Shown piece by piece: positions 1-64,000 of a DNA stretch of 64,000 bases (position 1 is its first letter; each line of letters opens with the position of its first letter). The DNA lies in contig NZ_QCYG01000010.1 of assembly GCF_003072065.1 (NCBI RefSeq), positions 62,001 to 126,000 on the forward strand, given 5' to 3'. This stretch comes from Thalassorhabdomicrobium marinisediminis (lineage in GTDB: Bacteria > Pseudomonadota > Alphaproteobacteria > Rhodobacterales > Rhodobacteraceae). The position numbers and the translations under genes are program-made. The notes beneath the pieces are model-generated. The model was given only the letters and a program-made list of their open reading frames with translations, did no database searches and was not told the origin of the DNA.

Positions 1-546
1 CACGCGATGGTTGGACACGCCCTGCCGCGTCAGGCCAAGGGCGTCCTGAATGACCTTAGGGCGATAGCCTGCGGACTGCATCTCATTTATAAACAACGAT
101 TTTTCGATGAAGGAGGGGTCCAGACGCAGGTTGTTTTCCTGACCCTGCGCAATCAAAGAGGCATCGTCGTCCAGCGTCCGGACGATGGCCTTGATCGTGC
201 CGCCGATCTTGCGGATCGCGGCCAAGCGGCGGCGCCCGTAAACGATGTTGTAGCGGTCCGCCTTCTCCGAGGGCCGCACCATGATCGGCACCTGCTGCCC
301 ATGTTCGCGAATGCTCTCCGCAAGCTCATCGATGCTGCTGTCATCCAGCGCCAGACGGTCGCGCAAACCATCCATGTCGATCTGATCGGGGTCGATGTCG
401 CGGATCGAATTGGCGGTGATTTCCCGCAGGGAATCCCGCAGCCCGCCCACGGAGCCAGGCAGTTTCGCAGCGCGTGGCAGGGCAGGGGAGGGGGCCGTGC
501 TGCCCGTCTCGTCCTTGGGGGGCTGGTTGAAGATATTCCGGGCCAT
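1..546 (-). CDS. repB: RepB/ParB-type partition protein, N-terminal part (cut by window edge)
   Basis: This is the centromere-binding partition protein that works with the ParA-type ATPase encoded just upstream. The reading frame is open on the minus strand from an ATG at 546 to base 1, giving 182 residues with no stop, so the gene continues left of the window. It begins MARNIFNQPP. The ParB-like N-terminal domain is visible: VPIMVRPSE, then YNIVYGRRRLAAIRK, which matches the GERR-type nucleotide-binding box. A segment resembling the start of the helix-turn-helix (ALGLTRQGVSNHRV) is at the very edge. The start overlaps the repA stop by one base (TGATG on the minus strand), indicating translational coupling. 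In repABC modules repC would follow, outside this window. ParB identity is secure; the repABC subtype is inferred. Confidence 0.88.
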   Translation of the reverse strand, partial: MARNIFNQPPKDETGSTAPSPALPRAAKLPGSVGGLRDSLREITANSIRDIDPDQIDMDGLRDRLALDDSSIDELAESIREHGQQVPIMVRPSEKADRYNIVYGRRRLAAIRKIGGTIKAIVRTLDDDASLIAQGQENNLRLDPSFIEKSLFINEMQSAGYRPKVIQDALGLTRQGVSNHRV

Positions 547-1787
547 CAGCGTCGCCCCCATGACATTTGAATGGTCTGTTCCAACTCGTCCGCCACCCCG
601 TTCACGCTGGTAAGGGCGCGGTCGATCGTCTTGCGGATAAATTGACCCGGATCGACCTCGTAGACCGTCTGTTGGGTCATGCCCGCATCGGAGATCGCGG
701 TGGATTTCAGCATCGGCTCGGTCATCACCTGCCCGGCAAGGATCGAACGCAGATAGCCCGCCATTTGGGTTTGTGGCCCGTCCGAGGGCTCGTATCGGGT
801 GATCAGGAACTTCACGAAATCCCAAGTGACCCGCCGGCCGATGGCGTCTTCGACGGCCTTCACCGTTTCCGAGGCAAGCTTGAGAAATTGGCTCATCGAG
901 GCGATGTCGAGCATGCCGGGCACCACGGTGACCAACAGCCCCGTGGAGGCCGCGAGCGCCGTCAAGGTCAGGAACCCAAGCTGCGGCGGGCAGTCGATCA
1001 GAACGATGTCGTAATCTCCCTCGACCTCTTCCAAGGCCAGCGCCAGCCGTTCCGCAAAAATCGGCTGCACGCGGCGGGCGAGGGCATTGGCCGTCTCGGT
1101 TTCGTATTCCGAAAGCATCAGCCCTGCCGGCACCATGTCCAGCTTGTGGAAATAGGTCTTCTGGATCACTTCGGACAGGGGCAGCTGATCGTCATATTTC
1201 AGCGCGTCATAGATCGTGCCGCCTTCGGCGAACTCGAGCTCGGGCCGAAAGCCGAAGAACGTCGTCAGACTGGCTTGCGGATCGAGGTCGAGCACCAGAA
1301 CGCGGTAGCCGCGCAGAGCATAGCGCTGCGCCAGATGGATCGTCGCCGTGGTCTTGGACGAGCCGCCCTTGAAGTTGACCACCGAAATGACCTGCAAGCG
1401 GTCACCCTCGCGTCGACCGGGTCGGTAGCTCTCGGCGTTCTTTCCGGTCCGTTCCAGAATATCGCGAAGGTTATCAACCTCTTGCGCGGTATAAAACCGA
1501 TGGCCGCGATTGTCCGTATGCACTTCGGGAAAGCTTCCGTCCTTGTGCCGGTTGCGCAGGTTTGACGGGCTCACCCGCAGCAGGCCCGCGACCTCGGTCG
1601 AACTGAAACGCCGAAGGAATTTCCGCTCTTCGGGTTCAAACGCGATCTTCATCTGCCGATCCAGAGATCCTGCAAGATTGTCCGCGAAAGCCCCGATATC
1701 AGAAGAGCCTATGCCCTGTGCGAATCCACCGTTAGGTTCATCCATGTCTGCCGCCTGCGTTTGGCCTTTGCGAAGGCTCTTTGTCAT
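546..1787 (-). CDS. repA: RepA/ParA-type partition ATPase of a plasmid or chromid
   Basis: A Walker-type ATPase that drives replicon partition and, in RepABC systems, also represses its own operon. The protein is 413 residues, close to the usual RepA size of about 400. A MerR-like helix-turn-helix (around residues 61-115, FSSTEVAGLLRVSPSNLRNR) precedes the ATPase domain. The deviant Walker A box KGGSSKTT is at 140-147, and a Walker B-like stretch (IVLIDCPPQLG) lies further on. The ATG at 1787 lies inside the left arm of an inverted repeat and has no good ribosome binding site. An in-frame ATG at 1745, preceded by AGGCGGCAG, would give a 399-residue protein and may be the real start. A very similar ParA also accompanies RepA-, RepB- and DnaA-like replicons of Rhodobacterales, so the replicon class is not certain. 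Confidence 0.9.
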   Translation of the reverse strand: MTKSLRKGQTQAADMDEPNGGFAQGIGSSDIGAFADNLAGSLDRQMKIAFEPEERKFLRRFSSTEVAGLLRVSPSNLRNRHKDGSFPEVHTDNRGHRFYTAQEVDNLRDILERTGKNAESYRPGRREGDRLQVISVVNFKGGSSKTTATIHLAQRYALRGYRVLVLDLDPQASLTTFFGFRPELEFAEGGTIYDALKYDDQLPLSEVIQKTYFHKLDMVPAGLMLSEYETETANALARRVQPIFAERLALALEEVEGDYDIVLIDCPPQLGFLTLTALAASTGLLVTVVPGMLDIASMSQFLKLASETVKAVEDAIGRRVTWDFVKFLITRYEPSDGPQTQMAGYLRSILAGQVMTEPMLKSTAISDAGMTQQTVYEVDPGQFIRKTIDRALTSVNGVADELEQTIQMSWGRR

Positions 1788-1831
1788 TCTGACGGCAAGC
1801 AGCGTATCTGACGCATTTTGCCGTCAGAATG
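1785..1831. promoter_or_regulatory. Perfect 14-bp inverted repeat over the repA start: candidate RepA/RepB operator or parS-like site
   Basis: CATTCTGACGGCAA (1785-1798) is exactly mirrored by TTGCCGTCAGAATG (1818-1831), with a 19-bp spacer. The spacer holds a third copy of the heptamer TCTGACG (1807-1813), 18 bp from the copy in the left arm. The ATG at 1787 is part of the left arm. Such repeats upstream of repA act as operators or partition sites in repABC-type modules. The role here is inferred from position only; it could also limit repA translation as an mRNA hairpin. Confidence 0.65.
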
Positions 1832-1885
1832 GAAATGCCATGTTCCGTTGGGTCCGGCAAGACAAATCTAAATGTTGTGGGAAAG

Positions 1886-1894
1886 TTATCCACA
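1886..1894 (+). promoter_or_regulatory. Perfect DnaA box (TTATCCACA)
   Basis: The nonamer TTATCCACA matches the strict DnaA-box consensus. It sits about 100 bp upstream of repA in the gap between the partition operon and the osmoprotectant transporter. It is a single copy and may be a chance match, but its position next to a replication/partition module makes it worth recording. Confidence 0.45.
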
Positions 1895-1923
1895 GTCGCT
1901 AGGGAGCCTCTGGTTGCGAATAG

Positions 1924-1950
1924 CGCCTAACCTGTTGAATTGACGCCTAA
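1924..1950 (+). repeat. Pair of CGCCTAA direct repeats 20 bp apart
   Basis: CGCCTAA occurs at 1924-1930 and again at 1944-1950, so the copies lie on the same face of the helix about two turns apart. They are upstream of repA, next to the DnaA box. Only two copies were seen, so calling them iterons is not justified; they may be part of the repA promoter region. Confidence 0.3.
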
Positions 1951-2272
1951 TTTCAAACCCGGCGGGCAGACAACCTTAAGGCCTCGGGCCGACTATGGTT
2001 GCCGCACCCTTGGCGGTCCGACCGCAAACGACACAACCACCCCCACTTCGATTCGGACATATTCCTCTCTCCGGCTTCCTTTTCGCGGCAAACCCGCCAT
2101 CTAGCGCCAGTAAGGTTGAGAAATCATGAATCCCTCGCGTTTTTCAGCCACCCGATGCAGCAAATACGCTTTCTTTCCCGCGTACCTTGGCATTCGCCCC
2201 CTATGCGCTAGGTTTTTCTCCGAAGCGGGCGCCGGTGGCGTTCCGTCAATGCTATTTCGGGGAGATTTTCTG

Positions 2273-3181
2273 ATGACATCGACAAAATTACTGGCCGCCT
2301 CTGGCCTCATGGCGCTGCTTTCGACCACGGCACTGGCGGACATCACCGTCTCGTCGAAGATCGACACCGAGGGCGGATTGCTGGGCAATATCATCGCACT
2401 GGCCCTTGAGGATGCGGGCCTGCCGGTTGAGCGGCGTTTGCAACTGGGCGGCACGCAGGTCGTGCGCGAAGCCATTCTGGCCGATCAGATCGACATCTAT
2501 CCTGAATACACCGGCAATGCCGCGTTCTTCTTCGGCGAGGCTGACAGCGACGTCTGGAAGGACGCCGAGGCCGCGCAAGCCCGCGCAGCCGAGCTCGACA
2601 AGGGTGAGAACAACGTGATCTGGCTCGACTCCGCGCCCGCCAACAATACATGGGCGATCGCTGTCACAGGGCCAATCGCCGAAGAGAACGACCTGGTGAC
2701 CATGTCGGACTTTGGCGCATGGGTCGCGGACGGGGGCGAGGTGAAGCTCGCTGCCTCGACGGAATTCGTCTCCTCCCCGGCGGTTCTGCCCGCCATGCAA
2801 GAGACCTACGGCTTCGAGCTCACCCAGGATCAGACGGTGATCCTGTCCGGTGGGGACACAGCGGCGACGATTCAGGCGGCGGCGCGGGGCACCTCCGGGG
2901 TGAACGCGGCGATGGTTTATGGCACCGACGGCGGGGTGGGCGCTACCGGGTTGGTGGTCATGGAAGACGACAAGGGCGTGCAGCCAGTCTATGAGCCCGC
3001 GCCCATCGCCCGCGCCGAGGTGCTCGAGGAATACCCTTCAATCCCGGACGTCCTCAACCCGATCTTTGCCGAGCTCGACATGGCGACCCTGCAAGACCTG
3101 AACGGACGTATTCAGGTGGGCGGTGAGCCTGCGGAAGCGGTCGCGCGGGATTATCTGACCCAGGCCGGGGTTCTGGACTGA
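2273..3181 (+). CDS. osmF: Osmoprotectant ABC transporter, periplasmic binding protein (OsmF/YehZ-like)
   Basis: Binds glycine betaine or a related compatible solute in the periplasm for the membrane permeases encoded next. The start at 2273 gives a classical signal peptide (MTSTKLLAASGLMALLSTTALA) followed by mature DITVSSKIDTEG, and GGGGAGA lies 7-8 bases upstream of the ATG. The body has OpuAC-type features: GGTQVVREAIL, then DIYPEYTGNA, the stretch expected for quaternary-amine binders of the ProX/OpuC/OsmF group. The length of 302 residues is normal. It is the first gene of four whose order (binding protein, permease, ATPase, permease) equals yehZYXW of E. coli. The exact solute cannot be read from sequence. 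Confidence 0.9.
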   Translation: MTSTKLLAASGLMALLSTTALADITVSSKIDTEGGLLGNIIALALEDAGLPVERRLQLGGTQVVREAILADQIDIYPEYTGNAAFFFGEADSDVWKDAEAAQARAAELDKGENNVIWLDSAPANNTWAIAVTGPIAEENDLVTMSDFGAWVADGGEVKLAASTEFVSSPAVLPAMQETYGFELTQDQTVILSGGDTAATIQAAARGTSGVNAAMVYGTDGGVGATGLVVMEDDKGVQPVYEPAPIARAEVLEEYPSIPDVLNPIFAELDMATLQDLNGRIQVGGEPAEAVARDYLTQAGVLD

Positions 3182-3195
3182 TCCCGGGCACTACG

Positions 3196-4368
3196 GTGAT
3201 CCAAGACCGGGTGGCGGGCACGGTCTCGCCGCCCGGTGTTCTGTTTGCGATGCTCGGCGTCGCGGCATTGTTGACCCCGTTCATGACGCTGGCCGCCAAC
3301 CGCATCGTCGCGGGTGAGGGGGTCATGGCCTGGGCGGTCGCCGCACCGGCTCTGGTGGCACCGGGTTTGCTCGCGGTGGCAGCGGGTCTTTTGCTGGGGG
3401 TGCCCGCGGGCAAGCCGTGGCTGCGGCTTTTCGGCTCTGTTTTAGGGCTGTCCGGGCTTCTTTGGCTACTGATGCAAGGGGCACCGGCCTTGCTCGACGG
3501 GGAAGGGGGCTATGCACGGGTGTCCCCCGCGATAGGCTTTTGGCTGCTGCTGGTGATCCTGTCACTCTTGCTCGCCGATACGCTCACCGCTTTGGCGCCC
3601 GGGCCGTGGATGCGGCTGGGGTTTTTGGCGGTGGCGAGCGCGGTTCTGGGCGTGGTTCTCTGGTCCGGCGCGCTGGCTGATCTTTCGGTGATGCAGGAAT
3701 TCTCCAGCCGCCGCGATGCCTTTCTCCGTGAGGCGTTGCGGCATCTGGGACTGGCCTTCGGCTCACTCGCCACGGCCACGGTGATCGGCTTTCCCTTGGG
3801 CATTCTTTGCCATCGCCGGGCCGGTCTGCGCGGGGCGATCCTGCCGGTGCTGAGCTTTCTGCAAACGATCCCCTCGCTGGCGATGTTCGGCCTGATGATC
3901 CCGATCCTCGGCTGGGTCGGCGACGCGGTGCCCGGCGCGCAGGACTTGGGCATCGCGGGCATCGGCTTTGCACCCGCCTTTCTGGCGCTTGTGCTTTATT
4001 CTCTGCTGCCCGTGGTGGGCAACACGGCCGCCGGGCTGGCCGCGGCACCGCCAGCAGCCCTTGAGGCGGCACGCGGCATGGGAATGACCCCGCTCCAGCG
4101 CCTGTTGCGGGTGGAATTGCCCCTCGGCCTGCCGATCATCCTGACCGGGTTGCGCATCGTTCTGGTACAGAACATCGGCCTTGCGGTGATCGCGGGGCTG
4201 ATTGGCGGCGGCGGGTTCGGCACCTTCGTGTTCCAAGGCCTCAACCAGACGGCCACCGACCTTATCCTGCTGGGCGCTTTGCCCACTGTCGCGCTGGCCC
4301 TTGCGGCGGCCATCGTGATGGATGCCTTGGTGGACCTGACACGCCGCACCCCGAAAGGCACCCCATGA
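3196..4368 (+). CDS. yehY: Osmoprotectant ABC transporter permease, long subunit (YehY-like)
   Basis: Inner-membrane permease of the osmoprotectant importer. The start is a GTG 15 bp after the osmF stop. The 390-residue protein has about four extra hydrophobic segments in its first ~165 residues (for example LLLVILSLLLADTLTAL). The standard permease domain follows, with the cytoplasmic coupling loop EAARGMGMTPLQRLLRVELP near residues 295-315. This long N-terminus is typical of YehY and distinguishes it from the short partner permease at the end of the operon. The last bases overlap the next gene by 4 bp (ATGA). Confidence 0.88.
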   Translation: MIQDRVAGTVSPPGVLFAMLGVAALLTPFMTLAANRIVAGEGVMAWAVAAPALVAPGLLAVAAGLLLGVPAGKPWLRLFGSVLGLSGLLWLLMQGAPALLDGEGGYARVSPAIGFWLLLVILSLLLADTLTALAPGPWMRLGFLAVASAVLGVVLWSGALADLSVMQEFSSRRDAFLREALRHLGLAFGSLATATVIGFPLGILCHRRAGLRGAILPVLSFLQTIPSLAMFGLMIPILGWVGDAVPGAQDLGIAGIGFAPAFLALVLYSLLPVVGNTAAGLAAAPPAALEAARGMGMTPLQRLLRVELPLGLPIILTGLRIVLVQNIGLAVIAGLIGGGGFGTFVFQGLNQTATDLILLGALPTVALALAAAIVMDALVDLTRRTPKGTP

Positions 4369-5300
4369 TCGAGATCGACGGCATCACCAAGACCTATGGC
4401 GCGATGACGGCGGTGGACGCCGTGTCGATGACGGTCGAGACCGGAACCATTACGGTGATCGTCGGCACCTCGGGCTCGGGCAAGACGACGCTGCTGCGTA
4501 TGATCAACCGGCTGGAAGAACCCAGCGCCGGTGAGGTGCGCATCAACGGAGAGGCGACCCATAGCCTCAAGCCGCACATCCTGCGGCGGCGCATCGGCTA
4601 TGCCATTCAGGGGCACGGATTGTTTCCCCATCACACGGTGGGGCGCAACATCGGCGCGGTGCCCGAATTGCTGAACTGGCCCAAGGACAAGATCCGCGCC
4701 CGCGTGGATGAGCTGCTTGAGCTGTTTTCCATGGACCCCGATGCCTTCCGCGACCGCTATCCGGCGGAGCTGTCCGGCGGGCAGCAACAGCGGGTCGGTG
4801 TGGCGCGGGCGTTGGCGTCGCGGCCTGATCTGTTGCTGATGGACGAGCCTTTCGGCGCGCTTGACCCGATCATCCGCACCCGCGCGCAGGAGGATCTGCG
4901 GCGTATTCAGCAACGATTGGGCTCAACCATCATGCTGGTGACCCACGACATGGAAGAGGCGATCCGGCTGGGCGACCGTGTGGCGGTCATGGATGGCGGC
5001 AAGCTCGTGCAACATGGCACTCCGGCCGAGATCATCGCCGCACCTGCGACGGAGTTTGTGGCCGACATGGTAGGCGATGTGGAACGTCCCCTGCGGTTGT
5101 TGTCGCTGATCCCCGCGGGCGAGGTCGTGGAGGAGGGCACAGCAAACGGCGAGGCCCTGCCTGCCTCCGCCAGCCTGCGCGACGCGCTGTCGGCCTGTCT
5201 CTGGACGGGGCGCGAGGCTGTGCCGATTGAACGCGACGGAGCGGCGGCAGGGCGGGTAACGCTTGCGGCAATCCGCGCCCGGGCCGAGGCTCACGGATGA
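4365..5300 (+). CDS. yehX: Osmoprotectant ABC transporter ATP-binding protein (YehX/OsmV-like)
   Basis: Cytoplasmic ATPase that powers the osmoprotectant importer. The ABC domain is complete: Walker A GTSGSGKTTLL, signature LSGGQQQRVGVARAL, Walker B LLLMDEPFGALD and switch histidine in MLVTHDMEEA. About 70 C-terminal residues after the ABC domain (from GDVERPLRLLSL) show only weak CBS-like character. The length of 311 residues is normal for the group. It overlaps both neighbours by 4 bp, so the four genes are translationally coupled. Confidence 0.92.
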   Translation: MIEIDGITKTYGAMTAVDAVSMTVETGTITVIVGTSGSGKTTLLRMINRLEEPSAGEVRINGEATHSLKPHILRRRIGYAIQGHGLFPHHTVGRNIGAVPELLNWPKDKIRARVDELLELFSMDPDAFRDRYPAELSGGQQQRVGVARALASRPDLLLMDEPFGALDPIIRTRAQEDLRRIQQRLGSTIMLVTHDMEEAIRLGDRVAVMDGGKLVQHGTPAEIIAAPATEFVADMVGDVERPLRLLSLIPAGEVVEEGTANGEALPASASLRDALSACLWTGREAVPIERDGAAAGRVTLAAIRARAEAHG

Positions 5301-6031
5301 GCATCGGGTGGTCTCTGCGGCCAATATTGGCTCTGTTCCTGCTGGTTTTGGTGCTGCGGCCCGAGTGGTTCGCCCCGATGCTGGCACCGCTTGCCCCCGA
5401 GGGAGGGCCGGTGATCTATGAGCGTGCCTCGCTTCTGTCGCTGTCGCTAAGCCATCTCGCACTGGTCGCGGCCGCCTCGGCTGCGGCGGTTGTGGTGGCG
5501 GTGACGCTGGCGATTCTGGTGACGCGGCCTTCGGGCGCCGCGTTCCGGCCCGTGTCGCGCACGGTGGCCAATATGGGCCAGACCTTCCCGCCGGTGGCGG
5601 TTTTGGCGTTGGCCGTGCCTGCGCTCGGGTTCGGCGCAGGGCCGACGCTGGTGGCGCTGTTCCTTTACGGGCTGTTGCCGATCTTCGAGAACGCGGTCAC
5701 CGGACTGTCCAACCTGCCGCCCGCCACGATGGAGGCCGCGCGGGGCATCGGATTGAACCGCTGGCAACGTCTGGTGCGGGTGGAATTACCGCTGGCCCTG
5801 CCGGTGATCCTGACCGGCGTGCGGCTCTCTGTGGTGATTGCCATGGGCACGGCGACGATCGGCTCGACCGTGGCGGCGCGCACCCTTGGTGAGGTGATCA
5901 TCGCCGGATTGCTGACCAACAACACCGCCTATGTCGTGCAGGGTGGTCTGGTCGTGGGCCTCTTCGCGGTGCTGATCTATGACGCGATGGTGCAGCTTGA
6001 GCGGCGGCTGGCGGCGCGTGTGGGTCTTTGA
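5297..6031 (+). CDS. yehW: Osmoprotectant ABC transporter permease, short subunit (YehW-like)
   Basis: Second membrane permease of the importer. It is 244 residues, the normal YehW/OpuCB size, with about six hydrophobic segments. The coupling loop is EAARGIGLNRWQRLVRVELP, nearly identical in form to that of the long permease. It overlaps the ATPase gene by 4 bp. Its TGA ends at 6031 and the ligD stop on the other strand begins at 6032, so the two operons converge with no intergenic base and no room for a separate terminator. Confidence 0.9.
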   Translation: MSIGWSLRPILALFLLVLVLRPEWFAPMLAPLAPEGGPVIYERASLLSLSLSHLALVAAASAAAVVVAVTLAILVTRPSGAAFRPVSRTVANMGQTFPPVAVLALAVPALGFGAGPTLVALFLYGLLPIFENAVTGLSNLPPATMEAARGIGLNRWQRLVRVELPLALPVILTGVRLSVVIAMGTATIGSTVAARTLGEVIIAGLLTNNTAYVVQGGLVVGLFAVLIYDAMVQLERRLAARVGL

Positions 6032-8503
6032 TCACTCCGTCGCGCCGGCCCAATCCTGCAACTTGTCGATCACGCCTTCGGTCAGGCTTTGCAGATCGTC
6101 CTGAAGCTCAAGCGCAGGGCAAGGCGCATCCAGCCGGTCTTTCATGTCCGACAGGGTGAACCTGTTGGCCCCTTTGAGCGTCTTGAGTTCGTCCCATGTC
6201 ACCGGCGTGGCCACCGGCGCGCCAGTGCGGGCGCGGATCGAATAGGGGGCGATGGCCGTGGCCCCGCGTTCGTTGCGCAGATAGTCGATGAAAATCCGGC
6301 CCTTGCGCTTGGATTTCGACATGCTGGCAGTGTAGCGGTCGGGGAATTTCGTCTCTAACACATGGGCGACGGTCTTCGAGAACAGCTTCACCGTGTCCCA
6401 ACCCTGACTGCGGCGCAGGGGCAGCCAGACGTGGACACCCTTGCCGCCGGTGACCATCGCGCCCGAGGTCAGGCCAAGATCGGCCAGCGTGTCGCGCAGC
6501 TGAAACGCTGCGGCGCGAACGTCCTTCCAGTCGAGCCCCTCGTCGGGATCAAGGTCGAACACCATCCGGTCGGGCCGGTCCAGCCGGTCCGCGCGCGCGC
6601 CCCAGATGTGGAACTCGATCGTGCCCATCTGGGCGGCGGCGATCAGGCTTTCAGGGCGGGTGGCGTAAAGGTAATCGGCAGCGTCTCCGTCGCTTTCCTC
6701 GATTGCGATGCGCGACAGCTCGGACGGCATTCCGCCGCTGTCGTGCTTTTGGAAGAAACAGGCGTCGTCAATGCCGGAGGGGCAGCGGAAGAGCGACAGC
6801 GGGCGGTGCCCGGCCAGCGCGATCGACCGCTCTCCGACACGGGCATAGTGTCTGGCCACGTCGCCCTTGGTGCAGCCTGCGTCGGGGAAAACCGCGCGGT
6901 CGGCGTTGCTGATGCGGATACCCGCGATCTTGTTTGAATCCGTCTCTGTTTCGGCGGACATCGGCTCCTCCAGCGTGATTTCATCGGCGGTTTTGTCCGC
7001 GCGGAGACCAAGAAAACTGCCATGCCGGACAGCGCCGTCGGCGGTGAACTCGGCGAAATCGACCTCGGCTACAAGGGTTGGGCGCACCCATTTGGCGTCC
7101 TTCGCGATGGCCTTGGGCACATCGTCGGCGGGTGGGGTTTTCCGCGGGGTCATCTGAGCCGCGATGTCGTCCAGATCGCTGTCGGAGAAGCCGGTGCCGA
7201 CGCGGCCACGGTAGCGCAGCCGATCGCCTTCGTGACTGCCCAGAAGCAGCGAGGCGAAGGGGCGGCCTTTCTTGTCGGACGGCGAATAACCAATGATGAC
7301 GAACTCCTGCCGGCGGGTGCATTTGACCTTGCGCCAGGCTTTGGAGCGGGTGCCGCGATAGGGGGCGTCGATGCGTTTGCTGATGATCCCCTCGGCCCCC
7401 GCCTTGCAGGCGCTTTCGAACAGCTCGGGTCCATTGCCGACAATCTGGTCGGTGAGGCGCAGGGGGCCATCAGCGGGCACGCCGGAGAGCAGATCAGCGA
7501 GTTTCGCGCGGCGCTCCGACTGCGGTTTCTTGCGCAGATCTGCCCCGTCGAGGTGCAGCAGATCGAAGGCGAAGAACACCAGCCCGGTACCGTCTTTCAA
7601 CGCCCGTTGCAAAGACGAAAAGGCGGACCCCTCGATCCGCGCGGCCATGACCTCTCCGTCGATCAGTGCTGCGTCGCAGGGCAGGGGGGCGAAGGCCCCG
7701 TCGAGGGCGTGGAACCGGTCGGTCCAGTCTTTGCCGGAACGGGTGTAAAGCCGCGTGCCGTCCTTGCCCAAGGCCGCGAGACAGCGATACCCGTCGAACT
7801 TGGTCTCATGCACCCAATCGTCCCCGTCCGGTGCAGCCTCGACCAGCGTAGCCAGTTGCGGCTTGACGAAGGCGGGACGTTTGCGGCTGCGGTCGGGGCG
7901 GGGGTCAGGGGCGGGTTTTTTCGCAGCGTTCTCGGCAATCTCATCCATCGTGCGGCCCGTGGTGACCGAGATCACCTCGTTGTCCGTCAGGTCATCGGCA
8001 CCGCCCACGTAAGCGTCACGCTCTTTTATCAGAAGCCAATTCTCGCGCTTTTCTTTGGGCTTGCCGCGCATCCGAACCAGTGTCCAGCGGCCCTGCATGC
8101 GCTGGCCTTGCAGGGTGAACTGCAGCTTGCCTTCGGCCAACCCCTCTTCCACGTCCTCTTGCGGCACCCATGTGCCGGTGTCCCACAGCATCACCGTCCC
8201 GCCGCCGTATTGCCCCTTGGGGATCGTGCCTTCAAAGGCGCCATAGTCCAGCGGGTGATCCTCGGTCCGCACGGCCAGGCGCTTTTCGGCCGGATCAAGG
8301 GACGGCCCCTTGGTGACCGCCCAACTGAGCAGCACGCCATTCCATTCCAGCCGGAAATCGTAGTGCAATCGCGTGGCCGCGTGTTTCTGCACCACGAAGC
8401 TGCGCCGCGCCTGTGTCGTGCCGATCTGGCCGCGCGGCTCATCCGTGCGGGTAAAATCCCGCATCCGGTTGTAGTCGGCAAGGGGGTCGGGGGACTTGGC
8501 CAT
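6032..8503 (-). CDS. ligD: DNA ligase D (multifunctional NHEJ ligase)
   Basis: Repairs double-strand breaks by non-homologous end joining together with Ku. The 823 residues hold three domains in the order phosphoesterase, ligase, polymerase. The phosphoesterase domain (about 30-165) shows QKHAATRLHYDFRLEW and EDHPLDYGAFEG. The ATP-dependent ligase domain (about 215-510) has its adenylation lysine at K235 in ETKFDGYR. The archaeo-eukaryotic-primase-like polymerase domain (about 535-815) carries DLDPDEG near residue 645. This order is found in many alphaproteobacterial and Pseudomonas LigD proteins. The start codon directly abuts the ku stop codon, so both are read as one unit from upstream of ku. 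Confidence 0.96.
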   Translation of the reverse strand: MAKSPDPLADYNRMRDFTRTDEPRGQIGTTQARRSFVVQKHAATRLHYDFRLEWNGVLLSWAVTKGPSLDPAEKRLAVRTEDHPLDYGAFEGTIPKGQYGGGTVMLWDTGTWVPQEDVEEGLAEGKLQFTLQGQRMQGRWTLVRMRGKPKEKRENWLLIKERDAYVGGADDLTDNEVISVTTGRTMDEIAENAAKKPAPDPRPDRSRKRPAFVKPQLATLVEAAPDGDDWVHETKFDGYRCLAALGKDGTRLYTRSGKDWTDRFHALDGAFAPLPCDAALIDGEVMAARIEGSAFSSLQRALKDGTGLVFFAFDLLHLDGADLRKKPQSERRAKLADLLSGVPADGPLRLTDQIVGNGPELFESACKAGAEGIISKRIDAPYRGTRSKAWRKVKCTRRQEFVIIGYSPSDKKGRPFASLLLGSHEGDRLRYRGRVGTGFSDSDLDDIAAQMTPRKTPPADDVPKAIAKDAKWVRPTLVAEVDFAEFTADGAVRHGSFLGLRADKTADEITLEEPMSAETETDSNKIAGIRISNADRAVFPDAGCTKGDVARHYARVGERSIALAGHRPLSLFRCPSGIDDACFFQKHDSGGMPSELSRIAIEESDGDAADYLYATRPESLIAAAQMGTIEFHIWGARADRLDRPDRMVFDLDPDEGLDWKDVRAAAFQLRDTLADLGLTSGAMVTGGKGVHVWLPLRRSQGWDTVKLFSKTVAHVLETKFPDRYTASMSKSKRKGRIFIDYLRNERGATAIAPYSIRARTGAPVATPVTWDELKTLKGANRFTLSDMKDRLDAPCPALELQDDLQSLTEGVIDKLQDWAGATE

Positions 8504-9340
8504 CTACGACGCCTTTTTGCGGGTCGTCTTCTTTTTCGGCTTCCTGCCGTCGGCGGCCTTCAGGCTCTCTTTCAGCGCAGACATAAGGTCGACGACATTC
8601 TCGCCACCGCTGCTGCCGCCGTCATCGTCGGCATGAACGCGGGGCGTTTTCTTGTTCTTGATCTTGGCGTCCAGAAGCTCTTGCAGGGCCTCGGCGTATT
8701 TGTCGTGATAGGCCCCCGCGTCGAAGGGTGCGCTCTTGCGGTCGATGAGCGAGGTTGCGACGTCAAGCAACTCCTTGTCGACCTTCTCGTCCTCGATGTC
8801 GGTGAACATTTCGTCCGCCTCGCGCAACTCATCCTCGTAGTGCAGCGTTTCCATCAACAGCCCGTCGCCGCAGGGCTTCACTGCCGCAAGGTATTCCTTG
8901 CCGCGCATGGTGACCTGCCCCAGCCCGACCTTGCCCGCCTTGCGCAAGGCATCGCGCACCACGCGGTAGGCGTCTTGCGCCAGATCGTCCGAGGCGGTGA
9001 TGTAATAGGGTTTGTTGAAATACAGGGGCGAGATTTCGCAGGCATCGACAAACTGCACCAGCTCGAAGGTTTTCTTGGTCTCCAGCTTGATCGCGTCGAT
9101 CTCGTCAGGGTCGAGGAGGATGTATTCATCGTCGCTCACCTCATAACCTTTGACGATGTCCTCGGACTTCACCGGCCCTAGACCGGGCACCGATTTCTCA
9201 TAGCGAACGCGCTTGCCCGAGGGTTGGTGGATTTGCCGGAACGACACCCGCGCGCCGGTTTTCGTGGCGGAGAAAATTTCCACGGGGATCGAGACCAGCG
9301 ACAGGCGAAGCTGTCCTTTCCAGAGTGCGCGCGGAGCCAT
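8504..9340 (-). CDS. ku: Ku homodimeric DNA end-binding protein
   Basis: Binds broken DNA ends and recruits LigD. The start at 9340 gives MAPRALWKGQLRLSLVSIPV, the usual N-terminus of bacterial Ku, with AAAGG 7 bases upstream. An in-frame start at 9502 would add 54 residues unlike any Ku. The Ku beta-barrel core covers most of the 278 residues (for example GYEVSDDEYILLDPDE). The C-terminus ends in a lysine-rich tail (KPKKKTTRKKAS) as in many bacterial Ku proteins. It forms a two-gene operon with ligD and is divergent from the lipoprotein/CDF pair. Confidence 0.96.
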   Translation of the reverse strand: MAPRALWKGQLRLSLVSIPVEIFSATKTGARVSFRQIHQPSGKRVRYEKSVPGLGPVKSEDIVKGYEVSDDEYILLDPDEIDAIKLETKKTFELVQFVDACEISPLYFNKPYYITASDDLAQDAYRVVRDALRKAGKVGLGQVTMRGKEYLAAVKPCGDGLLMETLHYEDELREADEMFTDIEDEKVDKELLDVATSLIDRKSAPFDAGAYHDKYAEALQELLDAKIKNKKTPRVHADDDGGSSGGENVVDLMSALKESLKAADGRKPKKKTTRKKAS

Positions 9341-9439
9341 GGCGATGCCTTTCTGTCGGTTCGTTCCCTGCTCATGTAAGGCAATCGGACCCGGGGTCGA
9401 GATTTGGAACCAAGCGCCCCGCACCGGGTTGGTCCTATG

Positions 9440-9456
9440 CCACCGTGCCACGGTGG
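9440..9456. promoter_or_regulatory. CCACCGTG-C-CACGGTGG inverted repeat, candidate operator
   Basis: Perfect 8-bp arms around a single central base, 24 bp upstream of the predicted GTG start of the lipoprotein gene and about 100 bp upstream of ku. It lies in the shared divergent promoter region. An operator for the lipoprotein/CDF pair is the simplest reading. No regulator gene is adjacent. Confidence 0.45.
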
Positions 9457-9479
9457 GTTGCATATGTGGGAGATTGAAG

Positions 9480-9932
9480 GTGCGCGGTTTGGCGCTACTC
9501 AAAAGAATGCTGCAGCGCGGGCTTACAGGGGCCGCGCTTGTTGCCTTGGCCGCCTGTTACGTGCCGGCCGATCCCGAGGGAACCACCGAAGATGTCACCG
9601 GATCGACTTTGCGCGTGGGGCTGTTGACCCCAGAGCTGGACCCGCTTGAAGACGAGGTTGTTGCACGGCTGGCGGGCGCTCTGCAGGCCGAGGTTGAGGT
9701 GGTCACCGGCGATCCGCACCAGCTTTTCGACCAACTGACGCACGGCGCTCTGCATATCCTTGCGGGGCAGATCCCTTCCGATACCCCCTTTGCCGATCAC
9801 GCCGCGCTGAGCGATCCTTTGGGGGTGGTGATGACCTATGACGGGGAAGCGGATTGGGTCTTGCTGCTGCGGCGGGGCGAGAACCGGTTTCTTGTGACAG
9901 CAAACCGCGCGATCAAGGGGGCCGGGCGATGA
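9480..9932 (+). CDS. Small lipoprotein resembling one lobe of a family-3 solute-binding protein
   Basis: Predicted envelope lipoprotein of unknown role. From the GTG at 9480 (GGGAG seven bases upstream) the protein is 150 residues: a basic n-region, the hydrophobic stretch LTGAALVALAAC with an LAAC-type lipobox, then a mature part of about 125 residues. An ATG at 9507 is an alternative start with the same lipobox. The mature part (TLRVGLLTPE, then LAGALQAEVEVV, then HGALHILAGQIPSDTPFA) resembles the first lobe of amino-acid-type periplasmic binding proteins, but the second lobe is missing. The stop overlaps the CDF gene start (ATGA), so the two products are probably made together. The likeness is by eye and the function is not established. 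Confidence 0.65.
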   Translation: MRGLALLKRMLQRGLTGAALVALAACYVPADPEGTTEDVTGSTLRVGLLTPELDPLEDEVVARLAGALQAEVEVVTGDPHQLFDQLTHGALHILAGQIPSDTPFADHAALSDPLGVVMTYDGEADWVLLLRRGENRFLVTANRAIKGAGR

Positions 9933-10828
9933 AATACGACGTCCCCGATGAGATTGAACGCAAGCTGCGCCGCGCGCAGCGGCTTGAATGGTGGTCGATC
10001 TTCTGGTTGGTCACGATCATCGCGGTGATGTATTTCGCCATGGGTTCCAGCCAGGCGATGAAAACCGCCTGGATCGAAGACACGCTCAGCCTGCTGCCGC
10101 CGATCCTGTTCCTTCTGGCGCGAAAGTTCGAGGAGAAAGAGCCGACGCGAAAGTATCCGTTCGGGTTCCACCGTGGCGGCTCGCTGGGGTTCTTTCTTGC
10201 GGCGTCGTCGCTGGCGGCAATGGGGGGTTATCTGCTCTTCAGTTCTGCGCGGTCGCTGATGATGCAAGAGCATCCGACCATCGGCAATGTGACCCTGTTC
10301 GGCTGGGACATCTGGCTGGGCTGGGTGATGGTTGTCGCGCTGATCTATTCGGTGATCCCGCCGGTGATCCTTGGCCGGATGAAAAAGCCGCTGGCCCGCG
10401 CGACGATGGACAAGATCCTTTACACCGACGCCGACATGAACGCCGCCGACTGGAAAACCGGGCTGGCCGGGATCGTCGGGGTCATTGGTGTCGGCTTCGG
10501 GTTCTGGTGGGCGGACGCGGTGGCGGCGGGGCTGATCTCGCTCGACATCCTGCGCGACGGTATCCGCAACCTGCGGATTTCGGTGGCGGAGTTGCTTGAT
10601 GGCGCTCCGCGCAAGCTGGACTCGGCCGAGGTTCACCCCATCGTCGACGAGATCAGCGACACTCTGGCGCGCCGCTATCCCGGGCATCGGGCGCGGCTGC
10701 GCGAGACGGGCCGTTTCGTGCGCGTCGATCTGGTGCGGCATGATGAGGACGCCACCCCGCCCGAGGCGATCGACAACTGGCGCGTGGTCGAGGTCACGCA
10801 GGAGCTTGGCGACAAGGACCTCAGCTAA
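9929..10828 (+). CDS. Cation diffusion facilitator (CDF) family transporter
   Basis: Probable divalent-metal efflux protein of the inner membrane, 299 residues. About six hydrophobic segments lie in the first 215 residues, followed by a cytoplasmic tail (from about 220) of the size of the CDF C-terminal domain. The usual membrane metal-site motifs are altered: segment 2 has IEDTLSLLPP and segment 5 has DADMNAADWKTGLAG where typical CDFs have HxxxD or DxxxD. Metal specificity is therefore open. The fold assignment is reasonable from the KYPFGFHRGG loop between segments 2 and 3, which is characteristic of the family. It is coupled to the preceding lipoprotein gene by a 4-bp overlap. Confidence 0.75.
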   Translation: MKYDVPDEIERKLRRAQRLEWWSIFWLVTIIAVMYFAMGSSQAMKTAWIEDTLSLLPPILFLLARKFEEKEPTRKYPFGFHRGGSLGFFLAASSLAAMGGYLLFSSARSLMMQEHPTIGNVTLFGWDIWLGWVMVVALIYSVIPPVILGRMKKPLARATMDKILYTDADMNAADWKTGLAGIVGVIGVGFGFWWADAVAAGLISLDILRDGIRNLRISVAELLDGAPRKLDSAEVHPIVDEISDTLARRYPGHRARLRETGRFVRVDLVRHDEDATPPEAIDNWRVVEVTQELGDKDLS

Positions 10829-10885
10829 GCCGCTCGGCTGGAACCTGCGGGCGGGCGCATACGTTGGGAAGGAAGGGGGTATCTC

Positions 10886-13135
10886 ATGCCAAGTTTTCGC
10901 GCGCGCACCATCACCAAGCCAATCCATTCCTGGGCCAAAAAAGCCCTGCCGGCCTTGTCCGAGACCGAGGCGGAAGCCCTCGCCGCCGGGGAGGTCTGGT
11001 GGGAGAAAGAGCTGTTTTCCGGCAATCCGGACTGGTCCAAGCTGCACGCGGTAAAGGCCCCGAAACTGTCGCCCGAGGAACAGGCGTTCTTCGATGGCCC
11101 CGTGCAAGAGTTGTGCGGAATGATCGACGACTGGAAGATCAACCACGAAACCGGCGATCTGCCCGAAGAGGTCTGGCAGTTCCTGCGCGACAAGAAATTC
11201 TTCGGCATGATCATCCCGAAAGAGCACGGCGGGCTGGCCTTCTCGGCCTTTGCCCATTCCGAGATCGTGCGCTTTATCTCGACCCGTTCGGTCGCCGCGG
11301 CGGTCACGGTCATGGTGCCCAATTCGCTGGGGCCGGGCGAGTTGTTGCACCAGTTCGGCACCGAGGAACAAAAACACCACTGGCTGCCGCGACTGGCCGA
11401 CGGGCGCGAGCTTCCCGCCTTCGGGTTGACCAGCGCCGAGGCCGGATCGGACGCCGGCGCGATGATCGACACTGGCGTGATCTGCAAAGGACAATGGCAG
11501 GGCGAAGAGGTGCTGGGCATCCGGCTCAACTGGGCGAAACGCTACATCACCTTGTCGCCGGTCTGCACCGTGCTGGGGCTGGCGTTCCAACTGCGCGACC
11601 CCGATCACCTGCTGGGCGACATCGAGGACATCGGCATCACCTGCGCATTGGTGCCTACGGACCTTGACGGGGTTGAGACGGGGCGGCGGCATATCCCGTC
11701 GTCAACCATGTTCATGAACGGGCCGACGACGGGCACGGATGTGTTTATCCCGCTGGATCACATCATCGGCGGCACGGAATATGCGGGCAAGGGCTGGATG
11801 ATGCTCATGTCCGCGCTTGCGGCGGGGCGAGGGATTTCGCTGCCGTCCATGGGCTGTGCTGCAATTGCGCTCTCGGCCCACACCACCGGCGCCTATGCCC
11901 GCATCCGTCAGCAGTTCAACCTGCCGATCGGCAAGTTCGGCGGCGTGCAGGAACGCATGGGGCGTTTGGCGGCAGACGCCTATGCGATGGACGCCGCGCG
12001 GCACCTGACCTGCGCCGGGCTGGACGAGGGCCGCGCACTTTCGGTGATTTCCGCGATCATGAAGCTGCACGCGACCTTCAAAATGCGCGAGGCGCTGAAC
12101 GATGCGATGGATGTGCATTCCGGCAAGGCGGTGATCGACGGGCCGTCGAATTACCTGCTGCCGCTCTACCGCGCCGTGCCCATCGGCATCACCGTCGAGG
12201 GCGCGAACATCGTCACCCGCAGCCTGATTATCTTCGGGCAAGGCTCGATCCGCGCGCATCCGCATATGCTCGACAACATGTTCGCGCTGCAAGAACCCGA
12301 CGATGAGGTCTCGCTCGAGAAGTTCGACAAGTCGTTCTGGGCGCACGTGGGCCACACGACGAAAACCATGGGCCGCGCCTTCGGGCGGGCGCTCACCGGC
12401 GGGCGATTTGCACCAGCCCCCGACGCGGGGGCTGCGACGCCGATCTATCGCCAGTTGGCGCGTTGGTCGGCGGCCTATGCGCTGACGGCGGACGTGCTGT
12501 TCCTGACGCTCGGCGGTGCGCTGAAACGCAAAGAGATGATTTCGGGCCGGATGGGCGATGTCCTCTCCGAGATGTATATCCTGTCCGCCGCCCTGAAACG
12601 GTGGGAGGACGAGGGCCGGCAAGAGGCGGACCTGCCCGTGCTGCGCTACGCCGCTGCGGGCGGCCTGCACCGGATACAGACCGGTTTGGACGAAGTGGTG
12701 GCGAACATGCCGACCCGCTGGGCCGCATGGCTCCTGCGCGCGATCACCCTGCCGGGGGCGACAACGCGCCGACCCGATGACCGGCTGACCGAGGCCTGCA
12801 GTGACCTGCTCTACACCCCCTCCGCCGCGCGCGACCGGATCACGGGGCGCTTGCACGAAGGGTGCCAGCGCGACGGGGTGCAACTGCTCAACGCCTGTTT
12901 CGCCAAGGTGAGCGAACTGGCCCCCGTGATGAAACGCCTGCGCGAGGCCCGCAAGACCCCGCAAGAGGCTTTGGACGCAGGGCTGCTGAGCGAGGCCGAT
13001 TTCGCCCGGATCGAAGAAATGCAGACGCTGGTCGATCAAGTTATCGCGGTCGATGAATACTCGCGCGAGGAGTTCGCCGCACTTTTCCCAGCCCCATCGT
13101 CCGACACGCCAAACACCAAGGAGGCCGCAGAATGA
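10886..13135 (+). CDS. fadE: FadE-type acyl-CoA dehydrogenase
   Basis: First step of fatty-acid beta-oxidation, converting acyl-CoA to trans-2-enoyl-CoA with FAD. The 749-residue length and the C-terminal extension place it in the FadE group (acyl-CoA dehydrogenase plus DUF1974), not the 380-residue class. Visible signatures are FGLTSAEAGSDAGAM in the middle domain and ITVEGANIVTRSLIIFGQGS in the C-terminal dehydrogenase domain. It lacks the long hydrophobic N-terminus of E. coli FadE. The ATG has GGAAGGAAGGGGG upstream. It begins a four-gene operon whose members overlap by 1-8 bases, and it lies 57 bp after the CDF gene. Confidence 0.92.
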   Translation: MPSFRARTITKPIHSWAKKALPALSETEAEALAAGEVWWEKELFSGNPDWSKLHAVKAPKLSPEEQAFFDGPVQELCGMIDDWKINHETGDLPEEVWQFLRDKKFFGMIIPKEHGGLAFSAFAHSEIVRFISTRSVAAAVTVMVPNSLGPGELLHQFGTEEQKHHWLPRLADGRELPAFGLTSAEAGSDAGAMIDTGVICKGQWQGEEVLGIRLNWAKRYITLSPVCTVLGLAFQLRDPDHLLGDIEDIGITCALVPTDLDGVETGRRHIPSSTMFMNGPTTGTDVFIPLDHIIGGTEYAGKGWMMLMSALAAGRGISLPSMGCAAIALSAHTTGAYARIRQQFNLPIGKFGGVQERMGRLAADAYAMDAARHLTCAGLDEGRALSVISAIMKLHATFKMREALNDAMDVHSGKAVIDGPSNYLLPLYRAVPIGITVEGANIVTRSLIIFGQGSIRAHPHMLDNMFALQEPDDEVSLEKFDKSFWAHVGHTTKTMGRAFGRALTGGRFAPAPDAGAATPIYRQLARWSAAYALTADVLFLTLGGALKRKEMISGRMGDVLSEMYILSAALKRWEDEGRQEADLPVLRYAAAGGLHRIQTGLDEVVANMPTRWAAWLLRAITLPGATTRRPDDRLTEACSDLLYTPSAARDRITGRLHEGCQRDGVQLLNACFAKVSELAPVMKRLREARKTPQEALDAGLLSEADFARIEEMQTLVDQVIAVDEYSREEFAALFPAPSSDTPNTKEAAE

Positions 13136-14427
13136 ACGACGCAAACCGCAACAGGGTGTTTCTGGTGGACGGGGCGCGGACGCCCTTCCTCAAGGCGCGG
13201 TCGGGGCCGGGGCCGTTCACGCCGGTCGATCTGGCCGTGCAATGCGGCCGCCCCCTGTTGGCGCGGCAGAGCTTTGATCGCAGCCTGCTGGACCTTGTGA
13301 TCCTCGGCTGTGTCAACGTGATCGCGGACGAGATGAACCCCGCCCGTGTTGCCGCCCTGCGGCTGGGCCTGCCGGAACGGATGGTGGCCTTTACGGTGCA
13401 GATCAACTGCGGCTCGGGGATGCAAAGCCTCGACACCGCCTATCGCTACATCCGCGACGGGTCACACCAGATGGTGCTTGCCGGCGGGGCAGAGGCCCTC
13501 TCTCACGCGCCGCTGACCCTGCGCCAGTCCGCGGTCGAATGGTTCGGCCAAATGAACGCCGCCAAAGGGCCGCTGGAACAGGCCCGTGCCATGAAGGGGC
13601 TGCGGCCCGAGTTCTTCAAGCCCGTTGTCGGGCTGGAGCGTGGGCTGACCGATCCGATCACCGCGCTCAGCATGGGCCAGACGGCCGAGGTTCTGGCGCA
13701 CCGCTTCGACATCGACCGCAAGGCGGCGGACATGTATGCCATGCAAAGCCACCACCGCCTTGCCGCCGCGCAGGACGAGGGGCGGTTGAAGGGTGAAGTC
13801 ATGCCCGCCTTCGCGCGCGACGGTTCGGTTTATGACCACGACGACGGCGTCCGCCCCGACAGCGATATGGAAGGTCTGGCCAAGCCCAAACCGGTCTTCG
13901 AGCCGCCTTACGGCAAGGTCACGGCGGGCAACTCAAGTCAGATCACCGACGGCGCAAGCTGGTGCATTCTGGCCTCGGAACGCGCGGTTGAGGAACACGG
14001 GCTCGCGCCGCTGGCCGAAATAACCGACAGCGAATGGGCCGGGCTCGATCCGTCGATCATGGGGCTGGCCCCCGTGCTGGCGGCGACGCCCATCGTGCAG
14101 CGGCAGGGCCTGAGCCGTGAGGATATCGACCTGTGGGAGCTGAACGAAGCCTTCGCGGCGCAGGTCTTGTCGTGCCTTGCCGCATGGGACGACGCCGAAT
14201 TCTGCCGCGAGATACTGGGCCTCGACGGTGCCTTTGGCCGGATCGACCGCGACCGGCTGAACGTCGATGGCGGGGCGATCTCGCTGGGCCATCCGGTGGG
14301 CACAAGCGGCAACCGTATTGTGCTGCATCTGGCGAACGCGATGAAAGAGCGCGGGGCGAAACGCGGGATCGCGACCGAGTGCATCGGCGGCGGTCTGGGC
14401 GGTGCGATGATGTTGGAGGCTGCGTGA
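13132..14427 (+). CDS. fadI: Acetyl-CoA acyltransferase (3-ketoacyl-CoA thiolase, FadI/FadA-like)
   Basis: Thiolytic cleavage of 3-ketoacyl-CoA, last step of beta-oxidation. The 431-residue protein has the acyl-accepting cysteine C93 in INCGSGMQSL. It also has the C-terminal His in LGHPVGTSGNRI (about H387) and the second Cys in CIGGGLGGAMM (about C417). The length fits the FadI-type thiolases that pair with FadJ better than the shorter FadA. It overlaps fadE by 4 bp and the next gene by 1 bp, supporting coupled expression of a multienzyme set. Confidence 0.92.
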   Translation: MNDANRNRVFLVDGARTPFLKARSGPGPFTPVDLAVQCGRPLLARQSFDRSLLDLVILGCVNVIADEMNPARVAALRLGLPERMVAFTVQINCGSGMQSLDTAYRYIRDGSHQMVLAGGAEALSHAPLTLRQSAVEWFGQMNAAKGPLEQARAMKGLRPEFFKPVVGLERGLTDPITALSMGQTAEVLAHRFDIDRKAADMYAMQSHHRLAAAQDEGRLKGEVMPAFARDGSVYDHDDGVRPDSDMEGLAKPKPVFEPPYGKVTAGNSSQITDGASWCILASERAVEEHGLAPLAEITDSEWAGLDPSIMGLAPVLAATPIVQRQGLSREDIDLWELNEAFAAQVLSCLAAWDDAEFCREILGLDGAFGRIDRDRLNVDGGAISLGHPVGTSGNRIVLHLANAMKERGAKRGIATECIGGGLGGAMMLEAA

Positions 14428-16502
14428 TGACCGGACGTGTATTGAGCCATCTGGGCGAAACCAGGCTTGAGCTGGGGCCTGTCGAGCCGGGGCCCGGACC
14501 ATGGCGCAGCGCGCGGGACGCCGACAATGTGCTGTGGCTGGTGCTTGACGTGGACGGCAGCAGCATGAACACCATCTCGGAAGAGGTTATTCGCGCACTC
14601 GATTCCGCGTTGCAAGACGCCGAGGCAGATCTGCCGAAAGCCGTGGTGATCCGCTCCGGCAAGGTCGCAGGCTTCGCTGCCGGGGCCGACATCACCGGGT
14701 TCGAAAAAATGTCCAGCACCGGCGCGACTGAAATGCTGCAAGAGGCGCATCGCGTGCTCGACCGGCTCGAGGCTTTGGACTGCCCGACGATCTGCGTGGT
14801 CCACGGTGCCGCCCTTGGCGCGGGGTTCGAGATTGCTTTGGCTTGCGATTACCGCATCGCTACGCCGGGCGCGTCCTTCGGCCTTCCGGAAGTGCAGCTT
14901 GGCCTGCATCCGGGGCTGGGTGGCACCTTCCGTCTGCCTGCGCTGATCGGCCCGACTGAGGCGATGACCCTCATGCTCACCGGCAAGACGGCGCATACGA
15001 AACGGGCGAAATCCTTGGGCATTGCCGATCTGGTGGTGGAAGAGCGCCACATCGCCGCCGCCATCGCTTCGGTGATCGACGGTGAGGTGAAACCCGCCGC
15101 CTCGGGCTTCACCGCGCGCGCCTTCGGCTTTGATCCCGCGCGCAGTCTGGCTGCTCGCAAGATTCGCAGCGAGACCGAGAAGAAGGCCCCTGCGAAACAC
15201 TATCCCGCCCCCCATGCCTTGATCGACCTGTGGGAGGAATACGGCGACGACCGCGACCGGCTGCAAAAGGCCGAGACCGACAGCTTCGCACTGCTGCTGC
15301 GCTCCGAAGCCTCGCGCAATCTGCGGCGGGCGTTCTTTCTGCGGCAGGGCCTGAAAGACGCGGGCCGGGGAGAGGATGGCATCACCCACGTCCACGTGAT
15401 CGGCGCGGGTTCCATGGGCACTGAGATTGCCGCCATGGCCGCAATCCGGGGCAAACAGGTGAGCCTTGGCGATCTGTCGGAAGAGGCGCTCGGGCAAGCG
15501 GTGAAACGCACCGCCGAGATCTGCAAGGACAAACACCTCGACAGCCTCGAAACCCGCGACGCGCTGGACCGCCTGATGCCGGACCCCAATGGTTACGGAT
15601 TGGCTCAGGCCGATCTGGTGATCGAAGCGGCAAGCGAGGATGCCGAGGTCAAGGCGAAGATTTTCAAGGGTTTGAAGGGCAAGCTGAAGAAGGACGCCAT
15701 CGTGGCGACCAATACCTCAAGCCTGTCGGTGGACGATCTGGCGGCGAACGCGCCTGCGAAGTCGCGCTTTGCCGGGCTGCATTTCTTCAACCCGGTCTCG
15801 AAAATCGATCTGGTCGAAGTGGTGCGCGGCACCGCCACCAGCGACAAGACGGTGCAACGGCTGGCTGCCTTCTGCGGGGCCATCGGCAAACTGCCCGCAA
15901 GGGTGGCCGACAGCCCCGGTTTCGTCGTCAACCGGATGCTGGTCCCCTACATGCTGGAAGCAATGGTGCTGATGGATGAGGGCGTCTCGAAAGAGGTGAT
16001 CGACACCGCTGCTTTGCGCTTCGGGATGCCCATGGGTCCGGTGACGCTGGCCGATCAGGTGGGGCTGGATATCGGGCTGCACGTGGCCGAAAGCCTGAGC
16101 GACAGCCTCGAGACGAAAATGCCCCCCATCAGCGACGATCTCAAACGGCGGGTCGAGGCGGGCGATCTGGGCAAAAAGACCGGCAAGGGATTCTACGACT
16201 GGTCGAAAGGCACGCCGCATCCGGATGCCGATCTTGAGGATGCGCCCGACGATCTGCGCGACCGGCTGATCCTGCCGATGCTCAACGCCGGGGCCGAGGG
16301 GCTGCGCCGCAACGTGGCCAAATCCGCCGACCAGATCGACGCCGCAATGATCTTCGGCACCGGCTGGGCACCGTTCCGCGGCGGGCCCATGTGCTACGCG
16401 CAAACGCGCGGCATCGACGACGTGGTGCGCCGCCTGAGAGAGCTTGAAGCCGCCCACGGGCCCCGCTTCGCTCCCGACGACGGATGGTCGCGCTTTGCCT
16501 GA
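14427..16502 (+). CDS. fadJ: FadJ/FadB-type bifunctional enoyl-CoA hydratase / 3-hydroxyacyl-CoA dehydrogenase
   Basis: Hydrates enoyl-CoA and oxidises the resulting 3-hydroxyacyl-CoA. The N-terminal crotonase domain (about residues 20-200) contains HGAALGAGFEIALACDYRIA and FGLPEVQLGLHPGLGGT. The NAD-binding domain starts near residue 322 (VIGAGSMGTEIA), followed by LHFFNPVSKIDLVEVV and the C-terminal dimer domain (GWAPFRGGP). The total of 691 residues is normal. The ATG overlaps the thiolase stop (TGATG); a GTG one codon earlier is possible. It would form the trifunctional complex with the preceding thiolase. Confidence 0.93.
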   Translation: MTGRVLSHLGETRLELGPVEPGPGPWRSARDADNVLWLVLDVDGSSMNTISEEVIRALDSALQDAEADLPKAVVIRSGKVAGFAAGADITGFEKMSSTGATEMLQEAHRVLDRLEALDCPTICVVHGAALGAGFEIALACDYRIATPGASFGLPEVQLGLHPGLGGTFRLPALIGPTEAMTLMLTGKTAHTKRAKSLGIADLVVEERHIAAAIASVIDGEVKPAASGFTARAFGFDPARSLAARKIRSETEKKAPAKHYPAPHALIDLWEEYGDDRDRLQKAETDSFALLLRSEASRNLRRAFFLRQGLKDAGRGEDGITHVHVIGAGSMGTEIAAMAAIRGKQVSLGDLSEEALGQAVKRTAEICKDKHLDSLETRDALDRLMPDPNGYGLAQADLVIEAASEDAEVKAKIFKGLKGKLKKDAIVATNTSSLSVDDLAANAPAKSRFAGLHFFNPVSKIDLVEVVRGTATSDKTVQRLAAFCGAIGKLPARVADSPGFVVNRMLVPYMLEAMVLMDEGVSKEVIDTAALRFGMPMGPVTLADQVGLDIGLHVAESLSDSLETKMPPISDDLKRRVEAGDLGKKTGKGFYDWSKGTPHPDADLEDAPDDLRDRLILPMLNAGAEGLRRNVAKSADQIDAAMIFGTGWAPFRGGPMCYAQTRGIDDVVRRLRELEAAHGPRFAPDDGWSRFA

Positions 16503-18336
16503 CGACGGGTCCACGTTCCGCGACGCTACCGCCCTCGCGCGGGACATCTTCGACCGCACGGACGGAGAGGTGCGGCTGGCGCTCCCCCTTGGGTTGGGAA
16601 AGCCGATCACGCTGGTCAACGCGCTGACCCGCATGGCCGCCGACGATCCGTCCCTGTCGCTGACCATCTTCACTGCACTCACCCTACAACGGCCACGCCC
16701 CTCGTCGGACCTCGAAGACCGCTTCCTCGGTCCGGCGATGGAGCGGCTTTTCGGCAACGCGCCGCCGCTCGCCTATGCCAAGATGATCCACGAAGGCACC
16801 TTGCCCGACAACATCACCGTCTCGGAGTTCTTCTTTCAGGCGGGCGCGTGGCTGGGCAACGACTACGCGCAGCGGCACTATATCCCCGCCAACTACACCC
16901 ATGCGCGCGACGTGCTCATGGCGCGAAAGCCTAACGTTCTGGTGCAACTGATGCCACGGCAGGGCGACCAGTTCAGCCTGTCGTGCAACACCGACATTTC
17001 CGCCGACCTGTTCGCGGCGCGGGCCGCCGGTGAGATGGATTTCATCGCCGTGGCGGAGGTCTGCGACGCGCTGCCCTTCATGGGCGGCCCTGCGGTGATC
17101 ACCGCAAAGGAGGTGGCACTGGTTCTTGATCCGCCCACGCAGATCGACCTGTTCTCTGCCGTGCGCCGCCCGGTGTCCGACGCGCAACACGCCATCGGCC
17201 TGCATGTGTCACGGCTGGTTGAGGATGGCGGCACGCTGCAGATCGGCATCGGAGCGATTGGCGACGCCGTGGCCCATGCGTTGCTGCAACGGGACCGTGG
17301 CACGCTTGGCCCGGTCTGGTCGGATGCGCCGGTGCCGCTGCAGGGCGACGGGATCGCGCCTTTTGATGAGGGGCTCTATGCGGTGACCGAAATGCTCGTC
17401 GGCGGGTTGGTCGCCTTGTTCGAGGCTGGCATGATCCGGCGCGAGGTTGCGGGGGCGGCGATCCACGCGGGCTTCTTCGTCGATGCGCGCGACATGTATG
17501 AACGCCTGCGCGCCATGCCCCGGCCCCAGCGGGACAAGATCGAAATGCGCCCTGTGAGCTTCACCAACGCGCTCTACGGGGATGAAGCGGCAAAACGGGC
17601 CGCGCGGGTCAAGGCGCGTTTCGTCAACGGGGCGATGCAGGTGAACCTGCTGGGCGACGCCATGTCCGACGCCGCCAAACCGGGACAGGTGGTCAGCGGC
17701 GTGGGCGGGCAGTTCAACTTCTTCGAACAGGCTTTCGCGCTCGACGACGCCCATGCGGTGCTCACCCTGCCGGCCACGCGCACGTCCGGGGGCGAGACCT
17801 CGTCGAATATCGTCTGGCAGGTTCCCGTGGTCACAGTGCCACGGCACATGCGCGATATCGTGGTGACGGAATACGGCGCGGCGTTCCTGCGCGGTCAGAC
17901 CGATGAAGAGGCGATCAAACGGTTGATCTGCATCGCCGACAGCCGGTTTCAGGCCGAATTGGTGACGCAGGCGCAAGAGGCCGGCAAGCTTGCGCCCGAT
18001 TGGCAGGTCCCCGCTGCGCATCGCCAGAACACGCCTCAGGCCATCGCCGCATGGCGCGCAACGCACCGGGACCTCTTGCCGGATTATCCTCTTGGCACGG
18101 ACTTCACCGCGATCGAGCAGGCGCTTCTGCCCTGTCTTGAAGTCCTGTCCAACGCCGCCGGTCGCAAACGGGACTTAGCGGGGCTTCTTGCAGCCTCACT
18201 CACCGCGCCCGCCCATCCGCAAGAGGGTGCGATGATGCGCCGTATGGGCTATGATCCCGCGCCGAAATTGACCGAGCCGTTGCAGGCCCGCGCCCTGCGG
18301 GGCGCCATGCGCAAGGTCGCGGCCTGCACGCTTTGA
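16495..18336 (+). CDS. Acetyl-CoA hydrolase/CoA-transferase family protein
   Basis: Class I CoA-transferase superfamily member with the acetyl-CoA hydrolase C-terminal domain (QVVSGVGGQFNFFEQAF, then TRTSGGETSSNIVW). It may transfer CoA between short acyl groups or hydrolyse acyl-CoA at the end of beta-oxidation. The only in-frame start codons near the beginning are TTG at 16444 and TTG at 16495. The latter is chosen because it overlaps the fadJ stop by only 8 bases and follows GGATGG; it gives 613 residues. The protein is longer than typical 430-500 residue 4-hydroxybutyrate or propionate CoA-transferases. Substrate unknown. Confidence 0.8.
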   Translation: MPDDGSTFRDATALARDIFDRTDGEVRLALPLGLGKPITLVNALTRMAADDPSLSLTIFTALTLQRPRPSSDLEDRFLGPAMERLFGNAPPLAYAKMIHEGTLPDNITVSEFFFQAGAWLGNDYAQRHYIPANYTHARDVLMARKPNVLVQLMPRQGDQFSLSCNTDISADLFAARAAGEMDFIAVAEVCDALPFMGGPAVITAKEVALVLDPPTQIDLFSAVRRPVSDAQHAIGLHVSRLVEDGGTLQIGIGAIGDAVAHALLQRDRGTLGPVWSDAPVPLQGDGIAPFDEGLYAVTEMLVGGLVALFEAGMIRREVAGAAIHAGFFVDARDMYERLRAMPRPQRDKIEMRPVSFTNALYGDEAAKRAARVKARFVNGAMQVNLLGDAMSDAAKPGQVVSGVGGQFNFFEQAFALDDAHAVLTLPATRTSGGETSSNIVWQVPVVTVPRHMRDIVVTEYGAAFLRGQTDEEAIKRLICIADSRFQAELVTQAQEAGKLAPDWQVPAAHRQNTPQAIAAWRATHRDLLPDYPLGTDFTAIEQALLPCLEVLSNAAGRKRDLAGLLAASLTAPAHPQEGAMMRRMGYDPAPKLTEPLQARALRGAMRKVAACTL

Positions 18337-18373
18337 GGGCCACATGGAACTTTGCCTGCCGGTCCCGCGTTTT

Positions 18374-18387
18374 CCTGTAATTACAGG
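18374..18387. promoter_or_regulatory. CCTGTAATTACAGG palindrome upstream of gcd
   Basis: A perfect 14-bp palindrome 26 bp before the gcd ATG, in the 77-bp gap after the beta-oxidation operon. It is AT-centred in a very GC-rich setting and has no T-run, so an operator is more likely than a terminator. No cognate regulator gene is adjacent. Confidence 0.45.
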
Positions 18388-18413
18388 GAGACTTCGACGA
18401 CGGGAGGCCGGAC

Positions 18414-20957
18414 ATGACCGGGACACAGGCGCGCGCACATCACACCACCAAAGGCACGATCGGACATTGGTGGACCCTTTTCATGGCAGCGGTGCTGAGC
18501 GTCATCGGCCTTCTGCTCGCGGTCGGCGGCGTCTGGCTCGCCACCCTCGGAGGGTCCTGGTATTATCTGATCGCCGGTCTGGGTCTCGTCCTGGCCGGCG
18601 TTTTGCTGTTCGGCAGCCATATCGGCGGGTTCTGGATCTACGTTCTGGTCTATATCGGCACCTGGATCTGGGCCGTGTGGGAGGTCGGGATGGACCTTTG
18701 GCCGCTGGTGCCTCGGGTCGTGGCGCCTACGGTTCTGCTGATTCTTTTGCTGTTCTGCCTGCCGTATCTGCACCGCGCCAAACGGTTCGGCCTGCAGCGC
18801 GGCATCGCGGCGGCCCTGACAGGATTGGCGCTGGTGGGGTTTGGCGCGCCCGAGGTGCAGGCGCAAGAGGGCGATACTGTTCCCGTGACGGAGCCCGCCG
18901 AGCAGGCTGACCCCGAAGCACCCGGGACGCCGGAAGCGGAAGCGCCCCAAGCCGCGAGCGAACCCGACGCAACCGCTGAGGGCGACACCCCGCCTGATGC
19001 CACCCCAACCGCTGCCGACACCGCGCCAGACACCGGCCTTGCCCGCGCGCCGCAGCCTCCGTTCGAGATCGGCGCGGATTGGCCGGCCTATGGCGGCACC
19101 TATGCCGCGACCCGCTATTCCCCCCTCAATCAGATCACCCGCGAGAATGTCGGTCAGCTTGAAGAGGCTTGGCGCTATCGCACCGGCGACATGCCCACCG
19201 ATGACGCGGCCTACAGCCCCGAGAACACGCCCCTGAAGGTCGGCGACAGCCTCTATCTGTGCTCTGCCAAGAACATCCTGATCGCGCTGGATGCAAAAAC
19301 GGGGCGCGAGGAATGGCGCTTCGATCCCGGCGTGTCCAACGACGCGATCCCCTACGGCGCGACCTGCCGCAGCGTGGTCTATTACGAGGCCGCGGACCTT
19401 GACGACGACGCCCTGTGCAAGACCCGCGTGATCGAGGCGACGATCGACGTGCGCCTGATCGCGGTCGATGCGCAAACCGGCCAGTTGTGCCCGGACTTTG
19501 GCCGCGAAGGCATGGTCGATCTGAACGAAGGTCTGGGGGACACGGTGCCCGGCTGGTATGCCATGACCTCACCCCCCACCGTGGTGCGCGGCGTTCTGGT
19601 GGTCGGTGCGCAGGTCTCCGATAATGAGGCCGAGGACGCACCCTCGGGCGTGGTGCGCGGCTACGATGTGGTCACCGGTGAGCTCGCCTGGGCCTGGGAT
19701 CTCGGCAACCCCGACCGCACCGGTGCCCCACCAGAAGGCGAGGTTTACACCCGTGGCACGCCCAACATGTGGACCATCGCCGCCGGAGACGATGACCTCG
19801 GGCTGGTTTATCTGCCCATGGGCAACAGTTCGGTCGATTACTACGGCGCGAACCGGACCGAGGCCGAGAACGAGTATTCCACATCGCTGGTGGCTCTCGA
19901 CGTGACCACGGGCAAGCCTGCGTGGCACTTCCAGACCGTGCATTACGACGTCTGGGATTACGACCTCGGCTCGCAACCCACCTTGCTGGATTTCCCCACG
20001 GACGAGGGGCCCGTGCCCGCACTGGTCCTGCCCAGCAAGCAAGGCCAGATCTACGTGCTGGATCGCGCCACAGGCGAACCCCTGCACCCGGTTGAGGAAC
20101 GCGAGGTGCCCATCGGCGGGGTCGAGCCTGAGAACCTGTCGCCCACCCAGCCCTATTCCGGCTATGCCGCGTTGAACCAGCCGCCGCTGACCGAAAAGGA
20201 CATGTGGGGGATGTCCCCGCTGGACCAGCTTTGGTGCCGCATCCAGTTCCGCCGCGCCTACTACGAGGGCGAATACACGCCGCCCTCGGTTGAGCGCCCG
20301 TGGATCCAGTATCCCGGCTACAACGGCGGCTCGGACTGGGGCAGCATCGCGGTGGACACCGACCGGGGCATTATCATCGCCAACTACAACGACATGCCCA
20401 ATTTCAACCAGTTGATCCCCCGCGAAGAAGCGGACGCCCGTGGCTTGCGGCCGATCAACGAAGGCGGCAGCGACGAGGGCGCGCAGGGCGCTCCGCAAGC
20501 GGGCGCGCCCTATGCCATCGACGTCAACGCGGGCTGGCGTTTGCCCACCGGATTGCTGTGCAAGGAGCCGCCCTATGGCGGTATCCGGGCGATCGATCTG
20601 GAAACCGGAGAGACGCTCTGGGATCAGCCGATCGGCACCGCCCGCAACAACGGCCCCTTCGGCATTCCGTCGCGCCTGCCGCTGCGGATCGGCACCCCGA
20701 ACAACGGCGGCCCGATCATCACCGCCGGTGGGCTGGTGTTCATTGCCGCCACCACAGATGATCTGTTCCGCGCCATCGACATCGAGACAGGTGAGGTCCT
20801 GTGGGAGGTCGTGCTGCCCGCAGGGGGCCAGACCACTCCGATCACCTATGAGCAAGACGGCGAGCAATACGTCGTCATCTCGCCCGGTGGACATCACTTT
20901 ATGGAAACGCAGGTGGGGGATTACGTGATCGCCTACAAACTGCCCGGTGGCGAATAA
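18414..20957 (+). CDS. gcd: Membrane-bound PQQ-dependent glucose dehydrogenase
   Basis: Oxidises glucose or similar aldoses at the periplasmic face and passes electrons to ubiquinone. The 847 residues comprise about five N-terminal membrane segments (residues ~20-145) and a periplasmic eight-bladed quinoprotein propeller (from ~215). Propeller motifs include AGGLVFIAATTDDLFRAID and HYDVWDYDLGSQPT, the latter carrying the aspartate of the active-site region. Between anchor and propeller lies an unusual Pro/Glu/Ala-rich acidic linker of about 60 residues (150-209). RBS GGGAGG precedes the ATG. PQQ synthesis genes are not in the window. Related quinoproteins for other polyols cannot be fully excluded. 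Confidence 0.9.
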   Translation: MTGTQARAHHTTKGTIGHWWTLFMAAVLSVIGLLLAVGGVWLATLGGSWYYLIAGLGLVLAGVLLFGSHIGGFWIYVLVYIGTWIWAVWEVGMDLWPLVPRVVAPTVLLILLLFCLPYLHRAKRFGLQRGIAAALTGLALVGFGAPEVQAQEGDTVPVTEPAEQADPEAPGTPEAEAPQAASEPDATAEGDTPPDATPTAADTAPDTGLARAPQPPFEIGADWPAYGGTYAATRYSPLNQITRENVGQLEEAWRYRTGDMPTDDAAYSPENTPLKVGDSLYLCSAKNILIALDAKTGREEWRFDPGVSNDAIPYGATCRSVVYYEAADLDDDALCKTRVIEATIDVRLIAVDAQTGQLCPDFGREGMVDLNEGLGDTVPGWYAMTSPPTVVRGVLVVGAQVSDNEAEDAPSGVVRGYDVVTGELAWAWDLGNPDRTGAPPEGEVYTRGTPNMWTIAAGDDDLGLVYLPMGNSSVDYYGANRTEAENEYSTSLVALDVTTGKPAWHFQTVHYDVWDYDLGSQPTLLDFPTDEGPVPALVLPSKQGQIYVLDRATGEPLHPVEEREVPIGGVEPENLSPTQPYSGYAALNQPPLTEKDMWGMSPLDQLWCRIQFRRAYYEGEYTPPSVERPWIQYPGYNGGSDWGSIAVDTDRGIIIANYNDMPNFNQLIPREEADARGLRPINEGGSDEGAQGAPQAGAPYAIDVNAGWRLPTGLLCKEPPYGGIRAIDLETGETLWDQPIGTARNNGPFGIPSRLPLRIGTPNNGGPIITAGGLVFIAATTDDLFRAIDIETGEVLWEVVLPAGGQTTPITYEQDGEQYVVISPGGHHFMETQVGDYVIAYKLPGGE

Positions 20958-20980
20958 CACCGTGAAAGGGGAACGCATCC

Positions 20981-22381
20981 ATGGTGGAGGCGGAACAGGA
21001 TAAGCATGCGGGCCCGGAGGGCGAGACCGAGCTCAAGCGGGTGATGGGCCCCGGGCTGCTGCTGTTGTTCATCGTCGGCGACGTCCTTGGGACGGGCATT
21101 TACGCGCTGACGGGCAAGGTCGCCGGAGAGGTGGGCGGCATCGTCTGGTTGCCGTTCCTTGTGGCCTTCGTTCTGGCGGCGGTGACCGCCTGCAGCTATC
21201 TGGAACTGGTGACGAAATACCCCCGCGCCGCGGGGGCCGCGCTCTACACACACAAGGCGTTCGGCGTGCACTTCCTGACCTTTCTGGTGGCCTTCGCAGT
21301 CATGTCTTCGGGCATCACCTCGGCCTCGACCGCTTCGCGCGCCTTTGCCGAGAACTTCGGTGAGAGCATCGGCTTCGGCACGGGGGCCTTCGGGGTTACG
21401 ACTGTCGGGCTGGTGTTCATGGCGATCATCGCGGCGGTGAACCTGCGCGGCGTCGGCGAAAGCGTGAAGATGAACGTCGTCTTCACCTGTATCGAGCTGT
21501 CGGGCCTTGTCATCATCATCCTGATCGGGGCTTGGGCGCTGACGGACGGACAGGGGGATTTCGCCCGCGCCTTCGACTTCAGCGACGTGGGCGAAAAGGG
21601 CATCTTCTGGCCCGTCATCGCGGCCACCACGCTGGCTTTCTTCGCCATGGTGGGATTCGAGGATTCGGTGAACATGGCGGAGGAATCGAAGAACCCGACC
21701 AGGATTTTCCCCAAGGTCCTGCTGGGCGGGCTGGTGTTGACCGGCATCATCTATCTGCTGGTCTCGATCACCGCCATCGCCCTTGTCGACGCCGACAGCC
21801 TGAGCGAGGGCGCAACCCCGCTTCTCAAGGTGGTCGAGGTCGGCGCGCCGTGGTTGCCGCTGAGTGTGTTCGGGATCATCACCATGTGCGCCGTGGCCAA
21901 TTCCGCGCTGATCAACATGCTCATGGCCTCGCGCCTGCTGTATGGCATGGCGAAAGAGAATGTGTTGCCTGCGGTGCTGGGCAAGGTCCTGCCTAACCGC
22001 CGGACGCCCTGGATCGCGATCCTGTTCACCACCGCGCTGGCCGCCGCACTCATCACCTTTGTCGGCGCGGTGCCCGCCTTGGGCGGCACCACGGCGCTGT
22101 TGCTGCTGGCGGTCTTTGCGGTGGTGAACGTGGCCGTGCTGGTGCTGCGCTCCGACACCGTTGAGCATGAGCATTTCACCGCGCCGTTCGGTCTGCCCTA
22201 TCTTGGCGCGGCCAGTTGCGCCTTCTTTGTCGGGCCGTGGACCGGTCGCGATCCGGTGCAATATCTGATCGCTGGTGTCTTGCTGGGGTTGGGTGTGGCG
22301 CTTTGGGGTGGCACGGTCGCCTATATGAAATCCAAGGGCAAGACGCCCGGCATCGACGATGCAGAACATCTGGCTGAGTGA
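20981..22381 (+). CDS. APC-superfamily amino acid/amine permease
   Basis: Inner-membrane secondary transporter of 466 residues with about 12 hydrophobic segments. The first segment has the APC signature GPGLLLLFIVGDVLGTGIYA, and segment 6 has FFAMVGFEDSVNMAEESKNP, typical of basic amino acid/polyamine antiporter-type members. RBS AAAGGGGA precedes the ATG. It lies 23 bp after gcd and its end directly precedes the oxidase genes, so it may be in one long transcript with both. The substrate is not predictable. Confidence 0.82.
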   Translation: MVEAEQDKHAGPEGETELKRVMGPGLLLLFIVGDVLGTGIYALTGKVAGEVGGIVWLPFLVAFVLAAVTACSYLELVTKYPRAAGAALYTHKAFGVHFLTFLVAFAVMSSGITSASTASRAFAENFGESIGFGTGAFGVTTVGLVFMAIIAAVNLRGVGESVKMNVVFTCIELSGLVIIILIGAWALTDGQGDFARAFDFSDVGEKGIFWPVIAATTLAFFAMVGFEDSVNMAEESKNPTRIFPKVLLGGLVLTGIIYLLVSITAIALVDADSLSEGATPLLKVVEVGAPWLPLSVFGIITMCAVANSALINMLMASRLLYGMAKENVLPAVLGKVLPNRRTPWIAILFTTALAAALITFVGAVPALGGTTALLLLAVFAVVNVAVLVLRSDTVEHEHFTAPFGLPYLGAASCAFFVGPWTGRDPVQYLIAGVLLGLGVALWGGTVAYMKSKGKTPGIDDAEHLAE

Positions 22382-22385
22382 CGGA

Positions 22386-23387
22386 ATGGGGCAGGGACGA
22401 CGACAGCACAATTGGAAAAGCCACGCCGCTTTGACGGGGATTCTGTTGCTGGCGGGTTGCGGCAGCGGGCGGCAATCGGTGCTGAATCCTGCGGGCGACG
22501 ACGCGCTGATGCTGTTCGATCTGGCGCGGGTGATGTTCATCGGCGCGCTGATCCTGTGGCTGCTGGTTGCCGCGCTCTTCATCTATGTCACCCGCATCGC
22601 CCCGCGCGAGTTTTCGCGCTGCAGCGCCGAGCGGCTGATCGTCGGCGGCGGGGTGATCTTTCCGGTGCTGTTGCTGGGCGCGCTGCTGATTTACTCCCTG
22701 CCGCTCATGTCCTCGCAACGAGAGGCGGACGACGGGCTTGAGGTCCAGATCACCGCCGAGCAATGGTGGTGGCGGGTTAATTACGTCCTGCCCAACGGCG
22801 ACACGATCACCTCGGCCAATGAGTTGCGGCTACCCGTGGGCGCGCGCACGGGGCTCCGGCTCAACGCGCATCGGGTGATCCATTCGTTCTGGGTGCCCGC
22901 CCTGGGCGGCAAGACCGATATGATCCCGGGGCGCGAGACCTTCATGTCCCTCAAGCCCGAAACCCCCGGCATCTATCGCGGCCAATGCGCGGAGTTCTGC
23001 GGTGCCTCGCACGCCTTGATGGCCTTCGAGGTCGTGGCGATGGAGCCCGAGGCGTTTGCCGCATGGCTTGCCGCCGAAGCCGCCGACGCGGTGCCGCCGC
23101 AAACGCCGCTCGCCCGGAAGGGGGCCGGGGTCTTCGCGCGCGAGGGGTGCGGCGGCTGCCACACCGTGCGCGGCACGGATGCGCAGGGGCAGGTGGGGCC
23201 GGACCTGACCCATGTGGGCAGCCGGGTGTCGCTTGGCGCGGGGATCCTGCCCGACGGGGTCGAGGATTTCGCGAACTGGATCGCCCACACCGAAGACCTG
23301 AAGCCAGAGGTCGCCATGCCGACCTATGATTACCTGAGCGACGGCGACCTCACCGCGCTTGCCACCTATCTGGAAGGGTTGGAATGA
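22386..23387 (+). CDS. coxB: Cytochrome c oxidase subunit II with fused cytochrome c domain (caa3-type)
   Basis: Receives electrons from cytochrome c at a CuA centre and passes them to subunit I. The start at 22386 gives a lipoprotein signal ending LLLAGC. An ATG at 22359 inside the permease gene is an alternative. Two membrane helices follow, then the CuA site: a His in HRVIHSFWVPALGGKTDMIPG and the CxxxC in GQCAEFCGASHALM. The C-terminal ~90 residues form a fused monoheme cytochrome c with CGGCH and a candidate axial Met in VAMPTYDYL. This architecture defines caa3-type oxidases. It overlaps the next gene by 4 bp. Confidence 0.92.
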   Translation: MGQGRRQHNWKSHAALTGILLLAGCGSGRQSVLNPAGDDALMLFDLARVMFIGALILWLLVAALFIYVTRIAPREFSRCSAERLIVGGGVIFPVLLLGALLIYSLPLMSSQREADDGLEVQITAEQWWWRVNYVLPNGDTITSANELRLPVGARTGLRLNAHRVIHSFWVPALGGKTDMIPGRETFMSLKPETPGIYRGQCAEFCGASHALMAFEVVAMEPEAFAAWLAAEAADAVPPQTPLARKGAGVFAREGCGGCHTVRGTDAQGQVGPDLTHVGSRVSLGAGILPDGVEDFANWIAHTEDLKPEVAMPTYDYLSDGDLTALATYLEGLE

Positions 23388-25948
23388 CCGAAAAGCTGCA
23401 CATGCCCGCCCCCGAAGGCCCCTATCCCCCGACGGAGGAAATGCTGTCGGTTCCGGTCCCGCATGAGGAGCAGGAGCGGGGCAAGGCAGAACTGCGCGCG
23501 GCGTGGAAAACCCCCACCGGCTGGCGCTACTGGTCGGCGGTCAACAACACCGAGGTGGGCGTCTGGTATACGCTCACCGCCTTTGGTTTCATGCTGCTGG
23601 CCGGATTGCTGGCGCTGGCGATGCGGGTGCAACTGGCGTTCCCGGGGATGGAGTTCCTTGACGCCGACCGCTTCAACCAGTTCTTCACCATGCATGGCTC
23701 GGCGATGATGTTCCTGTTCGCCGTGCCCATGTTCGAGGCGATCTCGATCCTGCTGCTGCCCGCCTTCGTTGGCTCCCGCGACATGCCCTTCCCGCGCCTG
23801 TCCGCCTATGGCTACTGGTGTTTCCTGATCGGCGGCATCTTCGTCATGGGCTCTCTGCTGTTTGACGCAGGGCCCAAGGCGGGCTGGTTCATGTATCCGC
23901 CGCTGGCCACCAAGGACGAAGGGATCGGGCCGGACGTCTGGCTTTTGGGCCTGTCGTTTATCGAGGTCGCCAGCATCGCGGCGGCGGTGGAATTGATCGT
24001 CGGCGCGCTCAAATGCCGCCCGCCGGGGATGCGCGTCAACCTGATGCCGCTTTACGCGTGGTACGTGCTGGTCGTGGGCGGCATGATCCTGTTCGCCTTC
24101 CCGCCGCTGATCGCGGGAGACTTTTTGTTTGAGCTGGAACGCTCGTTCGACTGGCCCTTCTTCGATCCGACGCGGGGCGGTGACCCGATGCTCTGGCAGC
24201 ACCTGTTCTGGATTTTCGGCCATCCGGAGGTCTATATCGTTTTCCTGCCGTCCATCGCCGTGGCCGCGATGATCGTCCCCACGGTCGCGCAGCGCCCGAT
24301 GGTCGGCTATTCGTGGATCGTGCTGAGCGCCGTGGGCACCGGCTTTCTGTCCTTTGGCCTCTGGGTGCACCACATGTTCACCACCGGCTTGCCGCAGATC
24401 TCGCTGGGGTTCTTTTCGGCCGCGTCCGAGGCGGTGGTGATCCCCACGGGCATCCAGCTGTTCGCCTTTGTCGCGACCCTGATGGTCGGGCGCGTGAAAA
24501 TGAGCCTGCCGATGCTCTGGATCGCGGGCGCGCTGGCGATTTTCGTAGCAGGCGGGCTCACAGGAGTGATGCTCGCCATCGTGCCGTTCAACTGGCAGGT
24601 CCATGACACCTATTTCATCGTCGCCCACCTGCATTACACGATTTTCGGCGGCATGGTCTTTCCGGTGATCGCGGGGGTCTATTACTTCTACCCATTCTTC
24701 GCCAAGAAACTCCTGTCCGAGCGTCTGGGCCGCTGGTCTTTCTGGCTGATCTTCAGCGGGTTCAACATCACCTTCCTGCCGATGCATATGACGGGCCTTC
24801 AAGGCATGCCGCGCCGCGTCTTCACCTATCCCGAAGACAGCGGCTGGGCGCTGCTCAACCTCGTCTCGACCGTGGGCGCGTTTATCATCGCGGCGGGTTT
24901 TGCGGTGTTTTTATATGATCTTTTGCGCTCCAAGAAGCATCAGGGCCAAATTCCCCGCAACCCGTGGGGCGCGGGCACGCTGGAATTTTCTCACGACGTC
25001 CCCGAGGAGTCTTGGGGCGTCCGGTCGATCCCCTATATCCGCAGCCGCTATCCCCTGTGGCAGCAGGACAAGATCGTTGAGCGAATGGACGCAGGGCGGT
25101 TCTATCTGCCCGATGCGCCGGACCACCAGCGCGAAACCATCGTCACCAGCGTGATCGACGCCAAGCCGCTTTACGTGCAGCCGATCACCGGGCCTGCGTG
25201 GATCTGCATGTTGGCGGCGGTGTTCACGGGCGGGGCGTTCATTTTCCCGACGTTCCACATCTACACGCCCGCGATCGTCTGCGCCGCTTTCGCCATCGTC
25301 TGCGTGTGCTACTGGCTTTGGACGGCCACCGCGCGGCCGCCCCGATCGAACATGCGCGACGCGGGGTTGGGGCTGCGCCTGCCGACCTATGCCTCGGGCC
25401 CGAACACGGTGGGCTGGTGGGCCATGTGGATCACCATGCTGGGGGATTCCACGGCCTTTGCCTCGCTCGTGTTCGGGTTCTTCTTCTACTGGACCGCGCG
25501 ACCCGACTTCCCGCCCGCCGGGGCCGAGCACGCCATTGGCCTTTGGGTGGCGCTGGCGGCTTTGTTGCTGGTGGTGTCCTGGGCCGCGACGCTTACAGCG
25601 CGTGAAGTGAACCACCGCGGGCACGTGAACGCGGCCCGGTTGGCGCTCTGCGTGGCCATCGCCGCTGCCCTTGGCGGGGCGGGGGCGGCCTATCTGGCGG
25701 TGGCCGACCTTGATCCGACGTCCCATGTCTATCCGGCGATCCTCTGGGCGCTTATGGTCTGGCTGGTGGTGCATGTCGGCGCGGGCGTCATCATGCAGGG
25801 CTATTGTCTGGCCGGAAGCCTCGCCGGGAAGTTGACGCCGCTGTATGACGCGGACCTGCACAACGTGGCCCTGTTCTGGCACTTCATCGGCCTGAAGGCG
25901 CTCGTCACGGCAGCGGTGCTGGGCCTTGTTCCGGGGTGGCTGACGTGA
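23384..25948 (+). CDS. Cytochrome c oxidase, fused subunits I and III
   Basis: Proton-pumping heme-copper oxidase catalytic subunit. Residues ~40-560 form subunit I: low-spin heme ligand in FTMHGSAMMF, CuB and cross-linked tyrosine in FGHPEVYIVFLP, CuB histidines in WVHHMFTTG, heme ligands in VHDTYFIVAHLHY. HPEVY with Glu indicates an A1-type D-channel. Residues ~620-854 form a shortened subunit III-like helical domain (WWAMWITMLGDSTAFASLVFGFFFYW, of which the first half is most typical). The 854-residue length matches known I+III fusions. It is the core of the operon 22386-27925. Confidence 0.93.
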   Translation: MTEKLHMPAPEGPYPPTEEMLSVPVPHEEQERGKAELRAAWKTPTGWRYWSAVNNTEVGVWYTLTAFGFMLLAGLLALAMRVQLAFPGMEFLDADRFNQFFTMHGSAMMFLFAVPMFEAISILLLPAFVGSRDMPFPRLSAYGYWCFLIGGIFVMGSLLFDAGPKAGWFMYPPLATKDEGIGPDVWLLGLSFIEVASIAAAVELIVGALKCRPPGMRVNLMPLYAWYVLVVGGMILFAFPPLIAGDFLFELERSFDWPFFDPTRGGDPMLWQHLFWIFGHPEVYIVFLPSIAVAAMIVPTVAQRPMVGYSWIVLSAVGTGFLSFGLWVHHMFTTGLPQISLGFFSAASEAVVIPTGIQLFAFVATLMVGRVKMSLPMLWIAGALAIFVAGGLTGVMLAIVPFNWQVHDTYFIVAHLHYTIFGGMVFPVIAGVYYFYPFFAKKLLSERLGRWSFWLIFSGFNITFLPMHMTGLQGMPRRVFTYPEDSGWALLNLVSTVGAFIIAAGFAVFLYDLLRSKKHQGQIPRNPWGAGTLEFSHDVPEESWGVRSIPYIRSRYPLWQQDKIVERMDAGRFYLPDAPDHQRETIVTSVIDAKPLYVQPITGPAWICMLAAVFTGGAFIFPTFHIYTPAIVCAAFAIVCVCYWLWTATARPPRSNMRDAGLGLRLPTYASGPNTVGWWAMWITMLGDSTAFASLVFGFFFYWTARPDFPPAGAEHAIGLWVALAALLLVVSWAATLTAREVNHRGHVNAARLALCVAIAAALGGAGAAYLAVADLDPTSHVYPAILWALMVWLVVHVGAGVIMQGYCLAGSLAGKLTPLYDADLHNVALFWHFIGLKALVTAAVLGLVPGWLT

Positions 25949-26340
25949 CCGACATCAACAAACATGAAGAGCAGAAACGTTTTCGCGCCGAAGCGACCAG
26001 CCTGTGGAAAATCACCTTCGGCCCGCTGGTCTGGGCGGTGCATTTCGTGGCGACCTACGGGCTGACGGCGCTGACCTGCGCCAAGGGTTGGCCGCTGGAC
26101 CCGCTGCGCATCGGCGTGGGGGTCGGCACGGTGCTGGCGCTGGCGGGCATCCTCTGGCTGGGGTGGGGCGCTTGGGCGCAATGGGACACCCTGCGCGACC
26201 GCGAATGGGAGAATGACGCCCCGACCGACGAAGACCGCCATCAGTTCCTTGGGCATGCGGCCTTTCTGCTGTCGATTATTTCTTTCATCGGGGTCGTCTA
26301 CGTGGCCCTGCCGATCCTTCTGTTCGGGTCCTGCCAATGA
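25936..26340 (+). CDS. Small membrane protein of the cytochrome oxidase operon
   Basis: A 134-residue protein with about three hydrophobic segments (ITFGPLVWAVHFVATYGL, LALAGILWLGWGAW, AAFLLSIISFIGVVYVALPI). It starts with GTG at 25936 inside the oxidase gene (GTG at 25945 is an alternative) and overlaps the next gene by 4 bp. Its place, where other oxidase operons encode subunit IV or small assembly proteins, suggests an accessory role. No specific family motif was recognised. Confidence 0.7.
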   Translation: MADVTDINKHEEQKRFRAEATSLWKITFGPLVWAVHFVATYGLTALTCAKGWPLDPLRIGVGVGTVLALAGILWLGWGAWAQWDTLRDREWENDAPTDEDRHQFLGHAAFLLSIISFIGVVYVALPILLFGSCQ

Positions 26341-26915
26341 AGGCCGCTTTGGGATATGCCGGGGTCGCGGGGCTGGCGGCTCTGTGGCTGCTCCCGTGGG
26401 AGGTTTGGTTCGCCACCGATTTCCCCCTGCACATGGTGCGCCACATGGGTCTGGTCGCCGTGATCACGCCGCTTCTGGTGCTGGGGTTTCCGGCCCTGGG
26501 CACGGCCTTCGCGCTGTCGCCCTTGGCCGGCGCGGTGATCGAGTTCCTTGTCGTCTGGGGCTGGCACGTGCCTGCGCTGCACGGCGCGGCGGACGGCGGC
26601 GGGTGGGCGTTTGTGGCGGAACAGGGCAGCTTCCTTCTGGCGGGGTTGCTGGTCTGGGGTGGTGCGCTGCGCGGCGGGCAGCCGCTGGCCGGGGCCGGGG
26701 CGCTGCTGCTCACCTCGATGCATATGACGCTGCTCGGGGCGCTGATGATCCTTGCCCCCCGTGACCTTTACGCCGCGGTCTGTGGCCGTCTGCCTGATCT
26801 GGGCGGGCAACAGTTGGGCGGGTTGTTGATGCTCGGCATCGGCACGCCAATCTATCTGGTCGCCGGTCTCGCGCTGGTCGGACAGGCGTTGCAGCCGGAA
26901 AGGAGCACCGCATGA
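26337..26915 (+). CDS. CtaG-like (caa3_CtaG family) cytochrome oxidase assembly protein
   Basis: Multi-spanning membrane protein of 192 residues, of the family linked to CuA/CuB assembly of caa3-type oxidases (not the Cox11-type CtaG). Candidate metal ligands are paired His-Met residues in FPLHMVRHMGL and TSMHMTLLGALMILAPRDLY, both near membrane surfaces. It overlaps genes on both sides by 4 bp within the oxidase operon. The family is recognised from this His-Met pattern, its topology and context. Confidence 0.78.
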   Translation: MKAALGYAGVAGLAALWLLPWEVWFATDFPLHMVRHMGLVAVITPLLVLGFPALGTAFALSPLAGAVIEFLVVWGWHVPALHGAADGGGWAFVAEQGSFLLAGLLVWGGALRGGQPLAGAGALLLTSMHMTLLGALMILAPRDLYAAVCGRLPDLGGQQLGGLLMLGIGTPIYLVAGLALVGQALQPERSTA

Positions 26916-27925
26916 GACAGGTTTTATGGACCCTTGCGACCTTGGCCGGACTGGCCGTTCTCGGCGCCGCGGCGGTGATCGGGTTCGGGCTTTACAACAC
27001 CTCGGCCCGGGGCGCGCATCTGCCCGGCATCGGCTGGGCGCTGCATACGACCTTCAAGCAATCGGTGCGCCTGCGCGCCCCTGCCACCGAAGAAGTGCCG
27101 GCGGATCTGCGCCATCCGGACCGCGCAGCCCTTGGCGCCTTGCATTATCAAAACGCTTGCGCCTTCTGCCACGGCTTCCCCGACGCGGCCCGCCCCGCCA
27201 CGGCGATGGCGATGAACCCGCGCCCGCCCCATGTGACCGAAGCGGTGGCCGATTGGGACGCCCGACACATGGGCTGGATCGTGCAAGAAGGCGTGAAGAT
27301 GAGCGGCATGCCCCATTGGCCTGCCGAGGGACGCGAGGATGAAGTCTGGTCGGTGGTCTCCTACCTCATGGCGATCAAGGAAGGGACGGAACTGCCGCCG
27401 CGCCCCGCCTCTGCGACCTGCACCGCTTGTCATGGAGAGGACGGCGACACCACGAACGCCTATATCCCCCGGTTGGATCTGCTGACCCCGGATCAAATCG
27501 CGCAGGCCTTGCGGCACTACCGCAGCGGCGCGCGGGAAAGCGGCATCATGGCCGCCGTGGCGCGCGACCTTGAGGATGCTGAGATCGCCCGCGCCGCCCG
27601 CGCCTTTGGCCGGTCCGACCCCGCGCCAGCGCCGATCCCGGACCCGGAGGCTCCGGCGGCGCTGCTGGCCACGCGCGGCACCGGTGATGTGCCCGCCTGC
27701 ACCGCTTGCCACGGCCCCGAACGGGACGCGGAGGCCCCCATTGCGCCGGTGATCACCGGGCAGAACGAAGGCTATCTGCGCGCGCAGCTTCGGCTCTGGC
27801 GCGACGGGGCGCGGGGCGGCGGGGTGCGCGCCGAACTCATGCGCAAGGCCGCGCAAGACCTCACGGATGCCGAGATCGACAACCTTGCCGCGTTTTTCGC
27901 GGGCCTCGCCCCCGCCGAACCCTGA
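26912..27925 (+). CDS. Triheme c-type cytochrome, membrane-anchored
   Basis: Electron carrier of 337 residues closing the oxidase operon. An N-terminal hydrophobic segment (LWTLATLAGLAVLGAAAVIG) anchors it or serves as export signal. Three heme-binding motifs are visible: CAFCH near residue 85, CTACH near 171 and CTACH near 265. Each sits at the head of a roughly 90-residue cytochrome c domain. The second and third domains resemble each other, as in diheme cytochromes such as c4. It could feed the CuA subunit from the quinol side. Likely periplasmic. Confidence 0.88.
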   Translation: MRQVLWTLATLAGLAVLGAAAVIGFGLYNTSARGAHLPGIGWALHTTFKQSVRLRAPATEEVPADLRHPDRAALGALHYQNACAFCHGFPDAARPATAMAMNPRPPHVTEAVADWDARHMGWIVQEGVKMSGMPHWPAEGREDEVWSVVSYLMAIKEGTELPPRPASATCTACHGEDGDTTNAYIPRLDLLTPDQIAQALRHYRSGARESGIMAAVARDLEDAEIARAARAFGRSDPAPAPIPDPEAPAALLATRGTGDVPACTACHGPERDAEAPIAPVITGQNEGYLRAQLRLWRDGARGGGVRAELMRKAAQDLTDAEIDNLAAFFAGLAPAEP

Positions 27926-27938
27926 TCTAATCCCCCGT

Positions 27939-27954
27939 GGGCACGCCGTTTGCG
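27939..27954 (+). promoter_or_regulatory. Candidate sigma-54 (-24/-12) promoter of the TRAP operon
   Basis: GGGCACGCCGTTTGCG matches the consensus TGGCACG-N4-TTGCW except at the first and last positions. The invariant GG (27940-27941) and GC (27952-27953) have correct spacing. It lies 95 bp upstream of dctQ. An imperfect inverted repeat (CTTGAA at 27965-27970, TTCAAG at 27988-27993) follows where the leader RNA would begin. Sigma-54 control is well known for dicarboxylate uptake genes. No activator gene is nearby. Confidence 0.45.
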
Positions 27955-28048
27955 CCATTGTCCCCTTGAAACCCGTCTGATTTCCGGTTCAAGTCGCCGC
28001 CGATCCATTCTGCGCGGGCGGAAGGACGGACGCCGAACAGGAGGGCGG

Positions 28049-28543
28049 ATGCGACACGGGTTTCTCAGGATCTGCCGTTGGCTTGACCGGCTGACCACAT
28101 GGATCTGCGCCAGCGCCTGTGCGGTGCTGACCGGCGCGGTTCTGGCCATCGTCATCCTGCGGTTCGGCTTCGACAGCGGCTTCGTGAAACTGCAAAACCT
28201 CGCGGGCTATTCCTTCGCGGTGCTGCTGATCCTGTCGCTGCCCTATTGCCTGCGGCGCGGGGGCCACGTGCGGGTTGAGGTGCTGTCGGAACGGCTTCCC
28301 GCAGGCTACGGGCGTGTGGCGGACTGGGTGGCGCTGGCTCTGTTCATCGTGCCGGTGTTCGGCCTGCTGGTCTGGGCCTGGCTGCCCGATCTGGCCTACA
28401 GCTGGCGCATCCGAGAGGGCGCGATCGAGACCGGCGGCCTGGGCGGTATCTTTCTGATCAAATCCATGCTGCCGCTGGCCGGTGCGCTGATGATCCTGCA
28501 AGGGCTTGCCGTGTTGCTCGATCCGCGGTTGACCGACCAATGA
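28049..28543 (+). CDS. dctQ: TRAP transporter small membrane subunit (DctQ-type)
   Basis: Small integral-membrane component of a TRAP carboxylate importer. From the ATG at 28049 (AGGAGGG close upstream) the protein is 164 residues with four hydrophobic segments, the standard DctQ topology. It contains LLILSLPYCLRRGGHVRVEVL, typical for the family. A longer frame from 27950 exists but lacks a ribosome binding site and would lie over the promoter candidate. The end overlaps dctM by 4 bp. Confidence 0.88.
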   Translation: MRHGFLRICRWLDRLTTWICASACAVLTGAVLAIVILRFGFDSGFVKLQNLAGYSFAVLLILSLPYCLRRGGHVRVEVLSERLPAGYGRVADWVALALFIVPVFGLLVWAWLPDLAYSWRIREGAIETGGLGGIFLIKSMLPLAGALMILQGLAVLLDPRLTDQ

Positions 28544-30087
28544 GCGCGCACGAGGGCTATCTTCTGGCGATGGTGCTGGCGCTGTTCGCAGGCATCCTGA
28601 GCGGCATCCCGGCGATGTTGGCCATTGCGGGCGTGCCGCTGGTGATGGCGGTGATCGGCAGCTTCACCGGCGTCTTCGATCTGGGGTTCCTGAGCTTCTT
28701 TCCCGCGCGGGTTTACGGCGTGATGTCGAACCCGTTGCTGATGGCGGTGCCGCTGTTCGTGCTGATGGGCGTGCTGCTGGAAAAATCGCGACTGGCGGAA
28801 AGCATGCTCGACGTGCTGGGCCGGATGCTGGGTGGCTCACCGCGAGGCATGGGGCTGTCGGTGCTGGTGTTTTCCGCGATCATCGCGGCCTCGACCGGGA
28901 TCGTCGGGGCGACGGTCGTGATGCTGGTGCTGATCGCCCTGCCCACGATGCGGCAGGCGGGGGTTCCCAAGAGCCTCTCGGCCGGAATCATCTGCGCCTC
29001 GGGGACGCTGGGGCAGATCATCCCGCCGTCGATCCTGCTCGTGCTCTTGGGCGACCAGATCGGCAACACCTATCTTGAGGCGCAGCAGAAAGCGGGCAAT
29101 TTCGCGCCGGACCCGGTCTCGGTCGGTGACCTGTTCGCCGGGGCCCTGTTGCCCGGTCTGATGCTGGTGGGCCTTTATGGGCTGTATATTTTCGTGCGGC
29201 TGCGGCCCACGGCGCGCGGCGTCATCGCGCCCGCCACCAAACGCCCCGTGCGGCGGCGCGAAATCCTGTCGAGTTTCGCACCGCCGTTGTTGCTGATCCT
29301 GTCGGTGCTGGGCTCTATCCTTGGCGGGATCGCCACCACCACGGAGGCCGCAGGGCTGGGCGCGGTCGGCGCGTTGATGCTGGCGGGCTATCGCAGCGGC
29401 GTGGCGGGCACAGGCCGGGTGCTAGTGCTGGCCGCCGTGGCCGCCGCCTTTGCCCTGATGGCGCTGCGCCTGTTCAGCGATTCCCGGACCGAGGCCACGG
29501 GCCTTGCGATCTTTGCGGCGGGGCTTGCCCTGATGCTGGTGCTGGGGGTGATCGTAGCGGGCGCACGGCTGTGGGCCAGTGGCACGCTGCAGACGGCCGT
29601 GGGCGATACGGTGCGCATCTCAGGCATGGTCTTCGGCATCGTGGTCGCGGCCTCGATGCTGGCTTTGGTGTTCCGCGGCTTCGGCGGCGATGAGCTCGTG
29701 ACCCAAGCCATGGCCGCAGTGCCCGGCGGCACATGGGGTGCGCTGGCGATGGTGTTGCTTGTTGTGTTCCTATTGGGGTTCATCCTCGAAGCGGTCGAGA
29801 TCATCTATATCGTCGTGCCACTGCTGGGACCGCCCATTCTCGGCGGAGACATCTCTCCGGTGTGGTTCGGTCTGCTGCTGGCGATGAACCTGCAGACCAG
29901 CTTCCTTACGCCGCCATTTGGCTTCGCGTTGTTCTACTTCCGCTCAACCGCGCCGCGCGACATCACCACGGGCGACATTTATCGCGGGGTTGCACCCTTT
30001 GTGGCGCTGCAGCTTCTGGGGCTTGGCCTGCTGATCGCCTTCCCGGCGCTGGCCACATGGCTGCCGCGTCTGGTCTTCGGTCCGTGA
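28540..30087 (+). CDS. dctM: TRAP transporter large membrane subunit (DctM-type)
   Basis: Sodium-driven transport subunit of the TRAP system, 515 residues with more than 12 hydrophobic segments. Family motifs include FVLMGVLLEKS, IIAASTGIVGATVVMLVLIALP and ICASGTLGQIIPPSILLVLLGD. A central insertion (residues ~225-350, beginning with the basic stretch RPTARGVIAPATKRPVRRRE and followed by extra hydrophobic segments) makes it longer than the usual ~430-residue DctM, as in the TakM/FcbT3-like branch. It works with the 2-oxo-acid-type binding protein encoded next. Confidence 0.9.
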   Translation: MSAHEGYLLAMVLALFAGILSGIPAMLAIAGVPLVMAVIGSFTGVFDLGFLSFFPARVYGVMSNPLLMAVPLFVLMGVLLEKSRLAESMLDVLGRMLGGSPRGMGLSVLVFSAIIAASTGIVGATVVMLVLIALPTMRQAGVPKSLSAGIICASGTLGQIIPPSILLVLLGDQIGNTYLEAQQKAGNFAPDPVSVGDLFAGALLPGLMLVGLYGLYIFVRLRPTARGVIAPATKRPVRRREILSSFAPPLLLILSVLGSILGGIATTTEAAGLGAVGALMLAGYRSGVAGTGRVLVLAAVAAAFALMALRLFSDSRTEATGLAIFAAGLALMLVLGVIVAGARLWASGTLQTAVGDTVRISGMVFGIVVAASMLALVFRGFGGDELVTQAMAAVPGGTWGALAMVLLVVFLLGFILEAVEIIYIVVPLLGPPILGGDISPVWFGLLLAMNLQTSFLTPPFGFALFYFRSTAPRDITTGDIYRGVAPFVALQLLGLGLLIAFPALATWLPRLVFGP

Positions 30088-30135
30088 ACCCCCTACGACT
30101 TATGCAACCGATTTGAAGGAAAAGGGAGAATTTCC

Positions 30136-31203
30136 ATGAAACGCAGAACTTTCATCGCCTCGGGGCTGGGCGTGACCGCCGCCGCAGGCAGCCTTGCGGC
30201 GCCCGCGCTGGCGCAGGGCAATATCGAATGGAACCTGCCCACCGCGTTCCCCAAGAACGCCCCCGGCGTCGGCTCCAACGTGGTCAATTTCGCGCAGAAG
30301 GTCGCAGAGATGTCCGACGGACGGCTCAGCTTCAAGGTCTTCGGGGCCGGTGAACTGGTGCCCCCCTTCGCGGTCGAGGATGCAGTGCAGCAGGGCAACG
30401 CGCCCGTGGGCCACGGTCCGACCTATTACGCGGCGGGCAAGAACCCGGCGCTGCACTGGTTCACCGCCGTGCCCTTCGGCATGACCGCAGGTGAACAGGT
30501 GGCCTGGCTGAAATACGGCGGCGGGCAGGAGATCTGGGACGACATCTACGCCCAGCGGGATCTGGTGCCCTTCTACTGCGGCAACTCCGGCACCCAGTCC
30601 GCCGGCTGGTTCAAGAACGAGATCAACAGCGTTGACGACCTCAAAGGCCTCAATATGCGCATCGCCGGTCTGGGCGGTGAGGTTTTCCGCAAGCTTGGCG
30701 TGAACGCGGTGCTGATGCCCCCGCCCGAGATTTTCCAGGCGCTGCAGTCCGGCGCGATCGATGCGGCCGAATGGGTCGGCCCGATGCTGGATCAGGCCTT
30801 CGGTCTGCAAAAGATTACCAAGCTGTGCTACCTGCCCGCGCTGGTCGAACCGGGCGCAGGCCTGTCGGTGGTGTTCAACAAGGATGCCTGGGCCGAGCTG
30901 TCGCCCGATCTGCAAAGCATCGTGCGCAACGCCGCCGCTGCCGCTGCGCTCGAGAACCACGCGAACTTCGACTATCACAACGCGCAAGCCATGGCCGCGC
31001 TGAAAGCCGATGGCGTCGATTTCCGCGCGTTCAACGATGATATTGTCGACGCCATGCGCACCGCCTGGCTTGAGGTGCAGGACGAGCTGACCACGCAAAG
31101 CGAAGACGTCGCCCGCGTGCGCGAAAGCTACGACGCCTATCTGGAAAGCGCGCGGGATTATGCCAGCGCGATGGCTCTGCCCATGCTCTCTGGGCGCAGC
31201 TGA
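30136..31203 (+). CDS. TRAP transporter substrate-binding protein, TakP-like (DctP family)
   Basis: Periplasmic receptor of the TRAP system, 355 residues. A twin-basic-type signal peptide (MKRRTFIASGLGVTAAAGSLAAPALAQ, of which KRRTFI is the Tat-like part) is followed by IEWNLPTAFPKN. It resembles the TakP 2-oxo-acid receptor of Rhodobacter in GAGELVPPFAVEDAV, in LKGLNMRIAGLGGEVFRKLG (carboxylate-binding Arg) and in GAIDAAEWVGP. A 2-oxo acid or related monocarboxylate is therefore the best guess. The gene follows dctM by 48 bp, with a purine-rich RBS (GAAGGAAAAGGGAG), and ends at a strong hairpin. Confidence 0.87.
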   Translation: MKRRTFIASGLGVTAAAGSLAAPALAQGNIEWNLPTAFPKNAPGVGSNVVNFAQKVAEMSDGRLSFKVFGAGELVPPFAVEDAVQQGNAPVGHGPTYYAAGKNPALHWFTAVPFGMTAGEQVAWLKYGGGQEIWDDIYAQRDLVPFYCGNSGTQSAGWFKNEINSVDDLKGLNMRIAGLGGEVFRKLGVNAVLMPPPEIFQALQSGAIDAAEWVGPMLDQAFGLQKITKLCYLPALVEPGAGLSVVFNKDAWAELSPDLQSIVRNAAAAAALENHANFDYHNAQAMAALKADGVDFRAFNDDIVDAMRTAWLEVQDELTTQSEDVARVRESYDAYLESARDYASAMALPMLSGRS

Positions 31204-31213
31204 ATCGCAAAAC

Positions 31214-31240
31214 GGTCAGGCCGGGGCTTCCGGCCTGACC
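31214..31240. terminator. Hairpin between the TRAP operon and the convergent PhyH gene
   Basis: GGTCAGGCCGG (31214-31224) and CCGGCCTGACC (31230-31240) form a perfect 11-bp stem with loop GGCTT. It starts 10 bp after the dctP stop and 25 bp before the end of the convergent gene. No clear T-run follows on either side, so it may need Rho or act mainly as an mRNA 3-prime stabiliser. Confidence 0.75.
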
Positions 31241-31265
31241 GCTTCTGAACGCTTTGAGACGGGTT

Positions 31266-32447
31266 TCAGGCTGTCCGGTTCTCGGCCATCCGCGCGAGAC
31301 CTGCTGCGAACGCACTCACCTCCATGTCTTCCTTCAACGCCCGCAGGAAAAACGCCTGCTGGGTTTCCGGCGCAAGGCCTCCGGCCGGGGGATCACGATC
31401 CAGATTGGTCGGGAAGGAATAGCCCTCGGCCGTGGCGGCGATGGCAGCCTTCAGCGCGGCGGGGCTCAGGTCGCTTGTGTCATGGGCCCGTTTCGCATGG
31501 GGGAAAAGCGTGCGGCACATGCCGTCACGATCGACCGATTCCATCGCCCGCCCGAAGGCCGAAGAGACCTGCAACAGATTGGCCATGCGGTGGATGTCGG
31601 CGCTGGTGTTGGCCCCGGCTGCGTGGAACAGCGCCGGATTGAAGAAAACCGCGTCGCCCTTGGCCAAGGGCACCTGCACGCAACGCGCCTCGAACAGCGC
31701 GCGAAAATCGTCACGTCGCCATGCGGCGTAGCCCGCGCGATACTGTTGCGAGAAGGGCAAGAGCTTGGTCGGCCCGCTTTCAACCGGCATATCGCAATGG
31801 GCCACCGCCCCTTGCAGGGTCAGAGCCGGGGAGAGGTCGTGCACGTGGGCGGGATAGGCGGTGCTGACCTCAGCGCTTTGGAAGCCAAGGTGATAGTCCC
31901 GATGCGCCTGCTGCGCGGCCCCGCCGGGATGCACGAGATTGATCTGCGCCGTCATCTGGTAGTTCGGGCCAAGCCAGGCTTCGCAGACCGCGGCTATGGC
32001 CTCATTGGCGAAATAGCGCAGGAACAGCTCGGGGGCGGCTTCGCACAACTTCTGCAGCGCGTTCCAGATCCGGTCGTTCGATCCTGCCGCGGCAAAATGG
32101 TCCGCGCCGCCGCCGGAACCCGCTTTCTCCTCTGCGATGATCTGCTCGTAGACCTGCGTGGCCTGATCAAGAACGTCAGTCTCCGCATAGGCCCCTTTGA
32201 GGACCAGCACACCGGCCCCGGACAAAAGCCCCTGTGCCCATTCCGCCATGAGGGTCTGTCCCGCCGCCGGATCCCCCAGCTTCGCCGCCAGATGCCCCAT
32301 GTCATAAAGGGGGATATTGGCGACGATCTCGCTGGCCTGTGGCACCGTCGCCGGGTCCAGCGTTTGCCCGATCAGCGCCTCGAAATCTGCGATCTCGCAG
32401 GCCTCCGGCTCAAAATACCCTGACGTTTGCGGCTGATGATCCTTCAT
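31266..32447 (-). CDS. Phytanoyl-CoA dioxygenase (PhyH) family Fe(II)/2-oxoglutarate oxygenase
   Basis: Probable non-heme iron, 2-oxoglutarate-dependent hydroxylase of 393 residues. The iron triad is visible as HRD at residues 182-184 (AHRDYH) and H275 (NPALFHAAG), with R287 as likely 2-oxoglutarate ligand. RBS AAGGAGG is well placed before the ATG. It lies 27 bp after the ABC ATPase gene on the same strand and so is the last gene of the inositol-type transporter operon. An oxygenase is not part of the classical inositol pathway. It may modify an inositol ether/ester or another imported polyol, but the substrate is unknown. Confidence 0.85.
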   Translation of the reverse strand: MKDHQPQTSGYFEPEACEIADFEALIGQTLDPATVPQASEIVANIPLYDMGHLAAKLGDPAAGQTLMAEWAQGLLSGAGVLVLKGAYAETDVLDQATQVYEQIIAEEKAGSGGGADHFAAAGSNDRIWNALQKLCEAAPELFLRYFANEAIAAVCEAWLGPNYQMTAQINLVHPGGAAQQAHRDYHLGFQSAEVSTAYPAHVHDLSPALTLQGAVAHCDMPVESGPTKLLPFSQQYRAGYAAWRRDDFRALFEARCVQVPLAKGDAVFFNPALFHAAGANTSADIHRMANLLQVSSAFGRAMESVDRDGMCRTLFPHAKRAHDTSDLSPAALKAAIAATAEGYSFPTNLDRDPPAGGLAPETQQAFFLRALKEDMEVSAFAAGLARMAENRTA

Positions 32448-32474
32448 CCCAGACCCTCCTTGCTAAAGAAAACC

Positions 32475-33254
32475 CTAAACGGTGCCGCCAAGGCTGCCTT
32501 CGAGCACCGCAAGCTCTTGCCCGCCGGCCATCATGTCCTGCAGCTCTTCGGCGGTGATCTCACCCTTCTTAGCGGTCCCCAGCGTGGTGCCCCGGTTCAA
32601 CACCGTGAACCGGTCGCCCACAGCCAGCGCGTGACGCACGTTGTGGGTGATGAAGACCACAGCCACCCCCTCTTTGCGCACCTTGTCGATGGTGGCGAGG
32701 ACGTTGGACGTCTGCCGCACCCCCAGCGCGCTTGTCGGCTCGTCAAGGATCAGCACTTTCGCTCCGAAATGCACCGCGCGCGAGATGGCCACCGTCTGCC
32801 GTTCACCCCCCGAAAGCGTGCCAACCGCCTGATCGGGGCCGCGCAGGTTGATGCCCATTTTCTTCATCGCTTCCATCGTGACCGTGTTGGCGTGCTCGTG
32901 ATCGAACAGCCGGATCGGGCCGATTTTGCGGATGGGTTCATTGCCCATGAAGAAATTGCGGCTCACGCTCATCAACGGGATCATCGCAAGATGCTGGTGC
33001 ACCGTGGCAATCCCCGCCGCCATGGCATTGCGCGGGCGGGCGAAGTTCATCGGTTTGCCGTCAAAGACAATCTCGCCCTTGGTGGGCTTGTGAACCCCCG
33101 ACATGGTCTTGATAAAGGTGGATTTTCCGGCGCCGTTGTCGCCCAGAAGGCAGTGGCATTCACCGGGGAAGATGTCGACCGAGACTCCGGCCAGCGCGAT
33201 GACGCTGCCGAAATGCTTCTCGATGTTCTTCATCTGGATGATCGGTTCGGACAT
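32475..33254 (-). CDS. Sugar/inositol-type ABC transporter ATP-binding protein
   Basis: ATPase of a ribose/inositol-family (CUT2) importer. It is a single ABC domain of 259 residues: Walker A LLGDNGAGKSTFIK, signature TLSGGERQTVAISRAV, Walker B VLILDEPTSALG. Classical CUT2 ATPases such as RbsA carry two ABC domains (about 500 residues); this one is the half-size form also common in alphaproteobacteria. It sits one base after the permease gene and shares its operon with the PhyH-type gene. Inositol as substrate follows from context and the shared operator. Confidence 0.88.
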   Translation of the reverse strand: MSEPIIQMKNIEKHFGSVIALAGVSVDIFPGECHCLLGDNGAGKSTFIKTMSGVHKPTKGEIVFDGKPMNFARPRNAMAAGIATVHQHLAMIPLMSVSRNFFMGNEPIRKIGPIRLFDHEHANTVTMEAMKKMGINLRGPDQAVGTLSGGERQTVAISRAVHFGAKVLILDEPTSALGVRQTSNVLATIDKVRKEGVAVVFITHNVRHALAVGDRFTVLNRGTTLGTAKKGEITAEELQDMMAGGQELAVLEGSLGGTV

Positions 33255-33255
33255 A

Positions 33256-34368
33256 TCAACGCTCCCCTGTGATGATGCGGCGGATGTAGGTGTTGAGGAT
33301 CACCGCCGCGAGGAGGATCACGCCCAGGAAAACACGGAACAGAGAGCTTTCGACCCCGGCAAAGAACAGCCCCTGTTGCACGACGCCGAAAATCAGCGCC
33401 CCAAGAGCCGCGCCGATGACCGACCCGTAGCCCCCCGTTAGCAAGGCCCCGCCAATCACCACGGCGATGATCGCCTCGAACTCTTTGAGCAAACCACGGT
33501 CCGCCCCGGCCGAGCCGAACTCCATCACTTGACAGACGGCGAAGACGGTGGCGCAGAAGGCGGTGAACATGAACATCTTGATTTTAACGGCGGTGACCGG
33601 AACACCGGAATTGCGCGCCGCATCGGCATCGCCGCCGGAGGCAAAGATCCAGTTGCCAAAGCGCGTGCGGGTCAACAGCCAGTGCCCGAAGATCACCAGC
33701 CCAAGCGCCCAGATGATCAGCATCGGAATGCCGTCAACCACAGGCTCTCCGATCCGGCTGCCCCGCTCGAACGTTGAGATCACACCGGCGTCGCCGAGCC
33801 ATTGGAAAATCGGCTTGCCGATCTTCGCCCCGAACACCGCCGCCAGCCAGTCGCCCTCGGCCGCCTCGCGGATGCCGCCGATGATGGTTTTGCGCTCAAG
33901 CGTCTGGGGAATGAAAATCGTGAAGCCGCGCAGGATGAACAGGGTCGCCAATGTGACGATGAAACTGGGCAGGCCCGTCTTGACCACGATGTAGCCGTTC
34001 AAAGCGCCGAACGCGATGCAGATGGCAAAGGTGATCAGGATGGCGATCCACATCGGCAGCTCGTAGGTCACGCCGAAGATGGCGATCATCATGCCGGCAA
34101 ACCCGATCATCGACCCCACCGAGAGGTCGAACTCACCGGCGATCATAAGCAGGCAGGCGCCCACGGCGATAATCATGAACTGCGCCGAGACGACGGACCA
34201 GTTCATCACGCCTTGCGCGTTGAACATGCCGCTGTCGTGGGCGAACAGGAAGAAAAATACGAAAACTGCGACGGTGCCAACGATCCCGCCCAACTCGGGC
34301 CGGATCAGGGCTTGCCGCAGTCTTGACGTTTGCTTGATTCGTTCGTCTGTATGCGAGACGTCAGCCAT
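33256..34368 (-). CDS. Sugar/inositol-type ABC transporter permease
   Basis: CUT2-family membrane permease of 370 residues with about ten hydrophobic segments. It shows the family stretches AVGACLLMIAGEFDLSVGSMIG near residue 75 and AARNSGVPVTAVKIKMFMFTA in the cytoplasmic coupling region. It also has FEAIIAVVIGGALLTGGYG near the end. A run of 86 bp with a terminator-like hairpin separates it from the binding-protein gene, so it is expected at lower levels than that protein. The start codon at 34368 gives a hydrophilic N-terminus of about 30 residues. Confidence 0.9.
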   Translation of the reverse strand: MADVSHTDERIKQTSRLRQALIRPELGGIVGTVAVFVFFFLFAHDSGMFNAQGVMNWSVVSAQFMIIAVGACLLMIAGEFDLSVGSMIGFAGMMIAIFGVTYELPMWIAILITFAICIAFGALNGYIVVKTGLPSFIVTLATLFILRGFTIFIPQTLERKTIIGGIREAAEGDWLAAVFGAKIGKPIFQWLGDAGVISTFERGSRIGEPVVDGIPMLIIWALGLVIFGHWLLTRTRFGNWIFASGGDADAARNSGVPVTAVKIKMFMFTAFCATVFAVCQVMEFGSAGADRGLLKEFEAIIAVVIGGALLTGGYGSVIGAALGALIFGVVQQGLFFAGVESSLFRVFLGVILLAAVILNTYIRRIITGER

Positions 34369-34402
34369 GGGCTATCCCCTTGTTCAGGCTTATAGATTTG
34401 GG

Positions 34403-34439
34403 AAAAAAGGGGCAGCCGTGGTCGAAGCCTCGGCTGCCC
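34403..34439 (-). terminator. Intra-operon hairpin with T-run after the binding-protein gene
   Basis: On the minus strand GGGCAGCCG (34439-34431) pairs with CGGCTGCCC (34418-34410), followed by C and six T (34409-34403). It starts 15 bp after the binding-protein stop and precedes the permease gene. The form is that of an intrinsic terminator, so it probably works as a partial terminator giving excess binding protein. Confidence 0.8.
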
Positions 34440-34454
34440 TTCGGGTCTGGTCGC

Positions 34455-35414
34455 TTAGCGATATTCGCCCGCGAACTTCTCGACCATCTCGAGCCCGTCG
34501 GCGGTCACGAAGCCGGGGCCCGAGTTGATGTTGTTGCCGGGCAGAACGCCGTAGCGGTCGTAGTTGGCCAGCACGACGACGGGCAGATAGGCCTGCAGGA
34601 ACGGCTGCTGGTCGATGCCCCATTGGATCGTGCCATCCTTGATGCCGGCGACGATGTTGTCGCCCAGATCGAAAGTGCCGAAGTAGATGTCACCAGCGAT
34701 GCCCATTTCTTCCACGGCAAGGATCGTCGGGTCGGCTGAGACGGGGCCGAGCGTCAGGATCGCGTCAGTCTCCGGATTGGCATTGAGATAGGCGGTGACG
34801 CGGTTCTTGATCTCCGAGGGGTCTTGTCCGGCGTCGATCATCGATTCGCCCAGATCGATGCCCAGTCCGTCTGCAAAGCCACGGCAGCGTTCCGCCACCA
34901 CCGCGTTGGAGATCACGTGGTTGACGCAGACGAAGCTTTCCACACCATCATCCTTGGCCCGCTGACCGGCGGCAAGGCCTGCGTCATATTCCGGCTGGCC
35001 CACGAACATCAGCGCCCCGACTTCGCGGGTCTGCTCGGGCGTGCCCGAGTTCATGATGATCACATCAATGCCCTGATCGACCGCCTCGCGGATGGGGCCG
35101 GACAGCACGTCGAAGTCGGCCAGCGTGGTGATGATCCCGTCCGGCTGAGAGGCCGCGGCCTGTTCGATGATCCGCGCCATGTCGGCCAGATCGCCGGTGG
35201 GCGGGTTGCGGTATTCGACGGTCACATCAAGCTGCTCTCCGGCCAGCGCGATGCCGTTCTTGACCGTGTTCCACCAGCTGTCGGAATCCGGCGCGTGGCT
35301 GACAAGGATGTAGGTCAGGTCGTCGCCGTGCCCGTCCGCCACGGCGGTGGTCGCAAGAAACGGTGCGGCCACCAGCGCTGCAGAGGCAAGTAATTTGCTC
35401 ATCTTGGATGTCAT
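34455..35414 (-). CDS. Sugar/inositol-type ABC transporter periplasmic binding protein
   Basis: Periplasmic receptor of the CUT2 (ribose/inositol) class, 319 residues. The start at 35414 has GGGAGGA upstream and a signal peptide (MTSKMSKLLASAALVAAPFLATTAVA, cleavage after AVA). Typical features are the Rossmann lobes beginning LTYILVSHAPDSDSWWNTVK, the hinge segment GIDVIIMNSGT and the late WGIDQQPFLQAYL motif, close to those of inositol/simple-sugar receptors. It is the first gene of the operon driven from the LacI-type operator at 35501-35520. Inositol is inferred from that operator and the neighbouring iol genes. Confidence 0.88.
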   Translation of the reverse strand: MTSKMSKLLASAALVAAPFLATTAVADGHGDDLTYILVSHAPDSDSWWNTVKNGIALAGEQLDVTVEYRNPPTGDLADMARIIEQAAASQPDGIITTLADFDVLSGPIREAVDQGIDVIIMNSGTPEQTREVGALMFVGQPEYDAGLAAGQRAKDDGVESFVCVNHVISNAVVAERCRGFADGLGIDLGESMIDAGQDPSEIKNRVTAYLNANPETDAILTLGPVSADPTILAVEEMGIAGDIYFGTFDLGDNIVAGIKDGTIQWGIDQQPFLQAYLPVVVLANYDRYGVLPGNNINSGPGFVTADGLEMVEKFAGEYR

Positions 35415-35500
35415 GATTTCCTCCCTAGGAATAAATGTGTGACGGCTGATTGGCAGGCAGCTCCCCAGCGTCGCCCCGAATGAAAGCATGAGTCGTTTTA

Positions 35501-35520
35501 TTTTGCAACCGGTTGCAAAA
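35501..35520. promoter_or_regulatory. LacI-family operator TTTTGCAACCGGTTGCAAAA (site 1)
   Basis: A perfect 20-bp palindrome in the divergent region between the ABC binding-protein gene (86 bp away) and the lacI-family gene (83 bp away). The GCAAnCGnTTGC core is the classical LacI/GalR half-site arrangement. The same core recurs at 39869-39886 in front of iolD. Confidence 0.88.
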
Positions 35521-35603
35521 ATTACTTCGACCGGGCTAGTTTTATTCCATATAAACAGTCGCATTCTCGACCTGTTACCGATTGCACAAAGGAACGCCAT
35601 GTC

Positions 35604-36611
35604 ATGCCTGTGACCCTCAGGGATGTTGCGGCCCGCGCCGGGGTCTCTGCCTCGGCCGTGTCGCGAACCTTTACCGATGGCGCTTCGGTGTCGGAGAAAA
35701 TGCGCCGCAAGGTCGAGAAGGCCGCGCTTGAGCTGGGCTATTCGCCCAATGCGCTGGCGTCCTCTCTCACCACCGGGCGTACGAAACTGATCGGGCTGGT
35801 GTCGAACAACTTTCACAACCCGATCTTTCTTGAGGTTTTCGACCTGTTCACCCGGCTGTTGCAGGACAAGGGCCTGCGTCCGCTGCTTTTGAACCTGAGC
35901 GGGGCGCATGACGCGGTGACGTCGGTGCGGCTGTTGCAGCAATATTCGGTCGACGGTGTCGTCGTCGCCTCGTCCACCTTGCCGCCTGAATTTTCCCGCG
36001 CCTTCCGCGATGCGGGCGTGCCCGTGGTGAACAGTTTCGGGCGATTCTCCACCGCGCCCGAGGTGCATGTGGTGGGGGTCGACAACTCTGAATGCGGACG
36101 CATGGCCGCCCGCGCGCTGGTCGAACGGGGCTACCGGTCGGTCGCTTTGATGGGCGGACCCGAAACGGCCACCTCGACCCAGGACCGGTTTCGCGGCTTC
36201 AGTCAGGAGCTCGCCAAACATCCCCATGTCGCGCACAGCCATTCCTTCGCCGAGGATTATTCCTTCGACGCGGGCCGGGCGGAGATGCAGCGGCTCTTGT
36301 CCGAAGGCCCCCCCGCCGAAGCCTATTTCTGCGGGGATGACGTCTTGTCCATCGGCGCGCTGTCAGCGTTGACCGATGCCGGGCTGAAGGTGCCCGAGGA
36401 TGTCGGCATCATCGGCTTCAACGACATGGAAATGGCCCGTTGGGAGAACATCAATCTGACCACCATCGGGCAGCCGATCTCGCAGATTATCCATTCCTCG
36501 GTCGAGCTCATCGTCGACATGGTGGATGAGCCGGACCGCATGCCCGAGGTCCGGCTGTTTCCCTGTAAGCTGGTGGAGCGGGGCACGCTGCGCCCGCTCC
36601 CTGCCGATTAA
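35604..36611 (+). CDS. LacI-family transcriptional regulator, probable inositol regulator
   Basis: DNA-binding repressor of 335 residues. The N-terminal helix-turn-helix (VTLRDVAARAGVSASAVSRTF) and hinge helix (PNALASSLTTGRT) precede a periplasmic-binding-like sensor domain (from LIGLVSNNFHNPIF). It is divergent from the ABC operon with the palindrome 35501-35520 between them. An identical core between the dehydrogenase operon and iolD suggests it controls the whole inositol region and itself. The start at 35604 is preceded by AAAGGA. The effector is probably an inositol or a pathway intermediate (inferred). Confidence 0.9.
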   Translation: MPVTLRDVAARAGVSASAVSRTFTDGASVSEKMRRKVEKAALELGYSPNALASSLTTGRTKLIGLVSNNFHNPIFLEVFDLFTRLLQDKGLRPLLLNLSGAHDAVTSVRLLQQYSVDGVVVASSTLPPEFSRAFRDAGVPVVNSFGRFSTAPEVHVVGVDNSECGRMAARALVERGYRSVALMGGPETATSTQDRFRGFSQELAKHPHVAHSHSFAEDYSFDAGRAEMQRLLSEGPPAEAYFCGDDVLSIGALSALTDAGLKVPEDVGIIGFNDMEMARWENINLTTIGQPISQIIHSSVELIVDMVDEPDRMPEVRLFPCKLVERGTLRPLPAD

Positions 36612-36631
36612 CCTTTTGTTAAATAAGCATA

Positions 36632-36651
36632 ACCTTATCCGCGGATAAGGT
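36632..36651. terminator. 20-bp palindrome between lacI-type gene and convergent dehydrogenase gene
   Basis: ACCTTATCCGCGGATAAGGT is a perfect palindrome ending exactly where the convergent dehydrogenase stop codon begins (36652). As RNA it would fold into an 8-bp stem with a CGCG loop, readable in both directions. Its convergent position fits a bidirectional terminator; an operator is possible but there is no promoter to control here. Confidence 0.55.
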
Positions 36652-37785
36652 CTAGCGGAACATCGGCGGGCGCGCATCGACCCAGACGCCGCTCTCCCGC
36701 GCAGAGGCGACCGCCTGATGCACCGCCGCCATCGACCGCACGCCATCCTCGGCAGTGGGCAATCCATCTCGGGCCTCGCCGCGAATGCTGGCCGCAAGGT
36801 CGACGTAGATATTGGCCACCGCAAGGGGGAACCCCTCGGGATGGGCAATCGGGACGCGGCTCAAACGTTGCGCCTCATCCGACAATCCGCCCTCGCCTTT
36901 CTCGATGATCTGGGTGCGGCCGCCGACGGGGGTGAAATAGACCTGATTGGGCTGCTCCGACGCCCACCGCATCCCGCCGGTCTCGCCGAACACCTGAATG
37001 TCGAACCCATGCTGTCGCCCGATGGCCACGGACGAGGTCCAGAGCCGCCCGACGGTGCCGCCTTCCATGCGGAAGTTCACCATCGCGTCGTCTTCCAGCG
37101 TGCGGCTGGCAATGGTCGAGGCGAAATCGGCACTCAGCGCGCGCACGGTGTCATCGGCAATGAAACTCGCCATATGCAAGGCGTGGATGCCGCAGTCGGC
37201 AAACTGCCCCGACACGCCGGCCATCGCCTGATCATACCGCCAGCGCACCCGCGGGTTGTCGGCGTCCGTGGCGTCTCCGTGGTGACCGTGGGCGAAATTG
37301 GTCACGATCAGGCGCACCTTGCCGATCGCGCCGGAGCGGACGATCTCGCGCATCTCGCGCACCATCGGGTAAGCCGAATAGCAGTAGTTCACCGCGCAAA
37401 TCTTGCCCGAGGCGCGGGCGATCTTGACGATCTCTTCCCCCTCCTCGACGGTCATCGTCATCGGCTTTTCGCACAGGACGTTGAAGCCCGCTTCCAGAAA
37501 AGCCTTGGTGATCTCGAAGTGGGTGGCGTTCGGCGTGGCGACCGTGACCAGATCCACCTTGTCGTGGCGCCCTGTCTCACCGGCGAGCATTTCGCGCCAG
37601 TCGCCATAGGCCCGGTCGGGCGCCACGCCAAGGGTCTGCGCATAGGCGCGGCCCTTGGCTGCATCATGGTCCAGCGCGCCTGCGGCCAGAACGAAATTAC
37701 CGTCGGCCTGCGCGCCCAGCCGGTGTGCCGGTCCGATCTGGCTGCCTTCGCCGCCGCCGATCATGCCCCAATTCAATCGTGTCAT
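36652..37785 (-). CDS. Gfo/Idh/MocA-family oxidoreductase, inositol-region copy 1
   Basis: NAD(P)-dependent polyol or sugar dehydrogenase of 377 residues. The Rossmann motif GMIGGGEGSQIG is at the N-terminus, the catalytic-lysine motif CEKPMTMT near residue 109, and GQFADCGIHALHMASF supplies the downstream His. It is the last gene of the operon 39845-36652. Together with copy 2 and iolG it makes three family members here. One plausible role is oxidation of another inositol stereoisomer or interconversion of keto-inositols, as described for IolX/IolW-type enzymes, but the substrate cannot be assigned. Confidence 0.85.
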   Translation of the reverse strand: MTRLNWGMIGGGEGSQIGPAHRLGAQADGNFVLAAGALDHDAAKGRAYAQTLGVAPDRAYGDWREMLAGETGRHDKVDLVTVATPNATHFEITKAFLEAGFNVLCEKPMTMTVEEGEEIVKIARASGKICAVNYCYSAYPMVREMREIVRSGAIGKVRLIVTNFAHGHHGDATDADNPRVRWRYDQAMAGVSGQFADCGIHALHMASFIADDTVRALSADFASTIASRTLEDDAMVNFRMEGGTVGRLWTSSVAIGRQHGFDIQVFGETGGMRWASEQPNQVYFTPVGGRTQIIEKGEGGLSDEAQRLSRVPIAHPEGFPLAVANIYVDLAASIRGEARDGLPTAEDGVRSMAAVHQAVASARESGVWVDARPPMFR

Positions 37786-37848
37786 AGTCTCTCCTGTCGG
37801 GCGCGCGGCCCTTACTGTGTCCGGGGAAGGGGCCCCGTGGGGCGCTGT

Positions 37849-38736
37849 CTAGAATCCGATGCTTTGCAGATATTCACGGTTGGCTTTCGCGTCTTCCATC
37901 GGGGTGCCGGGCATCGAGGGGTCGCAATCCTGCTCGACCGTGCACCACCCCTCGTATCCGTGATCCAGCAAGACCTGCCGCACGGCGGGGAAATCCACGT
38001 CGCCCTGACCCAGATTGCAGAAGATGCCCTGACCACAGGCGTCGTAAAAGCCTGTGCGCTTGTCGATCACATCGGTCTTCACCGCCGGGTTGATGTCCTT
38101 GAAATGCATGTAGCTGATGCGGTCCATATGGCGCTTCATAAAGGCCACGGGATCATAGCCGGCATAGGAATGGTGGCCGGTGTCGAAGCAGATTTTCAGG
38201 ATATCTTCGTCCACCTCGTCAAGCAGGCGCTCAAGCTCAGGCTCGAAATCCAGAAAGCCCGCCGCATGGGCGTGGATGCCCACGGTCAGCCCGTGATCCA
38301 CGCCGATCTTGGCGCTTTCCTTGATCCGGTCGCGGTAGGCGGTCCATTCGGCCTTGTCCATCTGCTCGGCCTCGGTGGCGCGGCCAGCGGTGGGGGCGCG
38401 ACGGGGCGAGATGCTGTCGATCAACACCAGATGTTTGGCGCCATGCGCTTGCAGCGCCTTGCAGGTGCGCAGCGTGCCGTCGAGCACGTCATCCCAGGCG
38501 TCAGGATCGTGATAGGGGCGGAACACCACGCCGCCGATCAGCTCCAGATCGAATTCGGACAGGGCCTCCCCCAGCACAGCAGGGTCTTCGGGCATGTAGC
38601 CGACGGGGCCAAGTTCGATCCCCTTATAGCCCGCCTCCGCACATTGGCGCAGCACCTCTCGCCACGCAGGGTAGTTGGGGTCAGAGGCGAATTCGATGCC
38701 CCAGGAGCAGGGGGCGTTGCCGATGCGGATGGTCAT
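37849..38736 (-). CDS. iolE: IolE-like 2-keto-myo-inositol dehydratase / sugar epimerase-family enzyme
   Basis: TIM-barrel enzyme of the xylose-isomerase-like family, 295 residues. The N-terminus MTIRIGNAPCSWGIEF is characteristic of IolE (inosose dehydratase), which converts 2-keto-myo-inositol to the trione precursor hydrolysed by IolD. Metal-binding segments are recognisable: GIELGPVGYM, VGIHAHAAGF, KICFDTGHHSYAG and CTVEQD. The start at 38736 has AAAGG upstream and lies 5 bp after the preceding stop; a frame from 38766 would overlap that gene. No other IolE candidate is present, which supports the role. An IolI-like isomerase is the alternative. Confidence 0.78.
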   Translation of the reverse strand: MTIRIGNAPCSWGIEFASDPNYPAWREVLRQCAEAGYKGIELGPVGYMPEDPAVLGEALSEFDLELIGGVVFRPYHDPDAWDDVLDGTLRTCKALQAHGAKHLVLIDSISPRRAPTAGRATEAEQMDKAEWTAYRDRIKESAKIGVDHGLTVGIHAHAAGFLDFEPELERLLDEVDEDILKICFDTGHHSYAGYDPVAFMKRHMDRISYMHFKDINPAVKTDVIDKRTGFYDACGQGIFCNLGQGDVDFPAVRQVLLDHGYEGWCTVEQDCDPSMPGTPMEDAKANREYLQSIGF

Positions 38737-38741
38737 ATGGG

Positions 38742-39845
38742 TTAGCCTTTCGGAATGGTCTGCCAACTGCGGCTTTGCGCCGAGGTCAAGGCGGTGTCGA
38801 TAACGCGGGCCACGTCGAGCCCGTCACGGAAGGTGGGCCAGACAGGCTGGCCGGTGTGGATGGCCTGCAGGAAATCCCGGGCCTCGATGATGATCTGGTC
38901 CTGATAGCCCGTGCCGTGGCCGGGGCCTTGGCAAAAGGGTTCATAATCGGGGTGGGCCGGTCCGGTGAGGATCTTGCGGAAGCCGCGCTCAGCCTCGGGG
39001 CCTTCGGATTTGTAAAGCCAGATCGCGTTCTGGTCTTCCTGATCGAAACGGATCGCGCCCTTGGTGCCCGTCACCTCATACGCGTAGCCCATCTTGCGGC
39101 CCGTGGCGATGCGGCTGAAGAACATATGCCCCATGGTGCCATTGGCAAAACGACACATGATCTGGCCGTGATCGTCGTTGGTGACAGTGCCGCCCGGGCG
39201 GGTGTGGTGGACGGTTTCCAACTCGGCCACAAGGCTGTCGAGTGGCCCGATGAGCGCCAGCGCCGCGTTGATCATATGCGGGGCAAGATCGCCCATGGTG
39301 CCATTGGCCATGCCTTCGGTGCGCCAGTTTGCGGGCGCGTCGGGGTTGGCGAGGAAGTCTTCGGTGTGCTCCCCCCGGAACCACGTGATCTCACCAATGG
39401 CGCCCTCGGCGATCAAGGCCCGCGCGTATTGCGAGGCCGGCGTGCGGATGTAGTTGTAGGCGACCATGTTGGCCACGCCCGCGGCTTCGGCCGCTTCGGT
39501 CATGGCCGCCGCGTCGGTCAGGTCCGCGCCCATGGGCTTTTCGCACAGCACCGGCTTTCCCAAGGCGAAGGCCACTTCGGCGATGGCGCGGTGGGTGGAT
39601 TGCGGCGTGGCGATGACGATGGCGTCGACCTTGGGATCATTGACCAGTTCCCGCCAGTCATCCGTTGCGCGGGCAAAGCCATAGGCGGCGCGGTAGCGCT
39701 CGGCGCTTTCGGGCGTCGAGGCGCAGATCATCTCGAGCCGGGGGCGCAGCGCGGTGTTGAACACGGCCCCCACGGCGGCCATCGCGACGGAATGGGCCTT
39801 GCCCATGTAGCCGCCGCCCAGAATGCCAATGCCGATGTCAGCCAT
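38742..39845 (-). CDS. Gfo/Idh/MocA-family oxidoreductase, inositol-region copy 2
   Basis: NAD(P)-dependent dehydrogenase of 367 residues. It has GILGGGYMGKAH at the N-terminus, LCEKPMGADLT near residue 98 and GTMGDLAPHMINAALALIG with the catalytic His. The start at 39845 is chosen because the Rossmann fold begins immediately (MADIGIGILGGG). A start at 39875 would lie inside the operator palindrome. It is the first gene of the three-gene operon reading left from the site at 39869-39886, opposite iolD. The exact polyol substrate is unknown. Confidence 0.85.
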   Translation of the reverse strand: MADIGIGILGGGYMGKAHSVAMAAVGAVFNTALRPRLEMICASTPESAERYRAAYGFARATDDWRELVNDPKVDAIVIATPQSTHRAIAEVAFALGKPVLCEKPMGADLTDAAAMTEAAEAAGVANMVAYNYIRTPASQYARALIAEGAIGEITWFRGEHTEDFLANPDAPANWRTEGMANGTMGDLAPHMINAALALIGPLDSLVAELETVHHTRPGGTVTNDDHGQIMCRFANGTMGHMFFSRIATGRKMGYAYEVTGTKGAIRFDQEDQNAIWLYKSEGPEAERGFRKILTGPAHPDYEPFCQGPGHGTGYQDQIIIEARDFLQAIHTGQPVWPTFRDGLDVARVIDTALTSAQSRSWQTIPKG

Positions 39846-39868
39846 CTCGTGCCCCTTCCTAAAACCCG

Positions 39869-39886
39869 TTTGCAACCGGTTGCAAA
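39869..39886. promoter_or_regulatory. LacI-family operator TTTGCAACCGGTTGCAAA (site 2)
   Basis: A perfect 18-bp palindrome with the same core as site 1, 23 bp upstream of dehydrogenase copy 2 and 72 bp upstream of iolD. Binding here would control both divergent catabolic operons at once. It ties the iolD operon and the dehydrogenase/iolE operon to the lacI-type gene 3.3 kb away. Confidence 0.9.
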
Positions 39887-39958
39887 ATGGTTATCGTGAG
39901 ATTCGCAGACACGCAAGACGCAATCGTTTTGCCGGGCTTAAATCGGAGAGCTATCACC

Positions 39959-41824
39959 ATGACCGACGCGACGATCCGCCTGACCACGGCGCAGGCCATC
40001 ATCCGCTATCTTGAGAACCAGTTCATCGAAATTGACGGGGATGAGCTGCGGATCTGCGGCGGGGGTTTCGGCATTTTCGGGCACGGCAACGTCACCTGTC
40101 TGGGCGAGGCGCTGTATAACGTGCAGGACACGCTGCCACTGTATCGCGGCCAGAACGAGACCGGCATGGGCTTCGCGGCGGCGGGCTATGCCAAGGCGTG
40201 GCTGCGCCAGCGTTTCATGTTTTGCACCGCCTCGGCCGGGCCGGGCACGACGAACCTTTTGACGGCGGCCGGGCTGGCCCATGCCAACCGGTTGCCGGTG
40301 CTGCTTTTGTGTGGCGATACCTTTCAGACGCGGCTGCCCGATCCGGTCTTGCAGCAGATGGAGCACTTCGGCGATCCGACGTTCGGCGTGAACGATGCCT
40401 TCAAAGCCGTCAGCCGCTACTGGGACCGCATCACCCATCCGGCGCAGATCATCCAGTCGTTGCCCAATGCGCTGGCGACGATGCTGGACCCGGCCGATTG
40501 CGGCCCGGCGTTCCTTGGCCTGCCGCAGGATGTGCAGGGCTGGGCCTATGACTATCCCGAAGGCTTCTTTGCCAAACGGGTGCACAAGATCCGCCGCCAG
40601 CGCCCCGACCGGGACGAAGTTGCCGCCGCCGCCGCCGCGATCAAGGGCGCGCAACGGCCCGTGATCATCGCCGGGGGCGGGGTGCAATACTCCGGCGCGG
40701 TGGCCGAGTTGACGGCACTGGCCGAGGCTCTCAACGCGCCGGTGATCGAGACCATCGCAGGCCGCGCCAACCTGCTGGCGACCCATCCTTTGAACATCGG
40801 ACCGGTAGGTGTCACCGGATCGGACAGCGCCAACACCGTCGCCGCTAAGGCCGATGTGGTCGTGGCCGTGGGCACGCGGTTGCAGGATTTCACCACCGGG
40901 TCATGGACGGCCTTTGCCAAGGACGCACAATTCATCGGCGTCAACGCAGGGCGCCACGACGCGATGAAACACATGTCCCTGCCGGTGGTGGGCGACGCCA
41001 AGATGACACTGGCCGAGTTGCAAGAGGCGCTCGACGGGGTTCGCGCGCCCGACGACTGGACCGCCTTCGCCAAAGAGCAACGCGCGGCGTGGGACGACTA
41101 CGTGGCGGAGAATGTGAAACCGGGCAATCGCCCCAACTCCTATGCGCAGGCCATTGGCGTCGTGAACGATCTGTGCGACCCGCGCGACCGGATTGTTGCG
41201 GCCGCCGGTGGGCTGCCCGCCGAGGTGACGGCGAATTGGCGCACGCTGGCGGTCGGCACCGTGGATGTGGAATTCGGCTTCTCCTGCATGGGCTACGAGA
41301 TCGCGGGCGCATGGGGCGCGCGGATCGCCCAAAGCCAGCGCGAACCCGAGCGGGACACGATCACCTTCTGCGGGGACGGCTCTTACCTGATGCTGAACTC
41401 AGACATCTATTCCTCGGTGCTCACGGACAAGAAGATGATCGTGCTGCTGCTCGACAATGGCGGGTTCGCGGTGATCAACAAATTGCAGAACAACACTGGC
41501 AACGAGAGTTTCAACAACCTCATTGAGGACACGCCAACGGCGACGCGGCAATTCACCGTAGATTTCGAAGCCCACGCCGCCGCGATGGGGGCCAACGCCG
41601 AAACCGTCGCCAATCCGGCCGAACTGGCCGAGGCGTTCAAACGCGCCAAGGCGGCCGACAAGACCAGCGTCATCGTGATGCAGGTCGACGCCTATGAGGG
41701 CTGGACCACCGAAGGCCACGCTTGGTGGGAGGTGGGCACGCCCGAAGTCTCTGACAGCGCCCGCGTCCGTGCCGGCCATGAAGAGACCGAGGCCGGTCGC
41801 GCCGATCAGCGCAGGGGCGTGTGA
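39959..41824 (+). CDS. iolD: Trihydroxycyclohexane-1,2-dione hydrolase
   Basis: Thiamine-diphosphate enzyme that opens the ring of 3D-trihydroxycyclohexane-1,2-dione to 5-deoxy-glucuronate in inositol catabolism. The protein is 621 residues, the typical IolD length. The cofactor-activating glutamate is E67 in YRGQNETGMGFA. The ThDP/Mg motif is GDGSYLMLNSDIYSS with the downstream LLLDNGGFAVIN. The start at 39959 follows CGGAGAG. A longer frame from 39887 would begin just after the operator and lacks an RBS. It is the first gene of iolD-iolC-iolB-aldolase-iolG. Confidence 0.95.
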   Translation: MTDATIRLTTAQAIIRYLENQFIEIDGDELRICGGGFGIFGHGNVTCLGEALYNVQDTLPLYRGQNETGMGFAAAGYAKAWLRQRFMFCTASAGPGTTNLLTAAGLAHANRLPVLLLCGDTFQTRLPDPVLQQMEHFGDPTFGVNDAFKAVSRYWDRITHPAQIIQSLPNALATMLDPADCGPAFLGLPQDVQGWAYDYPEGFFAKRVHKIRRQRPDRDEVAAAAAAIKGAQRPVIIAGGGVQYSGAVAELTALAEALNAPVIETIAGRANLLATHPLNIGPVGVTGSDSANTVAAKADVVVAVGTRLQDFTTGSWTAFAKDAQFIGVNAGRHDAMKHMSLPVVGDAKMTLAELQEALDGVRAPDDWTAFAKEQRAAWDDYVAENVKPGNRPNSYAQAIGVVNDLCDPRDRIVAAAGGLPAEVTANWRTLAVGTVDVEFGFSCMGYEIAGAWGARIAQSQREPERDTITFCGDGSYLMLNSDIYSSVLTDKKMIVLLLDNGGFAVINKLQNNTGNESFNNLIEDTPTATRQFTVDFEAHAAAMGANAETVANPAELAEAFKRAKAADKTSVIVMQVDAYEGWTTEGHAWWEVGTPEVSDSARVRAGHEETEAGRADQRRGV

Positions 41825-42810
41825 TGCGCGCGATAGAAGGGATCAAGGGCGGCAAGTTCGTCGTTATCGGCCGCGTGGGGATGGACCTGTCGCCGCTGGA
41901 CCGCAGCCAGACGGAACGGGCGAGCGAAATGTTCGTCGCCATGGGCGGAAGCTCGGCCAATACCGCCGCGGGCTTGGTCAAACTGGGTCTCGCCGCCGAT
42001 CTGGTCACCTGTGTGTCCGATGATGCGGTGGGGCGCTATTGCCTCAACCAGCTGGACCATTACGGCGTCGGGCGCAGCCATGTGCGCACCATTCAGGGGG
42101 AAGAGCGCACGTCGCTTGCGATCTATGAAACCCGTGTCGAAGATCATCAGTCAGTGATCTACCGCAACAACGCGGCGGATTTCCGGATGGACTTTCCCGA
42201 CGTCGAAGGGGTGGATTACAGCCGGTTCACCGCGCTGATCACCGCCGGGACGGTGTTCGCCGCCGAGCCGTCGCGCAGCGCCGCCTTCCGCGCTTTCGAG
42301 CTGGCCAAAGCAGCGGGGCTGCCGATCATCTTCGACATCGATTATCGACCCTATTCCTGGCCTTCGCCGCAGGTCGCCGCCGAGGTGCTGTCGCGCGCGG
42401 GCGATCTGGCCGATGTGGTTGTCGGCAACGATGAAGAGTTCGGCTTCATGGCGGGCGACATCGACAAGGGCCGCGCCAAGGCGCGGGACCTCGCCCGCAG
42501 CAGCGCCGAAATCGTGGTCTATAAAATGGGCCAGCACGGCGCGATCACCTACGTGGGTGACGAGGAAATCCCCACCGGGATCTTCCCCGCCGAAGCCGTC
42601 AAACCCACCGGTGCGGGCGACAGTTTCATGGCCGGGTTCATGTCCGGTCTGGCCCGGGGGCAAGATATGAAAACGGCGATCCTGCGCGGCTCGGCCTGCG
42701 CGTCGATCGTCGTGTCCCGCCCGGGGTGCGCCCCCGCGATGCCCGATCACGACCAGCTTGAGGCGTTTTTGAAAGATCATCCCGGCCCCACGGCTGGCCC
42801 CACGAGATAA
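41824..42810 (+). CDS. iolC: 5-dehydro-2-deoxygluconokinase (PfkB family)
   Basis: Phosphorylates 5-dehydro-2-deoxy-gluconate in the inositol pathway. The 328-residue protein shows the PfkB/ribokinase fold: VVIGRVGMDLSP at the N-terminus, GGSSANTAAGLVKLGL, and the anion-hole/catalytic motif KPTGAGDSFMAGFMSG near residue 260. It overlaps the iolD stop by one base (TGATG). In some bacteria IolC is fused to the aldolase; here the two are separate genes with iolB between them. Confidence 0.93.
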   Translation: MRAIEGIKGGKFVVIGRVGMDLSPLDRSQTERASEMFVAMGGSSANTAAGLVKLGLAADLVTCVSDDAVGRYCLNQLDHYGVGRSHVRTIQGEERTSLAIYETRVEDHQSVIYRNNAADFRMDFPDVEGVDYSRFTALITAGTVFAAEPSRSAAFRAFELAKAAGLPIIFDIDYRPYSWPSPQVAAEVLSRAGDLADVVVGNDEEFGFMAGDIDKGRAKARDLARSSAEIVVYKMGQHGAITYVGDEEIPTGIFPAEAVKPTGAGDSFMAGFMSGLARGQDMKTAILRGSACASIVVSRPGCAPAMPDHDQLEAFLKDHPGPTAGPTR

Positions 42811-42820
42811 GGATATTTCC

Positions 42821-43672
42821 ATGCATATTGCCCCCCACGACAATCACAACAAACCCATCGTCGGCGCAGATGATCCAACGGTGCCGCTGAACTATTTCAA
42901 CATTGTCAAACTCAAATCCGGCGAGGCGTTCGAGTATCAGGTGCCCGGCTACGAGACCTGCATCGTGCCCGCCACCGGCACCGTCACGGTCGAGGTTGAG
43001 GGGCTGACCTACACCGCGCTTGGCGGGCGCGGCACGGATGTCTGGGACGGCGAGCCACAAGGCGTCTATATCCCCTCGGGCGCCAAGGCGCGGATCATTT
43101 GCGAAAGCGCGCAGACCGAGACCTTCATCGCGGGCGCGAAATACGACAAGGTGCTTGAGCCCTTCGACGTGCGCGAACATGACTACGTGCAATACGGGTC
43201 CGACGACACCAAGACCCATCGGTGCATCAAGCACATTCTGGGCCAGAAACAGCACGACAAGGTCGGGCGCCTGCTGGTGTCGGAGCTCTTCACTGTGGGG
43301 CAAGGCGGCTGGTCGGGCTTTCCGGCGCACAAGCACGACACGGACCGCAAGGACGACGCGGGCAACATCATCGAGACGCGCCACGACGAGACCTACAATT
43401 TCCGCTTCCGCCCCAACCACGGAGCGGGCGTGCAGATCATCCAGCATGAAGAGGGCAAGCCGGGCGATGCCTATCAACTGATGGACGGCTCCACGATCCT
43501 GCTGGGCTCGGGCTATCATCCTTGCGTCGTGATGCCGGGGTACGAGATGTATTACTTCACCATCCTCGGCGGCTTGTCCCAGCGCAGTCTGGTGCAGTTC
43601 TTCCAACCGACCCATGCCTATCAGGTGGAAACGATCCCCGGGATCAAGGACATGGTCGCCAAGTTCAAATAA
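42821..43672 (+). CDS. iolB: 5-deoxy-glucuronate isomerase
   Basis: Bicupin isomerase converting 5-deoxy-glucuronate to 5-dehydro-2-deoxy-gluconate. The metal-binding cupin motif is visible in GFPAHKHDTDR followed by ETYNFRFRP. The length of 283 residues is normal for IolB. RBS AAGGA is present 8 bases before the ATG. It lies between the ring hydrolase/kinase and the aldolase, consistent with the reaction order. Confidence 0.93.
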   Translation: MHIAPHDNHNKPIVGADDPTVPLNYFNIVKLKSGEAFEYQVPGYETCIVPATGTVTVEVEGLTYTALGGRGTDVWDGEPQGVYIPSGAKARIICESAQTETFIAGAKYDKVLEPFDVREHDYVQYGSDDTKTHRCIKHILGQKQHDKVGRLLVSELFTVGQGGWSGFPAHKHDTDRKDDAGNIIETRHDETYNFRFRPNHGAGVQIIQHEEGKPGDAYQLMDGSTILLGSGYHPCVVMPGYEMYYFTILGGLSQRSLVQFFQPTHAYQVETIPGIKDMVAKFK

Positions 43673-43727
43673 CGCGCTTGGCCCCAAGCAATGCCCCCCG
43701 GGGGCCGCAACAGACTGGAAACTGCCG

Positions 43728-44561
43728 ATGCCTTTGGTCACCCTTGCCGATGTCCTGCAACCTGCCCTGCGCGATGGCTATGCCGTGGCGGGCCTTGTCA
43801 CTCTGGGGTGGGAGGATATGCGCGCCTATGTCGCCGCCGCCGAGGCCGAGGGCTGCCCGGTGATCCTGCAGGCGGGGCCCGGCTGTCGCGCCCACACGCC
43901 CCTGCCGGTGCTGGGCAAGATGTTCCGGCATCTGGCCGAAGGCGCCAGCGTGCCGGTCGTGGCGCACCTCGACCACGGTTACACCTTCGACGAGTGCCGC
44001 GAAGCGCTGGACTCCGGCTTCACCTCGCTGATGTTCGACGGGTCGCGCAAGCCCCTGACCCAGAACATCGACGAGACCGCGCAGATCGCCGAGATGGCCC
44101 ATGCCGCAGGGATTTCCTGTGAGGGCGAGATCGGGTTTGTCGGCTATTCGGGGGGCGAATCCTCGGCCGGGACCGACCCCGAAGAGGCCGCCCGTTTCGC
44201 GGCCGAAACCGGGGTGGATGCCATGGCGATCTCGGTGGGCAACGTGCATTTGCAGACCGACAAGGAGGGGGGGCTGGATGAGCCAAGGATCCGCGCCATC
44301 GAAGCGCTGACCGACGTGCCGCTGGTGATCCACGGCGGCTCTGGCGTGCCGGTGGCGCAGCGCAGCGCCTTGGCGCGCACCTCTCAGGTGTGCAAGTTCA
44401 ACATCGGCACCGAGTTGCGCATGGCCTTCGGCGCCGCCTTGCGGCACGCCGTCAACAGCGATCCTGGGCGGTTCGACCGCAACCAGATCCTTGCAGACAC
44501 CCACGACCCGCTTGTGACCGCGACGCGCGGCGTTTTGCGGGCTTTCATGAAGGACGCATAG
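43728..44561 (+). CDS. iolJ: Class II aldolase, probable 6-phospho-5-dehydro-2-deoxygluconate aldolase
   Basis: Zinc-dependent aldolase of the fructose-bisphosphate aldolase class II family, 277 residues. Expected product pair: malonate semialdehyde and dihydroxyacetone phosphate. Zinc-site and phosphate-site motifs are visible: VAHLDHGYTFDECREAL, CEGEIGFVGYSGGE and VIHGGSGVP, with KFNIGTELRMAF. The start at 43728 gives a normal N-terminus (MPLVTLADVLQPALRDGYAV); the RBS is weak. Family members also act on tagatose- or fructose-bisphosphate, but the neighbours favour the inositol role. Confidence 0.85.
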   Translation: MPLVTLADVLQPALRDGYAVAGLVTLGWEDMRAYVAAAEAEGCPVILQAGPGCRAHTPLPVLGKMFRHLAEGASVPVVAHLDHGYTFDECREALDSGFTSLMFDGSRKPLTQNIDETAQIAEMAHAAGISCEGEIGFVGYSGGESSAGTDPEEAARFAAETGVDAMAISVGNVHLQTDKEGGLDEPRIRAIEALTDVPLVIHGGSGVPVAQRSALARTSQVCKFNIGTELRMAFGAALRHAVNSDPGRFDRNQILADTHDPLVTATRGVLRAFMKDA

Positions 44562-44562
44562 A

Positions 44563-45549
44563 ATGATCCGTGTCGGTATTTTGGGCTGCGGCCGTATTGG
44601 ACAAGTCCACGCCCGCACCTTGCGCGCGATGGATGGGGCGACGGTCGTTGCCGTGTCCGACCATTTCCCCGAGGCAGCCGAAGCGCTGGCGAAGACCTGC
44701 AGTGCCGAGGTGCGCAGCACCGATGAGATCATCGCCAGCGACGATGTGGACGCGGTGATCGTCGGCACCCCGACGGACACGCATTTCGCCATCATCGAAG
44801 CAGCAGCCAAGGCCGGCAAGGCGATCTTCTGCGAAAAGCCGGTGGACATGTCCGCCGAAAACATCCGGACCTTGATCTCGATCGTCGAGGACGCGGGCGT
44901 GGCGTTTTTCACCGCGTTCAACCGGCGGTTCGACCCGAATTTTGCCAACGTGCAGCAGCGCATCACGGCGGGCGAGATCGGCGACGTCGAGATTGTCACG
45001 ATCCTGTCGCGCGATCCGACACCGCCCCCGGTGAGCTATATCGAAAGCTCGGGCGGGTTGTTCCGGGACATGATGATCCACGATTTCGACATGGCGCGGT
45101 TCCTGCTGGGCGAGGATCCGGTGTCGGTCTATGCGGTGGGCTCCGCGCTGGTGGACCCCGAGATCGGCAAGGCGGGCGATGTGGACACGGCGGCGGTAAC
45201 GTTGACCACCGCCTCGGGCAAGATCTGCCAGATCAGCAATTCACGCCGCGCGACCTATGGCTATGACCAGCGGATCGAGGTGCATGGCTCGGGCGGGATG
45301 CTGCGGGCGGCGAATGTGTTGGAGAATACGGTCGACGTGGCCACGGCGGAGGGGTTCCGCGCGGCGCCGACGCTCAATTTCTTTCTGGAACGCTATGAGG
45401 CGGCCTATGCCAACGAGATGAAGGCCTTCATCGCGCACCTTTCGGATGCATCCGTGCCGGTGCCGGGGATCAAGGACGGGTTGCAGGCGCAGGTGCTGGC
45501 CGATGCGGCACAGCAATCGCTTGAGACCGGACAGCCGGTCGCGGTCTGA
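44563..45549 (+). CDS. iolG: Inositol 2-dehydrogenase
   Basis: Oxidises myo-inositol to 2-keto-myo-inositol with NAD. The 328-residue protein begins with the Rossmann motif GILGCGRIGQVH, has the catalytic Lys in CEKPVDM near residue 95, and GGLFRDMMIHDFDMARFLLG carrying the Asp/His pair typical of IolG. It starts one base after the aldolase stop and ends the operon, with a GC-rich hairpin behind it. Of the three Gfo/Idh/MocA proteins here this one looks most like classical IolG. Confidence 0.9.
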   Translation: MIRVGILGCGRIGQVHARTLRAMDGATVVAVSDHFPEAAEALAKTCSAEVRSTDEIIASDDVDAVIVGTPTDTHFAIIEAAAKAGKAIFCEKPVDMSAENIRTLISIVEDAGVAFFTAFNRRFDPNFANVQQRITAGEIGDVEIVTILSRDPTPPPVSYIESSGGLFRDMMIHDFDMARFLLGEDPVSVYAVGSALVDPEIGKAGDVDTAAVTLTTASGKICQISNSRRATYGYDQRIEVHGSGGMLRAANVLENTVDVATAEGFRAAPTLNFFLERYEAAYANEMKAFIAHLSDASVPVPGIKDGLQAQVLADAAQQSLETGQPVAV

Positions 45550-45556
45550 TCGGGGT

Positions 45557-45586
45557 CCCCCGCGCAAGGGTTCACCTGCGCGGGGG
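45557..45586 (+). terminator. GC-rich hairpin between iolG and the convergent hydroxyproline operon
   Basis: CCCCCGCGCA (45557-45566) pairs with TGCGCGGGGG (45577-45586) across a 10-base loop. It begins 7 bp after the iolG stop and is followed by GAGTGTTCTT. Just beyond it the minus-strand aldehyde dehydrogenase gene ends (45595). A shared terminator is likely, although the T-run is poor. Confidence 0.72.
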
Positions 45587-45594
45587 GAGTGTTC

Positions 45595-47106
45595 TTAGGC
45601 CCAGACGTTGGGCAGCAGCGCGTCGGGGACGTTCTGGAAGCTGACGGGGCGCAGGAAGCGCCGGATCGCCATCGTGCCGACCGAGGTGCCCGAGAAGGTG
45701 GCCGCAGGGTAAGGGCCACCGTGGACCATGGCATCGCTGACTTCGACCCCCGTGGGGAAGCCGTTGACCAGCAGACGCCCGGCCTTGCGTTCCAGCACGG
45801 TGACAAGGCGCTTGGCCGCGTCGGTGTCGGCGTCGTCCATGTGCAGCGTGCAGGTGAGCTGCCCGGCGAGGTCTTTGGCAAGCTGTTCCATTTCATCCAG
45901 ATCGGCGACACGGACGACGATGCCCAAAGGCCCGAAGACCTCATGCGACAGGTCAGGGTTCGCGCGCCAGTCGGCGCCGCTGGTCACGAAAAGCGCAGGT
46001 GCCGCCGTGCGGCCGTCGCACTCTTTCGACAGGACGCTTTCAACCGCGCCCGTGGCAACCACGGCGTCGCGGCCGCTGCGATAGGCTTCGGCGATCCCGT
46101 CGGTGAGCATGGTCTGGCCGTCAACCTCACCCAGAGCTTTGGCAGCGGCGTCGATGAAGGCGTCCGCATCCGGCCCGTCCAGCACCACGGCCACGCCGGG
46201 ATTGGTGCAGAACTGGCCCACGCCCATGGTCAGCGATCCGGCCCAGCCTTCGCCCAAGGCGGCGGCGCGGTCGGACATGGCATTCGGCAGCAGGAACATC
46301 GGGTTCACGGACCCCAACTCACCGAAGAAGGGGATCGGCTCGGGGCGGGCGGCGCAAAGGTCATAGAGCGCACGGCCACCGCGCAAGGAGCCGGTGAAGC
46401 CAGCCGCGCGGATCAGCGGGTGTTCCACCAGCGCCTTGCCCACGTCGAGCGATCCGCCGTGCACCATCGAGAAGGTGCCCGGATGCAGGTCGCATTTGGC
46501 CACGGCGGCGGTGATCGCATCGGCCACAAGCTCAGCGGTCGCGGGGTGGGCTTCGTGGCCCTTCACGACGACGGGACAGCCCGCTGCCAATGCCGACGCC
46601 GTGTCGCCGCCTGCGGTGGAGAAGGCCAGCGGGAAGTTCGAGGCCCCAAAGACCGCGACCGGGCCGATGGGCCGCTGGATCAGCTTCAAGTCCGGACGCG
46701 GCAGAGGTTCGCGGTCGGGCAGGGCGGTGTCATGCCGCCGGTCGAGGTAGTCGCCCTTGCGGATGTGATCGGCGAACATGCGCAACTGGCCGATGGTGCG
46801 GCCGCGCTCGCCCTCAAGGCGGGCGGTGGGAAGGCCGGTTTCGGCGTGGCCCATCTCGGTGATTTCGGCGCCGCGGGCGTCGATCTCGTCGGCGATGGTC
46901 TCAAGGAAGCGGGCGCGGGTCTCGGTGTCGGTGTTGCCGTAGTCCACAAAGGCCGCATCCGCCGCGCGCACGGCGCGGTCGATCAGCTCGGGGTTGCCGG
47001 CGGCAAAAGAGTGGCCCTCCCCCGCGATGGGCGAGGAGGTGAACCGCGCGTCTGCGTCGATCTGTTCGCCTGCGATCAGGTGTTTGCCGTGGGGCGTATA
47101 GGTCAT
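45595..47106 (-). CDS. 2-oxoglutarate semialdehyde dehydrogenase (aldehyde dehydrogenase family)
   Basis: Oxidises 2,5-dioxopentanoate to 2-oxoglutarate, last step of hydroxyproline degradation. The 503-residue aldehyde dehydrogenase has a candidate cofactor-site Lys in PVVVKGHEAHP (about K182), general base E263 in FFGELGSVNP and nucleophile C300 in VGQFCTNPG. The form FGASNFPLAFSTAGGDTASA and the FGELGSVNP motif are characteristic of the KGSA-dehydrogenase branch. It is the third gene of the operon oxidase-epimerase-dehydrogenase, 50 bp after the epimerase gene. The product 2-oxoglutarate enters the TCA cycle. Confidence 0.9.
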   Translation of the reverse strand: MTYTPHGKHLIAGEQIDADARFTSSPIAGEGHSFAAGNPELIDRAVRAADAAFVDYGNTDTETRARFLETIADEIDARGAEITEMGHAETGLPTARLEGERGRTIGQLRMFADHIRKGDYLDRRHDTALPDREPLPRPDLKLIQRPIGPVAVFGASNFPLAFSTAGGDTASALAAGCPVVVKGHEAHPATAELVADAITAAVAKCDLHPGTFSMVHGGSLDVGKALVEHPLIRAAGFTGSLRGGRALYDLCAARPEPIPFFGELGSVNPMFLLPNAMSDRAAALGEGWAGSLTMGVGQFCTNPGVAVVLDGPDADAFIDAAAKALGEVDGQTMLTDGIAEAYRSGRDAVVATGAVESVLSKECDGRTAAPALFVTSGADWRANPDLSHEVFGPLGIVVRVADLDEMEQLAKDLAGQLTCTLHMDDADTDAAKRLVTVLERKAGRLLVNGFPTGVEVSDAMVHGGPYPAATFSGTSVGTMAIRRFLRPVSFQNVPDALLPNVWA

Positions 47107-47156
47107 GTATCTCTCCTGTTTAGGTCGGATTTCGGGTGGCCCGGGGGCCTATCGTC

Positions 47157-48158
47157 TCAGGTGACGACGAAGCCGTGGGCATAGGGATCACGGTCGTCGA
47201 TGAAAATGGTGTTGATGCCGGTCTGGCGCGCCCACCCCCCGATCGAGGGGATGATCGCATCGCGGTCGCCCACCTTGGCGGCGGCTTCGACGCGGCCCTT
47301 GAACAGGCTGCCGATGATGCTCTCGTGCACAAAATCATCCCCAACCGCAAGCGACCCGCGCGCGGCCAGATGCGCCATGCGCGCCGAGGTGCCGGTGCCA
47401 CAGGGCGAGCGGTCAATCGCCTTGTCGCCGTAGAACACCGCGTTGCGGGCATGGGCGTCGTCCCGCGTGGCCGCGCCGGTCCACAGGATATGCGACAGGC
47501 CGTTGATGGCGGGGTTTTCGGGATGCTCGAAGCTGTAGGCTTCGTTGAGGGCGCGGCGCAGCTTGGGGCTGTAGCCCACAAGCTCTCCGGCGGTGAAATC
47601 GGCCATGTCGCGGAAGTTCTCTTGCGGCTCGACGATGGCATAGAAGTTGCCGCCATAGGCCACATCGACAGTGACTTTGCCCAAGCCTTCGACCTCGGCC
47701 TCAAGCCCTTCGGCATAAAGGAACGCAGGCACGTTGGTCAGGCGGACCTCTTCCACGAAGCGGCCCTCTTGCCGGTATTCGACGGTGACCAGACCGGCGG
47801 GCGTATCTAGGCGCAGCTTGCCCGGCTCACGCGGGGTGACAAGGCCGTTTTCCAGCGCCATGGTGACGGTGCCGATGGTGCCGTGGCCGCACATGGGCAG
47901 GCAGCCCGAAGTTTCGATGAACAGCACGGCGACGTCGCAATCGTCGCGCGTGGGCGGATAGAGGATCGCGCCGGACATCATGTCATGGCCGCGCGGCTCG
48001 AACATCAGGCCGGTGCGGATCCAGTCATATTCGGCAAGGAAATGGGCGCGCTTCTCGATCATGTTGGCGCCCTCAAGGCGGGGGCCGCCCCCCGCCACCA
48101 GCCGCACGGGGTTGCCGCAGGTGTGGCCGTCGAAGCAGGAAAAACTGTGGTTGGTCAT
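47157..48158 (-). CDS. 4-hydroxyproline 2-epimerase (proline racemase superfamily)
   Basis: Interconverts trans-4-hydroxy-L-proline and cis-4-hydroxy-D-proline, first step of the bacterial hydroxyproline pathway. The 333-residue protein has both catalytic cysteines: C90 in MCGHGTIG and C253 in DRSPCGTGTSARMA, the pair required for epimerase/racemase action. Context (D-amino-acid oxidoreductase, deaminase, KGSA dehydrogenase) favours hydroxyproline over proline. It overlaps the oxidoreductase gene by 4 bp. Compare the second family member at 59120-60148, which has Ser/Thr at these positions. Confidence 0.9.
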   Translation of the reverse strand: MTNHSFSCFDGHTCGNPVRLVAGGGPRLEGANMIEKRAHFLAEYDWIRTGLMFEPRGHDMMSGAILYPPTRDDCDVAVLFIETSGCLPMCGHGTIGTVTMALENGLVTPREPGKLRLDTPAGLVTVEYRQEGRFVEEVRLTNVPAFLYAEGLEAEVEGLGKVTVDVAYGGNFYAIVEPQENFRDMADFTAGELVGYSPKLRRALNEAYSFEHPENPAINGLSHILWTGAATRDDAHARNAVFYGDKAIDRSPCGTGTSARMAHLAARGSLAVGDDFVHESIIGSLFKGRVEAAAKVGDRDAIIPSIGGWARQTGINTIFIDDRDPYAHGFVVT

Positions 48159-49402
48159 GGTCTGTCCTTCAAGAAGCGCTGTGGCGCGAATGGTGTCAGG
48201 TCAAGGGCGGCGGGGCGTCCGGCGACCAGATCGGCCACCAGCTCGGCGGTGCCCGCCGATTGGGTCAGCCCCAGATGCCCGTGCCCGAAGGCCAGCACCA
48301 GATCGGGGTGACGCGGGGCCGCGCCGATCACCGGCAGGCTGTCGGGCATGGAGGGCCGGAACCCCATCCACTGCACGCCGCCCGTGGTGTCAAGCTCGGG
48401 CAGGAAATCGCGCGCCTTGTCGAGCAGGATCTGCGCCCGTTTCATGTTCGGCGGCAGGTCCAGCCCGCCCAGTTCAACCGCGCCGCCGACGCGCAGACCG
48501 TCGCCGATGCGGGTCACGACGAAGCCGTGGGACGAGAATGTCACATGGGTGCGCAGATCGAAAGCGCTGGCGGGCAGGGTGGTGTTGTAGCCGCGCTCGG
48601 TCTCCAGCGGGAGCTTGAGGCCGAGGGGCCGCAGCAGGGTGTTGGACTGCGCGCCCGCAGCCAGCACGACCTTGTCGAACTGCGCCGTGCCGCCGTCGTG
48701 CGTCACAGTCACGCCCGGCCCGCTGGTGTCGAGCCCGCGCACCGCCGTTTGCAGAATTTCGCCCCCGCCCGCGACCACGCGTTCGGCCAGCGTCTTGACC
48801 CAAAGCTCCGGATCGGTGGTGTTGAACCAGTCGGGGGTGAACACGGCCGAGGTGAACTGCGGATTGAGGCCGGGCTGCACCTCGCGGATCGCGTCGCGCG
48901 AAGTCAGGGTTTCGAAACGGATGCCCGCGGCGGCGCGTTCGTCCCAGCCCGGTTTGGCAGCGGCCAGTTGGCGCGGGCTGTCGTAGATCTGAAGCTGGCC
49001 CTCGCGGCGGATCAGATCGTGCATGTCGTGCGTGTCGAGCAGCCGGTCGAGCGCCTGTGCGGAGAGTTGCATCATCGCGGCCTGCGCATCCCGCGCGGCG
49101 GCGTAGCGGCGCGGGGTCGAGGCCCCGGCAAAGCGCACAAGCCACGGCAGAAGCTTCAGGGCATAGGCCGGACGGATCGACAGCGGCCCCAAGGGGTCCA
49201 GCAGCCATTTTGGCGCCTGTTTCCAGATGCCCGGGGTGGCCAGCGGGATGATGTCGGCAAAGGCAAAAGCCCCCGCATTGCCGCGCGACGCGCCCTGCGC
49301 CACGCCCTCGGGGTCGAAAAGCGTGACCTGATGCCCGTCGCGCATCAGCGCCTGCGCGGCGCTGACCCCGATCACTCCTGCACCGATAATCCCTATGCGC
49401 AT
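48155..49402 (-). CDS. FAD-dependent D-hydroxyproline dehydrogenase (DadA-like)
   Basis: Predicted to oxidise cis-4-hydroxy-D-proline to 1-pyrroline-4-hydroxy-2-carboxylate. The 415-residue protein has the dinucleotide-binding motif GIIGAGVIGVSAAQAL at the N-terminus. It also shows the DAO/DadA signatures EGVAQGASRGNAGAFAF and, near the end, FGHGHLGLTQSAGTAELVAD. It is the first gene of the minus-strand operon and shares a promoter region, with a TGTCGACA site, with the divergent gntR gene. General D-amino-acid dehydrogenase activity is the alternative. Confidence 0.88.
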   Translation of the reverse strand: MRIGIIGAGVIGVSAAQALMRDGHQVTLFDPEGVAQGASRGNAGAFAFADIIPLATPGIWKQAPKWLLDPLGPLSIRPAYALKLLPWLVRFAGASTPRRYAAARDAQAAMMQLSAQALDRLLDTHDMHDLIRREGQLQIYDSPRQLAAAKPGWDERAAAGIRFETLTSRDAIREVQPGLNPQFTSAVFTPDWFNTTDPELWVKTLAERVVAGGGEILQTAVRGLDTSGPGVTVTHDGGTAQFDKVVLAAGAQSNTLLRPLGLKLPLETERGYNTTLPASAFDLRTHVTFSSHGFVVTRIGDGLRVGGAVELGGLDLPPNMKRAQILLDKARDFLPELDTTGGVQWMGFRPSMPDSLPVIGAAPRHPDLVLAFGHGHLGLTQSAGTAELVADLVAGRPAALDLTPFAPQRFLKDRP

Positions 49403-49452
49403 GGGGCACCTCTCGTCTTCATCGCCAATGTCTTACCGATCCCCACTTTCGG

Positions 49453-49460
49453 TGTCGACA
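49453..49460. promoter_or_regulatory. TGTCGACA operator 1 (gntR / D-hydroxyproline dehydrogenase)
   Basis: An 8-bp palindrome in the divergent promoter region, 50 bp from the oxidoreductase start and 76 bp from gntR. It continues as TGTCGACAGAAATAATAC (49453-49470), which matches 17 of 18 bases of the site at 60230-60247. A second small palindrome GGCAATTGCC lies at 49475-49484. Confidence 0.75.
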
Positions 49461-49536
49461 GAAATAATACATTTGGCAATTGCCCATATGCTCGCTTAAG
49501 ACTTGCAACGAGACTGGTTTTCCACGGGATGGATTG

Positions 49537-50259
49537 ATGAGCACAGCGAGCAGTGTGACTGGAGCAAAAAGCAAGAACGGGCGCAAGCGGGGGTCCGGCG
49601 TCGCCGTGGTCTATGAGACCCTGCGGCGAGAGATTATCGACCTGACGCTGGCCCCGGGCAGCCCCATTGACGAAGTGCAGCTGTCCGAGCGGTTCGAGAT
49701 GTCGCGCACCCCCGTGCGCGAGGCGCTGGTGCGGCTGGCGGCGGAGAACCTGATCACCATCCTGACCAACCGCGCCACGGTCGTCTCGCAGATCGATTTC
49801 GTCAATATGCCGGCGTTTTTCGATGCGCTGACGCTGATGTATCGGGTCACCACGCGGGGCGCGGCGGAAAACCGGACCGAGGCCGATCTGGAAAAGATCC
49901 GCAAGTTGCAGGCCGCGTTCGCGCGCAGCGTCGAATCGAGCGACGCGCTCGAGATGATCTCCACCAACCGCGATTTCCACTACGGGATCGCCGAAGCGGG
50001 GCGGAACAAATATTACATCAACCTGTTCGCGCAGTTGCTGGACGACGGGTTGCGCATCCTGCGGCTGTATTATTCGTCGTTCAACGATGATCTGCCGCCC
50101 CAATATGTGACCGAACACGATGACCTGATCGACGCGATCGCGCGGCAGGATGTCGAAGCGGCCGATAAGCTTGCGCTGGCCCATGCGGACCAGATCGTGA
50201 AGCAGATCCAGTCCTACGTGGCCGCTGACCGCCGCACCAGCACCGGACTTTCGCTTTAG
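49537..50259 (+). CDS. GntR-family (FadR/FCD-type) transcriptional regulator of hydroxyproline use
   Basis: DNA-binding regulator of 240 residues with an N-terminal winged helix (YETLRREIIDLTLAPGSPID, then LSERFEMSRTPVREALVRL) and an all-helical C-terminal FCD sensor domain (for example NRDFHYGIAEAGRNKYY). FCD ligand-binding residues such as the H in RDFHYGIAE and H in VTEHDDLIDAIA are present. The start at 49537 follows GGGATGGA. Its position and the TGTCGACA sites around the region make it the likely regulator of all hydroxyproline operons here, similar in role to HypR of Sinorhizobium. Confidence 0.9.
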   Translation: MSTASSVTGAKSKNGRKRGSGVAVVYETLRREIIDLTLAPGSPIDEVQLSERFEMSRTPVREALVRLAAENLITILTNRATVVSQIDFVNMPAFFDALTLMYRVTTRGAAENRTEADLEKIRKLQAAFARSVESSDALEMISTNRDFHYGIAEAGRNKYYINLFAQLLDDGLRILRLYYSSFNDDLPPQYVTEHDDLIDAIARQDVEAADKLALAHADQIVKQIQSYVAADRRTSTGLSL

Positions 50260-50394
50260 GTCGCCCGCCCGCGCGGGGTATTTCTTACCGCAGATCAAGC
50301 GCTTGGCTCTGGGCGCCCCGATAGGGGCGTGCGGCGATGGGGCGTGTTGCCCGCCGCGCGGGCAAAACGTGATCGACCGTCGCTCTGCTGTGGG

Positions 50395-50432
50395 TTGACA
50401 GAAAATGCAACGCGTATCACACTTGTCGACAA
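50395..50432 (+). promoter_or_regulatory. Promoter candidate with TTGTCGACAA operator 2 (peptide ABC operon)
   Basis: A perfect -35 box TTGACA (50395-50400) is followed after 17 bp by CACACT (50418-50423, a weak -10) and then the palindrome TTGTCGACAA (50423-50432), ending 23 bp before the ATG. A repressor bound here would cover the start site. The rest of the gap 50260-50394 holds two small GC-rich inverted repeats (CCCGCGCGGG at 50268 and CGCCCC/GGGGCG at 50314-50329) that may end gntR transcription. Confidence 0.6.
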
Positions 50433-50455
50433 TGATTACACAAAGGGAGAACTGT

Positions 50456-52204
50456 ATGATCACGTCTTTCCATGGGGCGCGCCGCGCGGCCCTTGCAAGC
50501 ACAGCCGTCGCGCTGGTGATGGCCGGGGCGATGCCCGCTTTGGCGCAGGGGCAGGAAGGCGGCGTTCTGCGCATCCTCGGCTCTGGCGATCTAGGCCGGT
50601 TGGACCCGATGACCGTTGCTACGGTCGGCGACAACAACTTCGTGCGCGCAACAGCCCGCACGCTGATCAGCTACGAAAGCTCGATGGACGAAGACGCGCG
50701 CATCGCGCCCAAGGCGGACCTTGCGACCGAGGTGCCCGAGCCGACCAACGACGGGCTGACCTACACCTTCACCCTGCGCGACGGCATCACATGGGACGCG
50801 CCAGACGGCGCGCGTGACATCGTGGCGGCGGATTTCGAACGCGGCCTCAAGCGAACTTGCAACCCCTCGCTCGGTACGCCGTTCCTGACATACTACGTCT
50901 CGCTCATCGAGGGCATGGATACATTCTGCGACGGCTTCGCCGAAGTCGAGCCGACCGTCGAGGCGATGAAGGACTACATCCAGAACAACGACATTTCCGG
51001 CATCGAAACCCCGGACGAGGACACGGTGGTGTTCAACCTGACCGAAGAGGCGGGCGATTTCATCTACATGCTCTCGCTGTCCGCCGCGGCCCCCGCGCCG
51101 GTCGAGGTTCTGGACTACCTCCCCGACAGCCCCGAATACCGCGAGAACTTCATCTCGTCGGGGCCCTATACGCTGGCCGAGAACATCCCCGACGTGCAGA
51201 CCCGTCTGGTTCGCAACCCGTCGTGGAACGCGGACAGCGACCCGCTGCGCGCAGGCTACGTGGACGAGATCGAGCTGACCTTCGGGCTTCAGGCCGATGC
51301 GGCGATCCAGCAGATTCAGGCCGGTGACGCCGACATGCTCTATGACATCCTTGTGCCACCGGCGCTGATCCCGATGTTGCAGGCCACTGGTGACGACAAG
51401 CTGGTCGCAATCTCGACCGGGCGGACGGCGTTCATCTTCATCAACACCAAATCCCCCAACGTGGACGGGGCCTTGGCCGATGTGCGCGTGCGTCAGGCGA
51501 TCAACTATGCGATCAACAAGGCGGCCGTGGTGCAGCAGCTGGGCGGGCCCTTCGTGGCCGCACCCCAGAACGGGATCTTCGGACCCGGCCTGCTGGGCTA
51601 TCACGATTTCGACCTCTATCCGTCCGAGGATGCAAAGGGCGATCCGGAAAAGGCCCGCGAACTGTTGGCCGAAGCCGGATACCCCGATGGCATCAGCCTG
51701 AAGATGCCGTTCCGCAACCTCAACAACGAAAGCGCCATCGCGCAGACGTTGCAGGCGAGCTTTGCCGAGGCCGGAATCGAGATCGAGCTGATCCCCGTCT
51801 CTGCGGCGGACTACTACTCCAAGTATATGACCAACCCGCAGAACACGACCGACGGCGCATGGGACATCGCCCCGGTGAGCTGGTCGCCCGACTGGGCCGG
51901 CGGGGCCGCGCGTTCGGTCTTCCAGCCGCAGTTCAGCTATGACGGCCGGCACCAGACCTACAACTACACCGACTACAACAACGATGAGGCGAACGCCCGC
52001 GCCAAGGAAGCGATCAACGCCACCTCCGCCGAAGAGGCCGCGCGCCTCTGGGGTGAGGTCGACGAGATCGTGATGGCCGATGCGCCGGTGGCGCCGTTCA
52101 TCTCGCAGAACGTGGTGGTGTATCACAGCGACGCGGTCGAGAACTTCGAGCCCTACGCCCTGGGCGCGAACGGCGACTGGACCAACGTCTGGCTCGATCG
52201 CTGA
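50456..52204 (+). CDS. Peptide ABC transporter periplasmic binding protein (SBP family 5)
   Basis: Receptor for oligo- or dipeptides in the periplasm. From the ATG at 50456 (GGGAGA 5 bases upstream) the protein is 582 residues with a signal peptide (h-region AALASTAVALVMAGAMPALA). The family-5 fold is evident: LTYTFTLRDGITWDAPDGA, NPSLGTPF, INYAINKAAVVQQLGGP, ELLAEAGYPDGI. The length exceeds DppA (~530), as in many actinobacterial and alphaproteobacterial peptide receptors. The neighbours (proline peptidases, hydroxyproline enzymes) suggest Pro/Hyp-containing peptides. A terminator-like hairpin follows. Confidence 0.9.
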   Translation: MITSFHGARRAALASTAVALVMAGAMPALAQGQEGGVLRILGSGDLGRLDPMTVATVGDNNFVRATARTLISYESSMDEDARIAPKADLATEVPEPTNDGLTYTFTLRDGITWDAPDGARDIVAADFERGLKRTCNPSLGTPFLTYYVSLIEGMDTFCDGFAEVEPTVEAMKDYIQNNDISGIETPDEDTVVFNLTEEAGDFIYMLSLSAAAPAPVEVLDYLPDSPEYRENFISSGPYTLAENIPDVQTRLVRNPSWNADSDPLRAGYVDEIELTFGLQADAAIQQIQAGDADMLYDILVPPALIPMLQATGDDKLVAISTGRTAFIFINTKSPNVDGALADVRVRQAINYAINKAAVVQQLGGPFVAAPQNGIFGPGLLGYHDFDLYPSEDAKGDPEKARELLAEAGYPDGISLKMPFRNLNNESAIAQTLQASFAEAGIEIELIPVSAADYYSKYMTNPQNTTDGAWDIAPVSWSPDWAGGAARSVFQPQFSYDGRHQTYNYTDYNNDEANARAKEAINATSAEEAARLWGEVDEIVMADAPVAPFISQNVVVYHSDAVENFEPYALGANGDWTNVWLDR

Positions 52205-52221
52205 TCTGCCCTGACGGACAG

Positions 52222-52250
52222 GGGCGCGCCGCACGATCTGCGGCGCGCCC
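52222..52250 (+). terminator. Strong hairpin after the peptide binding-protein gene
   Basis: GGGCGCGCCGCA (52222-52233) and TGCGGCGCGCCC (52239-52250) form a perfect 12-bp stem with a 5-base loop, followed by TTTCTCTT. It lies inside the predicted transporter operon, between the receptor and ATPase genes, and is probably a partial terminator or mRNA stabiliser favouring receptor expression. Confidence 0.8.
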
Positions 52251-52292
52251 TTTCTCTTCCCCCTTCCCTCGAAGCAGCCCCAAGGACCCGCC

Positions 52293-54139
<1,847 letters not shown>

Positions 54140-54140
<1 letters not shown>

Positions 54141-55132
54141 TGGGCCAGTTCCAGACCCGCAACCAGAAAGCCACCACCGAAGCCGAAACCGCCGAGGCCG
54201 GGGACGCGCCCGTGGTCGTGCAACGCTCTTCGGCGTCACTGACCTTCCGGCGGCTGGCCCGCGATCCGGCGAGCGTCATCGCCTTTGTCTTCATCATCGC
54301 GCTGGTGGCCTTTGCCGTGGGCGCGCCGCTGGTCGAAGCCTGGACCGGCCACGGCCCGATCGAGCAATACCGCGAAACCGCCCTGTCGCCGGTGGGGCTG
54401 CCCGTGGGGCCGAACGCCGAGTTTCTGTTGGGCGGCGACCAGTTGGGCCGCGACGTGTTGGTGCGCATCGCCTATGGCGCGCGCGTGTCGCTGCTGGTGG
54501 GCGTGCTCGCCTCTCTGCTGGCGGCGACGATTGGCGTCACCGTGGGCATGTTGGCCGGGTATTTCGGCGGCTGGGTCGACGTGGTGCTGGGCCGGCTGAT
54601 GGATCTGGTGATGTCGGTGCCGTTCCTGCTGTGCGCGCTGGCGCTGGTGTCGGTGTTCGGGCCGTCCTTGCCGCTGTCGGTCTCGGTCATCGTGTTCTTC
54701 AGCTGGACGACCATTGGCCGGGTGATCCGCGCCGAGACCACATCACTCGCCCGGCGCGAATTCGTGCAGGCGAGCCGCTCGCTGGGGGCGGGGCACGGCT
54801 ACATCCTGTTGCGGGACATCCTGCCCAACCTTGCGCTGACGATCATCATCTACACGACCATGCTGATCCCCAACGCCATCGTGTTCGAGGCGACGCTGTC
54901 ATACCTGGGCATGGGGATCGTGCCGCCGACCCCGTCCTGGGGCGGGATGCTGGCCGAGGCGGGCGCGAACTCGATCTATCTGGTGGCGTGGTGGCTGGTG
55001 GTCTTCCCCGGTCTGGCGCTGCTCGCCTCAACACTGGCGTTCAACATTCTGGGCGACGGGCTGCGCGACGCGCTGGACCCCTCCGCCCGTGGCCGCGCGG
55101 TGCTGCGCAAGAAGAAAAAGACGAAGGGGTAA
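54140..55132 (+). CDS. Peptide ABC transporter permease (DppC-like)
   Basis: Inner-membrane permease of 330 residues with the DppC/OppC N-terminal domain (FRRLARDPASVIAFVFI). The coupling loop with AETTSLARREFVQASRSLGA and the LGMGIVPPTPSWGGMLAEA segment are also typical. A hydrophilic N-terminus of about 35 residues and a basic tail (RKKKKTKG) flank the membrane part. The ATG overlaps the ATPase stop (TGATG); a GTG one codon earlier is possible. Confidence 0.9.
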
Positions 55133-55135
55133 GCC

Positions 55136-56089
55136 ATGATTTCGTTTCTTATCAAACGGTTGACCTTCGGTCTGTTCGTGCTTCTGTCGCTGAGCCTGTT
55201 CGTGTTCTTCCTGTTCTTCGTGGCCCCCGGCGATCCGGCCCGCGTGGTTGCCGGCGACAAGGCCCCCGAGGCCCAGCTTCAGCAAGTGCGCGAGAATCTT
55301 GGCCTCGACCGGCCCATGCCCGAGCAATACCTGCGCTTCGTGACCCGCGCCGCGCAGGGCGATCTGGGCTTTTCCTATCGCAACCGGCAGCCGGTCACCG
55401 ATCTGATCGTGCGGCGCATTCCGGTCACGGTGTCGCTGGTGTTTGGCGGCGTGCTGTTCTGGCTGGCGCTGGGGGTCCCCATCGGCATCATCTCGGCGCG
55501 CAATCCGGGGACTTGGAAGGACAGGCTGGGGCAGGTGTTCATCCTGTTGGGCCTGTCGTTTCCGACCTTCGTTCTGGGGATGCTGGCCCTTTATACGCTG
55601 TATTTCCTGCCGCGCACCGCAGGCTTCACCCTGTTCCCGCCCGGAGGCTACGCGCCGTTTCTGGAGAACCCCGCCAAATGGGCCTGGCATCTGGCCCTGC
55701 CCTGGACCACGTTGGCGCTGGTCGTGGCGGCGATCTATGCACGCCTGACGCGGGGCCAGCTTCTGCAGGTGCTGGGCGAGGATTACATCCGCACCGCCCG
55801 CGCCAAGGGCCTGACCGAACGGCGGGTCGTCTATCGCCACGGCATGCGCGCGACGCTGACGCCGCTGGTCACGCAACTGGGGGCCGATATCGCGGTGCTT
55901 CTGGGCGGGGTGATCGTCATCGAACAGGTCTTCGGCTTGCAGGGGGTCGGCGCGCTGGCCGTGCAGGCGGTGCAGAACCAGGACCGGCCGATCATCATCG
56001 GCGTGGTGATGCTGGGCGGGCTGTTCATTGTCACCACCAACCTGATCGTCGATCTGCTTTACGCAGCCCTTGATCCACGGGTCAGGTAA
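55136..56089 (+). CDS. Peptide ABC transporter permease (DppB-like)
   Basis: Second membrane permease of the peptide importer, 317 residues with about six membrane segments. The DppB/OppB features are present: MISFLIKRLTFGLFVL at the N-terminus, LGLDRPMPEQYLRFV, the coupling loop DYIRTARAKGLTERRVVYRH and IEQVFGLQGVGALAVQAV. In this operon the DppC-type gene precedes the DppB-type gene, the reverse of dppABCDF. It starts 3 bp after the DppC-like stop. Confidence 0.9.
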   Translation: MISFLIKRLTFGLFVLLSLSLFVFFLFFVAPGDPARVVAGDKAPEAQLQQVRENLGLDRPMPEQYLRFVTRAAQGDLGFSYRNRQPVTDLIVRRIPVTVSLVFGGVLFWLALGVPIGIISARNPGTWKDRLGQVFILLGLSFPTFVLGMLALYTLYFLPRTAGFTLFPPGGYAPFLENPAKWAWHLALPWTTLALVVAAIYARLTRGQLLQVLGEDYIRTARAKGLTERRVVYRHGMRATLTPLVTQLGADIAVLLGGVIVIEQVFGLQGVGALAVQAVQNQDRPIIIGVVMLGGLFIVTTNLIVDLLYAALDPRVR

Positions 56090-56119
56090 CTTTCACTTTC
56101 ATCACAGGCAGGCAAACCG

Positions 56120-57400
56120 ATGCAACGCATTCCCGGCTATGACACGCGCGACCGGATGGTCGATGTTCCCCTGAATTGGGCCAAACCCGACGGCGCGACG
56201 ATCGAGGTCTTCGCGCGGGAGGTGACGGCCCCGGGCCGGATGCAGGAGGACCTGCCGGTGCTCGTGTTCCTGCAAGGCGGGCCGGGGGGCAAATCCCCGC
56301 GCCCCAACCGCGGCCCGGCGTGGCTTGACGTGGCCACAAAGCGCCACCGTGTGCTGTTGCTGGACCAGCGCGGCACCGGGCGCTCGACGCCCGTGCAGGG
56401 CCGCCAGTTCGCAGCGATGGGCGCGGACGAGGGCGCGGATTACCTGTCGTGCCTGCGCGCGGACAGCGTGGTGAAGGATTGCGAACACATCCGCAAGACG
56501 CTGTTTGACGGCAAGCCATGGTTCACGCTGGGGCAGAGCTACGGCGGGTTCCTGACGCTGTCTTATCTGTCGCATGCGCCCGAAGGGCTGGCGGGCTGTT
56601 ACGTCACCGGCGGCATGGCGGGGATCAAGGCCGATGCGGCGACGATCTACCGCCACACTTACCCGCGCGTGGCCCACAAGAACGCGCTGTACTTCGACCG
56701 CTACCCCGATGATCGGGCCAAGGTCGACCGCCTCGCCGACCGGCTGGCGCGGGGCGACGTGCGCTTGCCCGATGGGGACGTGCTGACCGTGCGGCGGCTG
56801 CAATACCTCGGGATGGAACTGGGCACCGTCGAAGGGTTCGAGACGTTGCACTGGCTGCTCGACGAGGCCTTTGCCGCCGATGGTGAGGTGTCGGACAGTT
56901 TTCTGGGCACCGTGCGCGGCATGACCTCGTTCGACGACAACCCCCTGTTCGCGGCGATCCACGAAGGGATCTACGGGCAGGACGGCGCGCGCACGGGCTG
57001 GGCGGCCGAGCGGGTGCTGTCCGAGTTTCCCGCCTTTGACGCCGCCGCCCGCCCGCTGCTGTTCACTGGCGAGATGATCTATCCTTGGATGTTCGACGAC
57101 ATCCGCGCGTTGCGGCCCTTCAAACCCGCCGCCGAAGCGCTGGCGCAGCGCCCGCTGGATGCGCCGCTTTACGATCACGCACAGCTGGCCGAGAACACCG
57201 TGCCGGTCTGGGCGGCGGTCTATGCCGACGACATGTATGTGGACATGGACCTGTCGATGCAGACCGCCCGCGACGTGGGCAATGTGCGCATCTGGCTGAC
57301 CAACGAATACGAACACAACGGGCTGCGCCACAGCGGCCGCGTTCTGGAACATCTCTTCGCGATGGAGGACTCTCTTGATGGACACGCATACCTTCGCTGA
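56120..57400 (+). CDS. Proline iminopeptidase-like alpha/beta hydrolase (peptidase S33 family)
   Basis: Predicted cytoplasmic serine peptidase of 426 residues that removes N-terminal proline (or hydroxyproline) from peptides. The catalytic serine is S140 in GQSYGGFLTL. The oxyanion-hole segment is LQGGPGGKSP with the family motif LDQRGTGRST. Asp (in YADDMYVDM) and His (in EHNGLRHSG) candidates lie near the C-terminus. There is no signal peptide. It follows the importer genes by 30 bp and overlaps the M24 peptidase gene by 23 bp, indicating a joint role in peptide use. Confidence 0.88.
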   Translation: MQRIPGYDTRDRMVDVPLNWAKPDGATIEVFAREVTAPGRMQEDLPVLVFLQGGPGGKSPRPNRGPAWLDVATKRHRVLLLDQRGTGRSTPVQGRQFAAMGADEGADYLSCLRADSVVKDCEHIRKTLFDGKPWFTLGQSYGGFLTLSYLSHAPEGLAGCYVTGGMAGIKADAATIYRHTYPRVAHKNALYFDRYPDDRAKVDRLADRLARGDVRLPDGDVLTVRRLQYLGMELGTVEGFETLHWLLDEAFAADGEVSDSFLGTVRGMTSFDDNPLFAAIHEGIYGQDGARTGWAAERVLSEFPAFDAAARPLLFTGEMIYPWMFDDIRALRPFKPAAEALAQRPLDAPLYDHAQLAENTVPVWAAVYADDMYVDMDLSMQTARDVGNVRIWLTNEYEHNGLRHSGRVLEHLFAMEDSLDGHAYLR

Positions 57401-59153
57401 CCACAGCACCCGTCTTGCGCGTCTGCGCGACTGGATCGCGGGGCAGGGGCTGGATGGCATGATCCTGACCACCGCCGACGCCTTCCAGAACGAGGATGCG
57501 CCGGAGCATGACCGCGATATTGCCTGGCTCACCGGGTTTACCGGCTCGCTCGCCCATGCGCTGGTGATGGCGGACGGCGCAGTCTTCCTTGTCGACGGGC
57601 GCTACGGCATTCAGGCGCAGCAAGAGGTGGACGGGGCCGACTGGACCTTCGGCCACATTCACGATGCCCCGCTGGGGGGCTGGCTGCGCGACCGCGCCGC
57701 AGGCTGCACCATCGGCTACGATCCCATGCGCTGGAGCGTGGCGCAGATGCAGGGTCTGCGTGACAAGGCGGGGACGGCGACGCTAACCCCCTGCGACGAC
57801 CCGTTCGATGCGGTCTGGAGCGACCGACCCGCGATGCCGCAGGCGCCGGTGCGCGCCTTGCCCGAAGCCGAAGCGGGCCGCAGTGCGGGCGACAAGCTGC
57901 AGTGGCTGGCGCAGGAACTCGATCAACAGGGCGCCGGCGTCTGGGTCGAAACCCGGCCCGACAACATCGCGTGGCTGTTCAACATGCGCGGCGGGGACGT
58001 GGCGATGAACCCGCTGCCTTTGTCCTTTGCCACGGTCACCGCCGAAGGCGCGGCCCATTGGTTCATTGACCCCGCCAAGTGCAAGGACATCCAGCCCGAG
58101 GGCGTGACCCTTCACCCGATCGAAGCCTTCCTGCCGTGGCTGAAAGAGCAGACCGCGGCCTGCGCCTTCGACCCCGCTTTTACGCCGGATGCGGTCGAAC
58201 AGGCGCTTGGCGAAAGCCGTCATGCGAAAGGCATCGTGACCATCGAAAAGGCGCTGAAGAGCCGCGCCGAGCTTGACGGGTTCCGCCGGGCGCATCTGGA
58301 TGACGCCGTGGCGATGGCGCATTTCGGCCATTGGCTGTCAGAGGTGATGCAGGGCGAGGCTCTGCCGGACGAGACCGCCGCCGCCGTGCAGCTTGAGGCG
58401 TTCCGCGCCAAGTCGGAGGACTATCAAGAGCCGAGCTTCGTCACCATCGCCGCCACGGGCGGCAATGCGGCCATGTGCCATTACCACCCGCCCGCGCAAG
58501 GTTCAGCCCGTCTTGCGCGCGACGCCGTGTTCCTTTGCGATTCCGGCGGGCAATACACCGGCGGCACCACCGATGTGACGCGGACCTATGCCTTCGCCCC
58601 GGTGAGCGCCGAGGTGCGCCGCATCGCCACGGCGGTCCTGCGCGGATTCATCGCCCTGTCGCGCGCGCAATTCCCTGACGGGACCATGCCGCACCAGATC
58701 GACGCGCTGGCGCGGGCACCCCTTTGGGAGATGGGCCTGGATTACGATCACGGCACCGGCCACAACGTCGGGCATAATTTGCTGGTGCACGAACACCCGC
58801 ACCGGATCGGCCAGAAACCCAACCCGTTCGCGCTGCGCGCGGGCCATGTCCTCACCCTTGAGCCGGGGTTTTACGAGGCGGACGTCTGGGGCATTCGCGT
58901 GGAAAATCAGGTCGAGGTGGTCGCACGGGATGCGGGCTTCATCGGGTTCGATGCGATGACGCTGGTGCCGATTGATCTGGGTCTATACGACCTCGACACG
59001 CTGGACGCCGGGGAGCGGGACTGGATCGACAGCTATCACGCGCAGGTGCGCGAGGCGGTTGCACCGCTCCTGTCCGGAGCGGTGCGGGAGTGGTTGATCG
59101 CGGCGACCGCGCCGCTGGATCAGCGCGCGCCCCAAGTGTCGGACAAGCGGTAA
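57378..59153 (+). CDS. Xaa-Pro aminopeptidase (M24B family)
   Basis: Metallopeptidase cleaving the bond between an N-terminal residue and a following proline or hydroxyproline. The 591-residue size equals the three-domain XPNPEP1-like form, not the 440-residue PepP. Metal ligands are visible in [20 protein letters not shown] (two Asp), [17 protein letters not shown] (His), TLEPGFYE (Glu) and RVENQVEV (Glu). The ATG at 57378 has GGAGG nine bases upstream. It overlaps the end of the convergent dehydratase-like gene by 34 bp. Cytoplasmic. Confidence 0.93.
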
Positions 59154-60148
59154 CCGCGCGGCCATGGGTCATCGGGGTCCAGCATGTGCTGGTGGGTCCC
59201 GGTGATCCAGCCCCGGCCCGAAATTTCGGGGCGAATGCCGGTTTTGTCGCCGATCTTCGTTTCGCCCAGAATGCGGCCCGAGAAGGTGGAGCCGATCAGC
59301 GATTCCGCCGTGAGCCGGTCGTCCGGCCCCATCTCGCCCCGCGCCGACAGCAGCGCCATCCGCGCAGAAAGCGCCGTGCCCGTGGGCGAGCGGTCGACCT
59401 TGCCCGGCCGGATCGCCACCGCCTGCCGGCTGCGCATGCCGTTTTCGTCGTGGCCCATGGGACCAGCGAACAGGCAGAAAGAATAATGGTTCCAGTCCGG
59501 GTTCGTCGGGTGCTGGAAGGGCAGGGCCTTGGTCGCGGCTTCGGTGATCTTCACGCCCATGCGGGCGATCTTGTGCGCCTCATCCTCGACCAGCGACAAG
59601 CCAAGCGCCTCGGCGTCCACCACTACGAAGCTGTCGCCGCCATAGGCCGTGTCGACGGTCAGCGTGCCGATCCCCTCAACCTCGAGCGTCGCATCCAGCC
59701 AGTCCGCATAGCTGGGCAGGTTCTCGACGAAGATGCGCTGCGCCTTGCCGCCGGAACATTCCGCGCGGACCTGAACCAGACCGCCCGGCGCTTCGAGCAC
59801 CATTTCCGTCACCGGTTCCTGCATCGGCACCAGCCCGCTGTCGAGCAACACGGTCGAGACGCAGATGCTGTTGGAGCCGGACATCGGCGGCGTGTCCTCG
59901 GGCTCCATGATGATGAAGGCGGCATCGGCGCGGGGGTCTTTCGGCGGCACCAAAAGGTTCACGTGCCGGAAGACACCGCCGCGCGGCTCATTGAGGACGA
60001 AATCGCGCAGCGTGCCGTCCCGCTCGATCCAGCGGGACTGCTCCCAGATGGTGTCACCGGGGGGCGGGGCCACGCCGCCGACGATGACGTCGCCGACTTC
60101 GCCTTCCGCATGGGCGGATATGATATGAACGATTTTGCTGCTGCGCAT
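59120..60148 (-). CDS. Proline racemase superfamily enzyme with Ser/Thr pair, probable trans-3-hydroxyproline dehydratase
   Basis: The 342-residue protein has the proline racemase fold ([15 protein letters not shown] and [14 protein letters not shown]). The two catalytic cysteines of racemases are replaced by S90 ([11 protein letters not shown]) and T256 (DRSPTGTA). Thr at the second position is the known mark of trans-3-hydroxy-L-proline dehydratases, which keep a Cys at the first position; Ser there is unusual. The divergent neighbour is a pyrroline-2-carboxylate reductase-like gene, exactly the enzyme needed for the dehydratase product. RBS GGAGGA is 5 bases upstream. Epimerase activity is unlikely without cysteines. 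Confidence 0.82.
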
Positions 60149-60185
60149 GGGGTCCTCCGACTATAGCCCGTGGACCGGCGGCACC

Positions 60186-60222
60186 GGGCCGATCCTATTG
60201 GTCGGGACCCTAGGATGGCCCC
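60186..60222. repeat. Long imperfect hairpin in the divergent dehydratase/reductase promoter region
   Basis: GGGCC-g-ATCCTA (60186-60197) pairs with TAGGAT-GGCCC (60211-60221), an 11-bp stem with one bulged G. Inside the loop GGTC and GACC (60200-60208) can pair as well. It lies 38 bp upstream of the minus-strand start at 60148 and just left of the TGTCGACA site. It may be a leader-RNA structure or a protein-binding site; no T-run is present, so it is not a typical terminator. Confidence 0.4.
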
Positions 60223-60229
60223 CTGAGGT

Positions 60230-60247
60230 TGTCGACAGAAAAAATAC
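60230..60247 (+). promoter_or_regulatory. TGTCGACA operator 3 with conserved GAAAAAATAC extension
   Basis: TGTCGACAGAAAAAATAC matches the gntR-upstream element at 49453-49470 in 17 of 18 bases. Its end of the octamer is 78 bp before the reductase ATG, nearly the same distance as in front of gntR (76 bp). TCGACA inside the palindrome could double as a -35 box with CTGAAT 17 bp downstream. Confidence 0.75.
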
Positions 60248-60315
60248 TAGCTTGCTGAATGGGCCCCGTCCGCCTATCCAGATTGCGATGTATCCCACGG
60301 GTAAAGGAGGGTCGG

Positions 60316-61335
60316 ATGTCTCATGAGTTGGTATCGGTCGCAGCGTTGACCGAGCGGGTCGAAGCGATTTTCGTCAAGGCCGGATTTTCGGCGGATCACG
60401 CGGCCACCCTCGGCCGGGCGATCGTCGCCGGTGAGCGGGACGGCTGCAAGTCCCACGGCGTTTACCGCATCGCGGGCTGTCTGCGCACGCTTGAGGCGGG
60501 CAAGGTCGTGCCCGACGCCGATCCGGTGGTGGCCGAGCCGGATGGCGCAATCATCCGGGTGGACGCCAAGGGCGGCTTCTCGAACCTTGCCTTCGCGCGC
60601 GGGCTGCCGGTGCTGGCCGAGCAAGCGCGCAAGAGCGGGCTGGCGGCGCTGGTGATCAACGACTGCGTGCATTTCGCCGCCCTTTGGCCCGAGATCGAAG
60701 ACATCACCGCCGAAGGGCTGGCCGGGATGGCCATGTGCCCCAGCTACGCCACCGTCGCGCCGGTGGGCGGCACCGAACCGTTGCTGGGCACGAACCCCTT
60801 TGCCTTCGGCTGGCCGCGTGAAGGCAAAAACCCTTACGTCTTCGACTTCGCCACCAGCGTCGTCGCGCGGGGCGAGATCGAGCTTTACCGCCGCGCCGGT
60901 GATCCCCTGCCCGAAGGCTGGGCCTTGGACGCGGACGGAAAGCCCACCACGAGTCCCGAAGCCGCGCTGGACGGGGCGATGCTGCCCTTTGGCGGGCACA
61001 AGGGGTCGGCAATCTCGACGATGATCGAACTGCTGGCGGGCGCGTTGATCGGGGATTTTACCTCGGACAAGGCGCTGGAGTGGCTGGGCACGACGACCAT
61101 CGCGCCGCGTCATGGGGAGCTGATCCTGGCTTTCGATCCCGAACGCTTCGCCGGCGGCCGCGCCGATCCGCGCGCAACGGCGGAAGCCTTCATCGGTGCA
61201 ATCGAAGGGCAGGGCGCGCGCCTGCCCGGTCAACGCCGTTTCGCGGCCCGCGCCGAGGCGCTGCGCGACGGGATTCCGCTGACCAAGGCCGAGCTGGACG
61301 AACTCGACCGGCTGGAAAAAGAAGGCGCGGCCTAA
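60316..61335 (+). CDS. Delta1-pyrroline-2-carboxylate reductase-like enzyme (malate/L-lactate dehydrogenase family 2)
   Basis: NAD(P)H-dependent imine reductase of the Ldh2/MDG family, 339 residues, predicted to turn pyrroline-2-carboxylate into L-proline. Family motifs: GERDGCKSHGVYRI near residue 40 (catalytic His in SHG), NDCVHFAALWPEIE, GTNPFAFGWP and ATSVVARGEIELY, then MLPFGGHKGSAISTMIELLAGAL. AAAGGAGGG is correctly spaced before the ATG at 60316. Paired divergently with the Ser/Thr dehydratase, it completes trans-3-hydroxyproline to proline. Ureidoglycolate or malate dehydrogenase activity is less likely in this setting. It ends at a strong terminator. Confidence 0.87.
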   Translation: MSHELVSVAALTERVEAIFVKAGFSADHAATLGRAIVAGERDGCKSHGVYRIAGCLRTLEAGKVVPDADPVVAEPDGAIIRVDAKGGFSNLAFARGLPVLAEQARKSGLAALVINDCVHFAALWPEIEDITAEGLAGMAMCPSYATVAPVGGTEPLLGTNPFAFGWPREGKNPYVFDFATSVVARGEIELYRRAGDPLPEGWALDADGKPTTSPEAALDGAMLPFGGHKGSAISTMIELLAGALIGDFTSDKALEWLGTTTIAPRHGELILAFDPERFAGGRADPRATAEAFIGAIEGQGARLPGQRRFAARAEALRDGIPLTKAELDELDRLEKEGAA

Positions 61336-61374
61336 GCGGCCACGCCTTTTCGATCATTCCGTACAGGAAAATGG

Positions 61375-61404
61375 ACCGGACACCCGCAGGGGTGTCCGGT
61401 TTTT
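61375..61404 (+). terminator. Rho-independent terminator of the reductase gene
   Basis: ACCGGACACC (61375-61384) pairs with GGTGTCCGGT (61391-61400), followed directly by TTTTT (61400-61404). A further C-G pair can close the loop. It is the clearest intrinsic terminator in the window and sits just before the stop codon of the convergent DapA-like gene at 61408. Confidence 0.92.
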
Positions 61405-61407
61405 GCG

Positions 61408-62346
61408 TCAGGCCGCTTTCGACCACTCCGCATACCATGTCTTGAACAGGTCATACTGCGCATCGGCAAAGGCACGCTGCGCGTCGCTCAGCTCGTCTGT
61501 CTCGTTGAAGTGCAGGCGGTATTCCTCGTCCCCGCCGCGCACCATCAGGTGCTTGTAGTAGAGGACAAGGTCGCCTTCTTCGTCGAACTTGGACAGGACG
61601 TAAAGCGCCTGCTCAAGCTCTTGCGCGCGGCGGCGGGCGTCCACGTCGCCCTTGGCAGCTTTCTGCGACAGCTCGACCAGATGCAGCACTTCCTTGGGCA
61701 GCACGTTGCCGATGCCGGTGATCGCGCCGGTTGCACCGCAGTTGACGAAGCCGTGGAACACGGTGGTGTCCACGCCGACCATCAGCGTCACGTCGGGGTT
61801 GCCGCTCGAGATGTGCTCGGCCGCATAGGTCAGGGCCGCCTTGCCGCCGAATTCCTTGAAACCGGCAAGGTTGGGGTGCTCGCTCTTGAGGGCGAAGAAC
61901 AGGTCCGCGCCGGTGGAGAACCCGTAGTGGGGCGAGTTGTAGATGACGGCGGGCAGGTCAGGCGCGGCCGAGAGGATCGCCTTGAAGTGCGCCTTCTGGG
62001 CCGGGATCGACGCGCCGCGCGACATCACGCGAGGAATCAGCATCAGGCCTGCAGCGCCGACGCGGGCGGCGTGGGCAGCGTGTTCGGCGGCGATCTTGGT
62101 GTTCACGGCACCGGTGCCGACAACGACCTTGAGGCCCGCGTTCACCAGCGCTTCCACGCCTTGCATGCGCTCTTCGTCCGTCAGCAGGGGCCAGTCGCCC
62201 ATGGAGCCGCAATAGACGACAGCGGACATGCCGGCGTCCACAAGCTCACGCCCCTTGCGGACGAGCGCGTCAAAATCGGGGGTGCGATCCTCTTTGCAGG
62301 GGGTCATCAGGGCTGGCATGGTGCCAGTGAAAACTGCGTTGTCCAT
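61408..62346 (-). CDS. DapA-family deaminase, probable 1-pyrroline-4-hydroxy-2-carboxylate deaminase
   Basis: Class I aldolase-fold enzyme of 312 residues. In hydroxyproline catabolism a DapA-family member deaminates and dehydrates 1-pyrroline-4-hydroxy-2-carboxylate to 2-oxoglutarate semialdehyde. The Schiff-base lysine is K164 in AGFKEFGGKA and the catalytic tyrosine Y136 in VIYNSPHYG. The N-terminus reads FTGTMPALMTPC as in the hydroxyproline branch rather than true DapA. AAAGGA precedes the ATG. A TGTCGACA site lies 101 bp upstream. Other DapA-like lyases are possible, but no other gene here supplies this step. Confidence 0.87.
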   Translation of the reverse strand: MDNAVFTGTMPALMTPCKEDRTPDFDALVRKGRELVDAGMSAVVYCGSMGDWPLLTDEERMQGVEALVNAGLKVVVGTGAVNTKIAAEHAAHAARVGAAGLMLIPRVMSRGASIPAQKAHFKAILSAAPDLPAVIYNSPHYGFSTGADLFFALKSEHPNLAGFKEFGGKAALTYAAEHISSGNPDVTLMVGVDTTVFHGFVNCGATGAITGIGNVLPKEVLHLVELSQKAAKGDVDARRRAQELEQALYVLSKFDEEGDLVLYYKHLMVRGGDEEYRLHFNETDELSDAQRAFADAQYDLFKTWYAEWSKAA

Positions 62347-62446
62347 CGGTCAATCCTTTATTCTTGGGCATCGCGTCAATGATCCGCACCCCGTTCAGGG
62401 GCCACGGCATCGGGTTCCCGGCCATATAAGCCGTTTGCATACTCAA

Positions 62447-62454
62447 TGTCGACA
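62447..62454. promoter_or_regulatory. TGTCGACA operator 4 (deaminase gene)
   Basis: The same octamer palindrome, 101 bp upstream of the deaminase ATG in the 183-bp gap 62347-62529. Read on the minus strand, TCGACA could act as a -35 box with TATATG 18 bp downstream as -10. It extends the predicted GntR regulon to this gene. Nothing else was recognised in the gap. Confidence 0.7.
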
Positions 62455-62529
62455 AAAGAATTCCGCCACGTATTTTCTGTGCGCGGAGCCGTGGCTACAT
62501 CGCGAAGGTCCATCAGGATTTGGGGGGCG

Positions 62530-63573
62530 CTACAACGCGCCCGGGGCCTTGGCCGGATGCGGCGCATCGCCGCCGCGCCAGTCGGTGATCTGGTCGAACA
62601 GGGCCACGGTGCAGGCGGCAACCCCCGCGCCGGCCATGGTCAGCACCACACGGGTGAAGATCGCATAGCCCGCATCCTGCGTGGACAGCGCACCGGCCAC
62701 CAGCGACAGCAGCACCGAATAGCCATATTGATAGACCATGCTGGGCTGCGGCCCGTCGAACATTTTGCTGCCGAAATAGAGCCCTGACAGAAACACAAGG
62801 CCGAGCAGAATCAGCAGATGCTGCGACAGCACGAAAACGGCGAGCACGACGATGGCAAGGGCGCTGCCATAGACCGTGGCGCGGACCCGTTGCTCGGCTT
62901 CGGACCAGACGCCGCTGCGGGTGGGAAAGACGATCACCATCGCTGCCACCATCGCCATCATCATGTCCGACGGCTGCATGACCGAATACAGCCAGAATGA
63001 CAGACCCAGCAGGACCGTTGCCCGAATCGCAGCACCGGTGTTGATCCGCCCGGGGTTGGGCTTTGGGTCATCCTCGTGAATCTCGCGGGTGCGGGCGGGC
63101 AGCAGCAGATAAACCAGCGGGCCAACCACCGCCGCGACGAGCGATGCTTGCACGAAGCCGTCGCGCATCGCCTCAACCGTGGCGTTGCCGTTCATCCCCA
63201 TGACCGACATCAGGACGGCGACGATCAGGATCAACATCCCCGCCATCGCGCCGGTTTGCAGCACCATCCGGAAGCCGAAGAAATAGGTCAGCCACATGGC
63301 CCCCACATAGACCACCGGCATCGGCCGCAGCTGTTCGACGAACCACGTCATGATATAGACGAGCAGGATCATCACCACCGGCGCGGCAAGCATCCGCACC
63401 GGGTTGAACGCCTTGCGCTGCGCCGCGATCAGGCCTACGGGCAGGGCCGCAATGATCGGCGGCAAAGCGGGATTGAGGATCGGGATCGCCGCATAGGCCA
63501 GCGCCCCGGCCAACCCCAGACGCACCGCGTAGAGCGGATCTTCCGACAGGACGGGGCGCGGGGTGACATACAT
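62530..63573 (-). CDS. FUSC/DUF2955-type inner-membrane protein of an efflux pair
   Basis: Membrane protein of 347 residues with about ten hydrophobic segments in two similar halves (LAGALAYAAIPILNPALPPIIAALPVGLI near the start, then a hydrophilic stretch at 160-180, then SFWLYSVMQPSDMMMAMVAA). This two-half layout with a P-rich PALPPIIAALP loop fits aromatic-acid/fusaric-acid-resistance-type exporters of the FUSC/DUF2955 group. It lies 9 bp after a membrane-fusion-protein gene, the usual partner (as in aaeAB). Substrate unknown; no link to the hydroxyproline regulon is seen. Confidence 0.72.
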   Translation of the reverse strand: MYVTPRPVLSEDPLYAVRLGLAGALAYAAIPILNPALPPIIAALPVGLIAAQRKAFNPVRMLAAPVVMILLVYIMTWFVEQLRPMPVVYVGAMWLTYFFGFRMVLQTGAMAGMLILIVAVLMSVMGMNGNATVEAMRDGFVQASLVAAVVGPLVYLLLPARTREIHEDDPKPNPGRINTGAAIRATVLLGLSFWLYSVMQPSDMMMAMVAAMVIVFPTRSGVWSEAEQRVRATVYGSALAIVVLAVFVLSQHLLILLGLVFLSGLYFGSKMFDGPQPSMVYQYGYSVLLSLVAGALSTQDAGYAIFTRVVLTMAGAGVAACTVALFDQITDWRGGDAPHPAKAPGAL

Positions 63574-63582
63574 CGCGGCGAC

Positions 63583-64000
63583 CTAGTGCAGATAGGTCGT
63601 GATCGACCGGATGCGCTGAAGGCCAGCCGCGATCCATGCGATCGGATTGCCGGTGCCGCTGGCATAGACGACCGCATGCACCTTGCCGCCCACGCGCACG
63701 GCGTCGGGCCAGTTCTCCATCCCGCCGGCGAGCTCGATGCGCACGGGGATCTGCCGCGCGGGCTCGAACCAGCGGTTCGACGGCTGATTGACCACCAGCC
63801 CGCCCTGCACGTTGCGGCCCGGGTTGATCCCCCAGGCGATGCTTTGCACGTGGCCGTCGAAAATCCTGCCGGGGATGGCGTCGAACAACAGGCCGACCGG
63901 GTCTCCGGGCGCGACGTTCTGCAACTGGTTCTCGCGCAGATCGACGGTCACCCAGGCGGCATCGGAATCGATGAAGGTGAGCGCGGGGCTGCCCGCGCCG
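63583..64000 (-). CDS. HlyD/EmrA-type membrane fusion protein, C-terminal part (cut by window edge)
   Basis: The frame is open on the minus strand from base 64000 to the stop at 63583, so only about 138 C-terminal residues are visible. They show the beta-barrel region of periplasmic adaptor proteins: DAAWVTVDLRENQLQNVAPGD, then GRIFDGHVQSIAWGIN and IPVRIELAG. The adaptor would bridge the inner-membrane FUSC-type protein encoded next to the outer membrane. The start and the coiled-coil part lie outside the window. Confidence 0.85.
   Translation of the reverse strand, partial: GAGSPALTFIDSDAAWVTVDLRENQLQNVAPGDPVGLLFDAIPGRIFDGHVQSIAWGINPGRNVQGGLVVNQPSNRWFEPARQIPVRIELAGGMENWPDAVRVGGKVHAVVYASGTGNPIAWIAAGLQRIRSITTYLH

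Follow-up and report, generated by a model that had tools for sequence, protein, structure and literature searches.

A probable peptide-import and hydroxyproline-degradation island on a plasmid-like replicon of Thalassorhabdomicrobium marinisediminis

A 13-gene island of Thalassorhabdomicrobium marinisediminis probably imports short peptides rich in proline and hydroxyproline (Hyp), cuts them and breaks down both hydroxyproline isomers (Table 1). We put the probability of the whole explanation, in which the importer takes up Pro/Hyp peptides for hydroxyproline-linked breakdown under a GntR regulator, at about 0.75. The island lies in the window, the 64 kb stretch of DNA that was analysed, and all 13 genes named in the initial annotation were recovered there as open frames at the claimed positions in the open reading frame list, with Pfam or NCBIfam matches. 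Its parts are known and their arrangement is new, and it is also carried by some other bacteria.

Table 1. Genes and palindromic sites of the island (positions in the window)
Feature	Position	Strand	Evidence
Aldehyde dehydrogenase, predicted 2-oxoglutarate semialdehyde dehydrogenase	45595..47106	-	Pfam Aldedh; best solved relative 3v4c, 728 bits; substrate from context
4-hydroxyproline 2-epimerase	47157..48158	-	NF010578 over cut-off; Cys90/Cys253
Predicted FAD D-hydroxyproline dehydrogenase (DadA-like)	48155..49402	-	Pfam DAO; substrate from context
Palindrome TGTCGACA	49453..49460	.	Gap between D-hydroxyproline dehydrogenase and GntR regulator
GntR/FCD regulator, putatively HypR-type	ATG 49537..50259	+	Pfam GntR and FCD
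Palindrome TGTCGACA, inside TTGTCGACAA	50424..50431	.	24 bases upstream of receptor start
Peptide-type receptor	50456..52204	+	SBP_bac_5; Asp479 aligned with DppA Asp408
Fused double ABC ATPase (DppD-DppF type)	52293..54140	+	Two ABC_tran stretches, oligo_HPY
Permease, OppC/DppC type	54137..55132	+	BPD_transp_1, OppC_N
Permease, OppB/DppB type	55136..56089	+	BPD_transp_1, BPD_transp_1_N
Alpha/beta hydrolase (S33-like), predicted prolyl aminopeptidase	56120..57400	+	GQSYGG at residue 138; importer companion in relatives
Xaa-Pro aminopeptidase, M24	57375..59153	+	Creatinase_N, Creatinase_N_2, Peptidase_M24, Peptidase_M24_C; 304 bits to 3ctz
trans-3-hydroxyproline dehydratase	59120..60148	-	NF047722 over cut-off; PDB 4k7g; PMC4113996 (accessible part)
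Palindrome TGTCGACA	60230..60237	.	Gap between dehydratase and reductase
Ldh_2-family predicted pyrroline-2-carboxylate reductase	ATG 60316..61335	+	Pfam Ldh_2
DHDPS-family gene, predicted deaminase	61408..62346	-	Pfam DHDPS; function by context
Palindrome TGTCGACA	62447..62454	.	100 bases upstream of deaminase start

The predicted enzyme set fits complete routes for trans-4-Hyp and trans-3-Hyp, and both the enzyme families and the active sites agree with the claimed degradation of the two isomers. The epimerase scored 603.9 bits against NF010578 (cut-off 376), with Cys90 and Cys253 as its catalytic pair, and the dehydratase scored 619.4 bits against NF047722 (cut-off 550), placing both within these curated families. 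In the accessible part of PMC4113996, a trans-3-hydroxyproline dehydratase of the Ser90/Thr256 type is characterised; compared with this cluster 3 enzyme (PDB 4k7g, 499.7 bits), the island dehydratase has Ser90, Asn93 and Thr256 at the same positions, with no difference found in these three residues. The epimerase and dehydratase genes are the only proline-racemase-family genes found in the organism's own genome. The reductase scored 249 bits against delta1-piperideine-2-carboxylate reductase (1wtj/2cwf/2cwh), and the best solved relatives of the DHDPS-family gene (5czj, 4mpq and 2hmc) were deposited as dihydrodipicolinate synthases; the precise assignments of the two dehydrogenases and of the deaminase come from context rather than from a curated cut-off. 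Through these enzymes, trans-4-Hyp would be converted successively by the epimerase, D-Hyp dehydrogenase, deaminase and second dehydrogenase to 2-oxoglutarate, and trans-3-Hyp by the dehydratase and reductase to L-proline.

The importer has a Dpp/Opp-type build, with an SBP_bac_5 receptor, two BPD_transp_1 permeases and two ATPase domains with oligo_HPY. The nearest solved relative of the receptor is 2wok, an oligopeptide-binding protein of the same family from clavulanic acid biosynthesis (174 bits), and E. coli DppA, also of this family, is only 26% identical (64 bits), but its Asp408 is kept in the island receptor. The aligned residue, Asp479, does not vary among the 30 receptors aligned (those of 29 of 40 loci and the window's), and we take DppA Asp408 to be the residue holding the peptide amino end. 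The receptor fell within no curated family (DppA, GsiB, NikA and others), scoring 85.5 bits against the 594 set for GsiB and 64 against the 1005 set for DppA. Its relatives are 47-97% identical. Close relatives are rare: searches scoring the best 3-4 candidates per genome found one in 1 of 19 genomes of the genus, where seven others matched only at 27-29% identity, and in 1 of 292 genomes of the order, and a positive control with all candidates scored found 10 of 10. We infer that the receptor takes Pro/Hyp peptides in the periplasm, where it would grip the free amino end, and that the two permeases and the fused ATPase carry the captured peptides inward.

In the cytoplasm, the Xaa-Pro aminopeptidase would cut off the residue preceding an imino acid and the alpha/beta hydrolase an N-terminal Pro or Hyp; as read by eye, neither has an evident signal peptide. 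The four Pfam domains of the aminopeptidase correspond to the three-domain M24 build of the APP1 type, and its motifs, which presumably include the metal-binding residues, align with Xaa-Pro aminopeptidase 1 (3ctz). The S33-like alpha/beta hydrolase had been called proline iminopeptidase-like; it scored below every proline iminopeptidase cut-off (35.4 against 259.75 bits for TIGR01249, 36.1 against 167.65 for TIGR01250 and 37.3 against 500 for NF045948). Among solved structures its nearest relative, at 354 bits, is AT3g61540 of Arabidopsis, a name borne by no paper among the matches listed in a literature search.

Importer and peptidases recur together elsewhere. Among 40 importer stretches, 35 contain the hydrolase, 34 the aminopeptidase and 32 both; L036 and L039 are identical in sequence, and the counts for the 39 distinct loci are 34, 33 and 31. 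Of the genes compared, none accompanies the importer more often than these two predicted proline peptidases. A proline-racemase-family gene lies near the importer in 17 of the 40 loci and in 16 of the 39 distinct ones (0.38 expected), counts that are not independent events, the loci being related by descent. The same 13 genes are found in Limimaricola cinnabarinus (L005, where the stretch end cuts into the final one) and 11 of them in Aliiroseovarius (L019, the reductase and deaminase not found in the stretch fetched), in both cases in the window's order, while the 4-Hyp genes lie upstream of the importer in Celeribacter and the dehydratase directly upstream of it in seven Rhizobium loci and L022. 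A single Celeribacter operon running from the Hyp genes through the importer was considered, but the two are separated by a terminator-like stem and a gap of about 200 bases, and the idea was abandoned. In Agrobacterium L007, the only racemase-family member found is distant (38%) and located away from the importer.

The window holds four copies of the palindrome TGTCGACA, one in every promoter gap of the island, including the regulator's own; these four gaps make up 1.06% of the window, and at least four copies anywhere were found in 1 of 100 shuffled windows. In the organism's own genome TGTCGACA occurs 43 times and the reversed control 9 times. Four of the 43 copies are the island's; because of the 39 further copies outside it, of which six had their sequence surroundings retrieved, the octamer by itself does not define a regulon. 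Another candidate, TTGTATACAA, which we take to be a GntR-type motif, matched twice, against a shuffle mean of 3.23, and was dropped; one of the two matches, TTGTCGACAA, together with a reading of the four gaps, led to TGTCGACA. A looser 15-base form allowing up to two mismatches gave 7 matches, two of them outside the island, against a shuffle mean of 1.34. GTCGAC fits the FadR-subfamily consensus quoted in the accessible part of PMC4494728.

Across the 39 distinct loci, TGTCGACA lies within 330 bases upstream of the receptor gene in 20 (about 1.2 expected) and is absent from that interval in 19, the loci without it being those of Rhizobium, Shinella, Mesorhizobium and Celeribacter together with L022, L024, L037, L041 and L043. 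Relatives of the regulator with at least 55% identity are present in 33 of the 37 importer genomes searched (all 39 but two Brucella genomes), and since most genomes of the loci lacking the palindrome still hold the regulator, control through it is not universal.

The palindrome also joins loci that lie apart. In 23 genomes the importer stretch has no racemase-family gene; some of the racemase-family loci of 19 of these genomes were examined, and in 8 of the 19 TGTCGACA is found both ahead of the receptor gene and at the second locus, where it precedes a regulator, deaminase-like or epimerase gene (importer/other loci L006/L046, L010/L051, L012/L052, L014/L054, L015/L055, L020/L056, L023/L057 and L038/L061; the second site of L014/L054 precedes a gene that is no more than a remote deaminase relative, at 29%). 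Two of these, L038 and L023, are not fully separate, because deaminase and reductase relatives adjoin the importer in the former and a regulator copy in the latter. In L016/L062 and L017/L064 TGTCGACA lies directly upstream of a dehydratase gene; L024 and L025 have it at the Hyp locus and none at the importer, and 9 of the 19 genomes showed no such pairing. The two Cohaesibacter genomes have the hydrolase gene in the Hyp locus instead.

Block conservation, the shared TGTCGACA and the receptor Asp aligned with DppA Asp408 make it most likely that importer and peptidases belong to the island's hydroxyproline regulon, with the site lacking at 19 of the 39 loci. We infer that the GntR regulator binds the palindromes in the four promoter gaps; it would probably be a repressor, freed from its sites by a hydroxyproline metabolite. 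The proposed uptake of whole peptides is likewise favoured by the conserved block, its repeated linkage to Hyp genes, the shared palindrome and the peptidases without evident signal peptides, although one of its premises, that the hydrolase is specific for imino acids, is a prediction from family.

A possible but doubtful alternative is that importer and peptidases constitute a general X-Pro/Pro-X scavenging block for which Hyp peptides are incidental substrates, and which lies beside hydroxyproline genes as both feed proline metabolism; because the reductase makes L-proline, the Pro and Hyp feeds would meet, and this account overlaps the preferred one, so that both can be partly true. Proline peptidases by themselves do not indicate Hyp, and the 23 distinct loci having the block without a racemase-family gene in the stretch are consistent with general scavenging. 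Racemase-family genes nearby in 16 loci and TGTCGACA before the receptor in 20 argue for a tie to Hyp instead, as does a racemase-family gene (over cut-off) in 38 of 39 block genomes, compared with 132 of 292 from the window's taxonomic order, most block genomes being, judging by their names, from another order. Quite improbable is an importer of free hydroxyproline or a derivative (e.g. N-methylated), with the peptidases serving internal protein turnover: although the island holds no other importer gene and the receptor belongs to no curated peptide-receptor family, the receptor, the fused ATPase with oligo_HPY and the OppC/DppB-type permeases all belong to the peptide/nickel class of importers, every receptor aligned keeps the Asp that corresponds to DppA Asp408, and, among the genes compared, the importer's commonest companions are the two peptidases. 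An ordinary Dpp-type importer placed by chance inside a plasmid hydroxyproline cluster is strongly disfavoured and was rejected, since, common as receptors of this family are, the linkage recurs in several lineages with differing gene orders (seen in 16 of the 39 distinct loci, where about 0.4 would be expected) and TGTCGACA is common to both places in 8 of 19 genomes with the genes apart.

The contig bearing the island comprises 127,696 bases. A repC-type gene lies on it just left of the window and, in a profile search for repB and repC, scored 106.1 bits for RP-C, over the cut-off, while a ParB/RepB-type gene spanning the window's left edge passed for ParB_N (48.9 bits) and fell short for RepB (25.1, cut-off 30). 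No tRNA gene was found in the window. The two genes would fit the plasmid-like replicon suggested earlier, possibly of repABC type. A plasmid collection held no record in which a single place covered 80% of the island.

Hydroxyproline breakdown has mostly been studied with the free amino acid, and much hydroxyproline in nature reaches cells peptide-bound. Beyond peptide uptake by the island itself, we lean somewhat towards a broader joint reading: the receptor and its relatives would form an undescribed Pro/Hyp-peptide ABC subfamily and, with the peptidases, a portable cassette that is under HypR-type control in some hosts, passes between Rhodobacterales and Rhizobiales, in at least some cases on plasmids, is found incomplete in a few Actinobacteria, and makes available the collagen fragments that other community members leave behind. 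Collagen would presumably be the main source, though it may also be another Pro/Hyp-rich protein; no secreted protease is named among the 13 genes, and an M9 collagenase search of the organism's own genome gave no match, the search control matching nowhere either. Should the preferred explanation of the island be right, it would provide a concrete, testable ABC receptor for Hyp peptides, place the use of 3- and 4-hydroxyproline under one regulator, assign a function to a receptor group now under generic names only, and help to mark marine and soil alphaproteobacteria able to feed on collagen- or plant-wall-type fragments.

The initial annotation's suggestion of an undescribed integrated system went too far: systems nearly equivalent to the island, with other transporters, have been published (accessible parts of PMC5343134 and PMC7883544), and L005 shares the 13 genes and L019 11 of them. 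A prior account of the ABC-importer form was not among the matches listed, in literature thin on subscription papers. According to the accessible part of PMC5343134, predicted HypR regulons of Alteromonadales and Aeromonas join peptide or other transporters, proline peptidases and hydroxyproline breakdown; like the island, they combine a GntR-controlled 4-Hyp route with proline (di)peptidases, whereas they have the di/tripeptide permease PdtP in place of an ABC importer with its own receptor, and Alteromonadales (mostly Shewanella) have secreted collagenases, of which none is named among the island's genes. Relative to these regulons, the island adds the 3-Hyp branch and the M24 and alpha/beta-hydrolase pair, and is alphaproteobacterial and probably plasmid-borne. 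The hyp genes of Sinorhizobium meliloti, as described there, likewise comprise a GntR regulator and the four-step 4-Hyp route, but HypMNPQ imports hydroxyproline, in contrast to the island's peptide-type importer and peptidases. The collagen cluster of Colwellia BB5 (about 21 kb; accessible part of PMC7883544) also brings together uptake, proline peptidases and the 4-Hyp route; alongside a secreted M9 collagenase it includes MFS and TonB transporters and a P5C reductase/ornithine cyclodeaminase, whereas the island has an ABC importer, a dehydratase/reductase 3-Hyp branch and no collagenase among its genes. The idea of such an island is not new; what sets this one apart from the published cases is its ABC importer, its coverage of both isomers and its probable plasmid setting.

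All 13 genes that the initial annotation assigned to the island are open reading frames, and their families were confirmed by profile searches. When ten island proteins were scanned against NCBIfam, with the best 25 of 38 families covered for the aldehyde dehydrogenase, two exceeded a curated cut-off, the epimerase and the dehydratase. The epimerase carries Cys90 and Cys253, and the dehydratase carries Ser90, Asn93 and Thr256, identical to the residues reported for the Ser/Thr dehydratase B9K4G4 in the accessible part of PMC4113996; the structure of B9K4G4 (4k7g) matched the island dehydratase with 499.7 bits. The nearest solved relatives are a piperideine-2-carboxylate reductase for the reductase, Xaa-Pro aminopeptidase 1 for the aminopeptidase, 5czj, 4mpq and 2hmc for the DHDPS-family protein, and 3v4c for the aldehyde dehydrogenase. 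The names deaminase, D-hydroxyproline dehydrogenase and 2-oxoglutarate semialdehyde dehydrogenase rest on context, being assigned from the company of the genes. The gene previously read as a proline iminopeptidase-like hydrolase does encode an alpha/beta hydrolase, but it scored below every proline-iminopeptidase cut-off. It is close to Arabidopsis AT3g61540, presumably a prolyl aminopeptidase; among the matches listed, a literature search found no paper naming this protein.

Positions of island genes, palindromes and other features
Feature	Position (strand)	Detail
Island	45595-62346	13 genes
4-Hydroxyproline epimerase	47157	NF010578, 603.9 bits, cut-off 376
Palindrome TGTCGACA	49453, 50424, 60230, 62447	four copies
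GntR/FCD regulator	49537-50259 (+)	
Receptor (SBP_bac_5)	50456-52204 (+)	
Alpha/beta hydrolase	56120-57400 (+)	
M24 aminopeptidase	57375-59153 (+)	
trans-3-Hydroxyproline dehydratase	59120	NF047722, 619.4 bits, cut-off 550
TGTCGACA group on another contig	L079 (G000:C4) 3077-11055	five copies within 8 kb
Terminator-like stem, Celeribacter	L036 9798-9832; L011 9790-9822	between hydroxyproline genes and importer
LigD-type DNA ligase/primase	6032-8503 (-)	
PQQ-propeller dehydrogenase-type protein and cytochrome c protein	18414-20957 (+), 26912-27925 (+)	
TRAP transporter	28540-31203 (+)	DctM, DctP
TPP enzyme, PfkB kinase, KduI/IolB, class II aldolase, GFO/IDH/MocA	39887-45549 (+), 34455-36242 (-)	
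Putative polar-amino-acid-type ABC importer	L078 2056-4307 (+)	G000:C2, left of the window

On reading the four gaps where the leading genes start, the same palindrome, TGTCGACA, was found in each. These are the only copies in the 64,000-base window. The four gaps comprise 680 bases (1.06% of it), and 1 of 100 shuffles reached four copies. Across the whole genome the octamer has 43 copies, including a group of five on another contig. GTCGAC fits the FadR-subfamily consensus given in PMC4494728, although the usual GT-AC spacing stated there is 3 bases, not 2.

Scanning an 84,980-species collection with the receptor yielded 40 importer loci in 39 genomes. Going by record titles, most of these belong to Rhodobacterales, Devosia or rhizobia, and a few are Actinobacteria or bins. 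Two loci, L036 and L039 on two contigs of one Celeribacter ethanolicus assembly, share an identical 21.7 kb stretch with importer and hydroxyproline genes, which is either genuinely duplicated or an artefact of assembly; 39 distinct loci were thus counted, and because loci are related, the counts do not represent independent cases. In 20 of the 39, against about 1.2 expected, a copy of the palindrome falls in the 330 bases preceding the receptor gene; it is absent there from the other 19, including those of Rhizobium, Shinella, Mesorhizobium and Celeribacter. A relative of the regulator with at least 55% identity was found in 33 of 37 genomes searched, and none at this level in the genomes of L011, L037, L041 and L043.

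Twenty-three genomes lack a proline-racemase-family (hereafter racemase-family) gene in the importer stretch, and 19 of them were examined at such genes elsewhere. In 8 of the 19, the palindrome stands at both places, before the receptor gene and, elsewhere, before a regulator, deaminase-like or epimerase gene (importer/racemase-family locus pairs L006/L046, L010/L051, L012/L052, L014/L054, L015/L055, L020/L056, L023/L057 and L038/L061). In L014/L054, the gene behind the second palindrome is a deaminase relative at only 29%, and the separation is incomplete in L023, with a regulator copy beside the importer, and in L038, with deaminase and reductase relatives there. The palindrome lies just ahead of a dehydratase gene in L016/L062 and L017/L064; L024 and L025 have palindromes at the hydroxyproline locus and none at the importer, and no clear palindrome was seen at the racemase-family loci of L007 and L009. 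Judged from sequence, the evidence for a regulon makes the island more than a catalogue of adjacent genes. In front of their receptor genes, L025, L027, L029, L030 and L033, which lack TGTCGACA there, have another conserved stretch in common, CAATTTCTTTTGCANNGGTTCAANTTTTG, perhaps a site for another regulator.

Gene arrangement was also compared; some of the fetched importer stretches, such as those of L020 and L041, are truncated where the contig ends. Of the 39 distinct loci, 34 contain the hydrolase gene and 33 the aminopeptidase gene, with the pair present in 31. In 25 of the 40 loci (24 of the 39 distinct), the aminopeptidase gene comes straight after the hydrolase gene and has the same orientation; in the remainder it is inverted upstream or missing. 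In the two Cohaesibacter genomes, the hydrolase gene is absent from the importer block and stands beside the epimerase in the hydroxyproline locus (L052, L055). A racemase-family gene lies near the importer in 16 of 39 distinct loci, against 0.38 expected by chance from genome sizes and family counts, computed over all 40 loci. All 13 genes recur in L005 (Limimaricola), arranged as in the window, and 11 of them in L019 (Aliiroseovarius); in Celeribacter, the 4-hydroxyproline genes precede the importer on the same strand, with a terminator-like stem between; in seven Rhizobium loci and L022, the 3-hydroxyproline dehydratase is directly ahead of the importer; and in Devosia L018, L021 and L040, as well as L043, other racemase-family members are nearby. 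Racemase-family members occur in 38 of 39 importer genomes, whereas among 292 genomes of the order to which the window belongs, 132 have a member scoring above the cut-off (147 at E 0.001); this contrast is confounded by taxonomy.

Family searches assign the importer components to the peptide type. Among solved structures, the receptor is closest to 2wok (174 bits, or 217 with a profile), which is an oligopeptide-binding protein of clavulanic acid biosynthesis. DppA scores much lower (64-98 bits), and heme-binding proteins are also among the profile matches; the receptor's close relatives therefore do not tell the ligand. Asp479 is conserved in all 30 receptors aligned (the window's and those of 29 of the 40 loci) and aligns with E. 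coli DppA Asp408, which we take to be the residue holding the peptide's amino group. The translations of the two peptidases, inspected by eye, show no obvious signal peptide, so their substrates would have to be taken up as intact peptides before being cleaved, in line with the import proposed initially. The Xaa-Pro aminopeptidase would open the X-Pro/Hyp bonds of imported peptides, the hydrolase would free N-terminal Pro or Hyp, and the freed hydroxyproline would enter the two hydroxyproline routes. What we infer here covers the receptor ligand, the palindrome-binding protein, the direction of control and the effector.

The window (G000:C2:62001-126000) belongs to a contig of 127,696 bases, with a repC-type gene directly to its left, a ParB/RepB-type gene spanning its left edge and no tRNA genes inside it. 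The genome's two racemase-family genes found are both in the island. Within the genus, where every candidate was scored, 1 of 19 genomes has a close receptor relative, and seven others match at only 27-29% identity; it occurs in the own genome only among 292 genomes of the order and 385 of the class, few candidates being scored in either. The island therefore looks accessory. Elsewhere in the window, the run with TPP enzyme, PfkB kinase, KduI/IolB and aldolase genes, near a Peripla_BP_4 protein, suggests that the same putative plasmid serves the use of inositol or a similar sugar. The plasmid-like contig also carries the PQQ-propeller dehydrogenase-type, cytochrome c, TRAP transporter and LigD-type genes and, left of the window, genes whose translations resemble the receptor, permease and ATPase of a polar-amino-acid-type ABC importer, adjoined by aminotransferase-like and RpiR-like genes.

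No account of the ABC form in alphaproteobacteria was found among the matches listed, most subscription papers lying outside the search. In the accessible parts of the respective sources, the HypR regulons predicted for Alteromonadales and Aeromonas contain a di/tripeptide permease alongside proline peptidases, accompanied in Alteromonadales by collagenases (PMC5343134); in Streptomyces coelicolor, HypR acts as a repressor of the Hyp operon and a collagenase is listed in the HypR regulon (PMC6608401); peptidase and ABC families are noted close to a racemase-family cluster of Bacilli (PMC4113996); and a Colwellia cluster holds an M9 collagenase, transporters, peptidases and the 4-hydroxyproline route together (PMC7883544).
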